This document shows positions 1 to 64,000 of a stretch of DNA of 64,000 nucleotides, piece by piece. The notes beneath the pieces are model-generated. The model searched no databases. It saw only the letters and a program-made list of their open reading frames with translations, and was not told the DNA's origin. The position numbers were made by a program, and so were the translations under genes. Each line of letters begins with the position of its first letter. The stretch's first letter is position 1. Source of the DNA: Pleodorina starrii (Eukaryota; Chlorophyta; Chlorophyceae; Chlamydomonadales; Volvocaceae); assembly GCA_030267565.1 (NCBI GenBank), contig BRXU01000039.1, positions 962,915 to 1,026,914 on the forward strand. The letters are read 5' to 3'.

Positions 1-2420
1 AATGCTCGGGGAAGTACGGGTAAGTACTTTGGGAAGTTGGTACGGTATTGCTCGGTCGCAGCGAAGTTGGTGTGCGGTGCGTAAAGGCGACTGTCGGGCG
101 GGTGTGATGGTGGGTTGGATGACGGACATGCATGGGGGTCGGGGGATGGGATGTGTTTGCCGTACGTATCACGGCTGCGATGGTGGGTCCCGATGTGATG
201 TGCTGGTAAGGTGACAGGCTCATGGCCGGCAAGCGCATGCGCACCGCTGCGCTTCTCGATGACATATACCCCTCCTCGAAAAAAGGGTCGTGGGGAACTC
301 TTGGCCTTCGTTCTTAAAATGCCGTACTACATCCTCGTAGAAATGCGGTAACGGCGGGGAGGACACGGCGCCGCACGGCGCCGCAGACTCTCTCCGGAAA
401 TGAGCCGCTTGGAGCGACACCGTGCCGAGTCGCGATTTGGGTGCGGACGTTTGGCGGCGGCGGTGAGAGGGGCTGGGAAAGGGGGAAGGCCCCTCGCCGG
501 GGGAAGCCCCCCCTGGATTTGGCATATGAAGGGGTAGCACCAAAGGACTGCAGCCAAGTCACCGGTGCGATGTTGGGAGGGGGGGCGCGCGACCCCAAGT
601 TTCGAAAGGACGGCGGTGTATGTCCTGTGTGGCGAGTGGGTTTATGGCGAGTGGCGCTGTCATCATCCTTGCTGCGCCCCAAGGTGCTTGGCTGGGCTTG
701 GGGGCTGGTATCCAAAGGTAGTGCGCAGTTTGCCTGGACAGGCCTCGATCTGGGTCTTTTCCAGATGTGGTGAAGAGGACGCTGGTTGCTGATGGTTTAT
801 TTAAGCGGCGATGGTGGGGGCGGCGATGGAGGGTAGCCGTACGGTGTACGGCTACCCTCGTATACGGCAGCCCGGAGCCCCACGACGGATGGGGTGGAAA
901 ATTCCGACCACCCGCAAGAGATATGGGTAGGGAGGGGAGAGGACGATACGCGGGAAGGTGGCTCCTAAATTTCACACAACACACAACGCCCTCAGCGCAA
1001 CATTCTCCGGGCGCGAGGGGCTTGTCCACATTACAGACTCCACAGCGCACCCCTTTGAACACGTGCGCACTGCGCAGTACACGGCCTGTAGCGCCCTTTG
1101 GTGCCACCGGGGAATGAAGCGTGGGACCACATCCCTCCTGCGGAGGCACCCCGTCGCGTGCACTTCCTACGTAGGCTAGGGGTTGGTGGGCCTGATGGCG
1201 ATGTGGGCTTGGTGCTGGTGGGCCTTGCTGGCTTTGCTTTTGGTGCCCCTTCGCGGGTGCCCCCGGGGTAGGATGAACAGTCTGTCTAGCCTGTACGGCT
1301 AGCAACCGGTGTGAAAACCGGTTCCCCTTGTAATCACCGAATCCTAATGGAAGCAAGGTCCAACACTTGCACCCGAACCAGGCCGCGCGCTAGCTCAGCT
1401 GGAGGCCTGGGACGTGGTGGTGATGTTCGAAAACGATGAGCTAGCCAAGACGAAGAGCGGCTATGTAAGCGCTGGGGCAGTTTTTCATCTCTTTGTATAC
1501 CGGTACTGTACGGAATTTCGGGAGTTGCCCAGATTAAGAACACAGCCTGCACCCGGGATTCATTGCGCCCAGATCTTCTGACAGCCAAGCAGGAACTACG
1601 TATTAACGTCGTTCACGCATTCAAGAAGTTCACGCATCCAAGAACCTCGCCTCCTGCCGCGCCAACGTAACGCTCCTTCGCAACCTCGACGCAGCAAGTC
1701 TAGGGCTTTGCCTGCCGCCGCAATAATTGGGGCTTTGTTCGCAGAGTTCATCGCACGTTCTCCGACCAACACGTAAACGCGCCAAGGATGTCTAGCCTGG
1801 GGCCGCTCGGGCATCCGCCCACAGCGCCAGTAGTCAACCCGGTCATGTGGGCACCTGAGCTTCCAACGAACCGGCCGCAGGTAAGCCTTGATACTGTCGG
1901 TCGCGGCATAGCGGTTAAATGAGTTGTTTCCGGACCGGAACTTGACATTTTCGTGGCCCCAAGCCCAAACCGGTTGCGGACTGGGCAGGCGAGAAAGGCG
2001 CGTTCCGGACTTCCGGTGCCACCAAAGCTTTTCGAGACGCACTGGTCGGGCGTGGAGACTTTGAGCTCCCGAGACAGTCACTCATCTTGCGTGGGCTGGA
2101 GATGCCATAATGCGATTTTCGGTATCAATCACTGGAACTATACAGCTTCTTCGGATTAGATAACAAAAGTGCCCTTTACGCCTACGTCCGATGCTTGCTG
2201 CGCGCTCGGGAGGGCGCACATGTCGACTGACTGACTGGAAGTAGACTGACCTCGACCGACCCGCGGGTCGTCTCTCCATGTCGCTGGGCACAACTTGCTG
2301 CTGTGGCCAATGCCATGTTCCCACCCGGCCACAACCTCCATCCGCCCAGCCCGCTGCTTTCCTCCACCGGGACTCCGAAACCGCGCCACGTGCCCCGGTC
2401 TGGTCTGGTGTGGTCTGCAG
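1..2420. other. No gene recognised (left-hand flank)
   Basis: Many overlapping open frames occur on both strands, but they are short, GC-driven and show no recognisable domain or consistent splice structure, so I call none of them. Visible structure is limited to small inverted repeats. One is a perfect 11-bp arm palindrome with a 3-bp loop at 832-856, and another is a pair of short inverted repeats around 1286-1324 (AACCGGT ... ACCGGTT). A good splice acceptor (TGGTCTGCAG) ends at 2420, so exons of the gene at 2421 may lie here unrecognised. Confidence 0.5.
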
Positions 2421-3373
2421 ATGAACCCGGAGACTGCGCCGCCGCCGGGTTTGACGCCGGGCGTCCGTACGCACATGGTGGGAGCCGCTGCGCCGCTGGC
2501 CGGGCGCGCGGAGGACGTACCGGAGGAGCGCGTCGTCGTGACCCCGGTCGAGATTGCGGAGCGCGCCGCTGCGGCTCACGACATGACCTTCCACAAGACG
2601 TCCGAGGCGGCCGGTGCGTGCGTGCCGGCGCGTACGACAAAAAACCCAAACGCGCGGGCGCGCGCGGCAGGGCCCAGGTTAGGGTGACGCGTGCTTGGAC
2701 CGGGTCGATTCTGTCTGTCATCGTAATTGCGTTGGATTATGGGGTTGCTGAATGCTGGTGCGACGGGCCGCTGCTGTTCACCCCACCCCGCGATTGTTCC
2801 GTGGTGGGGCATCTTTCCGGCGCAGTTGCTCACCTTGTCAACCCCCAGTCTGTGTGTTTAAGCAATGGTGTGACCGCAAAAGGACGGGGCCACGTTCACC
2901 TTGCTTGTCTGTGGATGGGATACTGCCCCATGCGAAGCAAAGGTACACGAGAACACGGCATGGCGCCCTACTTGAGTGTGCCTAGCTGACTACGTGGACA
3001 GCAGAAGCACAACGGCGGCTTCATGCGCGGTGCAGGCACCAGGCGGCTCCGCGGCTTTCGGGCACCGGGCAGTCTACCGGAAGTGCTACTTGCTCACAAG
3101 ACCGACAGGTCCGCCGCAAACATGTGCTGCGCAGGGGCGCGTCTGGACCCTACCGACCCCTGGGTGCCGTTCGGCGCCACGGTCAAGGGCGCGGACGGCG
3201 AGCCGCTGACGTCGCACGATGGACCGCTGGACGATCCGTACGGCATCGCCGGCGGCGGCGGCACGGCCGCCGCTTCCGGCGGCGACGGCGACGAGGTCGC
3301 AGCCCTGGGCGACGGCTCACTGGCGGCGGCTGAGGCGGCGATCGAGGTCATCCGAGAGGGCGGACGGTGCTGA
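2421..3373 (+). CDS. Unknown two-exon protein, or last two exons of a longer gene
   Basis: I do not recognise the product. Exon 1 runs 2421-2613 and exon 2 runs 3135-3373. The donor G|GTGCGT at 2613/2614 and the acceptor GCGCAG|G at 3134/3135 leave matching phase 1, and the joined frame codes 143 residues if ATG 2421 is the start. That ATG sits directly after a good acceptor (TCTGCAG), so it may be an internal exon of a longer gene. The protein has a mixed, protein-like first half (RVVVTPVEIAERAAAAHDM), then DPTDPWVPFG, a Gly/Ala-rich linker and a short helical end (AAAEAAIEVIREGGRC). No membrane segment or catalytic motif is visible. Phase agreement and composition support a real gene; the function is open. 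Confidence 0.45.
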
Positions 3374-4758
3374 GGCCGGCGCCGGGGGGCCGGGGTAATT
3401 AAGAAGATAGTGCAACGGGGGAACGGAGGTGGCGCCAGGGTAGTGCGGGAGAAGCGCCGGACTGTGGGGCAGCAGAGGGCACTCCTGCCTATCATACATG
3501 CAGGGTACACGGGTCATACGCTTTTCAAGCCTGGCTCCATACGTAGTCCGTACTACTGAGAGCCGTACTGCCATACTGCGTTTCAACGCGGCATTTTGAC
3601 CTTCCGCATTGTCGAGGCTGACCCAGCCGCCCTCTTTTGGCCGAAGGACGGAGGGATAAAGTGTACGCGTGTAGAGAGGGAGGGCGGCCGGACCAAGGGT
3701 TCAGTGCTCCGGAGGGGAGGCCTTGGGTGTCGTACGCGCCGTGACATCCAAAGCCCCCATTGAGAGGGTATGGTGGATACCGGTAGGCGGCGGCGAGTTC
3801 AGCGGGTGCAGGGGGGCAGCGCCTGTGGGGCTGGTGTGGTGCGATACGGTCGTGGCTTGCCAAGCGGTGTTGTGGAGCGACTGAAAGCAGGAAGAGTAGT
3901 CGTTCAAGGGGGGTATGCACGTATAGGCCGGAGCCCGTAAACGGTAAAGTAACAGAAGAAGGCCTTCCCGTCCGGGGGGGGGGGTTCCAGTGGGCACTAG
4001 GCCCTCCGATATCTCGCACGGAGAGTAAAGAAACAAAGCCTTTGCTAGTTGTGACAGCAGTCTTGCTTGCATCCATTGGACCACGTTAGCTGCGGATCTT
4101 GCGTTCGGGGTTTGCAGAGAGAGAGAGAGAGTGTTGACATGCGAGTTGGAACGGTACGAGCCGGCTGCGGACTGTGAGGCTGTCAACTTGACGTGGAGCG
4201 TGTGGGAGGGGAAGCGTTTCGGCCGACCTGGCCCGGCCCTCTGTGCAGCATATTGCAAATTGAGGACTGTGCAGCAACTCGGGCCGCAGTGGGTTCTGCA
4301 ATTCGCTTAGGCACGCAGGTGGGAGACAAGGCGGTTCAGGCACGCAGGTGGGTCGACTTCGCCTGATTCGTATGCGGAATCAGGTTCCGCTGGGGCTTCT
4401 AGCAAGACGTCAAATACGCGCAGGCCCGCCGGATCGCGATAGTGACGATGGTTGATGGTTGCGGGTACGGTTGTTGGGCGGTCCGTGGAACCGTGGCCGT
4501 CGCCGGTCAGCTTGTAACAGGGCTGTTCGGCGGACTAGTCCTCGGTTTTAAACCTTGGATGCTTTGTTGCCTATTATGAGACGAAAGTGAAACACGAGAA
4601 TTGGGCTGATACAAGTTGAGTTGATATGACTGAACCGGGGACACTGAACTCCATCCCTTCCAATGTTATAGGCGGTAGGAAGCGGATCCATGCATTATGG
4701 GGCGTCTACGCTGAGTCCTTCCGTATATGGAAGAGACGACAGAAAGGATTAAAGGAAG
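3374..4758. other. Intergenic, no gene recognised
   Basis: No convincing coding frame. It holds a (GA)n run near 4116-4132, a 14-bp direct repeat (GGCACGCAGGTGGG) at about 4309 and 4339, and a perfect 8-bp-arm hairpin CCTGATTC-7-GAATCAGG at 4362-4384. The segment ends at the left inverted repeat of the MULE. Confidence 0.5.
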
Positions 4759-5051
4759 CTCGCCTAAATCGCGCAGGAACTCGGCATAGGGCCCCGCCAG
4801 CACCAACCACCTCGCACGCAATCTTTGCCCAAACACTCTTGCTTACAACTTTCTTTATAGTTCTAAACAGGTGCTGAGGCAGGGAACGCATAAATACAAA
4901 TTTAAACATAGGAGCGTGGCATCTAGACCTGGTCCTAGCTTCCTTCCTGCTGCTGAGCTTATACTGCTTTGCGGAAAACCAATCTTTTACCATATGTTGG
5001 TAATGTAGTATCTAGAAACTGGAACCGCATCCTCCGGTCAGCTCGCGAGTC
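4759..5051 (+). repeat. Left terminal inverted repeat of the MULE
   Basis: Reverse complement of 14909-15197, with only a few differences. These include a 4-bp indel in the TCCT(AGCT)TCCTTCC stretch near 4936 and scattered substitutions. Several hundred bp of near-identical TIR is typical of MULEs, and in MuDR the TIRs carry the promoters of both genes, so this repeat probably drives the plus-strand gene. Confidence 0.85.
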
Positions 5052-5538
5052 CGCCATTCCAGTTGTACAGTGTCGCCGGCTCTCTGCGCGCACGGAGTCT
5101 TGGATCGTCTGGCGTGGAGAATGTCGAACCCTTACCCAAGGTGCGGGGATGCACTCAGGTGCACAACGAGGCAAATTCATAGCTGTCGGAAAGAACCCTG
5201 GATTGCACTTCTGCACCAGAAGCGCCTCATGGACGCTTGGGCCCCTACACGCAGTACTACTGTCATTCATAGCTGATGTAGTTCCGATGTGTCTATCTGT
5301 CCTTGCGCCTGTAATGCAGAGCACCAGCGCGACTCCGACACGGTTGATCAAGCGGCGGTGAGGCAAGAGGAGCAATCCCCCGGTAGGGCGCCGTTCGTAG
5401 TTGCCCTTTTTGTTTCTCCAAGTTGAGATTGCCGCGGTCCTTGAACAATGGGTAATCCTAGCTGAGCTGAAGGTGCCACTGTAAACACGTCACTGCCAGC
5501 ACCTATTCCCTCGCATGCGTCGGCTGTATTTTTCGCAG
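5052..5538 (+). other. 5' region of plus-strand MULE gene; upstream exons unresolved
   Basis: Between the left TIR and the acceptor at 5538 there are exon-like pieces. One is an ATG at 5119 starting MSNPYPRCGDAL. Another follows TGCAG at about 5320, reads EHQRDSDTVDQAAVRQEEQ, and reaches a possible donor. The pieces can be joined in more than one way, so I leave the 5' exons undefined. Confidence 0.3.
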
Positions 5539-6560
5539 ATTTCGACTTCACCAACGAGCCGGATGACAACGACGACACATGCCCCTCGATGAAGATGAAC
5601 CCCAAGCCCTGGCTGCAGGCTCTGGTCAAAACAGAGCCCGGTCAAGCGGCCCAGCCCAGCACTGAACTACAGTTCCAGCAGGAGATCACCAGGCAGTTAG
5701 AGCTGAAAGTACAGCTGGCGAAACTACAGACGGCACAGCAAACCCAGCAACCGCATGTCCAGCAGCAGCAGCAGCCTCTGCAAGCTCCGCAGGGGCTACC
5801 ACCACGAACGCCAGCATTGCAGCAGGCAGGCGCAGCCGGGTGGCCACCCCAGTCCACCACTCGGGCCGCGGTACCCAGCCGGTCAGGCGTTGGTATCCTC
5901 CCGCGCCGCGCCAGCTTCGATGAGCTGCAGGCGGGGTCGGCGTCCGAGATGGACCCCGCTGATATGGGCCCTCCGCTCCGGCGCGCACGGTCCGGCGGGG
6001 TGGAGCAGACCAGCATGGCCGCCGACGTGAGGGACACCAAACAGCGGTACAGACTGCATTCGCAGCAGCGGCGTGCAGAGCCGGACATAGCCCACCTGTG
6101 GACTATCCCGGAGCATGAGCCCTCCGATGGCTTCTTCCTGACCCCCGTCCCGGGCGACCCAAACTCCTGGTTTCACAACTGCGGCTGTCCCATCCCCAAG
6201 AGCGGGCTCATGATCATCTCGCTGGGGGAGTACGCTCGCCTCGGCACCAAGGTCAAGGGCGGACTCGGGGTGGTCTCGTTCTGCTCGCCCCGGTGCATCG
6301 ACGTCATCCGGGAGCGGCCGCCGCCTGGCTCGAACCCGCAGCAGGCGTTGGACATGCGCGGGGGCATGGGCAGGGTTGTTCCGAAGGGGATGGGACGCGG
6401 CGACTGGAACCTGGACCGCCTGAAGCTGACGTGGGTGACGCGCGGCCAGCTACAGCAGCGCGCCTTGTCGCTGCAGGCGGTGGCGCAGATTGAGGACTGG
6501 ATGAAGCAGGGATATGCGATGCCCGAGGAGCTGGAGGAGGTGGCCGACGGTGGCCAGTAG
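5539..6560 (+). CDS. Gln-rich MULE accessory protein with a possible treble-clef zinc site (3' exon)
   Basis: Last exon of the plus-strand gene of the MULE. The frame opens after TTTTTCGCAG (5529-5538) with DFDFTNEPDDNDD, passes Met 5589 and ends at TAG 6558-6560, giving about 340 residues. The N-terminal third is Gln-rich (QQEITRQLELKVQLAKLQT, then polyGln) and predicted coiled-coil-like. The C-terminal half is ordered, with a Cys pattern C-x-C (HNCGCP) followed about 35 residues later by FCSPRC. This recalls small MYM/FLZ/TRASH-type treble clefs, though the spacing is not an exact match and I do not assign a family. Its position, convergent with the transposase and next to the opposite TIR, parallels mudrB, a second MULE gene of unclear function. 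The start is unresolved because upstream exons exist. Confidence 0.55.
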
Positions 6561-6680
6561 TGGTCGTACTGCGCTTGAAGAACAGCATGCATGGGTTGGG
6601 TTGGTGGGGTAGGGCTCAATGTTGCTGTGTGCCAGGTTGCTCTTAGGGTTTATTCATTTGTACTGATGAATCACACATTG

Positions 6681-7472
6681 ATGGTCTGTACAGTACAAAA
6701 GCTGCCCGCGGCCCTCTGCCATGAGTGTTGTGTCGTTCACGTGAGGATGGTCTGTACAGTACGGAAGCTGCCCGCGGCCCTCTGCCATGAGTGTTGTGTC
6801 GTTCACGTGAGGATGGTCTGTACAGTACGGAAGCTGCCCGCGGCCCTCTGCCATGAGTGTTGTGTCGTTCACGTGAGGATGGTCTGTACAGTACGGAAGC
6901 TGCCCGCGGCCCTCTGCCATGAGTGTTGTGTCGTTCACGTGAGGATGGTCTGTACAGTACGGAAGCTGCCCGCGGCCCTCTGCCATGAGTGTTGTGTCGT
7001 TCACGTGAGGATGGTCTGTACAGTACAAAAGCTGCCCGCGGCCCTCTGCCATGAGTGTTGTGTCGTTCACGTGAGGATGGTCTGTACAGTACGGAAGCTG
7101 CCCGCGGCCCTCTGCCATGAGTGTTGTGTCGTTCACGTGAGGATGGTCTGTACAGTACGGAAGCTGCCCGCGGCCCTCTGCCATGAGTGTTGTGTCGTTC
7201 ACGTGAGGATGGTCTGTACAGTACGGAAGCTGCCCGCGGCCCTCTGCCATGAGTGTTGTGTCGTTCACGTGAGGATGGTCTGTACAGTACGGAAGCTGCC
7301 CGCGGCCCTCTGCCATGAGTGTTGTGTCGTTCACGTGAGGATGGTCTGTACAGTACGGAAGCTGCCCGCGGCCCTCTGCCATGAGTGTTGTGTCGTTCAC
7401 GTGAGGATGGTCTGTACAGTACGGAAGCTGCCCGCGGCCCTCTGCCATGAGTGTTGTGTCGTTCACGTGAGG
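6681..7472. repeat. 66-bp minisatellite, 12 copies
   Basis: Exactly twelve tandem 66-bp units (792 bp). The only variation seen is ACAAAAG versus ACGGAAG in the first and sixth copies. Each unit holds a CACGTG palindrome and a TGTACAGTACGG segment. Because 66 is divisible by 3, a frame is open on each strand (a 22-residue repeat), but I do not consider either coding. It lies between the 3' ends of the two convergent MULE genes. Confidence 0.95.
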
Positions 7473-8036
7473 ATTGTGCGCGCGTGCTCTTGTTGTGTAC
7501 AGTACAACGTCAGGAAGGGCGCGTTCCCCTTCATTACAACGATGCCATGTAAGATACTGCGCCCATAGATGTGTTCAGTTTGGTACTTTATCGGTTAAGC
7601 TGTACGAACTGTCGAGTGAGGACACGACGCACACGACAGTTGTCATCAAACGGCATACAGAGTCGCACTAGCGAGTGCACATCGTGGCCCGTCGGCATCG
7701 TCCAATACACCCAAACCCCCACCCAGTGCCCAAGCAGTCAACGAGGAGGGCAACCCCGTGCTTCCCTGAACATGAAACCAAGCAACGGGGGCAAACAGGG
7801 GAACAAAGGCGAGAAGCACAGTCACCCCACCCACACCGGATTTCAACGCTAGTTGAGACCGACTTCCAACCCCCTAATCGCCGTGTTAGCCCGACCGACT
7901 GCAGTATAAATAGTCCTGACCGCCATAAGCGACCCGCGCGCGGACAGGTCTCCCCATGCCGCCTTACAGCCCTGTGAGAAGAGGGTTCATCCCAATCCGC
8001 TGTCAAGGCCGTCTCCAATTTATTCCTTCCCCGTCC
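7473..8036. other. Intergenic between convergent MULE genes
   Basis: No gene. A TATA-like string (TATAAATA, 7905-7912) lies on the plus strand but leads only into sequence antisense to the transposase. On the minus strand, shortly after the transposase stop, the complement of 8005-8025 contains AATAAA, a possible poly(A) signal. Confidence 0.4.
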
Positions 8037-11000
8037 CTACAGCTGCCCCACGCCTCCGCCGGCTCCCGCCCACTGCAGCTGCGCCGGCGCCAGAGCACCC
8101 AGGCTCGTCAGCAGGTGGTGCTGCCCCTGCAGCTGCGGCGTCGCCAGCGGCTGCTGTGCCAGCGACGGCATGCCCACGAGGCCGCGCTGCTGCCCCACGC
8201 CTCCGCCGGCTCCCGCCCACTGCAGTTGCGCCGGCGCCAGAGCACCCAGGCTCGTCAGCAGGTGGTGCTGCCCCTGCAGCTGCGGCGTCGCCAGCGGCTG
8301 CTGTGCCAGCGACGGCATGCCCACGAGGCCGCGCTGCTGCCCCACGCCTCCGCCGGCTCCCGCCCACTGCAGCTGCGCCGGCGCCAGAGCACCCAGGCTC
8401 GTCAGCAGGTGGTGCTGCCCCTGCAGCTGCGGCGTCGCCAGCGGCTGCTGTGCCAGCGACGGCATGCCCACGAGGCCGCGCTGCTGCCCCACGCCTCCGC
8501 CGGCTCCCGCCCACTGCAGCTGCACCGGCGCCAGAGCACCCAGGCTCGTCAGCAGGTGGTGCTGCCCCTGCAGCTGCGGCGTCGCCAGCGGCTGCTGTGC
8601 CAGCGACGGCATGCCCACGAGGCCGCGCTGCTGCCCCACGCCTCCGCCGGCTCCCGCCCACTGCAGTTGCGCCGGCGCCAGAGCACCCAGGCTCGTCAGC
8701 AGGTGGTGCTGCCCCTGCAGCTGCGGCGTCGCCAGCGGCTGCTGTGCCAGCGACGGCATGCCCACGAGGCCGCGCTGCTGCCCCACGCCTCCGCCGGCTC
8801 CCGCCCACTGCAGTTGCGCCGGCGCCAGAGCACCCAGGCTCGTCAGCAGGTGGTGCTGCCCCTGCAGCTGCGGCGTCGCCAGCGGCTGCTGTGCCAGCGA
8901 CGGCATGCCCACGAGGCCGCGCTGCTGTTCCACGCCTCCGCCGGCTCCCGCCCACTGCAGCTGCGCCGGCGCCAGAGCACCCAGGCTCGTCAGCAGGTGG
9001 TGCTGCCCCTGCAGCTGCGGCGTCGCCAGCGGCTGCTGTGCCAGCGACGGCATGCCCACGAGGCCACGCTGCTGCCCCACGCCTCCGCCGGCTCCCGCCC
9101 ACTGCAGCTGCGCCGGCGCCAGAGCGCCCAGGCTCGTCAGCAGGTGGTGCTGCCCCTGCAGCTGCGGCGTCGCCAGCGGCTGCTGTGCCAGCGACGGCAT
9201 GCCCACGAGGCCGCGCTGCTGCCCCACGCCTCCGCCGGCTCCCGCCCACTGCAGCTGCGCCGGCGCCAGAGCACCCAGGCTCGTCAGCAGGTGGTGCTGC
9301 CCCTGCAGCTGCGGCGTCGCCAGCGGCTGCTGTGCCAGCGACGGCATGCCCACGAGGCCGCGCTGCTGCCCCACGCCTCCGCCGGCTCCCGCCCACTGCA
9401 GTTGCGCCGGCGCCAGAGCACCCAGGCTCGTCAGCAGGTGGTGCTGCCCCTGCAGCTGCGGCGTCGCCAGCGGCTGCTGTGCCAGCGACGGCATGCCCAC
9501 GAGGCCGCGCTGCTGTTCCACGCCTCCGCCGGCTCCCGCCCACTGCAGCTGCGCCGGCGCCAGAGCACCCAGGCTCGTCAGCAGGTGGTGCTGCCCCTGC
9601 AGCTGCGGCGTCGCCAGCGGCTGCTGTGCCAGCGACGGCATGCCCACGAGGCCGCGCTGCTGCCCCACGCCTCCGCCGGCTCCCGCCCACTGCAGCTGCG
9701 CCGGCGCCAGAGCACCCAGGCTCGTCAGCAGGTGGTGCTGCCCCTGCAGCTGCGGCGTCGCCAGCGGCTGCTGTGCCAGCGACGGCATGCCCACGAGGCC
9801 GCGCTGCTGCCCCACGCCTCCGCCGGCTCCCGCCCACTGCAGCTGCGCCGGCGCCAGAGCACCCAGGCTCGTCAGCAGGTGGTGCTGCCCCTGCAGCTGC
9901 GGCGTCGCCAGCGGCTGCTGTGCCAGCGACGGCATGCCCACGAGGCCGCGCTGCTGCCCCACGCCTCCGCCGGCTTCCGCCCACTGCAGCTGCGCCGGCG
10001 CCAGAGCACCCAGGCTCGTCAGCAGGTGGTGCTGCCCCTGCAGCTGCGGCGTCGCCAGCGGCTGCTGTGCCAGCGACGGCATGCCCACGAGGCCGCGCTG
10101 CTGCCCCACGCCTCCGCCGGCTCCCGCCCACTGCTGAGCAAGGACGCGGGCGAGAACGGCCAGTGCAGGGTGCTTCCCATTGGGTATCACGGCCAAAGGT
10201 GGCCTGGCAGAGGGGGCCACAGGTAGCGCCGCTTGATCTGTTGTGGCGCGTTTTGTGGCGGGAGCTCTGCGCGCCTTTGGAGCCTGGGGTCTCCGTCTCT
10301 TCCGCCCGTGCTGCTCGTAGTCGCTGTCCTCCGCGGCAGCCGCCCTTTCGGCGTCCAGCTCTGCGCGCTGTTCCAGCTGCGCCTGCAGCCGCTTCGGGGC
10401 CTTCTCGATCCGTTTCCGGACACGGCGCAACAGGGGACCCGATGCACAGACACCCCCCGTCTTAACACGCAACAGCAACCGTTGCGCCGCAGTGCGCACC
10501 AGCCGGACCTTAGGGCGCTTTCCGCCCTCCACGCGCGGCTTCAGGCGCTTGTCCGTGTGCTGCGCATTCGTGACCTGGGCGAGCACAGCGGGCCGGTTGC
10601 TGAAGGTGCTGGTCACTGAGCGTGCCTTCAGAAGTTTAAGCGCCACGCCACGGACAAGTGAAACCGCGAGCTGACAGCTGCGAACTTCCGTGCAGGCCAG
10701 CTCCGTCACTTCACCGACAGCGCTTTGCAGGTCCTTGATTGAACGCGTGAGGGTGGCGGCTGTCGCAGGTGAAGGTGGGGGCCCTGGCAATGGCGACGAG
10801 AATGCACCGCCAACCGCTGCAGCGCCGCTGCTGCTGCCGGCACCGCCGAGACCCCGCCCGGGCGCCTCAGCACCGGCGCTGCCGGCGCCGCCAACCGCTG
10901 CAGCGCCGCTGCTGCTGCCGGCACCGCCGAGACCCCGCCCGGGCGCCTCAGCACCGGCGCTGCCGGCGCCGCCAACCGCTGCAGCGCCGCTGCTGCTGCC

Positions 11001-14000
11001 GGCACCGCCGAGACCCCGCCCGGGCGCCTCAGCACCGGCGCTGCCGGCGCCACCAACCGCTGCAGCGCCGCTGCTGCTGCCGGCACCGCCGAGACCCCGC
11101 CCGGGCGCCTCAGCACCGGCGCTGCCGGCGCCACCAACCGCTGCAGCGCCGCTGCTGCTGCCGGCACCGCCGAGACCCCGCCCGGGCGCCTCAGCACCGG
11201 CGCTGCCGGCGCCGCCAACCGCTGCAGCGCCGCTGCTGCTGCCGGCACCGCCGAGACCCCGCCCGGGCGCCTCAGCACCGGCGCTGCCGGCACCACCAAC
11301 CGCTGCAGCGCCGCTGCTGCTGCCGGCACCGCCGAGACCCCGCCCGGGCGCCTCAGCACCGGCGCTGCCGGCGCCGCCAACCGCTGCAGCGCCGCTGCTG
11401 CTGCCGGCACCGAGGACAGCCACACCAAGAAGCGGTCCGATCACACGGGCGTGTCGCTGGCTGCGGGGACTGAAGTTACCCATGCCGACGGGGGCAATGT
11501 TCCATGTTGCAGGGGCCCGACCGACATCGGCTGTGCTGGCCTTCAAGGCCATCAGTCGTGCAAGGGGATCCAGAACCCCACGCTTGGCCGTGCCCACACC
11601 AGCACCGAGCTCCGCCGCCAGCTCAGCGTCACTGAACCTGTAAGGGACATTACATGGAAAGTACCAGCATTAGCTCACATGCTGACTCTGCCCACCGTCT
11701 TGCGACACAATACGTTGCCATCACGCCGGCGGACAGAACCCACCCGTGAATCTTCTTGAGGGCCTTCAGCTGGTGCTTGCAGGTCATATCTTGCCGGCCC
11801 ATGGGGCAGTTGCAGCACGCCCATTGCGTTGAGACGTTCCGCACCTCCCACTCCACCTCCGGGTTGGACTGGCTGCGAACACGGGCCGTGTCTGACGCGC
11901 TGTCGATATGCACATCGGTGTCGGAGATCTTGGCAGCTTGCTGCAGCGCGGCGGTTGTAATGGCCTCCTGTCGGTCGTTGCGCCGGTAACCTGATGGGAC
12001 AACGAAGAGCATAGCACATCCTCCGTTATACGCTATGTCTTCCCATGAGGATGTGAGGTTTCCCTTTTCTACGAGAGCCCAGTGACAGCATTACAGCATG
12101 ATTCTCCATCACACCGGGAGGTATACCATCAACATAACATCCACACACGCTTACCGTGCAGGTGCTCCAGCGAGGTAATGAAGACGTCCGGCGCCATCTC
12201 GTCCAGCAGCGTGTGGAGGAGCCAGTCGACACGCCTGCCACCGAGCTGCTTCTCCCGGTACACGTACTTGGCATTCGTCCCGAAGTGGTAGCCCTCGAGC
12301 GCCTGGGTCCCGGACTGCATGGCGTGGTCAAAACGCCAGAAGCCGTGGACCCACATGTCTGCGGGAGTAGCGAGCAGTAGGCATAGAAGAGGGAAGGGAC
12401 ATCATTTCCGTGACCTGGAACCCCCAACACCGTTTTACCAATGCCTGTTATCCCCAAACGTCAACCTAGTTGTCCATACACGCTAACGTATATACCTTAC
12501 CGATGCAGTTGATCTTGTTCTCCACCCACGTCTTCCGGAAATAGTCGACGAATGAGGGGTGCGCGTCCTGGTACTCCCTGTAGAAGTCATCGAGCATCGC
12601 CTCCACGTCACGCCGTACGTCCTCCAAGCTGCCGGTGGGTGGGTCGTGGCGCATGACGGCAGAGAGCTTTTTGAACATCTCCAGGCGGGCGGCAGAGTCC
12701 TTCACCTTCTCGTTCAGCGCCTTCACCCAGGCGCGCTGTACGTGCCACGAGCACAGGATCACGGGCACACCAACGAAGACCTCCCTGTGCGTAGAAAGGG
12801 ACGCGAAGGGCGTAACCGGAGAACTGTCGTGTTCGTCGTTGCGTGAAACACGCGTATCGCATGGCACTGAAGGTGGTGGCCCAGCAGATATTGCGCATTC
12901 TAGCAGCGAAGGGTCGACTGGCTTACCGGAGCGCCGAGATCAACGCCGCGCAGTCGTCGACGATGAAACACGACCATAGCCGTTAACAAACCGAACTGCA
13001 TTGGAACGAGATAACGAGTTAACGACCATGCAGAGAGAGGCTTAGAGCAAGGGAGAGGCAAGCGCCCGTCATGCAATGCAGTGTAGAGTGTTGTAGCAGT
13101 TCCAAGTTAGGAAGCCCGTCGTTGCGGACGGGTTAGGGCGGGTCAGCACCAGCTGAATCGCTCACCATATGCTTGTTGGTGGAGAACGTGCTGTCGAGGA
13201 GCACAGGCCGCTTGTGGCCCCACGCAGCCGCCAGATGAGTCAGGCTAGGCGTTGTGACACCAGCAAGGAAAGGCTGGCTTTGCGCCACGTCTCCTTCCAC
13301 CCCGCCTGGGCCACCGGTCGCATCCAGCACCTGCTCCTGGTACACGATGAAATCTTCTCGCCGCTCCTCGTACATCATCCGCACAGATTGGGCCTCCTCC
13401 GGATGCCGCCGCCAGGACATCTTCTCCAGCTCCACTTTGACGTTCTCCACATCAGTCGGGTGAACGGATGAGGTGGGGTCCTAGTTGGCAGGACCAACCG
13501 CCTTGGACTCACAGTTCGTATGGCGTTGGACAGAGTGATGGTGGTGGATGGTGCTCTAAGCGAACAAACTCGTGGCTGTTAAAAACAATAGGAGGGCGGT
13601 GCCCTCACCCTAGAATGGGCCCAGAAAGCCCCACACACTGTAACATGTAACATCAGCCGTACTGAGGAACAGGTCCCGCGGCGGCCTGAACGCAAGCACT
13701 GCTTGCACCTCCACCTCTGAGCAACCGTGCTCGACCTGGATTCGTCGGATATGTTGTGCACGGTTTTCTGTCAGGACGGGAGGGAGGCAGAGAGGGACAG
13801 AGGGAGGGAGGGAGGGCAAGGGACAGAATCGGTTGGGGCAGCATATCGGACGCGCTCGTCCAGACAGCGGGTGAGAAGAATGCAACATAAGATGGTGGGG
13901 TTAGAGGCAACAGGCGGTATCTAGAGCACCCACAACCCTCATGCACGATATCGGCCCACCCTGCAATCGAACACGACCCTTCCCCACCTTGCACGATACG

Positions 14001-14840
14001 CCCCACGGGTACGCCTGACAGTAGCTGGTCCCGGACCCAGTCCCGCGTGGTTGGAGAAAGGTGTGCAGCACGGGCCAGGCGGGTACCAGCCACCTCCGGG
14101 CAGCACGCTCCATGGCATGGCTTGCCGGCCTTGTCCACGTGCTCTTGCTGTTTGACCCGTACACAAGCCCAATCTGGGCAAGCACGGTAGAAGTGGACCC
14201 GCATACTGAACTGACAGCCGACCTTGATGGACTCCCCGGCCTTCAACTTGCTGCGCCGCTGATCGCCGAGCTCTGCGGACAGCACGGACTGCGCGTCCTG
14301 GTCCGCAAGGGGCTCGGGGCCACCGCACTTGCACCCCATGCCAGGGATGTACATATCATCGCACACTGTGCAGTGGCATGCCTCCGCCACCACGTTGATG
14401 CGCTGCTGGCGTTCCTCCGGCTTGCCGCGTGCCAGGACGACCGGTTGCAGTTCAGCCTTGTCGCGGTTGTCGGCTGGGCCAAAACAGCACTGGAGGTCAA
14501 AGAACTCCTCCACGCTGTTGTGCTGTACACGTTTGGGCATTGGGGGTTTTTCGTGATGGCACACAACGAAGCTGCAGTCTCCGCGGTCCCCCTCGCCGGC
14601 CTTGAGGTCATCGAGGCGGTCGCGCGGCAGCCAGTAAGTGTCGCGGCCATTTAAAGCATATGGCGGCGATAGATCGGAGAGCGTCAGTTTGCCCGTCGGT
14701 AGGATGCGCTGGCGACAGACCTCCGGCACAAGAACTCGGAAGGCCTGCGAACGTGCGAAGGGCAATGGTCGTCGGGACATTGGAGCTTGAGTTCGCCTTG
14801 CAGGAATGGCACAAGGGGTTGCATAGCGGAAACTTACCAT
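8037..14840 (-). CDS. MULE transposase with SWIM zinc finger and giant repeat-rich C-terminus (exon 3 damaged)
   Basis: Multi-exon DDE transposase of the Mutator superfamily. Read 3' to 5' on the plus coordinates, exon 1 is about 14840-13990. It includes a canonical GTAAGT donor directly after ATG 14840 and a Cys/His-rich DNA-binding-like region (KVGCQFSMRVHFYRACPD). Exon 2 is 13480-13166 (VLLDSTFSTNKHM, first catalytic Asp). Exon 3 is 12995-12927 (DDCAALISAL, second Asp region). Exon 4 is 12784-12501 (VPVILCSWHVQRAW). Exon 5 is 12358-12155 (QALEGYHFG, Glu region). Exon 6 is 11990-11744 (SWIM finger, CNC ... CKH). Exon 7 is 11637-8037. Phases agree for exons 4 to 7. The exon 1/2 junction is not resolved. 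Exon 3 has an in-frame stop before DDC and no usable acceptor, so the gene is probably broken there. Exon 7 adds about 1200 residues: eight 27-residue Gly/Ala/Ser repeats, a basic middle region (QHGRKRRRPQAPKARRAPA), then fourteen 49-residue Gln/Leu/Gly repeats. Confidence 0.75.
8045..10137. repeat. 147-bp exonic minisatellite, 14 copies plus a partial
   Basis: Units recur at exactly 147 bp (8045 to 10103 is 14 periods), followed by a 35-bp partial copy. Copies differ by single substitutions only. In the transposase frame each unit codes 49 residues starting QWAGAGGGVGQQRGLVGMPS. Five of the six frames stay open across the whole array, which explains the long overlapping ORFs on both strands. 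Confidence 0.95.
10810..11410. repeat. 81-bp exonic minisatellite, 8 copies
   Basis: Eight starts of an 81-bp unit (10810 to 11377 is seven exact periods), the last one truncated. In the transposase frame each unit is 27 residues (GAGSSSGAAAVGGAGSAGAE and on). Variation is a few synonymous-looking C/G to A changes. Confidence 0.95.
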
Positions 14841-14908
14841 TGAATTAATCAAAGGGACGCATTCTCACGCGCATAGCGCTGCTGCACCAGCGCGATGCCT
14901 ACGTTGCC

Positions 14909-15197
14909 GACTCGCGAGCTGACCGGAGGATGCGGTTCCAGTTTCTAGATACTACATTACCAACATATGGTAAAAGATTGGTTTTCCGCAAAGCAGTATA
15001 AGCTCAGCAGCAGGAAGGAAGGACCAGGTCTAGATGCCACGCTCCTATGTTTAAATTTGTATTTATGCGTTTCCTGCCTCAGCACCTGTTTAGAACTATA
15101 AAGAAAGTTGTAAGCAAGAGTGTTTGGGCAAAGATTGCGTGCGAGGTGGTTGGTGCTGGCGGGGCCCTATGCCGAGTTCCTGCGCGATTTAGGCGAG
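14909..15197 (-). repeat. Right terminal inverted repeat of the MULE
   Basis: Reverse complement of 4759-5051. The first transposase ATG (14840) lies about 70 bp inside it, so the repeat is the probable promoter region of the transposase. Confidence 0.85.
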
Positions 15198-15680
15198 GCC
15201 AAACACGGAATGTGACCGCCCACGATAAAACGCGTTCGTCAACCTCGCAGCGCGATATTACGTATTATTAAACCTTGCTATATTTAAGCACGAGTCATAT
15301 CAAAAATGACGCAGGATCCCCAGGCGCCCATGCTACAGGTATTACACGTTCATATTGGCAGCGACGCAATTACATGTTAGTTTCATGAATGCCCTACAGT
15401 AGCGTGAACCGACTTCTAAGGGCGCGGTAGGCTGTCGAGGCGAGATAGACTCACAGTTTTGAGCAGAAGAAGACCTTCCTTCGCTATGGCCAGCAATATT
15501 CTGGTGTTGATGCCTAGACACGCGGCGCTGACACCATACTCTCGAGCGGTCACAAGGGCAGGCGAAGACGCACCAGCCTTTATCGCACCTGCGCTAGCGT
15601 TCCATTCATCAGCGGCCCGCTAACCAACGGACGGCGCGCGCACTTGCGTAAAACTTGCACCGTGCACCTCTGCACAGGTC
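15198..15680. other. Spacer between MULE and scramblase gene
   Basis: No gene seen. It is more AT-rich than its surroundings near 15230-15370 and probably contains the promoter and 5' UTR of the scramblase gene. No clear TATA box was identified. Confidence 0.4.
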
Positions 15681-18195
15681 ATGGAGGACCTGGACCGGCT
15701 GCCGGGCGTGGTCATCAAAGAAACAACGCAAGTTATCGACGCGGTCATGGCTTTCGTTGGCGGCGCCTACGAGGCCGCGAACAAGTACACCGTGCGCGCC
15801 ATGCCCGCGGGTAGGTCGGTTGCTGGGCCCAGTCTTAGTCCGGCACGCCACGGACGTGGCCGCGGGCAGGCGCAAACCCCTGGGCCAGGCGGGAAGGGGG
15901 TGAGGTTGCTGTCGGTACCGAGTCAGGGGCCACTTCCTTTGCGCCCATGGACTATGGGTATGCCTGATGCATTACGTGGATATCTCTGGCCGTCAATCCC
16001 CGTCAAGCTCCTTGCTGATCTCTACCGCTACGCTGTGCTATGCTATGCTGTGTTGTGCTGTGCTGTGCAGACAAGCGCCCCGCGACGGTCCACAACGAGC
16101 CGGGCGCCTGGCAGCCCTCCACCAAGGAGCTGGACTCCTTGCCACAGGTCTTCTTCGTGGGTAAGAGCCATACCGAGTCGCTTGTTGGTGCTTGATGTCC
16201 GTTATCTGTTAATGAAAGGGGTAAGAACAAGGCGCAACGAACCCAGAACGCAATCAACATCCGTCACCTTCCCGCTGCAGGCTTTCCACCGTGGGCCCTT
16301 CGGTCCTCCGCAACATTCCTACTCCCACCTTGACACCGCCTTTTTTCCGCGCGCAGAGGAGGATTCGTCCTGCCTCCTGCGCGCCATCCTGGCCTACTGC
16401 GGCGGCCTCAACCTGCGTGCGCTGCAGCTGCACGTCTACCAGGGCAACGAGGAGAAGTACACCGTAAAGCGGCCCTGCAAGCTGGGCGGCTGCTGCTGCT
16501 GCCCCCTGGAGATGAGCCTCTACGCAAAGGACGGCACGATGCAGGGCATGGTGAGTAACGGGTAGATAGAAGAGGATAGATTGCGGGCGGGCCGGGAACC
16601 CTGCAAGGGGGGGGGGGACATCGCTGGGTTGAGGCGCTGGAAGTGCGCTGCCCCAGGCAACGCTGCGCCCCTGCCGGATTACTTCGTGTGCCCTTCTAGG
16701 CCACCCGGCGTCTGACCATTCCATGGACGGTGTTACCGAGCTGGCCCAGCAGCTCGCCCGTGGAGTTGCTGCCGCTGCCTCACGCCTTGTCTGTGGCGGC
16801 CCGGCCTTTCTGCTTCTCTCCGCCCCGCCCCGCCCTCCCCGGCGCGACCCGGCGCCGCTCTGCCCCGCCCATCTCCTGTGCGTCTTGTTTGCGCCCACCA
16901 TCATGCCCACTCATCACCACGCATCACCACGCATCCCGCCATCCCTTGAATGTCTCCCTCCAGGTGGTGGAGGACTATGACGGCTACTGCGGCCCCTGCC
17001 TGGAGCAGTGCTGCATGTGCGTGTATCGCCAGAAGGTGCTGGTGGGCAGCTCCCGGAGCAGCCTGGTGCACAAGTACTCGCTGGTCAACCCCATGTGCTG
17101 CTGCGGCCGCGTCAACAACTGCTGCGGCGCCACGTGAGTACGGTGGTATGGTGTTCCGTTGGTGGATTGGTGGTTGGGATGTAGGAATGCACGATGGTGT
17201 GGCAGTAACTGGGCAGGCCGCGTGCGTGCGTGGCGTGATGTGTGTTTGAGGGAACGAAGAGCGATGTGTGCCTGTGTGTGTGCCTGAGAGTGTGCCTGTG
17301 AGTGTGAGCGGGCGAAACGCCGGGGAGGGAGGAGACGCGGCATGACTTTGCACGGGGGGCCCTGGCTGGGAGCGGGAGCCGTACGATGGTGTGTTTGGGG
17401 CGGGGTTGTGAGTTGGAAGCGCTGTTGGCCGCGAGGCGATGCGCTCCTTTCGGTGGGAGCTGCCTTAGGAGGTGCCTTGCGACCTCCCATGTGACGAGAC
17501 GAGGCGCGGCCTGAACGCCCTTCGATCAATCGGGTCGCTTCGGTCAGGCTGCTTATCGCTTATCTGCTATCGCTCGCTTACCCGGCGTTTGTTGTGCACA
17601 TCGTGTCATTAGGCAGCTGCGTGGCTGCACTAAATCCCCAAGCCGGCCGCGGGGGTGTTTCACCTGCTGTGACGGCTGGCCCCTGCCCGCTCCGGCCCGG
17701 CCCTTACGGTTCTCTGCCTATCTGGCCTATGCGCGCCCCGTGACCAACGGCCCTTGCTGCTTGTTCGTCTACTTCAGCAGCCAATTCCGCATCTGCAAGC
17801 TGCCAACCGGAAGTTCTCTCTCGCTCCATGGCCCGCCCCTCCTCCAGCCCGCCTTGCCGCTCGATCACCATCCGCTTCGCTGTGGTTATATCCTTATTTA
17901 GCCCTCCCGTACCATCGATCTATCCATGGTCGCTCACTCGCGTGCATGCAGGTGCTGCAAGCCCAGCCTGTTTATCGACATTGTGGATACCGGCAGCAAC
18001 TTGGCGGCGGTGGCGCAGAAGACCTACGGCGGCGGGAAGGGCAGCGACTGCTGCCGCTGCGTTTTTGATTTCTCCAATTACGTACTGCCATTTCCTCCCA
18101 ACGCCACGCACGCGGAGCGGATGCTGCTGCTGACGGGCATTCTCAGTCTTGAGTACGCGTACTACAGCCGCAAGGGCGGTGAGCAAAACAACTGA
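15681..18195 (+). CDS. Phospholipid scramblase family protein (five exons)
   Basis: Predicted Ca-dependent bilayer lipid scramblase of the PLSCR family. Exons are 15681-15810, 16071-16160, 16357-16550, 16964-17133 and 17952-18195. All junctions are GT..AG with agreeing phases (1, 1, 0, 2), giving 275 residues. Family features are the opening of the core domain with EEDSSCLLRAI, a Cys cluster (KLGGCCCCPLEM), a second cluster (GPCLEQCCMCVYRQKVLVG), the block YSLVNPMCCCGRVNNCCGAT and a C-terminal segment FSNYVLPFPP ... ERMLLLTGILSLEYAYYS. In animal scramblases the C-terminal end of the family carries a hydrophobic helix; here that segment is only moderately hydrophobic. The N-terminus (MEDLDRLPGVVIKETTQVID) is short and has no Pro-rich region. 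ATG 15681 is chosen because it opens the only frame that fits the next exon. The gene lies just outside the MULE and is probably a host gene. Confidence 0.8.
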
Positions 18196-20117
18196 GCGAT
18201 GAGCATGAACGATGCGTGCGTGCAGGAGAGGAGACGAGCGAGCAGTGGCGCATGTGCTGCACGTGGCCTCGCAGGTCGTATCGCGGTACTGTGCAGGGCC
18301 AGCGCAGCAGCGGTGTGATGACAGGAAGCGTGCGCGATTGTATGAGTGTGTGCGTGCTTGACTGCGCCCGTGCACACGTGCCGATGGCGTCTGTGCGAGT
18401 GGGCTTCAAGGTAGCATGGGTAGTATGGAGGACAGATTGCGGCGGCGAGTTGGCGGCCGCTTGGCGGGGTGGGCGTGTGTAGGCGCGTGATCGAGCCTCG
18501 CACGCTAGGGCGTGTTTTTGTTGCCGGCGGGCACCCTATGCGCCGCGAGGGAAACGTCAGCGGCGATAGCGGCGAGGGTCAGGGCCTGAGGCGGCGAGGG
18601 TCAGGGAAACGGTGACTGGCGTGTGGCGTGCGTGCTGGTGAAGGACGGGAGAGGGAGGTGTCTTATAGCGCCACAGCTGCACAATCTGGCGTGCGGCTGC
18701 CGGGTTTCGTTGTCCAAGTTGTGATGCCGTCTTGTTACCAGAGTATCCAGAGTGTTTCCACAATCTCGAAAAGCAAGTACTGAATATGAAGTCGAACGGT
18801 CTGAGCGTTCAGGGTTGCACCTATGGCTTGGTGGGGTATGAGCGAGGTGACCTTCCATGGTCCCGTGACCTTTTCTTACAGTCCTAGTGGAGCCTAGGGC
18901 AAAGCAGCCCGGCGGCCGGGTCCGTGCGTTGGGCAAGCATGGGTTTGCCGTCTGCTTTCCTGGCACGTTCGTCGTTACAATTACCGGTATATGTCTCGGA
19001 ATTCGGGGTTTGTGTTGTTGCTTTGCGCAACCTTTCTCATCACACCATCGATGTCCTAACAAAAACGCGTACGCTTCTGCCTTTCACGTGCCAGAGTTCC
19101 GGAGTAATAGCATTAGAAGTTGCTTTGGATGCAACGAATTTTATCCACGGAACGGAGGCCACGTATCGCAATCCTTTGGGCAAGCCAGACCCAAGCCATA
19201 AGAGTTGCGCTCAAGCGCCGTTGTGAGGGCGTGGGTACGGCTTGTACAGCTTAGGTGCAGCGTGCGTGTAGGCCTAAACCAATGTCGAGTTCACGGTTGG
19301 TGTTAGTCGACAGACCGTGCGGATGTGCTGATTGGTGATTTTTGGTTGGGACGAACAGGCTCACTTGTGACGGGGTTGACAGCTGTTCACATCGCTTGTT
19401 GGAGGGCTCATACACAGCTGCCTGTTCCGGGGAACACTTCTGTCTTAAGCCCGTACTGTAGGATAACATTGTTGTCACTTGTCGCATACGTGATGATGGT
19501 ACACTACCAGAGTGTGTTTTGACGTGCGTGCCCTTGACGTAATGTTGTCCAACAAGAATGCCCGTACTACATCTCCCTCCGTTGCTTGCTAATGGCGTGA
19601 GCTCCACGTACTGTCCATCTTTTGCGTCCTTTGATAAGGCTCATTTGTTGGGTCATAAAATGGCACAAGCGTTTTTGTCGGTAGCCCTGTGTTAGTTGGG
19701 ACCTGCTGTGGCACAACGTCCTGGTGTCGCTTCTGGGGCTGACGCCCCTTTTTGGGCGGGGCCCCAGCGCGAAGCGCCCAGGGGGGCCCCGCCCTGTAGG
19801 ATTGCCCCAGCTAGGTCACCCGGTAAGCAATGCCGATATAAACGGTATGATGATTTTAGCAGAGTACCCATTCCAAAGGCATACGACCACACTTTGACCA
19901 GAATTACGGCGAACACGGAAGCACATTTTCAGTCAGTTTATACAACAGTATTCGGTATAGCATTTATTTGGAATACAAGCATTTGCAATTGCCAGATAGT
20001 GCATGTAACCAAAGGGTTCCCCGGCCGCATTGACCTGACTTTTTGACAGCGCTTTCGTCTAATGCCAACACTGGCATGCGTTGACCGCCTCGTAGGCCTG
20101 ACTATGGTTGACCGGTG
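18196..20117. other. Intergenic, no gene recognised
   Basis: About 1.9 kb without a supported gene. It contains a tandem-like duplication of GGCGAGGGTCAGGG near 18570-18605. A strong GC-rich inverted repeat lies at about 19756-19797. From about 19800 the sequence is clearly more AT-rich than average. Confidence 0.45.
19756..19797. repeat. GC-rich hairpin / cruciform
   Basis: Arms GGGCGGGGCCCC and GGGGCCCCGCCC with an inner AGCGC-GAA-GCGCC stem make a near-perfect hairpin. A smaller stem followed by T5 (GGGGC-TGAC-GCCCC-TTTTT) lies just upstream. Palindromes of this style are common in volvocine organelle DNA, so this could be an organelle-derived or mobile palindrome; that is only inference. 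Confidence 0.6.
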
Positions 20118-21639
20118 ATGGTGCACGAAGTCGAGAACGTAGAAGAAAGCATGACGATGGCTTCAGAACAACTTTCCAACGCAGTCATTAGAAGCTTTCG
20201 AAGCAAGGCCTCTTGCTCTACATACTATGGAACGCATAATAGGTCTGTGAATTTCCAGCGGAACAAGGAGAACTTCGTGTACTCCGTGGTCGACGTCGCA
20301 CACCGGGGCGTCGCGTTCCTGCGGGGGCAGGTGCGTGCGCGCGCGTGCCAGTGATGCACAAGTACTGGTCAGGGGTTATAATTTGAGAAGTGGGCCTGGA
20401 TATGCCCCATACACATAATTGGCCCAAGTACCCAGCAGCAACCCTAATGCCTCAACCCCCACGCCAACCCCAACCCTCATCCAACCCTATCCCCACCCCG
20501 ATTCCCCGCGAACCCTAAGCCCACCCCCCGATGCCCCATTCCTTTTGACTTGGTCCAGGGGGAGCGCGCTGGCCAGAGCCCCCAAGCTTTCCAGGAAGCC
20601 CTCGACACGGCATTTGAGGAGGTCCTGGCAGCAGGCAACTTGCCAAATGAGCGTGCTAGGGAAGCTTGCAGGGCAGACTTCCAACAAGTCGCAAAGTGGG
20701 TTGGCCTGGCAGATGTCATCCAGGACCACGTACTGGCCACCAGCAGGTGGGTTCTACTGGGCAGGGTGAACAAGACACCCAACCTCGTGTACATGTGTGC
20801 CCTGTCCCGACCGAAACACGGTTCTTTGTGCAGAGATCTCGAGGTTCCGGCGCAGTGCGTTGCAGTGGAGTCCGAAGAAGGCCCTCGCTTGCGCACCGGC
20901 CAAGAGATTTGGGACCTGCACATACAGCTGGGCCGGACGGCTGAGGCGATTGCGGACCCACTGTCTTCACGGAAACGGCGGGCTCCCACCCCCTTAGTCA
21001 TGCGACTGAGGAGGGATCGGTGGAACGGCATGGTAAGCGTCTGGCAGCTTTGCAAGTGCCCCTCTTGTCGTTATGGTGGCGGTTTGACACTCAGTATTGG
21101 CATTATGGTACTGCAGAGCCTTGTGGAGTACATGACGGAGGAACTGCGCCAGGAGAACGACAGCACACGGCAGGCCCCTTTGCGACGTGGCGAGGATATG
21201 TGGTTCAATCCAGGTGCGATAAGCTGGGTCGTTGGGCGCGCTGGTACCCCTCGCTATGCATGGATCGTGCCATCGAAGGATGCATGTCCTGTGTTGTGTA
21301 GGGTCCCCGACCACGACTGATGCGGCGCCGCCCTCCATCGGCGACACTGGCGCCTTTTCGGCCCTTCCAGCGGCGACGCAGCCACAGGACCCGCAGTCGC
21401 GCCTGAGGCAGCAACAGTCCATTCCAGAGGAGGCCCGTCCGCCCGCTGTCGTAGCGGCGGCGGCCCCGCCCATTAGAAAAGTTAAGCTGGGATTTCGCTG
21501 CGGTATGCGGCCAATGCAGCTACAGCAGCTATCTCAGCTGCCGACACAGCAGCCTCCGCAGCCGGGGCTGCTGCCGCCGTGCACCGACGGCGCTGGCCCA
21601 CCCGCCGTCCTGGCCACCTGGCCGCCCGGCCGTCAGCCG

Positions 21640-22175
21640 CAGCCGCGGCCGCTGGAGGAGCTAGTGGCTCGCCACAGCCCCTCGGATCCACCCGCCGGGC
21701 TCGCTGCGCCGTCGTCGGCGACACTGTCACTGCAGCAACAGCCTCCCCTGCAGCCACCACCGCAGCCGCAGCCGCGGCCGCTGGAGGAGCTAGTGGCTCG
21801 CCACAGCCCCTCGGATTCATCCGCCGGGCTCGCCGCGCCGTCCTCGGCGACGCTGTCACTGCAGCAACAGCCTCCCCTGCAGCCACCACCGCAGCCGCAG
21901 CCGCTGGAGGAGCTAGCGGCGCGCCACAGCCCCTCGGATCCACCTGCCGGGCTCGCCGCGCCGTCGTCGGCGACACTGTCACTGCAGCAACAGCCTCCCC
22001 TGCAGCCACCACCGCAACCGCAGCCGCAGCCGCTGGAGGAGCTAGTGGCTCGCCACAGCCCCTCGGATTCATCCGCCGGGCTCACCGCGCCGTCGTCGGC
22101 GACGCTGTCACTGCAGCAACAGCCTCCCCTGCAGCCACCACCGCAGCCACAGCCGCTGGAGGAGCTAGCAGCCGC
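21640..22175. repeat. About 120-bp exonic minisatellite, four imperfect copies
   Basis: Repeats of CCGCTGGAGGAGCTAGTGGC ... CTGCAGCAACAGCCTCCCCT inside exon 4 of the interrupted gene. They code LEELVARHSPSD..AGL.APSSATLSL followed by a Gln/Pro run. Copies differ by small in-frame indels and substitutions, so the reading frame is kept. Confidence 0.85.
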
Positions 22176-23317
22176 TGGTTACCTTTCATTTCTACTCCGA
22201 GACGATGGTCCTGACGTGGACGGCAACGACTGGCCAGGTGGCCTCCCTGCCTTGCCGTGGGCGGTACCGTTAATGCAGCATCCTATTCAGCAGCCGACAC
22301 CACCGACGCGCGCGAACGGTGCGGGTGCACCCGTCGACCTGGCAGCCTTGTCGCCGGCAACCCTGCTGCTGCAGCAGCAACCTCCTCAGCAGCCACCCCC
22401 CCTTGCAGGCGGTGGCCAGCTGGCAGCCGAGAACTCGCCGGCGGCCGGTGGCGAGCCGGCAGCGAGGACGGAGGTCGGCCCAGCCGCCGTTGCACCGGCT
22501 CAACAACAGGCAGACGTAGGATACCTTGATGAAGGGTTGGACGAGGAGTTGGCCGCGGAGGAGGAGTTGGCCACAGAGGCGGCGGCAGCGTCGCCAGGTC
22601 ACGCCGATGACAACCTCCGTAAAACCATGGTCAAAGATGCGCTGGATGTACTGAACAAGCAGCAAGGCATGAACTTCCTTCGCAAGCGTGTCTTGATGAG
22701 GTTCGTGTGGAAATACGACAGAGCGGCAGCTGAAGCTAACAGGCTGCCTGTGCAGCAGCCCCCTGCGTCCGACCTCGAGGCGAAACTCCTGGAAGCGGAG
22801 GAACGCAAGATCCAAACGAGGTGGTTCAGTGACCACAAGAAGAATATGGAGGCTAAGAACCGCGTGACATCGATTGTGTGCCCGAAGTGCAACATCTTGA
22901 CCCTCCAGCAGTCGGGCGCTTGCAATGGCGGCTGGAGCTTACAAGTGCTGGGAAGCTCGTTTATCAAACTGCAGCCGGAGGAGCTCTGCGGGCTGCAGGA
23001 AGTGATATTGGCCTTCACCCAGAAGCCCGAGGCCCGTCTCGCCCTTCTGCAGGCCGCGTAAGTACAGTATGGGCGATAGCTTGGCTGAGTCGTCGGAGTC
23101 ATACACATGTAGCTTGACTTCACTGACTGTAACTCGTTCAACTGGGTTTTGCAGGGGTGGTGGTATCCGCCGGGCTGCAGGCACGGCCGGCACTACCCGA
23201 CGGGACGCACTTCCTGTGGAGCAGGTGCGGCCTGTTGCGGGCCCAGCGCCACCACCGCGCCAACCGGTTGCAGCCGCGGGCCTGGTGGGAGCGGTCGCTG
23301 GGGCGGCGGCGGGCGTT

Positions 23318-23535
23318 GGGCTGCCGGTGCCATTACCGGGGGCTTTGCCACGGCAGCACGCAGTTGCCGCAACTGGGGGAGGCGCCGCCGCCATGCCGAT
23401 TGCGGGGCCACAGCAGGTGGTGCACACGCTGGTGGCCAGACCAGCCCCACACCTTGGCGGATTGGCGACCGGCGCCAGGGCTCCGGATCCACAGGTGCAG
23501 CAGCAACAGCTGACCACGGCCGCGGGCCTGGTGGG
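23318..23535. repeat. 218-bp direct repeat, left copy (flanks the LTR element)
   Basis: Matches 34294-34511 over 218 bp with one C/T difference seen. It codes GLPVPLPGALPRQHAVAATG and on, in the same frame in both copies. The two copies sit on opposite sides of the retrotransposon. Confidence 0.95.
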
Positions 23536-23581
23536 AGCGGTCGCTGGGGCGGCGGCGGGCGTTGATGGCGGGGGCGGGATC

Positions 23582-23932
23582 TGTGACTGTATGCTACTTA
23601 GAGTCTTAACACTGCAAAGTGCGAGACACAGATAAGGTGTCTCGCACGGCCGCCGGACTATATCAAGCCCGCGCAATGCACTTTTCGTACCTCCAGGGGA
23701 ACCCGCACTGCATTGCTTCTTGCTCAGTCGGGGCCCCGTATAATGACAACAAATAAATGTAATAACAACAAAGTGTCGACGACTCTGTCGTCGCACGGAA
23801 ACGGTGCACGGAAGCTGACCCGAAGGGGCCACACCCAACGGCTCCTAACTAACCGACAACGGTTCTTACTAATTAGGCAACTGTTCTCAGTATCTGCCAC
23901 ACTCTATGGCAATCACACGAGATAGCGTGACA
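23582..23932 (-). repeat. 3' LTR (left copy)
   Basis: 351 bp, TGTGACTGTATG ... GATAGCGTGACA on the plus strand. It appears identical to 33943-34293. The inner edge forms TGACAGCTGTCA with neighbouring sequence. A G10 tract (minus strand, near 23988-23997) about 55 bp inside may be part of the polypurine region. Confidence 0.9.
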
Positions 23933-24082
23933 GCTGTCACGCCAGCTAAAGTGCCGTCGACCAGCTGATGTGGCTAACTGGCAATCCCCCCCCCCAGCAC
24001 GAAGCCGCCGGAAGAGAGCTGGCTGCCAGGCATGTGTCGTGGTACGGCAACAAATGCTCAGTTCAGACAAACAGGATGCTCC

Positions 24083-27000
24083 TCAGAAGACGGGCATGGG
24101 TGCGACGGTGCGCTTGATGAACCCCTGGCGGCGCTTGCCGCTCGCAAACAACACCAACCAGATGCAGGTAGCGCACGGCACTATCATCAAACGCCCTTCG
24201 GCCTGCCGGGCTCGGAGCCAGCGCAGGCGCGCCTCCCCGGCGCTCCACAGATACTCACGCGGAACACGCGCCACCGCCGCCTCGCGGGCGTGCGCTGCCG
24301 CCAACTCAAGCACTGAACCTACATCAGAGACCGCATTCTCTACCATCAATACTCCTGCATCAACCCCGTTCTCGCGCGCGCGCGCCAGCTCTCCCGCGGT
24401 TAGGGCGGCTGGGCCGGCCCCCGTTGCGCCGCGGCGCAGGACGCAGCCCTGCTGTCGTACCCATCCCGCGGTCTGCTCGCTGAGTCCCACGGGCGCGAAG
24501 ACACTGAGCGCGCTGCCGAGATCCAGCACCTCGGCGAGCGCTGCGCACTCGCTGGCGGTTGCCGCCAGCTGAGCATCGATGACTACGGGCGGCGCCTGCT
24601 GCACGGCCGACGCTGCCGCTGCGGGCTCCTGGGCGCCAGGCACGACGAGACGAGGCCGCAAGTCCTTGAGACTCACGAGCTCGGACGTCTTGTCGGGATA
24701 CTCTATGGCAAAATGATGCACGTTGCGTATCTTACCGGCGTACATGACCACGCCCGCCTCCGCCTTGCTGCGCGAGCGTCCGCGCCGGTGCGCCCGCATG
24801 GCGAAAGCACCCTGAAGCTTAGCGAGAGAGGGCGGGGGCTGCAGTGATGAAGTGGCGCGTTGCGCGCCGCGAGCCTCCACCTGCTGCTTGGTGATACCCT
24901 TGCGTTGACAGTGGCCGCAGATCCAGGTTCCCTGGGGGACCCCTTCCAGCGGCGGCCTCAAGCAGTACGTGTGCCAACCCGTGCCGCACGAGTCGCACAG
25001 CAGCATCCACTCCTCGGAGTCGGGCATACGGCAAACCTCGCAGGCCAGGGTAAGCGGCGGCTTGGCCAACCGCGGATCAACTTGCTCGTCGGTGATGGGC
25101 AGGTGGCACGGAGCCACGTGAGTGACGTGGGCGGTCAGACGCCCGCCGCACTTGCCCTCCAGCACGACCACCCCTGAGGGGCGCGTCTCCACCACACGCA
25201 GGATCTCGGGCCGAGCGTCGGCCTCCAAGCTGCTGCGGGCGGTGGTGTTGCGGTAGTACACGTAGTCACCAATGTCGACCTTGCGCAAAGTGGGATCGAA
25301 GCCTCCGCCGCGCAGGCGCGCGTAATGAAGGCGATCACGGTGCTGGGCCACGGAGAGGTTGCCTCCCGCAATAGCCATGTGCTTCCGAACGGCGGCTGCC
25401 CTGACCAGAACTGACCTGGCGACCTCCTCGGGGTTGTCCAGATTGAGGTCGGGGCTGAACCTGTCCTTTATTGCTGGCGGAATGACTGGGTCAACCGCAT
25501 GCACGATGGTGTAAGGGCACAGCTTGGTGGAATCCTGCACGGAGCAGTTGTAGCCAAGCATGATGGACGGTAGCTGCTCATCCCAGTTGGCGTAGCTGCC
25601 GCTGGCGTTGGCCATCTTGGTGAGCGCCTCCTTGACCGAACGGACCGCTCGCTCGCTCAGTCCGTTGGCCTGGGGATGGTTGGCTGACGTCTGCCGGTGA
25701 TCGATGAGCGCCTCTTGGAGGCAGCTGGCAAACTCGCCCTTCCACTCGCTGCCCTGATCCGTACAGACCTCCGCGCACGCGCCGTAGCGGCCCAAAATGT
25801 GCTGACGAAAGGCGAAGGCTGTCTCCGTCGCATGCTTGCTAGGCAAAGGAACCAGAACCACAAACTTACTAAAATGCTCCACACACACCATGACGTAACG
25901 GCTGCCTTGGGCAGTCGTGTTGAACGGACCACAGAGATCCACGCCCCACCGGTAGAAGAGTCCGCCGATAGGCAACGGGTTGAGCACGCCGGACCGCGCA
26001 GTGAAGGTAGCCCTCACGCGACTGCACGCGGCGCAGTGCCTCACCGTCTCGGCGACGTCGTTGTTGATGCCCCGCCACCAGTAGGTATGAAGAAGAAGAG
26101 CCACGGTGCGCTTGACGCCCCAATGGCCTGACTGCTCATGCATTTTCAGCACCAGCTCACCCCGCTCGGCGGGGCGAGGAACGATGCGGGTGCGGCCGTC
26201 GAGACCCATCACGTAAAGCTGCTCACCCTGCCATCTGTACCGTTGCGAGCGCCGCTTGACGCGCTTCACCTCGGCCTCCGAGAGCCCTTGGGGCAGCTGT
26301 CCGGTCTGAAGCAGGGTAAGCAGATTCTGGTCGGCCCACGGTTCCAAGCCAGGGCCTGCATCGGCGCCGCCCTCGGGATCAAGCGCGCCCGTGGCGAAGA
26401 CGACGAACTCGTTGGGCACGGCTTGACCGCGCTGAGAAAGAGCTGAACAGAAGCTGGCGCCCGGCTGCTGGGCGCTGACGTTGACCGCAGCAATGTGCGC
26501 AGGGAGGGCGGAGGTTGCCTCCGCCGCAAGCACCTTGCCCACCACGATGACACTAGACAAGTAACACACATCAGTTGCGCTAGCCAGCAGCGCTCGGCGC
26601 TGCTGGTCGCTGACACGTGGCGACTCGGTTGAGCCCTGAAGAAACCCCAACAGCACCTCACTCTCCTCGAGCTTGAGCGAAGTGTAGACACTGGAAGCGC
26701 CATCCCTGACAGGGCAGGCTGCACTTGGCGCAGCCCCGGTTGAATCCGCTGAGACGGCGGCGTGCATGACTGCATTGACTGGCTGCCCCTGCGCCTCGGA
26801 CGCATAGAAGGGCGGCCGCAGCTGCTGCTGCGCCACTGGTGCCGCTCGGCCGGGCAGAAGACGTTGCTGAACGCTGGGGCCCGCTGGGCGGGTGGCGACT
26901 GACAGAGTCTCCCTCAGCAGCTCCATATCCGTCAAGTTGCTCCAGGTCCGATACAGCTGATGGACGCCCGACCCCAGGCGGGCCGCGTCAACAAGCACGG

Positions 27001-30000
27001 GGTTGCCCCATGCCTCGCACACCAAGCTATCTGAGCGCGGCTGCTCCTGCGGGGGGGCTGGACCCACCCTGACGGCTGCACCGCAACAAAATCTCACACG
27101 TTCGGCGCCTAGGGCGCTCTGAGCACTGCTGACAATTCGCAACACGGCCTGCTGAGCCCTGACGTCGTCCGGCTCCCAATAAGCAATGATAAGCACCGGA
27201 AGGCTGTCGGGAATCGCTGCGCGCAGCTCGGCTGCGGTGACCTTGGTCACGTCTTGCGGAAGACCGATGAGCGCGGAGCCCCAGGCTGTTGGCGGAAAAA
27301 GGTCTCCGTGACGATCCGACAGCTGCTGGAAACGGCGCAGCGCCAGGCCTCGAGCCTGCTCGCTGACGTCAGAATACAAATAGGACCGCACTGGCACGCC
27401 GCTGCGGAGGCAGGCCTCGAGCCCTGACGCCAATCCGCCCAGCGGCTCATACACAACCACACCCTCCCGCATGGCCTGATCATACCACTGGGCTGCAGCT
27501 GCCGCTGACGGTGATGGGGACCCGGAGCGCGCCGTGCCCGCCGCTGCTTGACAGCGACGTTTGCGCGTGGCGTTCCACTCTCGGGCCACGCTGCGCAGAC
27601 CGTCTCGCTCAGCCTGTACGTCCTCCGCCGGATCGCTGGGCGGTGGGAACGCCGCCTCGTAAGCCCAGCCATTCCAGCCAAACGCCATCTCCTCGGGAGA
27701 CGGCAGAAAATCCTCGCAGAAGGGAGCGACCCTTGGGGCCGACAGAAGCGCGACGCTGAGAACCTCGCAAGACTTGGCGCTTGACGCCAGGATAGCAGGG
27801 GTGACGGCGGTCTCGGCGGGATCATCGTCGATGCGGGCGCCGGAATCATCCACGGCGCTGGCGACGGGGTTGCGTGACAGCACGTCCGCGTTCTGATGCA
27901 GCACACCGGGGCGATGCTCGACGGTGAAGTTGTACTCTTGGAGTACCAGAGCGAAGCGCGCGTACTGACCCGTCAAGCCCTCGGAGCTCATCAGGTACAG
28001 CAGCGGCTGGTGATCAGTGACCAACCTGAAGGGCTTGTCGGCACCTATCAGGTGATGCCGGAACATCTTCATCGCCCACACGGCCGCCAACATCTCGCCC
28101 TTGTACGAACTGTAATTCGCCTCATGCTTGTTCAGCGAACGGCTGATGCTCGCGCACATGTACTCGTTGCCGTTGTCGTCCAGCTGACCCAGCACCGCTG
28201 CGATGCCGCGATTGGAGAAGTCGGTGTGTAGAACCAACGGCTTGCTGTAGTCGATGCGACGCAGAACAACGTCCGGGCGCGAGATGATCTCCTTGAGAGA
28301 CGCGTGCGCCTGTTCCTGCTCCGCACCCCACCTCCAGGGGACACCCGCCTTGAGCAGGTGGTTGAGGGGCGCGGCCAGCTCGCTCATCCGCGGGATGTAG
28401 CAGCGGTAGTAGTTGATGAAACCAAGCTGGGTGCGCAGCTCCGAGACGTTCTTGGGCGGAGGCAGCGCAAGGATCGCAGCGACCTTGGCGTGATGCGGCG
28501 AAATGCCAAACGAAGACAAATTGTGACCCAAATACTCCACGACGTCGGCGCCGAAGATGGACTTGTCCGGGTGAGCGCGGAGCCCACACGCGTTGAGCAC
28601 ATCCAGCACACGAGCGACCGCCTCCACGTGCTCCTCAGCAGTGTCGGTGGCGATCAAAACATCATCAATAAAAGCAACGGCCCACTGATCCACCCCCCCC
28701 TTGCGCAGCTCGTAGTCCATACGTCGCTGGAAGGCCGCGGACGCGTTCTTAAGACCATAGGGCATGCGGGTGTAGGCGATTAGGCGGTTGCCGCACCAAA
28801 ACGCCGTCTTGCCCTGATCATCGGGATGGACAGGAATCTGCAGGAAGCCTTGCCGCATGTCCAGCTTGGAGAAGAAACGGGCCTTCCCTACCCGTTGAAA
28901 GATGTCCTCCGGACGATGCAGGCCGTACTTGTCCGGCTCCGTCACCTTGTTGACAGGCCGATAGTCCTGGGCCATACGCGCGGCGGTCCAGAGGCCTGAA
29001 GCCTCGTCCTTCTTGGCGGCGATGACGGGGTTGACCGCAGCAAGTGTAGGACCCGTCCACTCAACGCAAATGCCGGGCTTGAGCAGCTCGGCAGTCTTCT
29101 CACGAATGATCTCAGTCTCCTTGGGGCTGTAGCGGCGCGGGGACTGCACGACAGGCTTGGTGGCGGTCAGATTGAGCCGGAACGGCCCCAGATCACCGCT
29201 GTAGCCTGGCAATTCATCCATGCTGTAAGCAAAAGCCGAGCCCTTGCGGTCGCGGACCACCGCCTGAAGCCGCGCCTTGAGCGCAGGGTCGAAGTCGCGC
29301 GCGTTGCCCCAGATCCAGCCGCCATCCGCGTCCTTTTCGTAGAACTCATGAGCAGTCGCCGCCATACGCCCATCAAAAGAGTAGCTGTCAACCGCGGCTA
29401 ACGCGCTGGCTTGGCCCGCGCCGCACGGGTGAGACGGGTCGGACTGCGCTTCCGCAAAGCTGACATTCGCGCCTTTCAAGGCGACGCCAACTGCCCCTAT
29501 CTGCCGCATGGCCTGGAGCCCTACCTCGCCGCAGTGGGAGCCTCCCGTGGCCCCGACGCCCGCTGAGAATGCGACCAGGAGCGCCGCGACGATGAAGAGC
29601 GAGAGCCACGCTGTCCACGTGCGTTTGGCGCTCACGATGGTGGTCGGCTGCCGCGTGACGCGCTTCTTGCGCTTGCCCTCGCGCCTCGGGCGCTCGGGCT
29701 CACTGTACACCACCTCCGCCTTGCTCAGTTGCCCGTAGAGTACCTCAGCGCCCTTGAGCACCTTGCTGTTGGCCCACGCGACGGGCCTGGTGAGGCTGCT
29801 CAGGAATCCGCTGGGCTGGTGATCGCTGCCGTCGGCCGGAGCCTGGGGCGAGGGAGCGCCCTGGGCGCCTGGCGACCCGCTGCCGTTGGCCGAGCTGGCG
29901 CTGACACGCGGAGCCTGGGGCTCCGAACCGGAACAGGGCGATGGAGCGCCCGCGACGCCGGGCGGCCCGCTGCCGTCGGCCGGGCTGCCGCTGTCCGGGC

Positions 30001-32752
30001 TGCCGCTGTGCTGCTGACTGCTGTTGCATCCCCCCCCCAGCTTCGTGTCGGTCGCCGAGCAGAAGCTGGTGCAGCAGGCAGCGGAGCAATTGACGAAAGC
30101 CGGGCGCACGCCTGGTGCGTTGCGCATGGGAACGGTTACCAGCAGGTCCGGGTGCTCCAGCAGGTTTGGCCTGAAGTGCAGCTGCGGCGACGGATACGTA
30201 GTGACGAAGTCCGCGACAGCTTGCATTTGCGGATTCGAAATCAGGAAGTCGAACAGATGCGTTCTTGGGACGACCAGCGTGGGCGTCATGGGCACACGCA
30301 CCGCGTGTCGCGACCCCGGCAGCAGGCACACGCTGAGCTGCTCGTGCACCAGCTCGTGCGTCACCGCCACCTTGACCGCTCCCGTCGCCAGCTGCCTGGA
30401 CGTTGGCCGCACGGGCAGCCCGTGCGCCTCCACCATCGCTTCGGTGATGAGGTTAATGGTGGCGCTGTGGTCCCGCAGGCTCTGCGGGTGGCAAAGCATG
30501 CTGCTGCTGCTGTTGGCTGCCACTCCAATGCTGCCGTCGGTGTAGTAAAACATGTGCGGCTCAGAGCCAAAGTAGCTCCGTGCCTCCGCGTTTGCCGCCA
30601 GAAGTTGCTGCTTGCGTTCCGGCGCCAGGCTGCTGATGGTGGCGAAGGGCCCCTGGGGGTCGCCGCAGACGTAGTACTTGACACCGTTTGCCGCGCGGTG
30701 TTGCACCGCCGGGTTAACCGATGTGGCAGCTGCCGCTGCCGTGGGCGCCTCGGCGCCGCTGCTCTGGATGGCGGCCTGCGGTTGGGCCGCCTGCTGGCTG
30801 CCGCTGCTGCTGTTTGCGCCCGCCGCCGGCTCCTCAAGAGACTCGGTTGGCGCCGCGTCGGCGCCCTCGGACAGGCCGAGCGCGGACATCATGGCTCGCA
30901 GCCGGACCGTGAAATCTTGGCCGTAGTCCAGCGGGAAGGGGATCTCCAGCGTGATCTTGCCAGTCAGCCGGTCACCACCTCCCTCGGTGGCCGTCGCTGG
31001 CTTTGGCCGCGCCTTGGGTGCGGTGAATCTGATCTCCGGGATGGGCGCCGGCGTGAAGCTGACCGGCACCTGCTGCTGCTTGAGCGTGGCGCAGGCTGCT
31101 CCTGAGCCCTCGAGGCTCACGCCGCCGGCCACCTGCTGCCCACAGCAGATCGCTCCGTGGCACGTGATGAGCGCCGGGTGAGCCGGCGCGTAAAGCTCCT
31201 CTCCGTAGGCGTCAAAGACCTGCGCCGTCGCCGCCACCGCCGGCGGTTGCACCGGCTGGGCAGGCTGGGCCGGCTGGGCGGGTTGCGCAGGCTGGGCCGG
31301 CTGCCGCGCGCGGTACGCCTGCAGGTTGTTGTCAAACGCGGCCTGCAGAACGCCCGACGGTGCCCGGTAGTTGGGCGGCGCCAGCTCCGGGTTGCGGATG
31401 AAGCACACGCCGGCGTGGAGCCGCGAGCAGTAGTCGCAGCGCGGGCGCGACTCACCCGCGCCTCCGCCTGCTCCCTGCTGCTGCTGAGCGGACTGCTGCT
31501 GTCCCGGGCGCTTGGCGCGGTCCGCCTGCCACTTGGTGGTGGGCGCCGGAGTGGTCACAGCGGCGGCCCCTGTGGGCCCTTGCCCAGTCGCTGCCAAAAA
31601 TTGCTCAATCAGCCCCTTGAGCTGATCCGCGCCGGGCGCCGCACTCGCTGAGGCCAGCGCGGCTTGACCGCGCCGGCACTGTTCCGTGGTGTGGCCGCCC
31701 CAGCCGTGAGTGCTGCAGTAGTACTTGGCGCGCGACGACTTGGAGGAGCCTGTGCTGGCGCTGGCACCGGCGCTGGAGCTGGCGCTCTGTTCCGGGAGCG
31801 CGCTGACGCTGCTGCTGGGCCGCGCCGCCTTGGGCGGCTGCGATGCCGCCGACGACGACGAAGGGGGCTGGCCGGTTGCCTGCGACACGGCGGGCTGCGT
31901 GGAGACGGCAGAGGCGGCGGCAAACCGCTGATTGTTCCAAGCTGTCTCCGCATCAGCAGCGATCTCACTGAGGCGCCCGAACCACTCCTCTTGTGTGACC
32001 AGGCCCCATTTGGACAAGACACGGTCGTTGATCGTTGGGTCGAGCCGCTGCACCCAGTTGGTTGCGAACTCGAGGTCGCTGATGCCAAGGTACGGCTTGT
32101 AGCTCAGCGCCTCCTGCAGGTAGGCCGTTGGCGCCACGTTGGCCTGAACCAACTTGGCGTAGCGCTGCCGATACTCGCCCTTCTTCTCCGGCTCGAAGTG
32201 ATGCTGCAGCTGCTCCATGTAGTACTCGGCCAGCAGGTGGCCGTACAGGGTCGCGCCGGCTTGACCGGGCTTGGACCGCAGCCACGCGGTGGCCTTCTCG
32301 ATAAGGGTGTCCTTGATATCGTTGTGGTAGTGCTCGAACCGCGATGTGAGCCTCGGTGCCTGGTTGAGGAAGTACATCATGGACTCGGCATCAATCAGCG
32401 TAAGCGAGCAGCGCTGCTGTCTGCTCGCCTGCATAACTAGGTTGTTCATGAAGCGCCGCATGGCCGGGAGCGACTGATGGCTCCACGGTTCCATGGGCCA
32501 GAAGTCCCGAGCCGAGGTGGACGTTGAGTGCTCATCCATGTCGTCGTCTGAGTCGTACGCAGGGTTTACTGCCTGAGGCGGACCAACGTACGGGGGAGGA
32601 GGAGGCGGACCGGCAGCCGGGAGATGACCTGGTGCGACAGGTGCTGCTTCTAAGCCAAGCGGCGGCTGTTGCGCTGCTGCCTGCGCGCTCGCGCTCTCCC
32701 CTTGCTGGCTCTCGGCGTCAGACTCGCTGTCACCCACCCCCAGCAGGTGCAA
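24083..32752 (-). CDS. Gag-Pol polyprotein with MTase-like segment and PHD finger
   Basis: 2889 codons. Approximate residues: Gag capsid-like region 85-300; zinc knuckle-like CSTHGWGGHTTEQC at about 345 and CDYC later; protease-like DHSATINLITEAMVEAHG at about 760 (Asp-His-Ser in place of Asp-Ser/Thr-Gly). A hydrophobic helix (AWLSLFIVAALLVAFSAGVG) lies at about 1043-1065 after a basic patch. The RT catalytic FIDD is at about 1361, with YTRMPYGLKNA before it. RNase H (VLHTDFSNRG, LVTDHQPLLYL) starts at about 1507. A Rossmann/methyltransferase-like segment (YEPLGGLASGLEACLRSGVP) spans about 1760-1940. The integrase HHCC is at 2204-2240 and its core has Asp (GVDLCGPF, about 2272), CTDQGSEWKGEF and a Glu in GLSERAVRSVKEAL. 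The PHD finger is at about 2571-2615 (CEVC ... LLCDSCGTGWHTYC ... CGHC), followed by a small SH3/Tudor-like piece. The frame is open upstream of the first TTG start, so the true initiation site is uncertain. Confidence 0.88.
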   Translation of the reverse strand: MHLLGVGDSESDAESQQGESASAQAAAQQPPLGLEAAPVAPGHLPAAGPPPPPPYVGPPQAVNPAYDSDDDMDEHSTSTSARDFWPMEPWSHQSLPAMRRFMNNLVMQASRQQRCSLTLIDAESMMYFLNQAPRLTSRFEHYHNDIKDTLIEKATAWLRSKPGQAGATLYGHLLAEYYMEQLQHHFEPEKKGEYRQRYAKLVQANVAPTAYLQEALSYKPYLGISDLEFATNWVQRLDPTINDRVLSKWGLVTQEEWFGRLSEIAADAETAWNNQRFAAASAVSTQPAVSQATGQPPSSSSAASQPPKAARPSSSVSALPEQSASSSAGASASTGSSKSSRAKYYCSTHGWGGHTTEQCRRGQAALASASAAPGADQLKGLIEQFLAATGQGPTGAAAVTTPAPTTKWQADRAKRPGQQQSAQQQQGAGGGAGESRPRCDYCSRLHAGVCFIRNPELAPPNYRAPSGVLQAAFDNNLQAYRARQPAQPAQPAQPAQPAQPVQPPAVAATAQVFDAYGEELYAPAHPALITCHGAICCGQQVAGGVSLEGSGAACATLKQQQVPVSFTPAPIPEIRFTAPKARPKPATATEGGGDRLTGKITLEIPFPLDYGQDFTVRLRAMMSALGLSEGADAAPTESLEEPAAGANSSSGSQQAAQPQAAIQSSGAEAPTAAAAATSVNPAVQHRAANGVKYYVCGDPQGPFATISSLAPERKQQLLAANAEARSYFGSEPHMFYYTDGSIGVAANSSSSMLCHPQSLRDHSATINLITEAMVEAHGLPVRPTSRQLATGAVKVAVTHELVHEQLSVCLLPGSRHAVRVPMTPTLVVPRTHLFDFLISNPQMQAVADFVTTYPSPQLHFRPNLLEHPDLLVTVPMRNAPGVRPAFVNCSAACCTSFCSATDTKLGGGCNSSQQHSGSPDSGSPADGSGPPGVAGAPSPCSGSEPQAPRVSASSANGSGSPGAQGAPSPQAPADGSDHQPSGFLSSLTRPVAWANSKVLKGAEVLYGQLSKAEVVYSEPERPRREGKRKKRVTRQPTTIVSAKRTWTAWLSLFIVAALLVAFSAGVGATGGSHCGEVGLQAMRQIGAVGVALKGANVSFAEAQSDPSHPCGAGQASALAAVDSYSFDGRMAATAHEFYEKDADGGWIWGNARDFDPALKARLQAVVRDRKGSAFAYSMDELPGYSGDLGPFRLNLTATKPVVQSPRRYSPKETEIIREKTAELLKPGICVEWTGPTLAAVNPVIAAKKDEASGLWTAARMAQDYRPVNKVTEPDKYGLHRPEDIFQRVGKARFFSKLDMRQGFLQIPVHPDDQGKTAFWCGNRLIAYTRMPYGLKNASAAFQRRMDYELRKGGVDQWAVAFIDDVLIATDTAEEHVEAVARVLDVLNACGLRAHPDKSIFGADVVEYLGHNLSSFGISPHHAKVAAILALPPPKNVSELRTQLGFINYYRCYIPRMSELAAPLNHLLKAGVPWRWGAEQEQAHASLKEIISRPDVVLRRIDYSKPLVLHTDFSNRGIAAVLGQLDDNGNEYMCASISRSLNKHEANYSSYKGEMLAAVWAMKMFRHHLIGADKPFRLVTDHQPLLYLMSSEGLTGQYARFALVLQEYNFTVEHRPGVLHQNADVLSRNPVASAVDDSGARIDDDPAETAVTPAILASSAKSCEVLSVALLSAPRVAPFCEDFLPSPEEMAFGWNGWAYEAAFPPPSDPAEDVQAERDGLRSVAREWNATRKRRCQAAAGTARSGSPSPSAAAAAQWYDQAMREGVVVYEPLGGLASGLEACLRSGVPVRSYLYSDVSEQARGLALRRFQQLSDRHGDLFPPTAWGSALIGLPQDVTKVTAAELRAAIPDSLPVLIIAYWEPDDVRAQQAVLRIVSSAQSALGAERVRFCCGAAVRVGPAPPQEQPRSDSLVCEAWGNPVLVDAARLGSGVHQLYRTWSNLTDMELLRETLSVATRPAGPSVQQRLLPGRAAPVAQQQLRPPFYASEAQGQPVNAVMHAAVSADSTGAAPSAACPVRDGASSVYTSLKLEESEVLLGFLQGSTESPRVSDQQRRALLASATDVCYLSSVIVVGKVLAAEATSALPAHIAAVNVSAQQPGASFCSALSQRGQAVPNEFVVFATGALDPEGGADAGPGLEPWADQNLLTLLQTGQLPQGLSEAEVKRVKRRSQRYRWQGEQLYVMGLDGRTRIVPRPAERGELVLKMHEQSGHWGVKRTVALLLHTYWWRGINNDVAETVRHCAACSRVRATFTARSGVLNPLPIGGLFYRWGVDLCGPFNTTAQGSRYVMVCVEHFSKFVVLVPLPSKHATETAFAFRQHILGRYGACAEVCTDQGSEWKGEFASCLQEALIDHRQTSANHPQANGLSERAVRSVKEALTKMANASGSYANWDEQLPSIMLGYNCSVQDSTKLCPYTIVHAVDPVIPPAIKDRFSPDLNLDNPEEVARSVLVRAAAVRKHMAIAGGNLSVAQHRDRLHYARLRGGGFDPTLRKVDIGDYVYYRNTTARSSLEADARPEILRVVETRPSGVVVLEGKCGGRLTAHVTHVAPCHLPITDEQVDPRLAKPPLTLACEVCRMPDSEEWMLLCDSCGTGWHTYCLRPPLEGVPQGTWICGHCQRKGITKQQVEARGAQRATSSLQPPPSLAKLQGAFAMRAHRRGRSRSKAEAGVVMYAGKIRNVHHFAIEYPDKTSELVSLKDLRPRLVVPGAQEPAAAASAVQQAPPVVIDAQLAATASECAALAEVLDLGSALSVFAPVGLSEQTAGWVRQQGCVLRRGATGAGPAALTAGELARARENGVDAGVLMVENAVSDVGSVLELAAAHAREAAVARVPREYLWSAGEARLRWLRARQAEGRLMIVPCATCIWLVLFASGKRRQGFIKRTVAPMPVF

Positions 32753-33942
32753 CGGGTTGTTGGCTAGATCAGGAAGCTCTCCGCTTTCTAAGCTGTCTGC
32801 GCGCGAGTGTGCACGTGACCCAGATCCTCGCTGAGGCGAAAGGGCGCCTGCCGCACCGCGCAGAAGAGAAGCGAGAACCCCTTGAGCACTTGCCCTCCTA
32901 GGCAGGGCCTGAACGCCCGCTTGCCCGGACTGCTGCTCTACTGCCTGCCCTCGATCCCCGAGCTGCAGGAGATTGCCCCCCCCTGACTGACTCCTTGTAA
33001 GTCTACCCCGACCCTCCCGCTCACTGATGGGACGCGGCGGAAGCTGCTGATTGGACGGCGCAGGTTGGAGTCGAGGCTCAGGACGGACAGGCGACCGAAC
33101 GCGTACACGATTTACAAGAGGGTCTTGATCGTCCGCCAGCGCAACCAGCCGAGCCTGGGGCTCTTAGTTCCTCACACAGCACGGGTGGGGCCTTGAGCCA
33201 CCAACACCAGGGGCCTTGAGCCCCGAAACACGAACGAACCAGAACGCCTTAAACGGAAGACGTGCAGGGGCCTGGGGCCACCCACAACAAAGGCCTTGAG
33301 CCTCGAAAAACAATCAAACCAGAACGCCTCGAACAGATGACGTGCAGGGGCCTTGAGCCACCCACAACAAAGGCCTTGAGCCTCAACGACGATGGAAGAC
33401 CAACCGAACCCTTGGGGCTGACGCGAAGCGGACGAGGGAGAGCTTGACTCCGGCTAACCGCACATGCAGGGGCCTTGGACCCGACTAATGGCGGCTGTCG
33501 CGCTTGACGCGAGGACTCTGACGCAGGGCTTGACCCCGACTATATAGCAGATGATAGAGGCCTTGGGCCTGACGCGAAGCGGACGAGGAGGAACTTGACT
33601 CCGGCTAACCGCACATGCGAGGGCCTTGGGCCCGACTGATGGCGGCTGTCGCGCTTGACGCGAGGACTCACTTCTTGAACAAAAGTAATTCGGAATTACT
33701 ATCTGAAACGGGCTTGACCCGAAGGAGGTGAAGACGGCCGACGATGTCGGCGACAGATCCTGCGGGCGACAGAAATCTGTGTCTCGCACTGACGGAAGAG
33801 CACGCGCCTTCGGGAGACGAGCTACGCAGCTCTCTCCTAGGGCGACCTGGGCACGATGTCCTCCTCGGAGGACGGATTTACCGAAACGGATCACCGAAAG
33901 AACTTACAAAGACTGCGTCACGCGGTCTGTCAATCGCGGATC
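32753..33942 (-). other. 5' leader of the retrotransposon with internal repeats
   Basis: Lies between the 5' LTR and the polyprotein. The polyprotein frame stays open for roughly 300 bases of this segment but without an ATG. It contains related units built on GGGGCCTTGAGCC..CACAACAAAGGCC (about 33190-33390). A segment of about 110 bp is repeated at about 33418-33525 and 33563-33670 (GACGCGAAGCGGACGAGG ... GCGCTTGACGCGAGGACTC). This may be leader or packaging structure; no gene is seen. Confidence 0.6.
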
Positions 33943-34293
33943 TGTGACTGTATGCTACTTAGAGTCTTAACACTGCAAAGTGCGAGACACAGATAAGGTG
34001 TCTCGCACGGCCGCCGGACTATATCAAGCCCGCGCAATGCACTTTTCGTACCTCCAGGGGAACCCGCACTGCATTGCTTCTTGCTCAGTCGGGGCCCCGT
34101 ATAATGACAACAAATAAATGTAATAACAACAAAGTGTCGACGACTCTGTCGTCGCACGGAAACGGTGCACGGAAGCTGACCCGAAGGGGCCACACCCAAC
34201 GGCTCCTAACTAACCGACAACGGTTCTTACTAATTAGGCAACTGTTCTCAGTATCTGCCACACTCTATGGCAATCACACGAGATAGCGTGACA
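33943..34293 (-). repeat. 5' LTR (right copy)
   Basis: 351 bp, identical by eye to 23582-23932. It drives the minus-strand polyprotein. Directly to its right the host gene frame resumes at 34294 on a codon boundary. Confidence 0.9.
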
Positions 34294-34511
34294 GGGCTGC
34301 CGGTGCCATTACCGGGGGCTTTGCCACGGCAGCACGCAGTTGCCGCAACTGGGGGAGGCGCCGCCGCCATGCCGATTGCGGGGCCACAGCAGGTGGTGCA
34401 CACGCTGGTGGCCAGACCAGCCCCACACCTTGGCGGATTGGCGACCGGCGCCAGGGCTCCGGATCCACAGGTGCAGCAGCAACAGCTGACCACGGCTGCG
34501 GGCCTGGTGGG
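34294..34511. repeat. 218-bp direct repeat, right copy
   Basis: Second copy of 23318-23535. It starts exactly at the outer end of the right LTR. Confidence 0.95.
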
Positions 34512-35230
34512 CGCCGCCGGACCGTCGGGGATGGGCCCACAAGCCCGCACTACAGCGGTGCCCTTTCCACCGCCACCACCGGAAGGGCAGGTGACGGGCC
34601 CCATCGCTGCCAACCACCAGCAGCAGCAGCCGCGCACTGCAGCCGCCGAGCCTGGGACAAGATTCGAGAAAGGGCAGGTAAGCCGTGCCAGTAGCTGTCT
34701 GTGTCTACTATCCACAGAGACCCTTACCCGTCACTACATTGTGTTTGCAGAGGGCGGGGACGATCAAGGCGTTCGCCAAGATGATCGAGGACCAGAGGGA
34801 CATCACGTGGGACCAGGCCATCGCCCATTGGCGCAGCATCAATGTCGCAGTGGGCGCCATGCCAGATGACAAGCTTATCGACGCTTGGAAGAAGGCGGCC
34901 AAGGCGGCGGGTATTGCTCACGGCGTCCCAAGCAAGCCCAGGGGCGCCCGGGGCGAGGTCACCCGCGGGGACCCCGCGGTCGCGGTGCCGGGTGTTGATG
35001 GCATCCGGCCCGGGGTGCAAGCGGACCCTCGGGTGCGAGCGGACACCGCTGCGCTAGACTGGGACGCGAAGGTTGCCGCTGTGGAGAGTGCGCTGGCGGC
35101 GCCTAACCCCGACGGTGTCCGGGTGCAGCAGCTGTATGACGAGCTCCGAGCGCTCGCATGCCCGGTTCCAAACCGGGCCGAGATCCTGCAAAGGGTCTAC
35201 AGCCGAATCGTGGTGGCGTTTTCCTCGTAG
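34294..35230 (+). pseudogene. Unknown multi-exon gene, 3' part, separated by the LTR element
   Basis: Continuation of the gene that starts at 20118. Exon 34294-34677 begins with the second copy of the 218-bp repeat and goes on Pro/Gln-rich to FEKGQ. An intron with GTAAGC..TTTGCAG follows, then the last exon 34751-35230, ending TAG. The last exon codes an ordered, charged C-terminal domain (IKAFAKMIEDQRDITWDQAI, then MPDDKLIDAWKKAAKAAGI) and a helical end (AEILQRVYSRIVVAFSS). I do not recognise it. If the retrotransposon were absent, left and right phases would match exactly. Confidence 0.6.
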
Positions 35231-35410
35231 TTTTGATAGTTCGACCCTTAAATGGCGTTACAGGTTGTTACTTACCGTTGTACGTGTGTAGGTTGCCGTA
35301 CAGTCACGAATGGTCGCTTGTTCGCAAACCTATCTTATTTACAGGATTGATAAAATTTAGTTATTGGTGCACAGCTACAGTAGCGCCGTCATGGTGCAGC
35401 AGCGCCTTCA
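35231..35410. other. Short unique spacer before the terminal array
   Basis: 3' flank of the interrupted gene. It is AT-richer than average, has no coding features, and ends directly in telomere-like repeats at 35411. Confidence 0.5.
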
Positions 35411-35450
35411 TAGGGTTTTAGGGTTATTTAGGGTTTTAGGGTTTTTAGGG
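35411..35450 (+). repeat. Interstitial telomere-like tract, unit 1
   Basis: Degenerate TTTTAGGG repeats (TAGGGTTTTAGGGTTATTTAG and on) following unique DNA directly. The G-rich strand reads to the right, as at a right-hand chromosome end. Confidence 0.85.
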
Positions 35451-35795
35451 AGTACTCATTGCGGGGGGTTTCGGCCACGGTTCTGCGCCTTCCGCGCCCC
35501 ACCCCGCACCGCACGCCGCCCTACCACCCTCTCCACTTGCGTAGCACCCCGAATAACCGCGGCGCGCGGGCGCCGGCCCGCATTGACCGGTCGCCGAGCC
35601 CCCCAAACAGCCGGGGCAGTGGGGGATGTGTGTGTGTGTGTGGCACTGCGTGCACTCATGTACAGGGGTGTCGTCGGCGGGCCCCCCCCCCCCGCCTTGC
35701 CCCACCCATATTGCGTGCCCCCAACTGCACCAAACACACACGCACAAACACGCACAAACACGCACAAACACGCACAATCACACAAACACGCACAG

Positions 35796-37717
35796 TTAAT
35801 CGCCCAGCTCGACGGCGCGCGGTGGGGGCGGTGCCGCAAAGGCCACAGCAAGCGGAACGGCTTCACGCTGCGGCCGGGCCGCCAGCCCCGGCAGCCACGC
35901 CGACTCTGCGGGCCCCGGCGAGGTGACGGGTTCACGGGCAGGCACACTCGCGCACTCCAGCAGCCACTCGTGCGCCGCCGTGGAGCGGGCGGCGTTAACC
36001 GACCTAAATCCCCACCGCAGGTGCAGCGGGTTGATGCATCGTGCGTTGTCACAAATGTGCATGGCTACGGCTTCCTTCTGCGTACCCTCGGCGGCTGCTG
36101 TCGTTGCGTGTTCGCGAGCATCCACATGCTTCCAGCCGCCGCCACCCCCGCCGCCGCCACCCCCGCCGACGCCACCCCCGCCGCCGCCACCCCCGCCGAC
36201 GCCACCACCACCCCCGCCACCCCCGCCGCCACCACCCCCGCCACCAGCACCAGCGCCCGAACCCGCCGCCGCCGCCACTGCCGCCACCGCCGCCGCCGTG
36301 GGCGCAAGCGGCACGCGCACACAGCCCCCCTCGGGTGCACCACCCACCGCCCACAGCGAGGCCCGGTGCGCCCACACCCATGCCTCCGCCGCCCCCTCCG
36401 CATCCACCTGCACCGCCCCGCCACGCCTAACCCGCAGCGCAGTGTGGCCGCCGCGGAGGACGACGTCAGCACCGCGTTCGGCCCGGGGAACGCGGGCGGG
36501 TGTAAAGTAGCTGTGGCCGGCACGCTGCGCGGCCTTCACCGCCAACTCCATCGCCACCCGACGCTGCCGCAGCTGCACCGCGTCGTCCTGCTCTTTCTCC
36601 GTCGCCGTCGCCGTCTCCATCGCCATCGCCGTCGCCGCCGCCGCCTCCACCACGTCGTCCGCCTTGCGCTTGAGAGGGTGGCGGTGGCAGGGGCGTCGGC
36701 CACCCGCCGTTGCATCGGCTATGACCTTCGCAGCCCGCCTCGCCGCCGCCCTGGGAGCAGTGCGCAGCCTGCCCGCCGTCGACGTCGCAGTAGTCGCCGG
36801 CGTCGCCGTCGCAGTCGCCGACATCGCCGCCGCCTCCTTCTCCACCGCCGCAGTCGCCGACGTCGCAGTCGCCACCGCCGCCGCCGCCACCGCCGCGTCC
36901 TCCTCCTCGTCCTCCTCCTCGTCCTCCTTCTCCTCCGCAGCAGGCGCCAGCGGCTCGAGGCAGGGTGACCGCAGCGGCGCGGCTTCGTCGACGGGCGGCT
37001 GCATCACGAGCAGCGCGTTTTCCGCCACGACCAGCGTGACGGTGCCGCCCGTGGCCTTGACCAGCCACAGCGCCGCGTGCAGGAAGGACGGCGCGTCGTC
37101 CAGCGAGACGCGGCGGCGCTTACTTGGCAGCGCCGCGCCCATGTCCGCCAGCAGGCGCACCGCTTGGGCGACAGCGTGGCGGGCGTGCGGCGTCGGCGGA
37201 GAAGGGCGAAGGCTACGGTGGAAGCAGCAGCAGGAGCGGCAGGAGCGGCAGCAGCGTTCGTGGCCGTAGCGGCCACCTCGGAGCTCTTGCAGCCAGTGGA
37301 CAGCGGTGCACACTGCTGCGCCGGACACACCGCTTGGCGAGAGCGCCGTCAACCCCGCCCGCCGCGGTGTCGGCTGCGACGGCGGGGACGGCCGCGGAGG
37401 CTGATGATGAGGTGGCTGCTGCTGATGAGGTGGCTGCTGCTGATGAGGTGGCTGCTGCGACGGCGACGCGAGGATGGGGATGCTGCTGCGGGGAGGGTGC
37501 TGCTGCTGGCCGCGGTGGTCACCACCATCATCACGGTGCCGCCGGCAGCGGTTGCCGGAACGCCCGCGAGCGCGCCCTTTGGGCGGCGAGGCAATCGCGT
37601 GCTTGGGCAGGAAGCGGCCGGCTGCTGCTGCTGCAGGCGAACCAAGCTGCAGCAGCGGCAGCTTTTGCGACGACGGCGTTTGCAAATTGGCGGAGGAGCG
37701 CCAGCAGCAGTCGTTTG

Positions 37718-37764
<47 letters not shown>

Positions 37765-37769
37765 GCCAT
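35796..37769 (-). CDS. His-Cys-box (His-Me finger) endonuclease-like protein, unit 1
   Basis: 657 residues without visible introns. ATG 37769 starts MAQ then polyGln coded by CAG repeats. It has basic patches near residues 215 (PSKRRRVSL) and 367 (PLKRKADD) that look like nuclear localisation signals, an acidic run at about 280, and a polyGly linker at about 503-548. The motif starting at His571 follows: HICDNARCINPLHLRWG, then Asn592. The spacing His, +2 Cys, +7 Cys, +12 His, +21 Asn equals that of the I-PpoI active-site/zinc loop (His98, Cys100, Cys105, His110, Asn119; known family). This predicts a metal-dependent DNA nuclease. The rest matches nothing I know. GC-rich, low-complexity sequence makes long chance frames likely, so support rests mainly on the motif and a frame kept in seven copies. 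It could be a domesticated or selfish endonuclease; activity is not shown. Confidence 0.62.
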
Positions 37770-37895
37770 GTCTGTCTCTGCGGCAAAGCTGTATGTGCGC
37801 CTGTTTTACTGTATCTGCTCTGCTGCTGCTGCCTTCCCGCCTGCCTGCCTGCCTGTCTGCGACGCACGAGACAAAAGCAAATCGTGCCCTCTCGC

Positions 37896-37972
<77 letters not shown>

Positions 37973-39009
37973 CGATGATGATGATGATGCCGCGCGCGCG
38001 ATCAAAAGTAAAGCAGCCGCCCGAGTTTGATAGCAGCAGCTACCGATCGAGCTATCTAGTAGTCAAATAAGCAAGCAGCCAAGTAGCAAGCAGCAGCAAT
38101 CATATATAGTATAAGATATATATATATCATGTGTTACTACTATTATTATTATGATAAGCGGTGGTGCTGTGCCGGTCGAGAGAATGTTTTGGGCAGGGGC
38201 AGGGCAGGGCGGGCGGTTGACTAAGCCGTTGGACTGGCTGGGCGCGCGAGGCCGCCGCCCAGCCAGCGGGGCGCAACGACCCAACCCACAAAAAAAACGA
38301 CACCATAGCAGAAACCCACCCGGCCATAATTTTTTTCAAGCTATTCATAATAACTCTGCCGAAGCAGATGCGCAAAAGGAATACTACGTCCAAAAGATCT
38401 GGGGTAGGACAGGCACGGAACGGCCCTGGGGCAGGGTGCCAGGCCGCCAACACCCCATTTAAAATGTGCGCCTAGTCATGCTGAAGGTGTCCTCCAGCGG
38501 GGTCTCGGGCTGAAACGTGGCGCCTGGTGAGATCTGGCGTGGGCACGCCTGGGTGTGCACGGCCCTTGATTGGCATCTTAACATTTTGCTGGCAGCCAGG
38601 CTTGTGCACAGCACGCGGATTAATTTTGGACATATGAATTGTGATATCCTGGATTTTATGGTAAAATTTGCGCAAATTTTGGTCCTGTGTGGGCCTCACG
38701 GCAATAATTTGTTTGAGGGCTCGGGATGGGTCCGGGCTCGCGAGGTCGTTTTTCTGGTGGTGCGCCGTACTGCGGAGGGGTGAGCAAACTTTTGGACTGT
38801 GCAGAAACGCTTTAATACGACAATAATATTACAACTTCTGTTATTACCTTTCTTTCTTGATAGTAACAATACTTAGCGAGGTTTAGTTTGGTACCGTAAG
38901 TTTCAATGACTGACGGCAACCTCGACTCTCCGCTGCGTCCACCTCTGCTTGAGCTGGGCCTTTTCCGTAGTGATCTTCTTCTCTTGATCAGTAGGTAGGT
39001 AACGACCAG
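37770..39009. other. Unit 1 spacer with microsatellites
   Basis: Upstream of the endonuclease ORF: a (GAT)n run of about 95 bp near 37897-37990, an AT-rich patch (CATATATAGTATAAGATATA) at about 38100-38150, and then about 850 bp of ordinary sequence. Small frames of 103 and 88 codons on the plus strand recur in every unit, but since the units are near-identical copies this is no evidence that they are genes. The same spacer occurs in every unit. Confidence 0.6.
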
Positions 39010-39138
39010 TTCCGGGAAGGTAACGTGGTGCACATTGCTCGGGGTGAGAGCGTGGCCTGCCCGGTGGGCCTTCTGGAGAGGTACCTGAAGCTGTCGGGCC
39101 TGCAGGCTAACCAGCCGCTTTTTCAGGGTTTTAACGGT
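39010..39138 (+). pseudogene. Tyrosine recombinase-like fragment, end of unit 1
   Basis: After an acceptor-like GACCAG, the plus strand reads FREGNVVHIARGESVACPVG then LLERYLKLSGLQANQPLF. This resembles the central part of DIRS/Crypton-type tyrosine recombinases (Q-x-R-x-G-x-x-V-x-I-A-R ... CPV-x-x-L-x-x-Y). The catalytic C-terminal His-x-x-Arg and Tyr are absent: the frame runs into telomere-like repeats within 30 codons. I treat it as a remnant of a mobile element. Confidence 0.45.
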
Positions 39139-39164
39139 CAAGCCGCCCGCGCCGGGAAGACCTC

Positions 39165-39205
39165 TAGGGTTTTAGGGTTATTTAGGGTTTTTAGGGTTTT
39201 TAGGG
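39165..39205 (+). repeat. Interstitial telomere-like tract, unit 2
   Basis: TTTTAGGG-type repeats with the GGGTTATTTAGGG variant shared with units 1 and 7. Confidence 0.85.
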
Positions 39206-39540
39206 AGTACTCATTGCGGGGGGTTTCGGCCACGGTTCTGCGCCTTCCGCACCCCACCCCGCACCGCACGCCGCCCTACCACCCTCTCCACTTGTGTAGC
39301 ACCCCGAATAACCGCGGCGCGCGGGCGCCGGCCCGCATTGACCGGTCGCCGAGCCCCCCAAACAGCCGGGGCAGTGGGGGATGTGTGTGTGTGTGGCACT
39401 GCGTGCACTCATGTACAGGGGTGTCGTCGGCGGGCCCCCCCCCCCCCCGCCTTGCCCCACCCATATTGAGTGCCCCCAGCTGCACCGTACAAACACGCAC
39501 AAACACGCACAAACACGCACAATCACACAAACACGCACAG

Positions 39541-41462
39541 TTAATCGCCCAGCTCGACGGCGCGCGGTGGGGGCGGTGCCGCAAAGGCCACAGCAAGCGG
39601 AACGGCTTCACGCTGCGGCCGGGCCGCCAGCCCCGGCAGCCACGCCGACTCTGCGGGCCCCGGCGAGGTGACGGGTTCACGGGCAGGCACACTCGCGCAC
39701 TCCAGCAGCCACTCGTGCGCCGCCGTGGAGCGGGCGGCGTTAACCGACCTAAATCCCCACCGCAGGTGCAGCGGGTTGATGCATCGTGCGTTGTCACAAA
39801 TGTGCATGGCTACGGCTTCCTTCTGCGTACCCTCGGCGGCTGCTGTCGTTGCGTGTTCGCGAGCATCCACATGCTTCCAGCCGCCGCCACCCCCGCCGCC
39901 GCCACCCCCGCCGACGCCACCCCCGCCGCCGCCACCCCCGCCGACGCCACCACCACCCCCGCCACCCCCGCCGCCACCACCCCCGCCACCAGCACCAGCG
40001 CCCGAACCCGCCGCCGCCGCCACTGCCGCCACCGCCGCCGCCGTGGGCGCAAGCGGCACGCGCACACAGCCCCCCTCGGGTGCACCACCCACCGCCCACA
40101 GCGAGGCCCGGTGCGCCCACACCCATGCCTCCGCCGCCCCCTCCGCATCCACCTGCACCGCCCCGCCACGCCTAACCCGCAGCGCAGTGTGGCCGCCGCG
40201 GAGGACGACGTCAGCACCGCGTTCGGCCCGGGGAACGCGGGCGGGTGTAAAGTAGCTGTGGCCGGCACGCTGCGCGGCCTTCACCGCCAACTCCATCGCC
40301 ACCCGACGCTGCCGCAGCTGCACCGCGTCGTCCTGCTCTTTCTCCGTCGCCGTCGCCGTCTCCATCGCCATCGCCGTCGCCGCCGCCGCCTCCACCACGT
40401 CGTCCGCCTTGCGCTTGAGAGGGTGGCGGTGGCAGGGGCGTCGGCCACCCGCCGTTGCATCGGCTATGACCTTCGCAGCCCGCCTCGCCGCCGCCCTGGG
40501 AGCAGTGCGCAGCCTGCCCGCCGTCGACGTCGCAGTAGTCGCCGGCGTCGCCGTCGCAGTCGCCGACATCGCCGCCGCCTCCTTCTCCACCGCCGCAGTC
40601 GCCGACGTCGCAGTCGCCACCGCCGCCGCCGCCACCGCCGCGTCCTCCTCCTCGTCCTCCTCCTCGTCCTCCTTCTCCTCCGCAGCAGGCGCCAGCGGCT
40701 CGAGGCAGGGTGACCGCAGCGGCGCGGCTTCGTCGACGGGCGGCTGCATCACGAGCAGCGCGTTTTCCGCCACGACCAGCGTGACGGTGCCGCCCGTGGC
40801 CTTGACCAGCCACAGCGCCGCGTGCAGGAAGGACGGCGCGTCGTCCAGCGAGACGCGGCGGCGCTTACTTGGCAGCGCCGCGCCCATGTCCGCCAGCAGG
40901 CGCACCGCTTGGGCGACAGCGTGGCGGGCGTGCGGCGTCGGCGGAGAAGGGCGAAGGCTACGGTGGAAGCAGCAGCAGGAGCGGCAGGAGCGGCAGCAGC
41001 GTTCGTGGCCGTAGCGGCCACCTCGGAGCTCTTGCAGCCAGTGGACAGCGGTGCACACTGCTGCGCCGGACACACCGCTTGGCGAGAGCGCCGTCAACCC
41101 CGCCCGCCGCGGTGTCGGCTGCGACGGCGGGGACGGCCGCGGAGGCTGATGATGAGGTGGCTGCTGCTGATGAGGTGGCTGCTGCTGATGAGGTGGCTGC
41201 TGCGACGGCGACGCGAGGATGGGGATGCTGCTGCGGGGAGGGTGCTGCTGCTGGCCGCGGTGGTCACCACCATCATCACGGTGCCGCCGGCAGCGGTTGC
41301 CGGAACGCCCGCGAGCGCGCCCTTTGGGCGGCGAGGCAATCGCGTGCTTGGGCAGGAAGCGGCCGGCTGCTGCTGCTGCAGGCGAACCAAGCTGCAGCAG
41401 CGGCAGCTTTTGCGACGACGGCGTTTGCAAATTGGCGGAGGAGCGCCAGCAGCAGTCGTTTG

Positions 41463-41509
<47 letters not shown>

Positions 41510-41514
41510 GCCAT
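39541..41514 (-). CDS. His-Cys-box endonuclease-like protein, unit 2
   Basis: 657 residues, apparently the same protein as in unit 1. Confidence 0.6.
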
Positions 41515-41640
41515 GTCTGTCTCTGCGGCAAAGCTGTATGTGCGCCTGTTTTACTGTATCTGCTCTGCTGCTGCTGCCTTCCCGCCTGCCTGCCTGCCTG
41601 TCTGCGACGCACGAGACAAAAGCAAATCGTGCCCTCTCGC

Positions 41641-41711
<71 letters not shown>

Positions 41712-42748
41712 CGATGATGATGATGATGCCGCGCGCGCGATCAAAAGTAAAGCAGCCGCCCGAGTTTGATAGCAGCAGCTACCGATCGAGCTATCTAGTA
41801 GTCAAATAAGCAAGCAGCCAAGTAGCAAGCAGCAGCAATCATATATAGTATAAGATATATATATATCATGTGTTACTACTATTATTATTATGATAAGCGG
41901 TGGTGCTGTGCCGGTCGAGAGAATGTTTTGGGCAGGGGCAGGGCAGGGCGGGCGGTTGACTAAGCCGTTGGACTGGCTGGGCGCGCGAGGCCGCCGCCCA
42001 GCCAGCGGGGCGCAACGACCCAACCCACAAAAAAAACGACACCATAGCAGAAACCCACCCGGCCATAATTTTTTTCAAGCTATTCATAATAACTCTGCCG
42101 AAGCAGATGCGCAAAAGGAATACTACGTCCAAAAGATCTGGGGTAGGACAGGCACGGAACGGCCCTGGGGCAGGGTGCCAGGCCGCCAACACCCCATTTA
42201 AAATGTGCGCCTAGTCATGCTGAAGGTGTCCTCCAGCGGGGTCTCGGGCTGAAACGTGGCGCCTGGTGAGATCTGGCGTGGGCACGCCTGGGTGTGCACG
42301 GCCCTTGATTGGCATCTTAACATTTTGCTGGCAGCCAGGCTTGTGCACAGCACGCGGATTAATTTTGGACATATGAATTGTGATATCCTGGATTTTATGG
42401 TAAAATTTGCGCAAATTTTGGTCCTGTGTGGGCCTCACGGCAATAATTTGTTTGAGGGCTCGGGATGGGTCCGGGCTCGCGAGGTCGTTTTTCTGGTGGT
42501 GCGCCGTACTGCGGAGGGGTGAGCAAACTTTTGGACTGTGCAGAAACGCTTTAATACGACAATAATATTACAACTTCTGTTATTACCTTTCTTTCTTGAT
42601 AGTAACAATACTTAGCGAGGTTTAGTTTGGTACCGTAAGTTTCAATGACTGACGGCAACCTCGACTCTCCGCTGCGTCCACCTCTGCTTGAGCTGGGCCT
42701 TTTCCGTAGTGATCTTCTTCTCTTGATCAGTAGGTAGGTAACGACCAG

Positions 42749-42877
42749 TTCCGGGAAGGTAACGTGGTGCACATTGCTCGGGGTGAGAGCGTGGCCTGCC
42801 CGGTGGGCCTTCTGGAGAGGTACCTGAAGCTGTCGGGCCTGCAGGCTAACCAGCCGCTTTTTCAGGGTTTTAACGGT
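42749..42877 (+). pseudogene. Tyrosine recombinase-like fragment, end of unit 2
   Basis: Same fragment as at 39010-39138. Confidence 0.45.
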
Positions 42878-42903
42878 CAAGCCGCCCGCGCCGGGAAGAC
42901 CTC

Positions 42904-42944
42904 TAGGGTTTTAGGGTTTTTAGGGTTTTTTAGGGTTTTTAGGG
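42904..42944 (+). repeat. Interstitial telomere-like tract, unit 3
   Basis: TTTTAGGG-type repeats with the GGGTTTTTTAGGG variant of units 3-6 and 8. Confidence 0.85.
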
Positions 42945-43288
42945 AGTACTCATTGCGGGGGGTTTCGGCCACGGTTCTGCGCCTTCCGCACCCCACCCCG
43001 CACCGCACGCCGCCCTACCACCCTCTCCACTTGTGTAGCACCCCGAATAACCGCGGCGCGCGGGCGCCGGCCCGCATTGACCGGTCGCCGAGCCCCCCAA
43101 ACAGCCGGGGCAGTGGGGGATGTGTGTGTGTGTGGCACTGCGTGCACTCATGTACAGGGGTGTCGTCGGCGGGCCCCCCCCCCCCCGCCTTGCCCCACCC
43201 ATATTGAGTGCCCCCAACTGCACCGTACACACACGCACAAACACGCACAAACATGCACAAACACGCACAATCACACAAACACGCACAG

Positions 43289-45210
43289 TTAATCGCCCAG
43301 CTCGACGGCGCGCGGTGGGGGCGGTGCCGCAAAGGCCACAGCAAGCGGAACGGCTTCACGCTGCGGCCGGGCCGCCAGCCCCGGCAGCCACGCCGACTCT
43401 GCGGGCCCCGGCGAGGTGACGGGTTCACGGGCAGGCACACTCGCGCACTCCAGCAGCCACTCGTGCGCCGCCGTGGAGCGGGCGGCGTTAACCGACCTAA
43501 ATCCCCACCGCAGGTGCAGCGGGTTGATGCATCGTGCGTTGTCACAAATGTGCATGGCTACGGCTTCCTTCTGCGTACCCTCGGCGGCTGCTGTCGTTGC
43601 GTGTTCGCGAGCATCCACATGCTTCCAGCCGCCGCCACCCCCGCCGCCGCCACCCCCGCCGACGCCACCCCCGCCGCCGCCACCCCCGCCGACGCCACCA
43701 CCACCCCCGCCACCCCCGCCGCCACCACCCCCGCCACCAGCACCAGCGCCCGAACCCGCCGCCGCCGCCACTGCCGCCACCGCCGCCGCCGTGGGCGCAA
43801 GCGGCACGCGCACACAGCCCCCCTCGGGTGCACCACCCACCGCCCACAGCGAGGCCCGGTGCGCCCACACCCATGCCTCCGCCGCCCCCTCCGCATCCAC
43901 CTGCACCGCCCCGCCACGCCTAACCCGCAGCGCAGTGTGGCCGCCGCGGAGGACGACGTCAGCACCGCGTTCGGCCCGGGGAACGCGGGCGGGTGTAAAG
44001 TAGCTGTGGCCGGCACGCTGCGCGGCCTTCACCGCCAACTCCATCGCCACCCGACGCTGCCGCAGCTGCACCGCGTCGTCCTGCTCTTTCTCCGTCGCCG
44101 TCGCCGTCTCCATCGCCGTCGCCGTCGCCGCCGCCGCCTCCACCACGTCGTCCGCCTTGCGCTTGAGAGGGTGGCGGTGGCAGGGGCGTCGGCCACCCGC
44201 CGTTGCATCGGCTATGACCTTCGCAGCCCGCCTCGCCGCCGCCCTGGGAGCAGTGCACAGCCTGCCCGCCGTCGACGTCGCAGTAGTCGCCGGCGTCGCC
44301 GTCGCAGTCGCCGACGTCGCCGCCGCCTCCTTCTCCACCGCCGCAGTCGCCGACGTCGCTGTCGCCACCGCCGCCGCCGCCACCGCCGCGTCCTCCTCCT
44401 CGTCCTCCTCCTCGTCCTCCTTCTCCTCCGCAGCAGGCGCCAGCGGCTCGAGGCAGGGTGACCGCAGCGGCGCGGCTTCGTCGACGGGCGGCTGCATCAC
44501 GAGCAGCGCGTTTTCCGCCACGACCAGCGTGACGGTGCCGCCCGTGGCCTTGACCAGCCACAGCGCCGCGTGCAGGAAGGACGGCGCGTCGTCCAGCGAG
44601 ACGCGGCGGCGCTTACTTGGCAGCGCCGCGCCCATGTCCGCCAGCAGGCGCACCGCTTGGGCGACAGCGTGGCGGGCGTGCGGCGTCGGCGGAGAAGGGT
44701 GAAGGCTACGGTGGAAGCAGCAGCAGGAGCGGCAGGAGCGGCAGCAGCGTTCGTGGCCGTAGCGGCCACCTCGGAGCTCTTGCAGCCAGTGGACAGCGGT
44801 GCACACTGCTGCGCCGGACACACCGCTTGGCGAGAGCGCCGTCAACCCCGCCCGCCGCGGTGTCGGCTGCGACGGCGGGGACGGCCGCGGAGGCTGATGA
44901 TGAGGTGGCTGCTGCTGATGAGGTGGCTGCTGCTGATGAGGTGGCTGCTGCGACGGCGACGCGAGGATGGGGATGCTGCTGCGGGGAGGGTGCTGCTGCT
45001 GGCCGCGGTGGTCACCACCATCATCACGGTGCCGCCGGCAGCGGTTGCCGGAACGCCCGCGAGCGCGCCCTTTGGGCGGCGAGGCAATCGCGTGCTTGGG
45101 CAGGAAGCGACCGGCTGCTGCTGCTGCAGGCGAACCAAGCTGCAGCAGCGGCAGCTTTTGCGACGACGGCGTTTGCAAATTGGCGGAGGAGCGCCAGCAG
45201 CAGTCGTTTG

Positions 45211-45254
<44 letters not shown>

Positions 45255-45259
45255 GCCAT
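43289..45259 (-). CDS. His-Cys-box endonuclease-like protein, unit 3
   Basis: 656 residues; the polyGln run is one residue shorter. Substitutions include Arg to Cys (GRLCTAPR), Met to Thr (ATATAMETA) and HPSP for RPSP. Several of these changes are shared with unit 8. The (GAT)n next to it is the shortest of the array, about 10 repeats. Confidence 0.6.
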
Positions 45260-45385
45260 GTCTGTCTCTGCGGCAAAGCTGTATGTGCGCCTGTTTTACT
45301 GTATCTGCTCTGCTGCTGCTGCCTTCCCGCCTGCCTGCCTGCCTGTCTGCGACGCACGAGACAAAAGCAAATCGTGCCCTCTCGC

Positions 45386-45416
<31 letters not shown>

Positions 45417-46436
45417 CCGCGCGCGCGATCAAAAGTAAAGCAGCCGCCCGAGTTTGATAGCAGCAGCTACCGATCGAGCTATCTAGTAGTCAAATAAGCA
45501 AGCAGCCAAGTAGCAAGCAGCAGCAATCATATATAGTATAAGATATATATATATCATGTGTTACTACTATTATTATTATGATAAGCGGTGGTGCTGTGCC
45601 GGTCGAGAGAATGTTTTGGGCAGGGGCAGGGCAGGGCGGGCGGTTGACTAAGCCGTTGGACTGGCTGGGCGCGCGAGGCCGCCGCCCAGCCAGCGGGGCG
45701 CAACGACCCAACCCACAAAAAAAACGACACCATAGCAGAAACCCACCCGGCCATAATTTTTTTCAAGCTATTCATAATAACTCTGCCGAAGCAGATGCGC
45801 AAAAGGAATACTACGTCCAAAAGATCTGGGGTAGGACAGGCACGGAACGGCCCTGGGGCAGGGTGCCAGGCCGCCAACACCCCATTTAAAATGTGCGCCT
45901 AGTCATGCTGAAGGTGTCCTCCAGCGGGGTCTCGGGCTGAAACGTGGCGCCTGGTGAGATCTGGCGTGGGCACGCCTGGGTGTGCACGGCCCTTGATTGG
46001 CATCTTAACATTTTGCTGGCAGCCAGGCTTGTGCACAGCACGCGGATTAATTTTGGACATATGAATTGTGATATCCTGGATTTTATGGTAAAATTTGCGC
46101 AAATTTTGGTCCTGTGTGGGCCTCACGGCAATAATTTGTTTGAGGGCTCGGGATGGGTCCGGGCTCGCGAGGTCGTTTTTCTGGTGGTGCGCCGTACTGC
46201 GGAGGGGTGAGCAAACTTTTGGACTGTGCAGAAACGCTTTAATACGACAATAATATTACAACTTCTGTTATTACCTTTCTTTCTTGATAGTAACAATACT
46301 TAGCGAGGTTTAGTTTGGTACCGTAAGTTTCAATGACTGACGGCAACCTCGACTCTCCGCTGCGTCCACCTCTGCTTGAGCTGGGCCTTTTCCGTAGTGA
46401 TCTTCTTCTCTTGATCAGTAGGTAGGTAACGACCAG

Positions 46437-46565
46437 TTCCGGGAAGGTAACGTGGTGCACATTGCTCGGGGTGAGAGCGTGGCCTGCCCGGTGGGCCTTC
46501 TGGAGAGGTACCTGAAGCTGTCGGGCCTGCAGGCTAACCAGCCGCTTTTTCAGGGTTTTAACGGT
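46437..46565 (+). pseudogene. Tyrosine recombinase-like fragment, end of unit 3
   Basis: Same fragment as at 39010-39138. Confidence 0.45.
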
Positions 46566-46591
46566 CAAGCCGCCCGCGCCGGGAAGACCTC

Positions 46592-46632
46592 TAGGGTTTT
46601 AGGGTTTTTAGGGTTTTTTAGGGTTTTTAGGG
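46592..46632 (+). repeat. Interstitial telomere-like tract, unit 4
   Basis: TTTTAGGG-type repeats, same form as unit 3. Confidence 0.85.
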
Positions 46633-46968
46633 AGTACTCATTGCGGGGGGTTTCGGCCACGGTTCTGCGCCTTCCGCACCCCACCCCGCACCGCACGCCG
46701 CCCTACCACCCTCTCCACTTGTGTAGCACCCCGAATAACCGCGGCGCGCGGGCGCCGGCCCGCATTGACCGGTCGCCGAGCCCCCCAAACAGCCGGGGCA
46801 GTGGGGGATGTGTGTGTGTGTGGCACTGCGTGCACTCATGTACAGGGGTGTCGTCGGCGGCCCCCCCCCCCCCCCCGCCTTGCCCCACCCATATTGAGTG
46901 CCCCCAGCTGCACCGTACACACACGCACAAACACGCACAAACATGCACAAACACACAAACACGCACAG

Positions 46969-48890
46969 TTAATCGCCCAGCTCGACGGCGCGCGGTGGGG
47001 GCGGTGCCGCAAAGGCCACAGCAAGCGGAACGGCTTCACGCTGCGGCCGGGCCGCCAGCCCCGGCAGCCACGCCGACTCTGCGGGCCCCGGCGAGGTGAC
47101 GGGTTCACGGGCAGGCACACTCGCGCACTCCAGCAGCCACTCGTGCGCCGCCGTGGAGCGGGCGGCGTTAACCGACCTAAATCCCCACCGCAGGTGCAGC
47201 GGGTTGATGCATCGTGCGTTGTCACAAATGTGCATGGCTACGGCTTCCTTCTGCGTACCCTCGGCGGCTGCTGTCGTTGCGTGTTCGCGAGCATCCACAT
47301 GCTTCCAGCCGCCGCCACCCCCGCCGCCGCCACCCCCGCCGACGCCACCCCCGCCGCCGCCACCCCCGCCGACGCCACCACCACCCCCGCCACCCCCGCC
47401 GCCACCACCCCCGCCACCAGCACCAGCGCCCGAACCCGCCGCCGCCGCCACTGCCGCCACCGCCGCCGCCGTGGGCGCAAGCGGCACGCGCACACAGCCC
47501 CCCTCGGGTGCACCACCCACCGCCCACAGCGAGGCCCGGTGCGCCCACACCCATGCCTCCGCCGCCCCCTCCGCATCCACCTGCACCGCCCCGCCACGCC
47601 TAACCCGCAGCGCAGTGTGGCCGCCGCGGAGGACGACGTCAGCACCGCGTTCGGCCCGGGGAACGCGGGCGGGTGTAAAGTAGCTGTGGCCGGCACGCTG
47701 CGCGGCCTTCACCGCCAACTCCATCGCCACCCGACGCTGCCGCAGCTGCACCGCGTCGTCCTGCTCTTTCTCCGTCGCCGTCGCCGTCTCCATCGCCATC
47801 GCCGTCGCCGCCGCCGCCTCCACCACGTCGTCCGCCTTGCGCTTGAGAGGGTGGCGGTGGCAGGGGCGTCGGCCACCCGCCGTTGCATCGGCTATGACCT
47901 TCGCAGCCCGCCTCGCCGCCGCCCTGGGAGCAGTGCGCAGCCTGCCCGCCGTCGACGTCGCAGTAGTCGCCGGCGTCGCCGTCGCAGTCGCCGACATCGC
48001 CGCCGCCTCCTTCTCCACCGCCGCAGTCGCCGACGTCGCAGTCGCCACCGCCGCCGCCGCCACCGCCGCGTCCTCCTCCTCGTCCTCCTCCTCGTCCTCC
48101 TTCTCCTCCGCAGCAGGCGCCAGCGGCTCGAGGCAGGGTGACCGCAGCGGCGCGGCTTCGTCGACGGGCGGCTGCATCACGAGCAGCGCGTTTTCCGCCA
48201 CGACCAGCGTGACGGTGCCGCCCGTGGCCTTGACCAGCCACAGCGCCGCGTGCAGGAAGGACGGCGCGTCGTCCAGCGAGACGCGGCGGCGCTTACTTGG
48301 CAGCGCCGCGCCCATGTCCGCCAGCAGGCGCACCGCTTGGGCGACAGCGTAGCGGGCGTGCGGCGTCGGCGGAGAAGGGCGAAGGCTACGGTGGAAGCAG
48401 CAGCAGGAGCGGCAGGAGCGGCAGCAGCGTTCGTGGCCGTAGCGGCCACCTCGGAGCTCTTGCAGCCAGTGGACAGCGGTGCACACTGCTGCGCCGGACA
48501 CACCGCTTGGCGAGAGCGCCGTCAACCCCGCCCGCCGCGGTGTCGGCTGCGACGGCGGGGACGGCCGCGGAGGCTGATGATGAGGTGGCTGCTGCTGATG
48601 AGGTGGCTGCTGCTGATGAGGTGGCTGCTGCGACGGCGACGCGAGGATGGGGATGCTGCTGCGGGGAGGGTGCTGCTGCTGGCCGCGGTGGTCACCACCA
48701 TCATCACGGTGCCGCCGGCAGCGGTTGCCGGAACGCCCGCGAGCGCGCCCTTTGGGCGGCGAGGCAATCGCGTGCTTGGGCAGGAAGCGGCCGGCTGCTG
48801 CTGCTGCAGGCGAACCAAGCTGCAGCAGCGGCAGCTTTTGCGACGACGGCGTTTGCAAATTGGCGGAGGAGCGCCAGCAGCAGTCGTTTG

Positions 48891-48946
<56 letters not shown>

Positions 48947-48951
48947 GCCAT
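46969..48951 (-). CDS. His-Cys-box endonuclease-like protein, unit 4
   Basis: 660 residues, with the longest polyGln of the array. The His-to-Tyr change in PHARYAVAQ is shared with units 5 and 6. Confidence 0.6.
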
Positions 48952-49077
48952 GTCTGTCTCTGCGGCAAAGCTGTATGTGCGCCTGTTTTACTGTATCTGC
49001 TCTGCTGCTGCTGCCTTCCCGCCTGCCTGCCTGCCTGTCTGCGACGCACGAGACAAAAGCAAATCGTGCCCTCTCGC

Positions 49078-49154
<77 letters not shown>

Positions 49155-50191
49155 CGATGATGATGATGATGCCGCGCGCGCGATCAAAAGTAAAGCAGCC
49201 GCCCGAGTTTGATAGCAGCAGCTACCGATCGAGCTATCTAGTAGTCAAATAAGCAAGCAGCCAAGTAGCAAGCAGCAGCAATCATATATAGTATAAGATA
49301 TATATATATCATGTGTTACTACTATTATTATTATGATAAGCGGTGGTGCTGTGCCGGTCGAGAGAATGTTTTGGGCAGGGGCAGGGCAGGGCGGGCGGTT
49401 GACTAAGCCGTTGGACTGGCTGGGCGCGCGAGGCCGCCGCCCAGCCAGCGGGGCGCAACGACCCAACCCACAAAAAAAACGACACCATAGCAGAAACCCA
49501 CCCGGCCATAATTTTTTTCAAGCTATTCATAATAACTCTGCCGAAGCAGATGCGCAAAAGGAATACTACGTCCAAAAGATCTGGGGTAGGACAGGCACGG
49601 AACGGCCCTGGGGCAGGGTGCCAGGCCGCCAACACCCCATTTAAAATGTGCGCCTAGTCATGCTGAAGGTGTCCTCCAGCGGGGTCTCGGGCTGAAACGT
49701 GGCGCCTGGTGAGATCTGGCGTGGGCACGCCTGGGTGTGCACGGCCCTTGATTGGCATCTTAACATTTTGCTGGCAGCCAGGCTTGTGCACAGCACGCGG
49801 ATTAATTTTGGACATATGAATTGTGATATCCTGGATTTTATGGTAAAATTTGCGCAAATTTTGGTCCTGTGTGGGCCTCACGGCAATAATTTGTTTGAGG
49901 GCTCGGGATGGGTCCGGGCTCGCGAGGTCGTTTTTCTGGTGGTGCGCCGTACTGCGGAGGGGTGAGCAAACTTTTGGACTGTGCAGAAACGCTTTAATAC
50001 GACAATAATATTACAACTTCTGTTATTACCTTTCTTTCTTGATAGTAACAATACTTAGCGAGGTTTAGTTTGGTACCGTAAGTTTCAATGACTGACGGCA
50101 ACCTCGACTCTCCGCTGCGTCCACCTCTGCTTGAGCTGGGCCTTTTCCGTAGTGATCTTCTTCTCTTGATCAGTAGGTAGGTAACGACCAG

Positions 50192-50320
50192 TTCCGGGAA
50201 GGTAACGTGGTGCACATTGCTCGGGGTGAGAGCGTGGCCTGCCCGGTGGGCCTTCTGGAGAGGTACCTGAAGCTGTCGGGCCTGCAGGCTAACCAGCCGC
50301 TTTTTCAGGGTTTTAACGGT
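50192..50320 (+). pseudogene. Tyrosine recombinase-like fragment, end of unit 4
   Basis: Same fragment as at 39010-39138. Confidence 0.45.
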
Positions 50321-50346
50321 CAAGCCGCCCGCGCCGGGAAGACCTC

Positions 50347-50387
50347 TAGGGTTTTAGGGTTTTTAGGGTTTTTTAGGGTTTTTAGGG
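50347..50387 (+). repeat. Interstitial telomere-like tract, unit 5
   Basis: TTTTAGGG-type repeats, same form as unit 3. Confidence 0.85.
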
Positions 50388-50722
50388 AGTACTCATTGCG
50401 GGGGGTTTCGGCCACGGTTCTGCGCCTTCCGCACCCCACCCCGCACCGCACGCCGCCCTACCACCCTCTCCACTTGTGTAGCACCCCGAATAACCGCGGC
50501 GCGCGGGCGCCGGCCCGCATTGACCGGTCGCCGAGCCCCCCAAACAGCCGGGGCAGTGGGGGATGTGTGTGTGTGTGGCACTGCGTGCACTCATGTACAG
50601 GGGTGTCGTCGGGGGGCCCCCCCCCCCCCCGCCTTGCCCCACCCATATTGAGTGCCCCCAGCTGCACCGTACACACACGCACAAACACGCACAAACATGC
50701 ACAAACACACAAACACGCACAG

Positions 50723-52644
50723 TTAATCGCCCAGCTCGACGGCGCGCGGTGGGGGCGGTGCCGCAAAGGCCACAGCAAGCGGAACGGCTTCACGCTGCGG
50801 CCGGGCCGCCAGCCCCGGCAGCCACGCCGACTCTGCGGGCCCCGGCGAGGTGACGGGTTCACGGGCAGGCACACTCGCGCACTCCAGCAGCCACTCGTGC
50901 GCCGCCGTGGAGCGGGCGGCGTTAACCGACCTAAATCCCCACCGCAGGTGCAGCGGGTTGATGCATCGTGCGTTGTCACAAATGTGCATGGCTACGGCTT
51001 CCTTCTGCGTACCCTCGGCGGCTGCTGTCGTTGCGTGTTCGCGAGCATCCACATGCTTCCAGCCGCCGCCACCCCCGCCGCCGCCACCCCCGCCGACGCC
51101 ACCCCCGCCGCCGCCACCCCCGCCGACGCCACCACCACCCCCGCCACCCCCGCCGCCACCACCCCCGCCACCAGCACCAGCGCCCGAACCCGCCGCCGCC
51201 GCCACTGCCGCCACCGCCGCCGCCGTGGGCGCAAGCGGCACGCGCACACAGCCCCCCTCGGGTGCACCACCCACCGCCCACAGCGAGGCCCGGTGCGCCC
51301 ACACCCATGCCTCCGCCGCCCCCTCCGCATCCACCTGCACCGCCCCGCCACGCCTAACCCGCAGCGCAGTGTGGCCGCCGCGGAGGACGACGTCAGCACC
51401 GCGTTCGGCCCGGGGAACGCGGGCGGGTGTAAAGTAGCTGTGGCCGGCACGCTGCGCGGCCTTCACCGCCAACTCCATCGCCACCCGACGCTGCCGCAGC
51501 TGCACCGCGTCGTCCTGCTCTTTCTCCGTCGCCGTCGCCGTCTCCATCGCCATCGCCGTCGCCGCCGCCGCCTCCACCACGTCGTCCGCCTTGCGCTTGA
51601 GAGGGTGGCGGTGGCAGGGGCGTCGGCCACCCGCCGTTGCATCGGCTATGACCTTCGCAGCCCGCCTCGCCGCCGCCCTGGGAGCAGTGCGCAGCCTGCC
51701 CGCCGTCGACGTCGCAGTAGTCGCCGGCGTCGCCGTCGCAGTCGCCGACATCGCCGCCGCCTCCTTCTCCACCGCCGCAGTCGCCGACGTCGCAGTCGCC
51801 ACCGCCGCCGCCGCCACCGCCGCGTCCTCCTCCTCGTCCTCCTCCTCGTCCTCCTTCTCCTCCGCAGCAGGCGCCAGCGGCTCGAGGCAGGGTGACCGCA
51901 GCGGCGCGGCTTCGTCGACGGGCGGCTGCATCACGAGCAGCGCGTTTTCCGCCACGACCAGCGTGACGGTGCCGCCCGTGGCCTTGACCAGCCACAGCGC
52001 CGCGTGCAGGAAGGACGGCGCGTCGTCCAGCGAGACGCGGCGGCGCTTACTTGGCAGCGCCGCGCCCATGTCCGCCAGCAGGCGCACCGCTTGGGCGACA
52101 GCGTAGCGGGCGTGCGGCGTCGGCGGAGAAGGGCGAAGGCTACGGTGGAAGCAGCAGCAGGAGCGGCAGGAGCGGCAGCAGCGTTCGTGGCCGTAGCGGC
52201 CACCTCGGAGCTCTTGCAGCCAGTGGACAGCGGTGCACACTGCTGCGCCGGACACACCGCTTGGCGAGAGCGCCGTCAACCCCGCCCGCCGCGGTGTCGG
52301 CTGCGACGGCGGGGACGGCCGCGGAGGCTGATGATGAGGTGGCTGCTGCTGATGAGGTGGCTGCTGCTGATGAGGTGGCTGCTGCGACGGCGACGCGAGG
52401 ATGGGGATGCTGCTGCGGGGAGGGTGCTGCTGCTGGCCGCGGTGGTCACCACCATCATCACGGTGCCGCCGGCAGCGGTTGCCGGAACGCCCGCGAGCGC
52501 GCCCTTTGGGCGGCGAGGCAATCGCGTGCTTGGGCAGGAAGCGGCCGGCTGCTGCTGCTGCAGGCGAACCAAGCTGCAGCAGCGGCAGCTTTTGCGACGA
52601 CGGCGTTTGCAAATTGGCGGAGGAGCGCCAGCAGCAGTCGTTTG

Positions 52645-52697
<53 letters not shown>

Positions 52698-52702
52698 GCC
52701 AT
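50723..52702 (-). CDS. His-Cys-box endonuclease-like protein, unit 5
   Basis: 659 residues; same class as units 4 and 6. Confidence 0.6.
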
Positions 52703-52828
52703 GTCTGTCTCTGCGGCAAAGCTGTATGTGCGCCTGTTTTACTGTATCTGCTCTGCTGCTGCTGCCTTCCCGCCTGCCTGCCTGCCTGTCTGCGACGCAC
52801 GAGACAAAAGCAAATCGTGCCCTCTCGC

Positions 52829-52905
<77 letters not shown>

Positions 52906-53942
52906 CGATGATGATGATGATGCCGCGCGCGCGATCAAAAGTAAAGCAGCCGCCCGAGTTTGATAGCAGCAGCTACCGATCGAGCTATCTAGTAGTCAAA
53001 TAAGCAAGCAGCCAAGTAGCAAGCAGCAGCAATCATATATAGTATAAGATATATATATATCATGTGTTACTACTATTATTATTATGATAAGCGGTGGTGC
53101 TGTGCCGGTCGAGAGAATGTTTTGGGCAGGGGCAGGGCAGGGCGGGCGGTTGACTAAGCCGTTGGACTGGCTGGGCGCGCGAGGCCGCCGCCCAGCCAGC
53201 GGGGCGCAACGACCCAACCCACAAAAAAAACGACACCATAGCAGAAACCCACCCGGCCATAATTTTTTTCAAGCTATTCATAATAACTCTGCCGAAGCAG
53301 ATGCGCAAAAGGAATACTACGTCCAAAAGATCTGGGGTAGGACAGGCACGGAACGGCCCTGGGGCAGGGTGCCAGGCCGCCAACACCCCATTTAAAATGT
53401 GCGCCTAGTCATGCTGAAGGTGTCCTCCAGCGGGGTCTCGGGCTGAAACGTGGCGCCTGGTGAGATCTGGCGTGGGCACGCCTGGGTGTGCACGGCCCTT
53501 GATTGGCATCTTAACATTTTGCTGGCAGCCAGGCTTGTGCACAGCACGCGGATTAATTTTGGACATATGAATTGTGATATCCTGGATTTTATGGTAAAAT
53601 TTGCGCAAATTTTGGTCCTGTGTGGGCCTCACGGCAATAATTTGTTTGAGGGCTCGGGATGGGTCCGGGCTCGCGAGGTCGTTTTTCTGGTGGTGCGCCG
53701 TACTGCGGAGGGGTGAGCAAACTTTTGGACTGTGCAGAAACGCTTTAATACGACAATAATATTACAACTTCTGTTATTACCTTTCTTTCTTGATAGTAAC
53801 AATACTTAGCGAGGTTTAGTTTGGTACCGTAAGTTTCAATGACTGACGGCAACCTCGACTCTCCGCTGCGTCCACCTCTGCTTGAGCTGGGCCTTTTCCG
53901 TAGTGATCTTCTTCTCTTGATCAGTAGGTAGGTAACGACCAG

Positions 53943-54071
53943 TTCCGGGAAGGTAACGTGGTGCACATTGCTCGGGGTGAGAGCGTGGCCTGCCCGGTGG
54001 GCCTTCTGGAGAGGTACCTGAAGCTGTCGGGCCTGCAGGCTAACCAGCCGCTTTTTCAGGGTTTTAACGGT
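53943..54071 (+). pseudogene. Tyrosine recombinase-like fragment, end of unit 5
   Basis: Same fragment as at 39010-39138. Confidence 0.45.
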
Positions 54072-54097
54072 CAAGCCGCCCGCGCCGGGAAGACCTC

Positions 54098-54138
54098 TAG
54101 GGTTTTAGGGTTTTTAGGGTTTTTTAGGGTTTTTAGGG
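54098..54138 (+). repeat. Interstitial telomere-like tract, unit 6
   Basis: TTTTAGGG-type repeats, same form as unit 3. Confidence 0.85.
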
Positions 54139-54474
54139 AGTACTCATTGCGGGGGGTTTCGGCCACGGTTCTGCGCCTTCCGCACCCCACCCCGCACCGC
54201 ACGCCGCCCTACCACCCTCTCCACTTGTGTAGCACCCCGAATAACCGCGGCGCGCGGGCGCCGGCCCGCATTGACCGGTCGCCGAGCCCCCCAAACAGCC
54301 GGGGCAGTGGGGGATGTGTGTGTGTGTGGCACTGCGTGCACTCATGTACAGGGGTGTCGTCGGCGGCCCCCCCCCCCCCCCCGCCTTGCCCCACCCATAT
54401 TGAGTGCCCCCAGCTGCACCGTACACACACGCACAAACACGCACAAACATGCACAAACACACAAACACGCACAG

Positions 54475-56396
54475 TTAATCGCCCAGCTCGACGGCGCGCG
54501 GTGGGGGCGGTGCCGCAAAGGCCACAGCAAGCGGAACGGCTTCACGCTGCGGCCGGGCCGCCAGCCCCGGCAGCCACGCCGACTCTGCGGGCCCCGGCGA
54601 GGTGACGGGTTCACGGGCAGGCACACTCGCGCACTCCAGCAGCCACTCGTGCGCCGCCGTGGAGCGGGCGGCGTTAACCGACCTAAATCCCCACCGCAGG
54701 TGCAGCGGGTTGATGCATCGTGCGTTGTCACAAATGTGCATGGCTACGGCTTCCTTCTGCGTACCCTCGGCGGCTGCTGTCGTTGCGTGTTCGCGAGCAT
54801 CCACATGCTTCCAGCCGCCGCCACCCCCGCCGCCGCCACCCCCGCCGACGCCACCCCCGCCGCCGCCACCCCCGCCGACGCCACCACCACCCCCGCCACC
54901 CCCGCCGCCACCACCCCCGCCACCAGCACCAGCGCCCGAACCCGCCGCCGCCGCCACTGCCGCCACCGCCGCCGCCGTGGGCGCAAGCGGCACGCGCACA
55001 CAGCCCCCCTCGGGTGCACCACCCACCGCCCACAGCGAGGCCCGGTGCGCCCACACCCATGCCTCCGCCGCCCCCTCCGCATCCACCTGCACCGCCCCGC
55101 CACGCCTAACCCGCAGCGCAGTGTGGCCGCCGCGGAGGACGACGTCAGCACCGCGTTCGGCCCGGGGAACGCGGGCGGGTGTAAAGTAGCTGTGGCCGGC
55201 ACGCTGCGCGGCCTTCACCGCCAACTCCATCGCCACCCGACGCTGCCGCAGCTGCACCGCGTCGTCCTGCTCTTTCTCCGTCGCCGTCGCCGTCTCCATC
55301 GCCATCGCCGTCGCCGCCGCCGCCTCCACCACGTCGTCCGCCTTGCGCTTGAGAGGGTGGCGGTGGCAGGGGCGTCGGCCACCCGCCGTTGCATCGGCTA
55401 TGACCTTCGCAGCCCGCCTCGCCGCCGCCCTGGGAGCAGTGCGCAGCCTGCCCGCCGTCGACGTCGCAGTAGTCGCCGGCGTCGCCGTCGCAGTCGCCGA
55501 CATCGCCGCCGCCTCCTTCTCCACCGCCGCAGTCGCCGACGTCGCAGTCGCCACCGCCGCCGCCGCCACCGCCGCGTCCTCCTCCTCGTCCTCCTCCTCG
55601 TCCTCCTTCTCCTCCGCAGCAGGCGCCAGCGGCTCGAGGCAGGGTGACCGCAGCGGCGCGGCTTCGTCGACGGGCGGCTGCATCACGAGCAGCGCGTTTT
55701 CCGCCACGACCAGCGTGACGGTGCCGCCCGTGGCCTTGACCAGCCACAGCGCCGCGTGCAGGAAGGACGGCGCGTCGTCCAGCGAGACGCGGCGGCGCTT
55801 ACTTGGCAGCGCCGCGCCCATGTCCGCCAGCAGGCGCACCGCTTGGGCGACAGCGTAGCGGGCGTGCGGCGTCGGCGGAGAAGGGCGAAGGCTACGGTGG
55901 AAGCAGCAGCAGGAGCGGCAGGAGCGGCAGCAGCGTTCGTGGCCGTAGCGGCCACCTCGGAGCTCTTGCAGCCAGTGGACAGCGGTGCACACTGCTGCGC
56001 CGGACACACCGCTTGGCGAGAGCGCCGTCAACCCCGCCCGCCGCGGTGTCGGCTGCGACGGCGGGGACGGCCGCGGAGGCTGATGATGAGGTGGCTGCTG
56101 CTGATGAGGTGGCTGCTGCTGATGAGGTGGCTGCTGCGACGGCGACGCGAGGATGGGGATGCTGCTGCGGGGAGGGTGCTGCTGCTGGCCGCGGTGGTCA
56201 CCACCATCATCACGGTGCCGCCGGCAGCGGTTGCCGGAACGCCCGCGAGCGCGCCCTTTGGGCGGCGAGGCAATCGCGTGCTTGGGCAGGAAGCGGCCGG
56301 CTGCTGCTGCTGCAGGCGAACCAAGCTGCAGCAGCGGCAGCTTTTGCGACGACGGCGTTTGCAAATTGGCGGAGGAGCGCCAGCAGCAGTCGTTTG

Positions 56397-56449
<53 letters not shown>

Positions 56450-56454
56450 GCCAT
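54475..56454 (-). CDS. His-Cys-box endonuclease-like protein, unit 6
   Basis: 659 residues; same class as units 4 and 5. The (GAT)n upstream is the longest of the array. Confidence 0.6.
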
Positions 56455-56580
56455 GTCTGTCTCTGCGGCAAAGCTGTATGTGCGCCTGTTTTACTGTATC
56501 TGCTCTGCTGCTGCTGCCTTCCCGCCTGCCTGCCTGCCTGTCTGCGACGCACGAGACAAAAGCAAATCGTGCCCTCTCGC

Positions 56581-56672
<92 letters not shown>

Positions 56673-57709
56673 CGATGATGATGATGATGCCGCGCGCGCG
56701 ATCAAAAGTAAAGCAGCCGCCCGAGTTTGATAGCAGCAGCTACCGATCGAGCTATCTAGTAGTCAAATAAGCAAGCAGCCAAGTAGCAAGCAGCAGCAAT
56801 CATATATAGTATAAGATATATATATATCATGTGTTACTACTATTATTATTATGATAAGCGGTGGTGCTGTGCCGGTCGAGAGAATGTTTTGGGCAGGGGC
56901 AGGGCAGGGCGGGCGGTTGACTAAGCCGTTGGACTGGCTGGGCGCGCGAGGCCGCCGCCCAGCCAGCGGGGCGCAACGACCCAACCCACAAAAAAAACGA
57001 CACCATAGCAGAAACCCACCCGGCCATAATTTTTTTCAAGCTATTCATAATAACTCTGCCGAAGCAGATGCGCAAAAGGAATACTACGTCCAAAAGATCT
57101 GGGGTAGGACAGGCACGGAACGGCCCTGGGGCAGGGTGCCAGGCCGCCAACACCCCATTTAAAATGTGCGCCTAGTCATGCTGAAGGTGTCCTCCAGCGG
57201 GGTCTCGGGCTGAAACGTGGCGCCTGGTGAGATCTGGCGTGGGCACGCCTGGGTGTGCACGGCCCTTGATTGGCATCTTAACATTTTGCTGGCAGCCAGG
57301 CTTGTGCACAGCACGCGGATTAATTTTGGACATATGAATTGTGATATCCTGGATTTTATGGTAAAATTTGCGCAAATTTTGGTCCTGTGTGGGCCTCACG
57401 GCAATAATTTGTTTGAGGGCTCGGGATGGGTCCGGGCTCGCGAGGTCGTTTTTCTGGTGGTGCGCCGTACTGCGGAGGGGTGAGCAAACTTTTGGACTGT
57501 GCAGAAACGCTTTAATACGACAATAATATTACAACTTCTGTTATTACCTTTCTTTCTTGATAGTAACAATACTTAGCGAGGTTTAGTTTGGTACCGTAAG
57601 TTTCAATGACTGACGGCAACCTCGACTCTCCGCTGCGTCCACCTCTGCTTGAGCTGGGCCTTTTCCGTAGTGATCTTCTTCTCTTGATCAGTAGGTAGGT
57701 AACGACCAG

Positions 57710-57838
57710 TTCCGGGAAGGTAACGTGGTGCACATTGCTCGGGGTGAGAGCGTGGCCTGCCCGGTGGGCCTTCTGGAGAGGTACCTGAAGCTGTCGGGCC
57801 TGCAGGCTAACCAGCCGCTTTTTCAGGGTTTTAACGGT
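57710..57838 (+). pseudogene. Tyrosine recombinase-like fragment, end of unit 6
   Basis: Same fragment as at 39010-39138. Confidence 0.45.
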
Positions 57839-57864
57839 CAAGCCGCCCGCGCCGGGAAGACCTC

Positions 57865-57905
57865 TAGGGTTTTAGGGTTATTTAGGGTTTTTAGGGTTTT
57901 TAGGG
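57865..57905 (+). repeat. Interstitial telomere-like tract, unit 7
   Basis: Has the GGGTTATTTAGGG variant of units 1 and 2. Confidence 0.85.
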
Positions 57906-58243
57906 AGTACTCATTGCGGGGGGTTTCGGCCACGGTTCTGCGCCTTCCGCGCCCCACCCCGCACCGCACGCCGCCCTACCACCCTCTCCACTTGCGTAGC
58001 ACCCCGAATAACCGCGGCGCGCGGGCGCCGGCCCGCATTGACCGGTCGCCGAGCCCCCCAAACAGCCGGGGCAGTGGGGGATGTGTGTGTGTGTGTGGCA
58101 CTGCGTGCACTCATGTACAGGGGTGTCGTCGGCGGGCCCCCCCCCCCCCCCGCCTTGCCCCACCCATATTGCGTGCCCCCAACTGCACCAAACACACACG
58201 CACAAACACGCACAAACACGCACAATCACACAAACACGCACAG

Positions 58244-60165
58244 TTAATCGCCCAGCTCGACGGCGCGCGGTGGGGGCGGTGCCGCAAAGGCCACAGCAAG
58301 CGGAACGGCTTCACGCTGCGGCCGGGCCGCCAGCCCCGGCAGCCACGCCGACTCTGCGGGCCCCGGCGAGGTGACGGGTTCACGGGCAGGCACACTCGCG
58401 CACTCCAGCAGCCACTCGTGCGCCGCCGTGGAGCGGGCGGCGTTAACCGACCTAAATCCCCACCGCAGGTGCAGCGGGTTGATGCATCGTGCGTTGTCAC
58501 AAATGTGCATGGCTACGGCTTCCTTCTGCGTACCCTCGGCGGCTGCTGTCGTTGCGTGTTCGCGAGCATCCACATGCTTCCAGCCGCCGCCACCCCCCCC
58601 GCCGCCCCCCCCCCCGACGCCACCCCCGCCGCCGCCACCCCCGCCGACGCCACCACCACCCCCGCCACCCCCGCCGCCACCACCCCCGCCACCAGCACCA
58701 GCGCCCGAACCCGCCGCCGCCGCCACTGCCGCCACCGCCGCCGCCGTGGGCGCAAGCGGCACGCGCACACAGCCCCCCTCGGGTGCACCACCCACCGCCC
58801 ACAGCGAGGCCCGGTGCGCCCACACCCATGCCTCCGCCGCCCCCTCCGCATCCACCTGCACCGCCCCGCCACGCCTAACCCGCAGCGCAGTGTGGCCGCC
58901 GCGGAGGACGACGTCAGCACCGCGTTCGGCCCGGGGAACGCGGGCGGGTGTAAAGTAGCTGTGGCCGGCACGCTGCGCGGCCTTCACCGCCAACTCCATC
59001 GCCACCCGACGCTGCCGCAGCTGCACCGCGTCGTCCTGCTCTTTCTCCGTCGCCGTCGCCGTCTCCATCGCCATCGCCGTCGCCGCCGCCGCCTCCACCA
59101 CGTCGTCCGCCTTGCGCTTGAGAGGGTGGCGGTGGCAGGGGCGTCGGCCACCCGCCGTTGCATCGGCTATGACCTTCGCAGCCCGCCTCGCCGCCGCCCT
59201 GGGAGCAGTGCGCAGCCTGCCCGCCGTCGACGTCGCAGTAGTCGCCGGCGTCGCCGTCGCAGTCGCCGACATCGCCGCCGCCTCCTTCTCCACCGCCGCA
59301 GTCGCCGACGTCGCAGTCGCCACCGCCGCCGCCGCCACCGCCGCGTCCTCCTCCTCGTCCTCCTCCTCGTCCTCCTTCTCCTCCGCAGCAGGCGCCAGCG
59401 GCTCGAGGCAGGGTGACCGCAGCGGCGCGGCTTCGTCGACGGGCGGCTGCATCACGAGCAGCGCGTTTTCCGCCACGACCAGCGTGACGGTGCCGCCCGT
59501 GGCCTTGACCAGCCACAGCGCCGCGTGCAGGAAGGACGGCGCGTCGTCCAGCGAGACGCGGCGGCGCTTACTTGGCAGCGCCGCGCCCATGTCCGCCAGC
59601 AGGCGCACCGCTTGGGCGACAGCGTGGCGGGCGTGCGGCGTCGGCGGAGAAGGGCGAAGGCTACGGTGGAAGCAGCAGCAGGAGCGGCAGGAGCGGCAGC
59701 AGCGTTCGTGGCCGTAGCGGCCACCTCGGAGCTCTTGCAGCCAGTGGACAGCGGTGCACACTGCTGCGCCGGACACACCGCTTGGCGAGAGCGCCGTCAA
59801 CCCCGCCCGCCGCGGTGTCGGCTGCGACGGCGGGGACGGCCGCGGAGGCTGATGATGAGGTGGCTGCTGCTGATGAGGTGGCTGCTGCTGATGAGGTGGC
59901 TGCTGCGACGGCGACGCGAGGATGGGGATGCTGCTGCGGGGAGGGTGCTGCTGCTGGCCGCGGTGGTCACCACCATCATCACGGTGCCGCCGGCAGCGGT
60001 TGCCGGAACGCCCGCGAGCGCGCCCTTTGGGCGGCGAGGCAATCGCGTGCTTGGGCAGGAAGCGGCCGGCTGCTGCTGCTGCAGGCGAACCAAGCTGCAG
60101 CAGCGGCAGCTTTTGCGACGACGGCGTTTGCAAATTGGCGGAGGAGCGCCAGCAGCAGTCGTTTG

Positions 60166-60218
<53 letters not shown>

Positions 60219-60223
60219 GCCAT
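58244..60223 (-). CDS. His-Cys-box endonuclease-like protein, unit 7
   Basis: 659 residues. Nucleotide changes in the polyGly-coding stretch (runs of C near 58595-58615) keep the frame. The 5' spacer variants match unit 1. Confidence 0.58.
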
Positions 60224-60349
60224 GTCTGTCTCTGCGGCAAAGCTGTATGTGCGCCTGTTTTACTGTATCTGCTCTGCTGCTGCTGCCTTCCCGCCTGCCT
60301 GCCTGCCTGTCTGCGACGCACGAGACAAAAGCAAATCGTGCCCTCTCGC

Positions 60350-60414
<65 letters not shown>

Positions 60415-61451
60415 CGATGATGATGATGATGCCGCGCGCGCGATCAAAAGTAAAGCAGCCGCCCGAGTTTGATAGCAGCAGCTACCGATCGAGCTATCTA
60501 GTAGTCAAATAAGCAAGCAGCCAAGTAGCAAGCAGCAGCAATCATATATAGTATAAGATATATATATATCATGTGTTACTACTATTATTATTATGATAAG
60601 CGGTGGTGCTGTGCCGGTCGAGAGAATGTTTTGGGCAGGGGCAGGGCAGGGCGGGCGGTTGACTAAGCCGTTGGACTGGCTGGGCGCGCGAGGCCGCCGC
60701 CCAGCCAGCGGGGCGCAACGACCAAACCAAAAAAAAAAACGACACCATAGCAGAAACCCACCCGGCCATAATTTTTTTCAAGCTATTCATAATAACTCTG
60801 CCGAAGCAGATGCGCAAAAGGAATACTACGTCCAAAAGATCTGGGGTAGGACAGGCACGGAACGGCCCTGGGGCAGGGTGCCAGGCCGCCAACACCCCAT
60901 TTAAAATGTGCGCCTAGTCATGCTGAAGGTGTCCTCCAGCGGGGTCTCGGGCTGAAACGTGGCGCCTGGTGAGATCTGGCGTGGGCACGCCTGGGTGTGC
61001 AAGGCCCTTGATTGGCATCTTAACATTTTGCTGGCAGCCAGGCTTGTGCACAGCACGCGGATTAATTTTGGACATATGAATTGTGATATCCTGGATTTTA
61101 TGGTAAAATTTGCGCAAATTTTGGTCCTGTGTGGGCCTCACGGCAATAATTTGTTTGAGGGCTCGGGATGGGTCCGGGCTCGCGAGGTCGTTTTTCTGGT
61201 GGTGCGCCGTACTGCGGAGGGGTGAGCAAACTTTTGGACTGTGCAGAAACGCTTTAATACGACAATAATATTACAACTTCTGTTATTACCTTTCTTTCTT
61301 GATAGTAACAATACTTAGCGAGGTTTAGTTTGGTACCGTAAGTTTCAATGACTGACGGCAACCTCGACTCTCCGCTGCGTCCACCTCTGCTTGAGCTGGG
61401 CCTTTTCCGTAGTGATCTTCTTCTCTTGATCAGTAGGTAGGTAACGACCAG

Positions 61452-61580
61452 TTCCGGGAAGGTAACGTGGTGCACATTGCTCGGGGTGAGAGCGTGGCCT
61501 GCCCGGTGGGCCTTCTGGAGAGGTACCTGAAGCTGTCGGGCCTGCAGGCTAACCAGCCGCTTTTTCAGGGTTTTAACGGT
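61452..61580 (+). pseudogene. Tyrosine recombinase-like fragment, end of unit 7
   Basis: Same fragment as at 39010-39138. A one-base deletion follows about 15 bases later (GCCGGAAG for GCCGGGAAG). Confidence 0.45.
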
Positions 61581-61605
61581 CAAGCCGCCCGCGCCGGAAG
61601 ACCTC

Positions 61606-61645
61606 TAGGGTTTTAGGGTTTTTAGGGTTTTTTAGGGTTTTAGGG
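61606..61645 (+). repeat. Interstitial telomere-like tract, unit 8
   Basis: TTTTAGGG-type repeats, one T shorter in the last repeat than in unit 3. Confidence 0.85.
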
Positions 61646-61988
61646 AGTACTCATTGCGGGGGGTTTCGGCCACGGTTCTGCGCCTTCCGCACCCCACCCC
61701 GCACCGCACGCGCCCTACCACCCTCTCCACTTGTGTAGCACCCCGAATAACCGCGGCGCGCGGGCGCCGGCCCGCATTGACCGGTCGCCGAGCCCCCCAA
61801 ACAGCCGGGGCAGTGGGGGATGTGTGTGTGTGTGGCACTGCGTGCACTCATGTACAGGGGTGTCGTCGGCGGGCCCCCCCCCCCCCGCCTTGCCCCACCC
61901 ATATTGAGTGCCCCCAACTGCACCGTACACACACGCACAAACACGCACAAACATGCACAAACACGCACAATCACACAAACACGCACAG

Positions 61989-63973
61989 TTAATCGCCCAG
62001 CTCGACGGCGCGCGGTGGGGGCGGTGCCGCAAAGGCCACAGCAAGCGGAACGGCTTCACGCTGCGGCCGGGCCGCCAGCCCCGGCAGCCACGCCGACTCT
62101 GCGGGCCCCGGCGAGGTGACGGGTTCACGGGCAGGCACACTCGCGCACTCCAGCAGCCACTCGTGCGCCGCCGTGGAGCGGGCGGCGTTAACCGACCTAA
62201 ATCCCCACCGCAGGTGCAGCGGGTTGATGCATCGTGCGTTGTCACAAATGTGCATGGCTACGGCTTCCTTCTGCGTACCCTCGGCGGCTGCTGTCGTTGC
62301 GTGTTCGCGAGCATCCACATGCTTCCAGCCGCCGCCCCCCCCCCCCCCGCCCCCCCCCCCGCCCCCCCCCCCCCCGCCGCCACCCCCGCCGACGCCACCA
62401 CCACCCCCGCCACCCCCGCCGCCACCACCCCCGCCACCAGCACCAGCGCCCGAACCCGCCGCCGCCGCCACTGCCGCCACCGCCGCCGCCGTGGGCGCAA
62501 GCGGCACGCGCACACAGCCCCCCTCGGGTGCACCACCCACCGCCCACAGCGAGGCCCGGTGCGCCCACACCCATGCCTCCGCCGCCCCCTCCGCATCCAC
62601 CTGCACCGCCCCGCCACGCCTAACCCGCAGCGCAGTGTGGCCGCCGCGGAGGACGACGTCAGCACCGCGTTCGGCCCGGGGAACGCGGGCGGGTGTAAAG
62701 TAGCTGTGGCCGGCACGCTGCGCGGCCTTCACCGCCAACTCCATCGCCACCCGACGCTGCCGCAGCTGCACCGCGTCGTCCTGCTCTTTCTCCGTCGCCG
62801 TCGCCGTCTCCATCGCCGTCGCCGTCGCGCCGCCGCCTCCACCACGTCGTCCGCCTTGCGCTTGAGAGGGTGGCGGTGGCAGGGGCGTCGGCCACCCGCC
62901 GTTGCATCGGCTATGACCTTCGCAGCCCGCCTCGCCGCCGCCCTGGGAGCAGTGCACAGCCTGCCCGCCGTCGACGTCGCAGTAGTCGCCGGCGTCGCCG
63001 TCCGCAGTCGCCGACGTCGCCGCCGCCTCCTTCTCCCACCGCCGCAGTCGCCGACGTCGCTGTCGCCACCGCCGCCGCCGCCACCGCCGCGTCCTCCTCC
63101 TCGTCCTCCTCCTCGTCCTCCTTCTCCTCCGCAGCAGGCGCCAGCGGCTCGAGGCAGGGTGACCGCAGCGGCGCGGCTTCGTCGACGGGCGGCTGCATCA
63201 CGAGCAGCGCGTTTTCCGCCACGACCAGCGTGACGGTGGCCGCCCGTGGCCTTGACCAGCCACAGCGCCGCGTGCAGGAAGGACGGCGCGTCGTCCAGCG
63301 AGACGCGGCGGCGCTTACTTGGCAGCGCCGCGCCCATGTCCGCCAGCAGGCGCACCGCTTGGGCGACAGCGTGGCGGGCGTGCGGCGTCGGCGGAGAAGG
63401 GTGAAGGCTACGGTGGAAGCAGCAGCAGGAGCGGCAGGAGCGGCAGCAGCGTTCGTGGCCGTAGCGGCCACCTCGGAGCTCTTGCAGCCAGTGGACAGCG
63501 GTGCACACTGCTTGCGCCGGACACACCGCTGGCGAGAGCGCCGTCAACCCCGCCCGCCGCGGTGTCGGCTGCGACGGCCGGGACGGCCGCGGAGGCTGAT
63601 GATGAGGTGGCTGCTGCTGATGAGGTGGCTGCTGCTGATGAGGTGGCTGCTGCGACGGCGACGCGAGGATGGGGATGCTGCTGCGGGGAGGGTGCTGCTG
63701 CTGGCCGCGGTGGTCACCACCATTCATCACAGGTGCCAGCCGGCAGCGGTTGCCGGAACGGCCCGCGAGCGCGCCCTTTGGGCGGCGAGGCAAATCGCGT
63801 GCTTGGGCAGGAAGCGACCCGGGGGACTGCTGCTGCTGCACGGCGAACCAAGCTGCAGCAGCGGCAGCTTTTTGCGACGACGGCGTTGCAAATTGGCGGA
63901 GGAGCGCCAGCAGCAGTCGTTTGTCTGCTGCTCGCTGCTCGCTTGCTGCTGCTGCTGCTGCTGCTCGCGCCAT
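61989..63973 (-). pseudogene. His-Cys-box endonuclease-like ORF, unit 8, with many frameshifts
   Basis: Aligns with the ORF of unit 3 and shares its substitutions, but carries many one-base indels. Examples are a C lost near 62828, a C gained near 63002 and another near 63036, a G gained near 63238, and at least eight more between 63510 and 63960. The C-terminal part, with the His-Cys motif, is still open from 62957 down to 61989. Indels at homopolymers that increase towards the window edge suggest unpolished sequence rather than true decay. Coordinates of the 5' end are approximate. Confidence 0.6.
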
Positions 63974-64000
63974 GTCTGTCTCTGCGGCAAAGCTGTATGT

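Follow-up and report, generated by a model that had tools for sequence, protein, structure and literature searches.

At least two subtelomeric blocks of Pleodorina starrii, here called A and E3, appear to have spread between chromosome ends by means of telomere tracts. The reading we favor, with a probability of about 55%, is that chromosomes broke, that telomere repeats healed the ends, that these ends captured A or E3 by recombination through such tracts or by copying, and that one copy was then amplified in tandem.

The presumed product of this amplification lies in the window, a stretch of 64,000 nucleotides of strain NIES-4479 that ends where its contig ends (C39; 1,026,914 bases). Eight units of 3.69-3.77 kb follow each other head-to-tail on the plus strand at 35411..64000. 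Each opens with a TTTTAGGG-type tract of 40-41 bp (35411..35450, 39165..39205, 42904..42944, 46592..46632, 50347..50387, 54098..54138, 57865..57905 and 61606..61645, all on the plus strand). Units 1 to 7 measure 3754, 3739, 3688, 3755, 3751, 3767 and 3741 bp and are 99.3-100% identical; unit 8, interrupted by the contig edge after 2395 bp, is 98.4-99.1% identical to them. These tract positions and identities bear out the earlier note, which had described eight units of about 3.7 kb, each opening with a telomere-type tract. An array unit consists of element A (~3.59 kb) and a linker of ~163 bp, and the linkers lie on the plus strand at 39000..39162, 42739..42901, 46427..46589, 50182..50344, 53933..54095, 57700..57862 and 61442..61603. 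The linker, searched with the 163-bp copy between units 4 and 5 as query, is a fragment of a dispersed repeat. The fragment breaks off at GACCTC; at this point four copies of the repeat that are intact continue without telomere repeat, and by eye the cut site in these copies shows no resemblance to the element end. To the left of the tract of unit 1 is a junction with DNA specific to C39. The description of the array as terminal holds for the contig; for the chromosome it is doubtful, since no telomere was found at the C39 end beyond the array and another contig, C5, already belongs at its start to this array, in matching orientation.

Seven of the eight units carry an intact ORF of 656-660 aa, ORF A, on the minus strand, so that its 3' end faces the tract. 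It occupies 35796..37769 in unit 1 and 39541..41514 in unit 2 (657 aa each), 43289..45259 in unit 3 (656 aa), 46969..48951 in unit 4 (660 aa), and 50723..52702, 54475..56454 and 58244..60223 in units 5 to 7 (659 aa each). The longest ORF listed for unit 8, which is damaged or poorly read, has 414 aa, partly in a different frame, and no Pfam match (62729..63973, minus strand). The ORF of 657-660 codons previously assigned to every unit is present in essence in units 1 to 7 and not intact in unit 8. The C terminus of ORF A matches the His-Me finger profile PF05551 (E 1.5e-5; its 25.7 bits fall below the cut-off of 27), and its nearest PDB match in a profile search is I-PpoI (E 2.2e-4). In unit 1 the finger stretch, residues 562-602, converts to 35964..36086 (minus strand). 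In I-PpoI-type enzymes, His98 and Asn119 are catalytic and Cys100, Cys105 and His110 are zinc residues. All five positions match in the alignment with ORF A, and Ser97 and Glu114 are replaced by Met and Gly. PMC9587614 describes the latter two as conserved within the I-PpoI group. The profile matches agree with the His-Cys-box nuclease motif noticed before, and they characterize ORF A as a His-Me finger protein and a predicted nuclease.

ORF A is kept intact in 22 of the 24 copies examined. Between its domain and one interior relative, 26 of 44 differences fall at third positions (p 4e-4; dN 0.087, dS 0.353), a substitution pattern showing that the domain was under selection in the past. Because of this and the domain match, we set aside the possibility of a chance ORF in GC-rich DNA. 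Among close copies of A, dN is about equal to dS, on few changes, and the N-terminal half of the protein is rich in simple repeats. No relative of residues 550-660 was found at E 0.01 among database proteins of 363-1155 aa. The relatives of ORF A listed in further searches, one of which scored the best 7989 candidates by shared words, were all P. starrii proteins (P0001-P0003), with none from other species among them. Nine other ORFs of at least 70 aa in the unit gave only Pfam matches below cut-off. In the assembly, 36 of 39 matches to PF05551 lie near contig ends; they represent three kinds of ORF with the domain, and many are tandem or duplicated copies.

Element A has a fixed end, AGTACTCATTGC, which joins its acceptors through short tracts. 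We read 13 junctions with 12 distinct acceptors, and a telomere-type tract is present at all of them; solo copies have the tract on one side only. Among the matches listed, no long A copy is more than ~105 kb away from a contig end. Subtelomeric position is judged here by distance to contig ends, most of which lack telomeres. Only one A-bearing contig, C42, has an end array of at least four perfect telomere repeats. On contigs above 200 kb, C5 excepted, A points toward the nearer contig end at all eight sites among the matches listed. In the first ~97 kb of C5 the polarity is reversed, for the array as well as for two A and two E3 sites; the head-to-head arrangements on C5 and C42 may be misassemblies. 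Chromosome interiors hold relatives of the C-terminal half of ORF A that are truncated and diverged and form a dispersed, partly inverted repeat, with a longest open frame of 340 aa among 60 matches listed. No full-length interior copy was found among the best 40 of 131 and the best 150 of 177 candidates. Confinement to contig ends beside telomere repeat, which the earlier note had proposed to check, describes the long copies listed and the junctions read and does not extend to the truncated interior relatives, whose sequences show that A-like DNA also moved by some other route.

The second block, E3 (19 copies or junctions, 15 acceptors), has the same geometry as A. Other ORFs and minisatellites occupy a long part of it, and a His-Me ORF different from ORF A often follows distally. 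The block points toward the nearer contig end at 12 of 12 sites on contigs above 200 kb, again except C5. Both blocks have TACTCA beside the tract. Searched as one pattern in the 136-Mb assembly, tract plus TACTCA gave 42 matches against 1 for the reversed control, an association exceeding chance; all 42 are ends of A or E3, none of them farther than ~105 kb from the end of a contig. An 8-bp palindrome, GAGTACTC, sits at the junction of tract and element. Two acceptors occur with either block, which leaves 25 acceptors in all, and by eye these have nothing evident in common except the telomere repeat. The earlier note had suggested self-spread by cutting unit-less subtelomeres; for one kind of target, this diversity does not support it. 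Tracts at the junctions range from 5 to more than 100 bp. Serial capture, which we count in favor of our reading, is indicated by a 206-bp E3 remnant preceding A on C23, a 17-bp E3 remnant preceding E3 at C5:58k, and a B ORF whose 3' end serves as acceptor at C83:71.7k. The tracts of only 5-13 bp at some junctions count against our reading, since they offer little for homologous recombination. The reversed polarity on C5, the head-to-head arrangements, the interior relatives, the near equality of dN and dS among close copies and the scarcity of telomere arrays at the ends of A-bearing contigs also tell against it.

We propose that spread would begin with a chromosome break, followed by the addition of telomere repeats to the broken end, presumably by telomerase. 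These repeats would recombine with the tract abutting A or E3 on another end, or copy from it, and the DNA distal to the tract would be copied outward, possibly by break-induced replication. The product would be any acceptor, a short variable tract and the fixed end of the block. The array in the window would be secondary: one segment of linker, tract and A, cut in the GGTA repeat of A and rejoined to the linker, could have multiplied in tandem by unequal exchange, or by rolling-circle or break-induced copying, and is attached to C39 through a tract. If ORF A is translated and cuts DNA, the predicted nuclease would make breaks and so raise the rate of capture, perhaps at the tract-element junction with its palindrome; we hold this addition tentatively. 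More speculative still is the existence of a class of selfish chromosome-end elements that do without a reverse transcriptase and have in common a TACTCA terminal signal and their own His-Me finger nuclease. The nuclease would make breaks or open the tract-element junction, and telomere healing and tract recombination would place the element on a new end, making it a nuclease-driven telomere-capturing element.

The polarity of the blocks, with the 3' end of ORF A toward the tract, is exactly what would be expected if A and E3 were telomere-attaching retroelements of the HeT-A or Terminon kind. A sense RNA ending in CCCUAAAA repeats would pair with the G-rich 3' overhang and be reverse-transcribed there by an enzyme acting in trans. 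The serial E3 remnants resemble 5' truncation, and there is a partial fit to Terminons as described in PMC6431247. We nevertheless consider this unlikely. Neither ORF A nor the nine other unit ORFs contain a reverse transcriptase domain. At the ends of A and E3, nothing matched a hammerhead even at a limit of E 1, and matches to other RNA motifs look like low complexity, none exceeding the gathering score. A reverse transcriptase near the C23 copy, a candidate for a telomere-specific enzyme, was dropped as a member of a dispersed family. The other ORFs and minisatellites of E3 also fit poorly, and serial additions at an end would not yield units uniform in length and bearing linkers. Transcripts of ORF A continuing into CCCTAAAA, if found, would favor the RNA route.

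Rather improbable, too, is an inert passenger, i.e., an ORF belonging to the remnant of a mobile element, in blocks that subtelomere recombination spreads passively while no nuclease is made. The dispersed and truncated interior relatives, the lack of matches to the end of ORF A among database proteins of 363-1155 aa, the ratio of dN to dS among close copies and the repetitive N-terminal half would all suit such a passenger; the preservation of the ORF, the past selection on its domain and the three kinds of domain-bearing ORFs near contig ends would not. Classical homing, in which subtelomeres devoid of the unit would be cut by the nuclease at a fixed site and would receive the unit during repair, is very unlikely. 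The I-PpoI match and the past selection speak for it, and KolobokP offers a published precedent of a mobile element that forms tandem multimers and encodes a His-Me nuclease (PMC9587614). Yet homing requires one recognized site where we count 25 acceptors, the linker cut site in the intact repeats is unlike the element end, and in the stretches read no acceptor was seen to continue on the far side of the element.

Under the capture reading, one genome would hold a natural record of broken ends given telomere repeats and then subtelomeric blocks, with two blocks, 25 acceptors and junctions known exactly. An active nuclease would make A a Y'-like repeat that creates its own openings and would tie homing-type gene drives to the maintenance of chromosome ends. 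The alga can be cultured and three of its strains have been sequenced (PMC10256686), so that the spread of subtelomeric repeats would be open to direct tests. In the literature listings we found nothing on elements of this kind, either for Pleodorina or for other volvocine algae.

To our knowledge, the Sultan repeats carry no nuclease ORF, and they are set apart from A by description, not by sequence. Sultan and related repeats of Chlamydomonas reinhardtii (PMC8226300, PMC10030371) resemble A in being subtelomeric and in tandem, and their host is likewise a volvocine alga whose telomeres consist of (TTTTAGGG)n. ORF A resembles I-PpoI in its catalytic and zinc positions and differs in the Met and Gly replacements, in lying outside a group I intron and in having no fixed insertion site; His-Cys box homing implies insertion at one recognized target, whereas A and E3 have many. 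KolobokP DNA transposons also combine an I-PpoI-like His-Me nuclease with tandem multimers, which were proposed to arise by unequal crossover after cleavage (PMC9587614). Unlike them, A has no DDD/E transposase among the unit ORFs scanned and no long terminal direct repeats were seen (those of KolobokP measure ~450 or 660 bp and contain inverted repeats of their own); it is subtelomeric, and its repeated border is the host telomere repeat. Terminons, the telomere-associated Penelope-like elements of bdelloid rotifers, have accessory nuclease ORFs and are similar to A and E3 in a 3' end with reverse-complement telomere repeat abutting a G-rich tract, in head-to-tail arrays and in serial remnants (PMC6431247). 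They differ in the reverse transcriptase and hammerhead ribozyme, which are lacking from the array-unit ORFs scanned and from the ends of A and E3, respectively. The Y' elements of yeast are tandem subtelomeric blocks of one polarity, bordered or separated by short telomere-repeat tracts, with a long helicase ORF. The Y'-like layout proposed in the earlier note finds support in A, which is subtelomeric, in tandem, bordered by telomere tracts, of one polarity on the long contigs judged apart from C5, and equipped with a long ORF. Where Y' has a helicase, A has a predicted His-Me finger protein (no helicase domain was found in ORF A or the nine other unit ORFs scanned), and P. starrii has two unlike blocks that share acceptors.

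The eight head-to-tail units reported in the earlier note are indeed seen from window position 35411, and a 40-41-bp tract of TTTTAGGG variants opens every one of them on the plus strand. Each unit joins A, an element of ~3.59 kb, to a linker of ~163 bp. The long ORF that had been ascribed to each unit (ORF A) lies on the minus strand, spans 656-660 aa and is found in 7 of the 8, with ~345 bp between its 3' end and the tract; unit 8 is incomplete and frameshifted, at 98.4-99.1% identity, which would agree with a consensus of poor quality where the contig stops. The array was also called terminal. It does reach the window's right edge, which is the end of contig C39, but this end is without a telomere, and contig C5 begins within the same array, oriented as on C39, with nine units of which the first is partial. 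The two could be a single array split by the assembly. The assembly analysed has 136,057,477 bases in 95 contigs, and one of its ORFs matches the database protein PLESTB_001979200 of Pleodorina starrii. The genome report describes NIES-4479 as a bisexual strain with a genome of 136.1 Mbp in 95 contigs, from PacBio plus Illumina data merged with quickmerge and gap-filled (PMC10256686). Immediately inside the array lies an LTR-retrotransposon-like element (window 24083-32539, minus strand), whose 2818-aa ORF has reverse transcriptase, RNase H, integrase and PHD-finger matches. Window 6680-11412 holds three tandem repeats (66 bp x 12, 147 bp x 14.2 and 81 bp x 7.5) within long open frames that are partly open on both strands; the 1171-aa frame there had no Pfam match.

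What is joined to the tracts? The upstream sides of 13 copies of A were read, together with those of 19 copies of E3, a second subtelomeric block first encountered as the acceptor, i.e., the DNA joined across the tract, of the A copy on C23. The first 161 bp of E3 are 99-100% identical across 19 matches. In the copies read, the end of A is AGTACTCATTGC after TAGGG, save on C76, where it is TATACTCATTGC, and at C9:41k, where the last repeat is TTGGG; the end of E3 is TATACTCAACTG after TTAGG. The pattern GGTTTT(N0-1)AGG(N0-3)TACTCA has 42 matches in the assembly, whereas its reversed control has 1. Every one of the 42 is an end of A or E3, at most ~105 kb from a contig end, so that TACTCA beside the tract is common to both blocks. 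By eye, the bases beyond it differ between A and E3. Both junctions hold palindromes, of 8 bp for A (GAGTACTC) and 6 bp for E3 (GTATAC). Flank clustering gave 12 distinct acceptors for A, 15 for E3 and 25 for the two together. C13 carries one A acceptor twice, and the A acceptors on C9 and C42 are minisatellites ~83% alike. Two acceptors are common to A and E3, with tract lengths that differ between the blocks: one adjoins A on C76 and E3 at C48:522k, the other A at C5:91k and E3 at C5:47k, C42:20k and C9:18k.

The G-rich strand of the tract runs toward the nearer contig end at 8/8 A and 12/12 E3 sites (contigs >200 kb, C5 excluded), counting the C39 array as one site and C9 and C13 as two each for A; C76 and C83 were too short for this judgement. 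Reversed polarity is seen in the first ~97 kb of C5, for the array and for two sites each of A and E3, and the A at 104 kb has the expected polarity. This head-to-head arrangement (C5:1-104,300) may come from two chromosome ends having been joined wrongly, or may be a genuine fusion. Arrays of at least four perfect telomere repeats occur, among the matches listed, at a contig end or no more than 8 kb from one on C2, C17, C20, C33, C34, C42, C49 and C70; C42 is thus the only A-bearing contig with such telomere support. At its left end (C42:1400-2300) a G-rich telomere array is followed, in head-to-head orientation, by a C-rich one. Inside the 10.3-Mb contig C1, telomere-repeat stretches spaced ~0.8-1.2 kb apart (3,588,968-3,594,363 and 9,400,982-9,403,507) resemble interstitial subtelomeric arrays.

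The 163-bp linker has 40 matches among those listed, 15 within the array and 25 elsewhere, most of the latter at 97-99% identity. In four copies read outside the array GACCTC is followed by GGCGCTGG, without telomere repeat, and in the array linker directly by TAGGGTTTT. Its open frame (VHIARGESVACPVGLLERYLKLSG...; window 50182-50344 and 25 other places) may resemble a tyrosine recombinase. Among the acceptors, a minisatellite at C5:69k stops mid-unit at GGGT, and the one at C83:71.7k consists of the 3' end of an ORF B, another kind of ORF with a His-Me domain. On C23, no more of E3 is present than a 206-bp piece, after which come 13 bp of tract and A, and at C5:58k a 17-bp E3 piece precedes another tract and E3. 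Cut linker, these acceptors and E3 pieces are the residue that would be expected from repeated breakage, telomere addition and capture. Most solo A copies extend beyond the end point of the array unit into pyrimidine-rich repeats, so the unit is part of a longer block that was joined to the linker through about two filler bases; the solo A on C76 diverges ~30 bp past this point.

The predicted protein of ORF A probably carries the His-Cys-box-type nuclease motif proposed earlier. Its Pfam match to zf-His_Me_endon (E 1.5e-5, 25.7 bits) lies under the curated cut-off of 27, and the same stretch scored 27.2 in the genome-wide search. A profile built from six family members matched I-PpoI in PDB (E 2.2e-4), in an alignment where the His98, Cys100, Cys105, His110 and Asn119 positions line up. 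The ORF is unbroken in 22 of the 24 copies examined (7/8 window units, 15/16 other loci). Against an interior relative on C14, there are 44 differences in 109 codons, 26 of them at third positions (p 4e-4 vs one third), with dN/dS = 0.087/0.353; among close A copies dN ~ dS, with few changes to count.

Two other kinds of ORF, deposited in databases as hypothetical proteins, have a His-Me domain. In most copies the open frame of ORF B spans 484-515 aa, and the form annotated at 378 aa matches PF05551 with E 6.4e-4; B is matched 5.7-11.6 kb distal to E3 in 10/19 copies, and the remaining 9 had no B within 12 kb among the matches listed. C is a single gene, on C49 (PF05551 E 5.6e-9), with 133 bp between its stop codon and the terminal telomere repeat; it is identical (416/416) to PLESTM_001761400, a protein with a prefix that we take to denote the male strain. 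On C48, ~1.25-kb tandem units at 471-495 kb and 546-567 kb match the last ~42 residues of gene C, and E3 comes after each of these arrays.

The proposed link to chromosome ends stood in part. Of the PF05551 matches, 36/39 are no further than ~105 kb from a contig end, many being tandem or duplicated copies. Such regions make up ~15% of the assembly, but contig ends are themselves repeat-rich. Yet relatives of A are dispersed in contig interiors. These form a ~2.2-kb family in which a short telomere-like stretch occurs together with the C-terminal half of ORF A and the flank 3' of this ORF; some derivatives are truncated or carry an internal inversion. Across the 3' part the relatives match A at about 84-86% identity, their biggest open frame among the matches listed is 340 aa, and one is annotated (PLESTB_001160200). 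In eight stretches (L059-L064, L045 and L046) the A-like 3' part is joined to a part with a possible ~131-aa ORF (by eye), the middle block being inverted in several copies. Judged from this family, A is either of mobile-element ancestry or the source of a mobile family. A member of a dispersed retroelement family lies distal to the A copy of C23 (C23:2,020,906-2,024,172), with a 1089-aa ORF that has a weak RVT_1 match and a start that we assume to be GIY-YIG-like.

How could these blocks spread? The evidence is best matched by capture, in which healed chromosome ends would take up blocks via their telomere tracts. Reverse transcription primed at a chromosome-end overhang accounts for the polarity equally well, but the enzyme is lacking. 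The earlier note suggested that the array could spread itself by cutting ends that lack a unit; homing of this kind, directed at one fixed target, is at odds with the 25 distinct acceptors of A and E3. The array is laid out like Y', as the earlier note held, A has a 3'-end structure like that of Terminon, and its putative nuclease and tandem multimers are like those of KolobokP, but each of these known systems departs from A on a tested defining feature.
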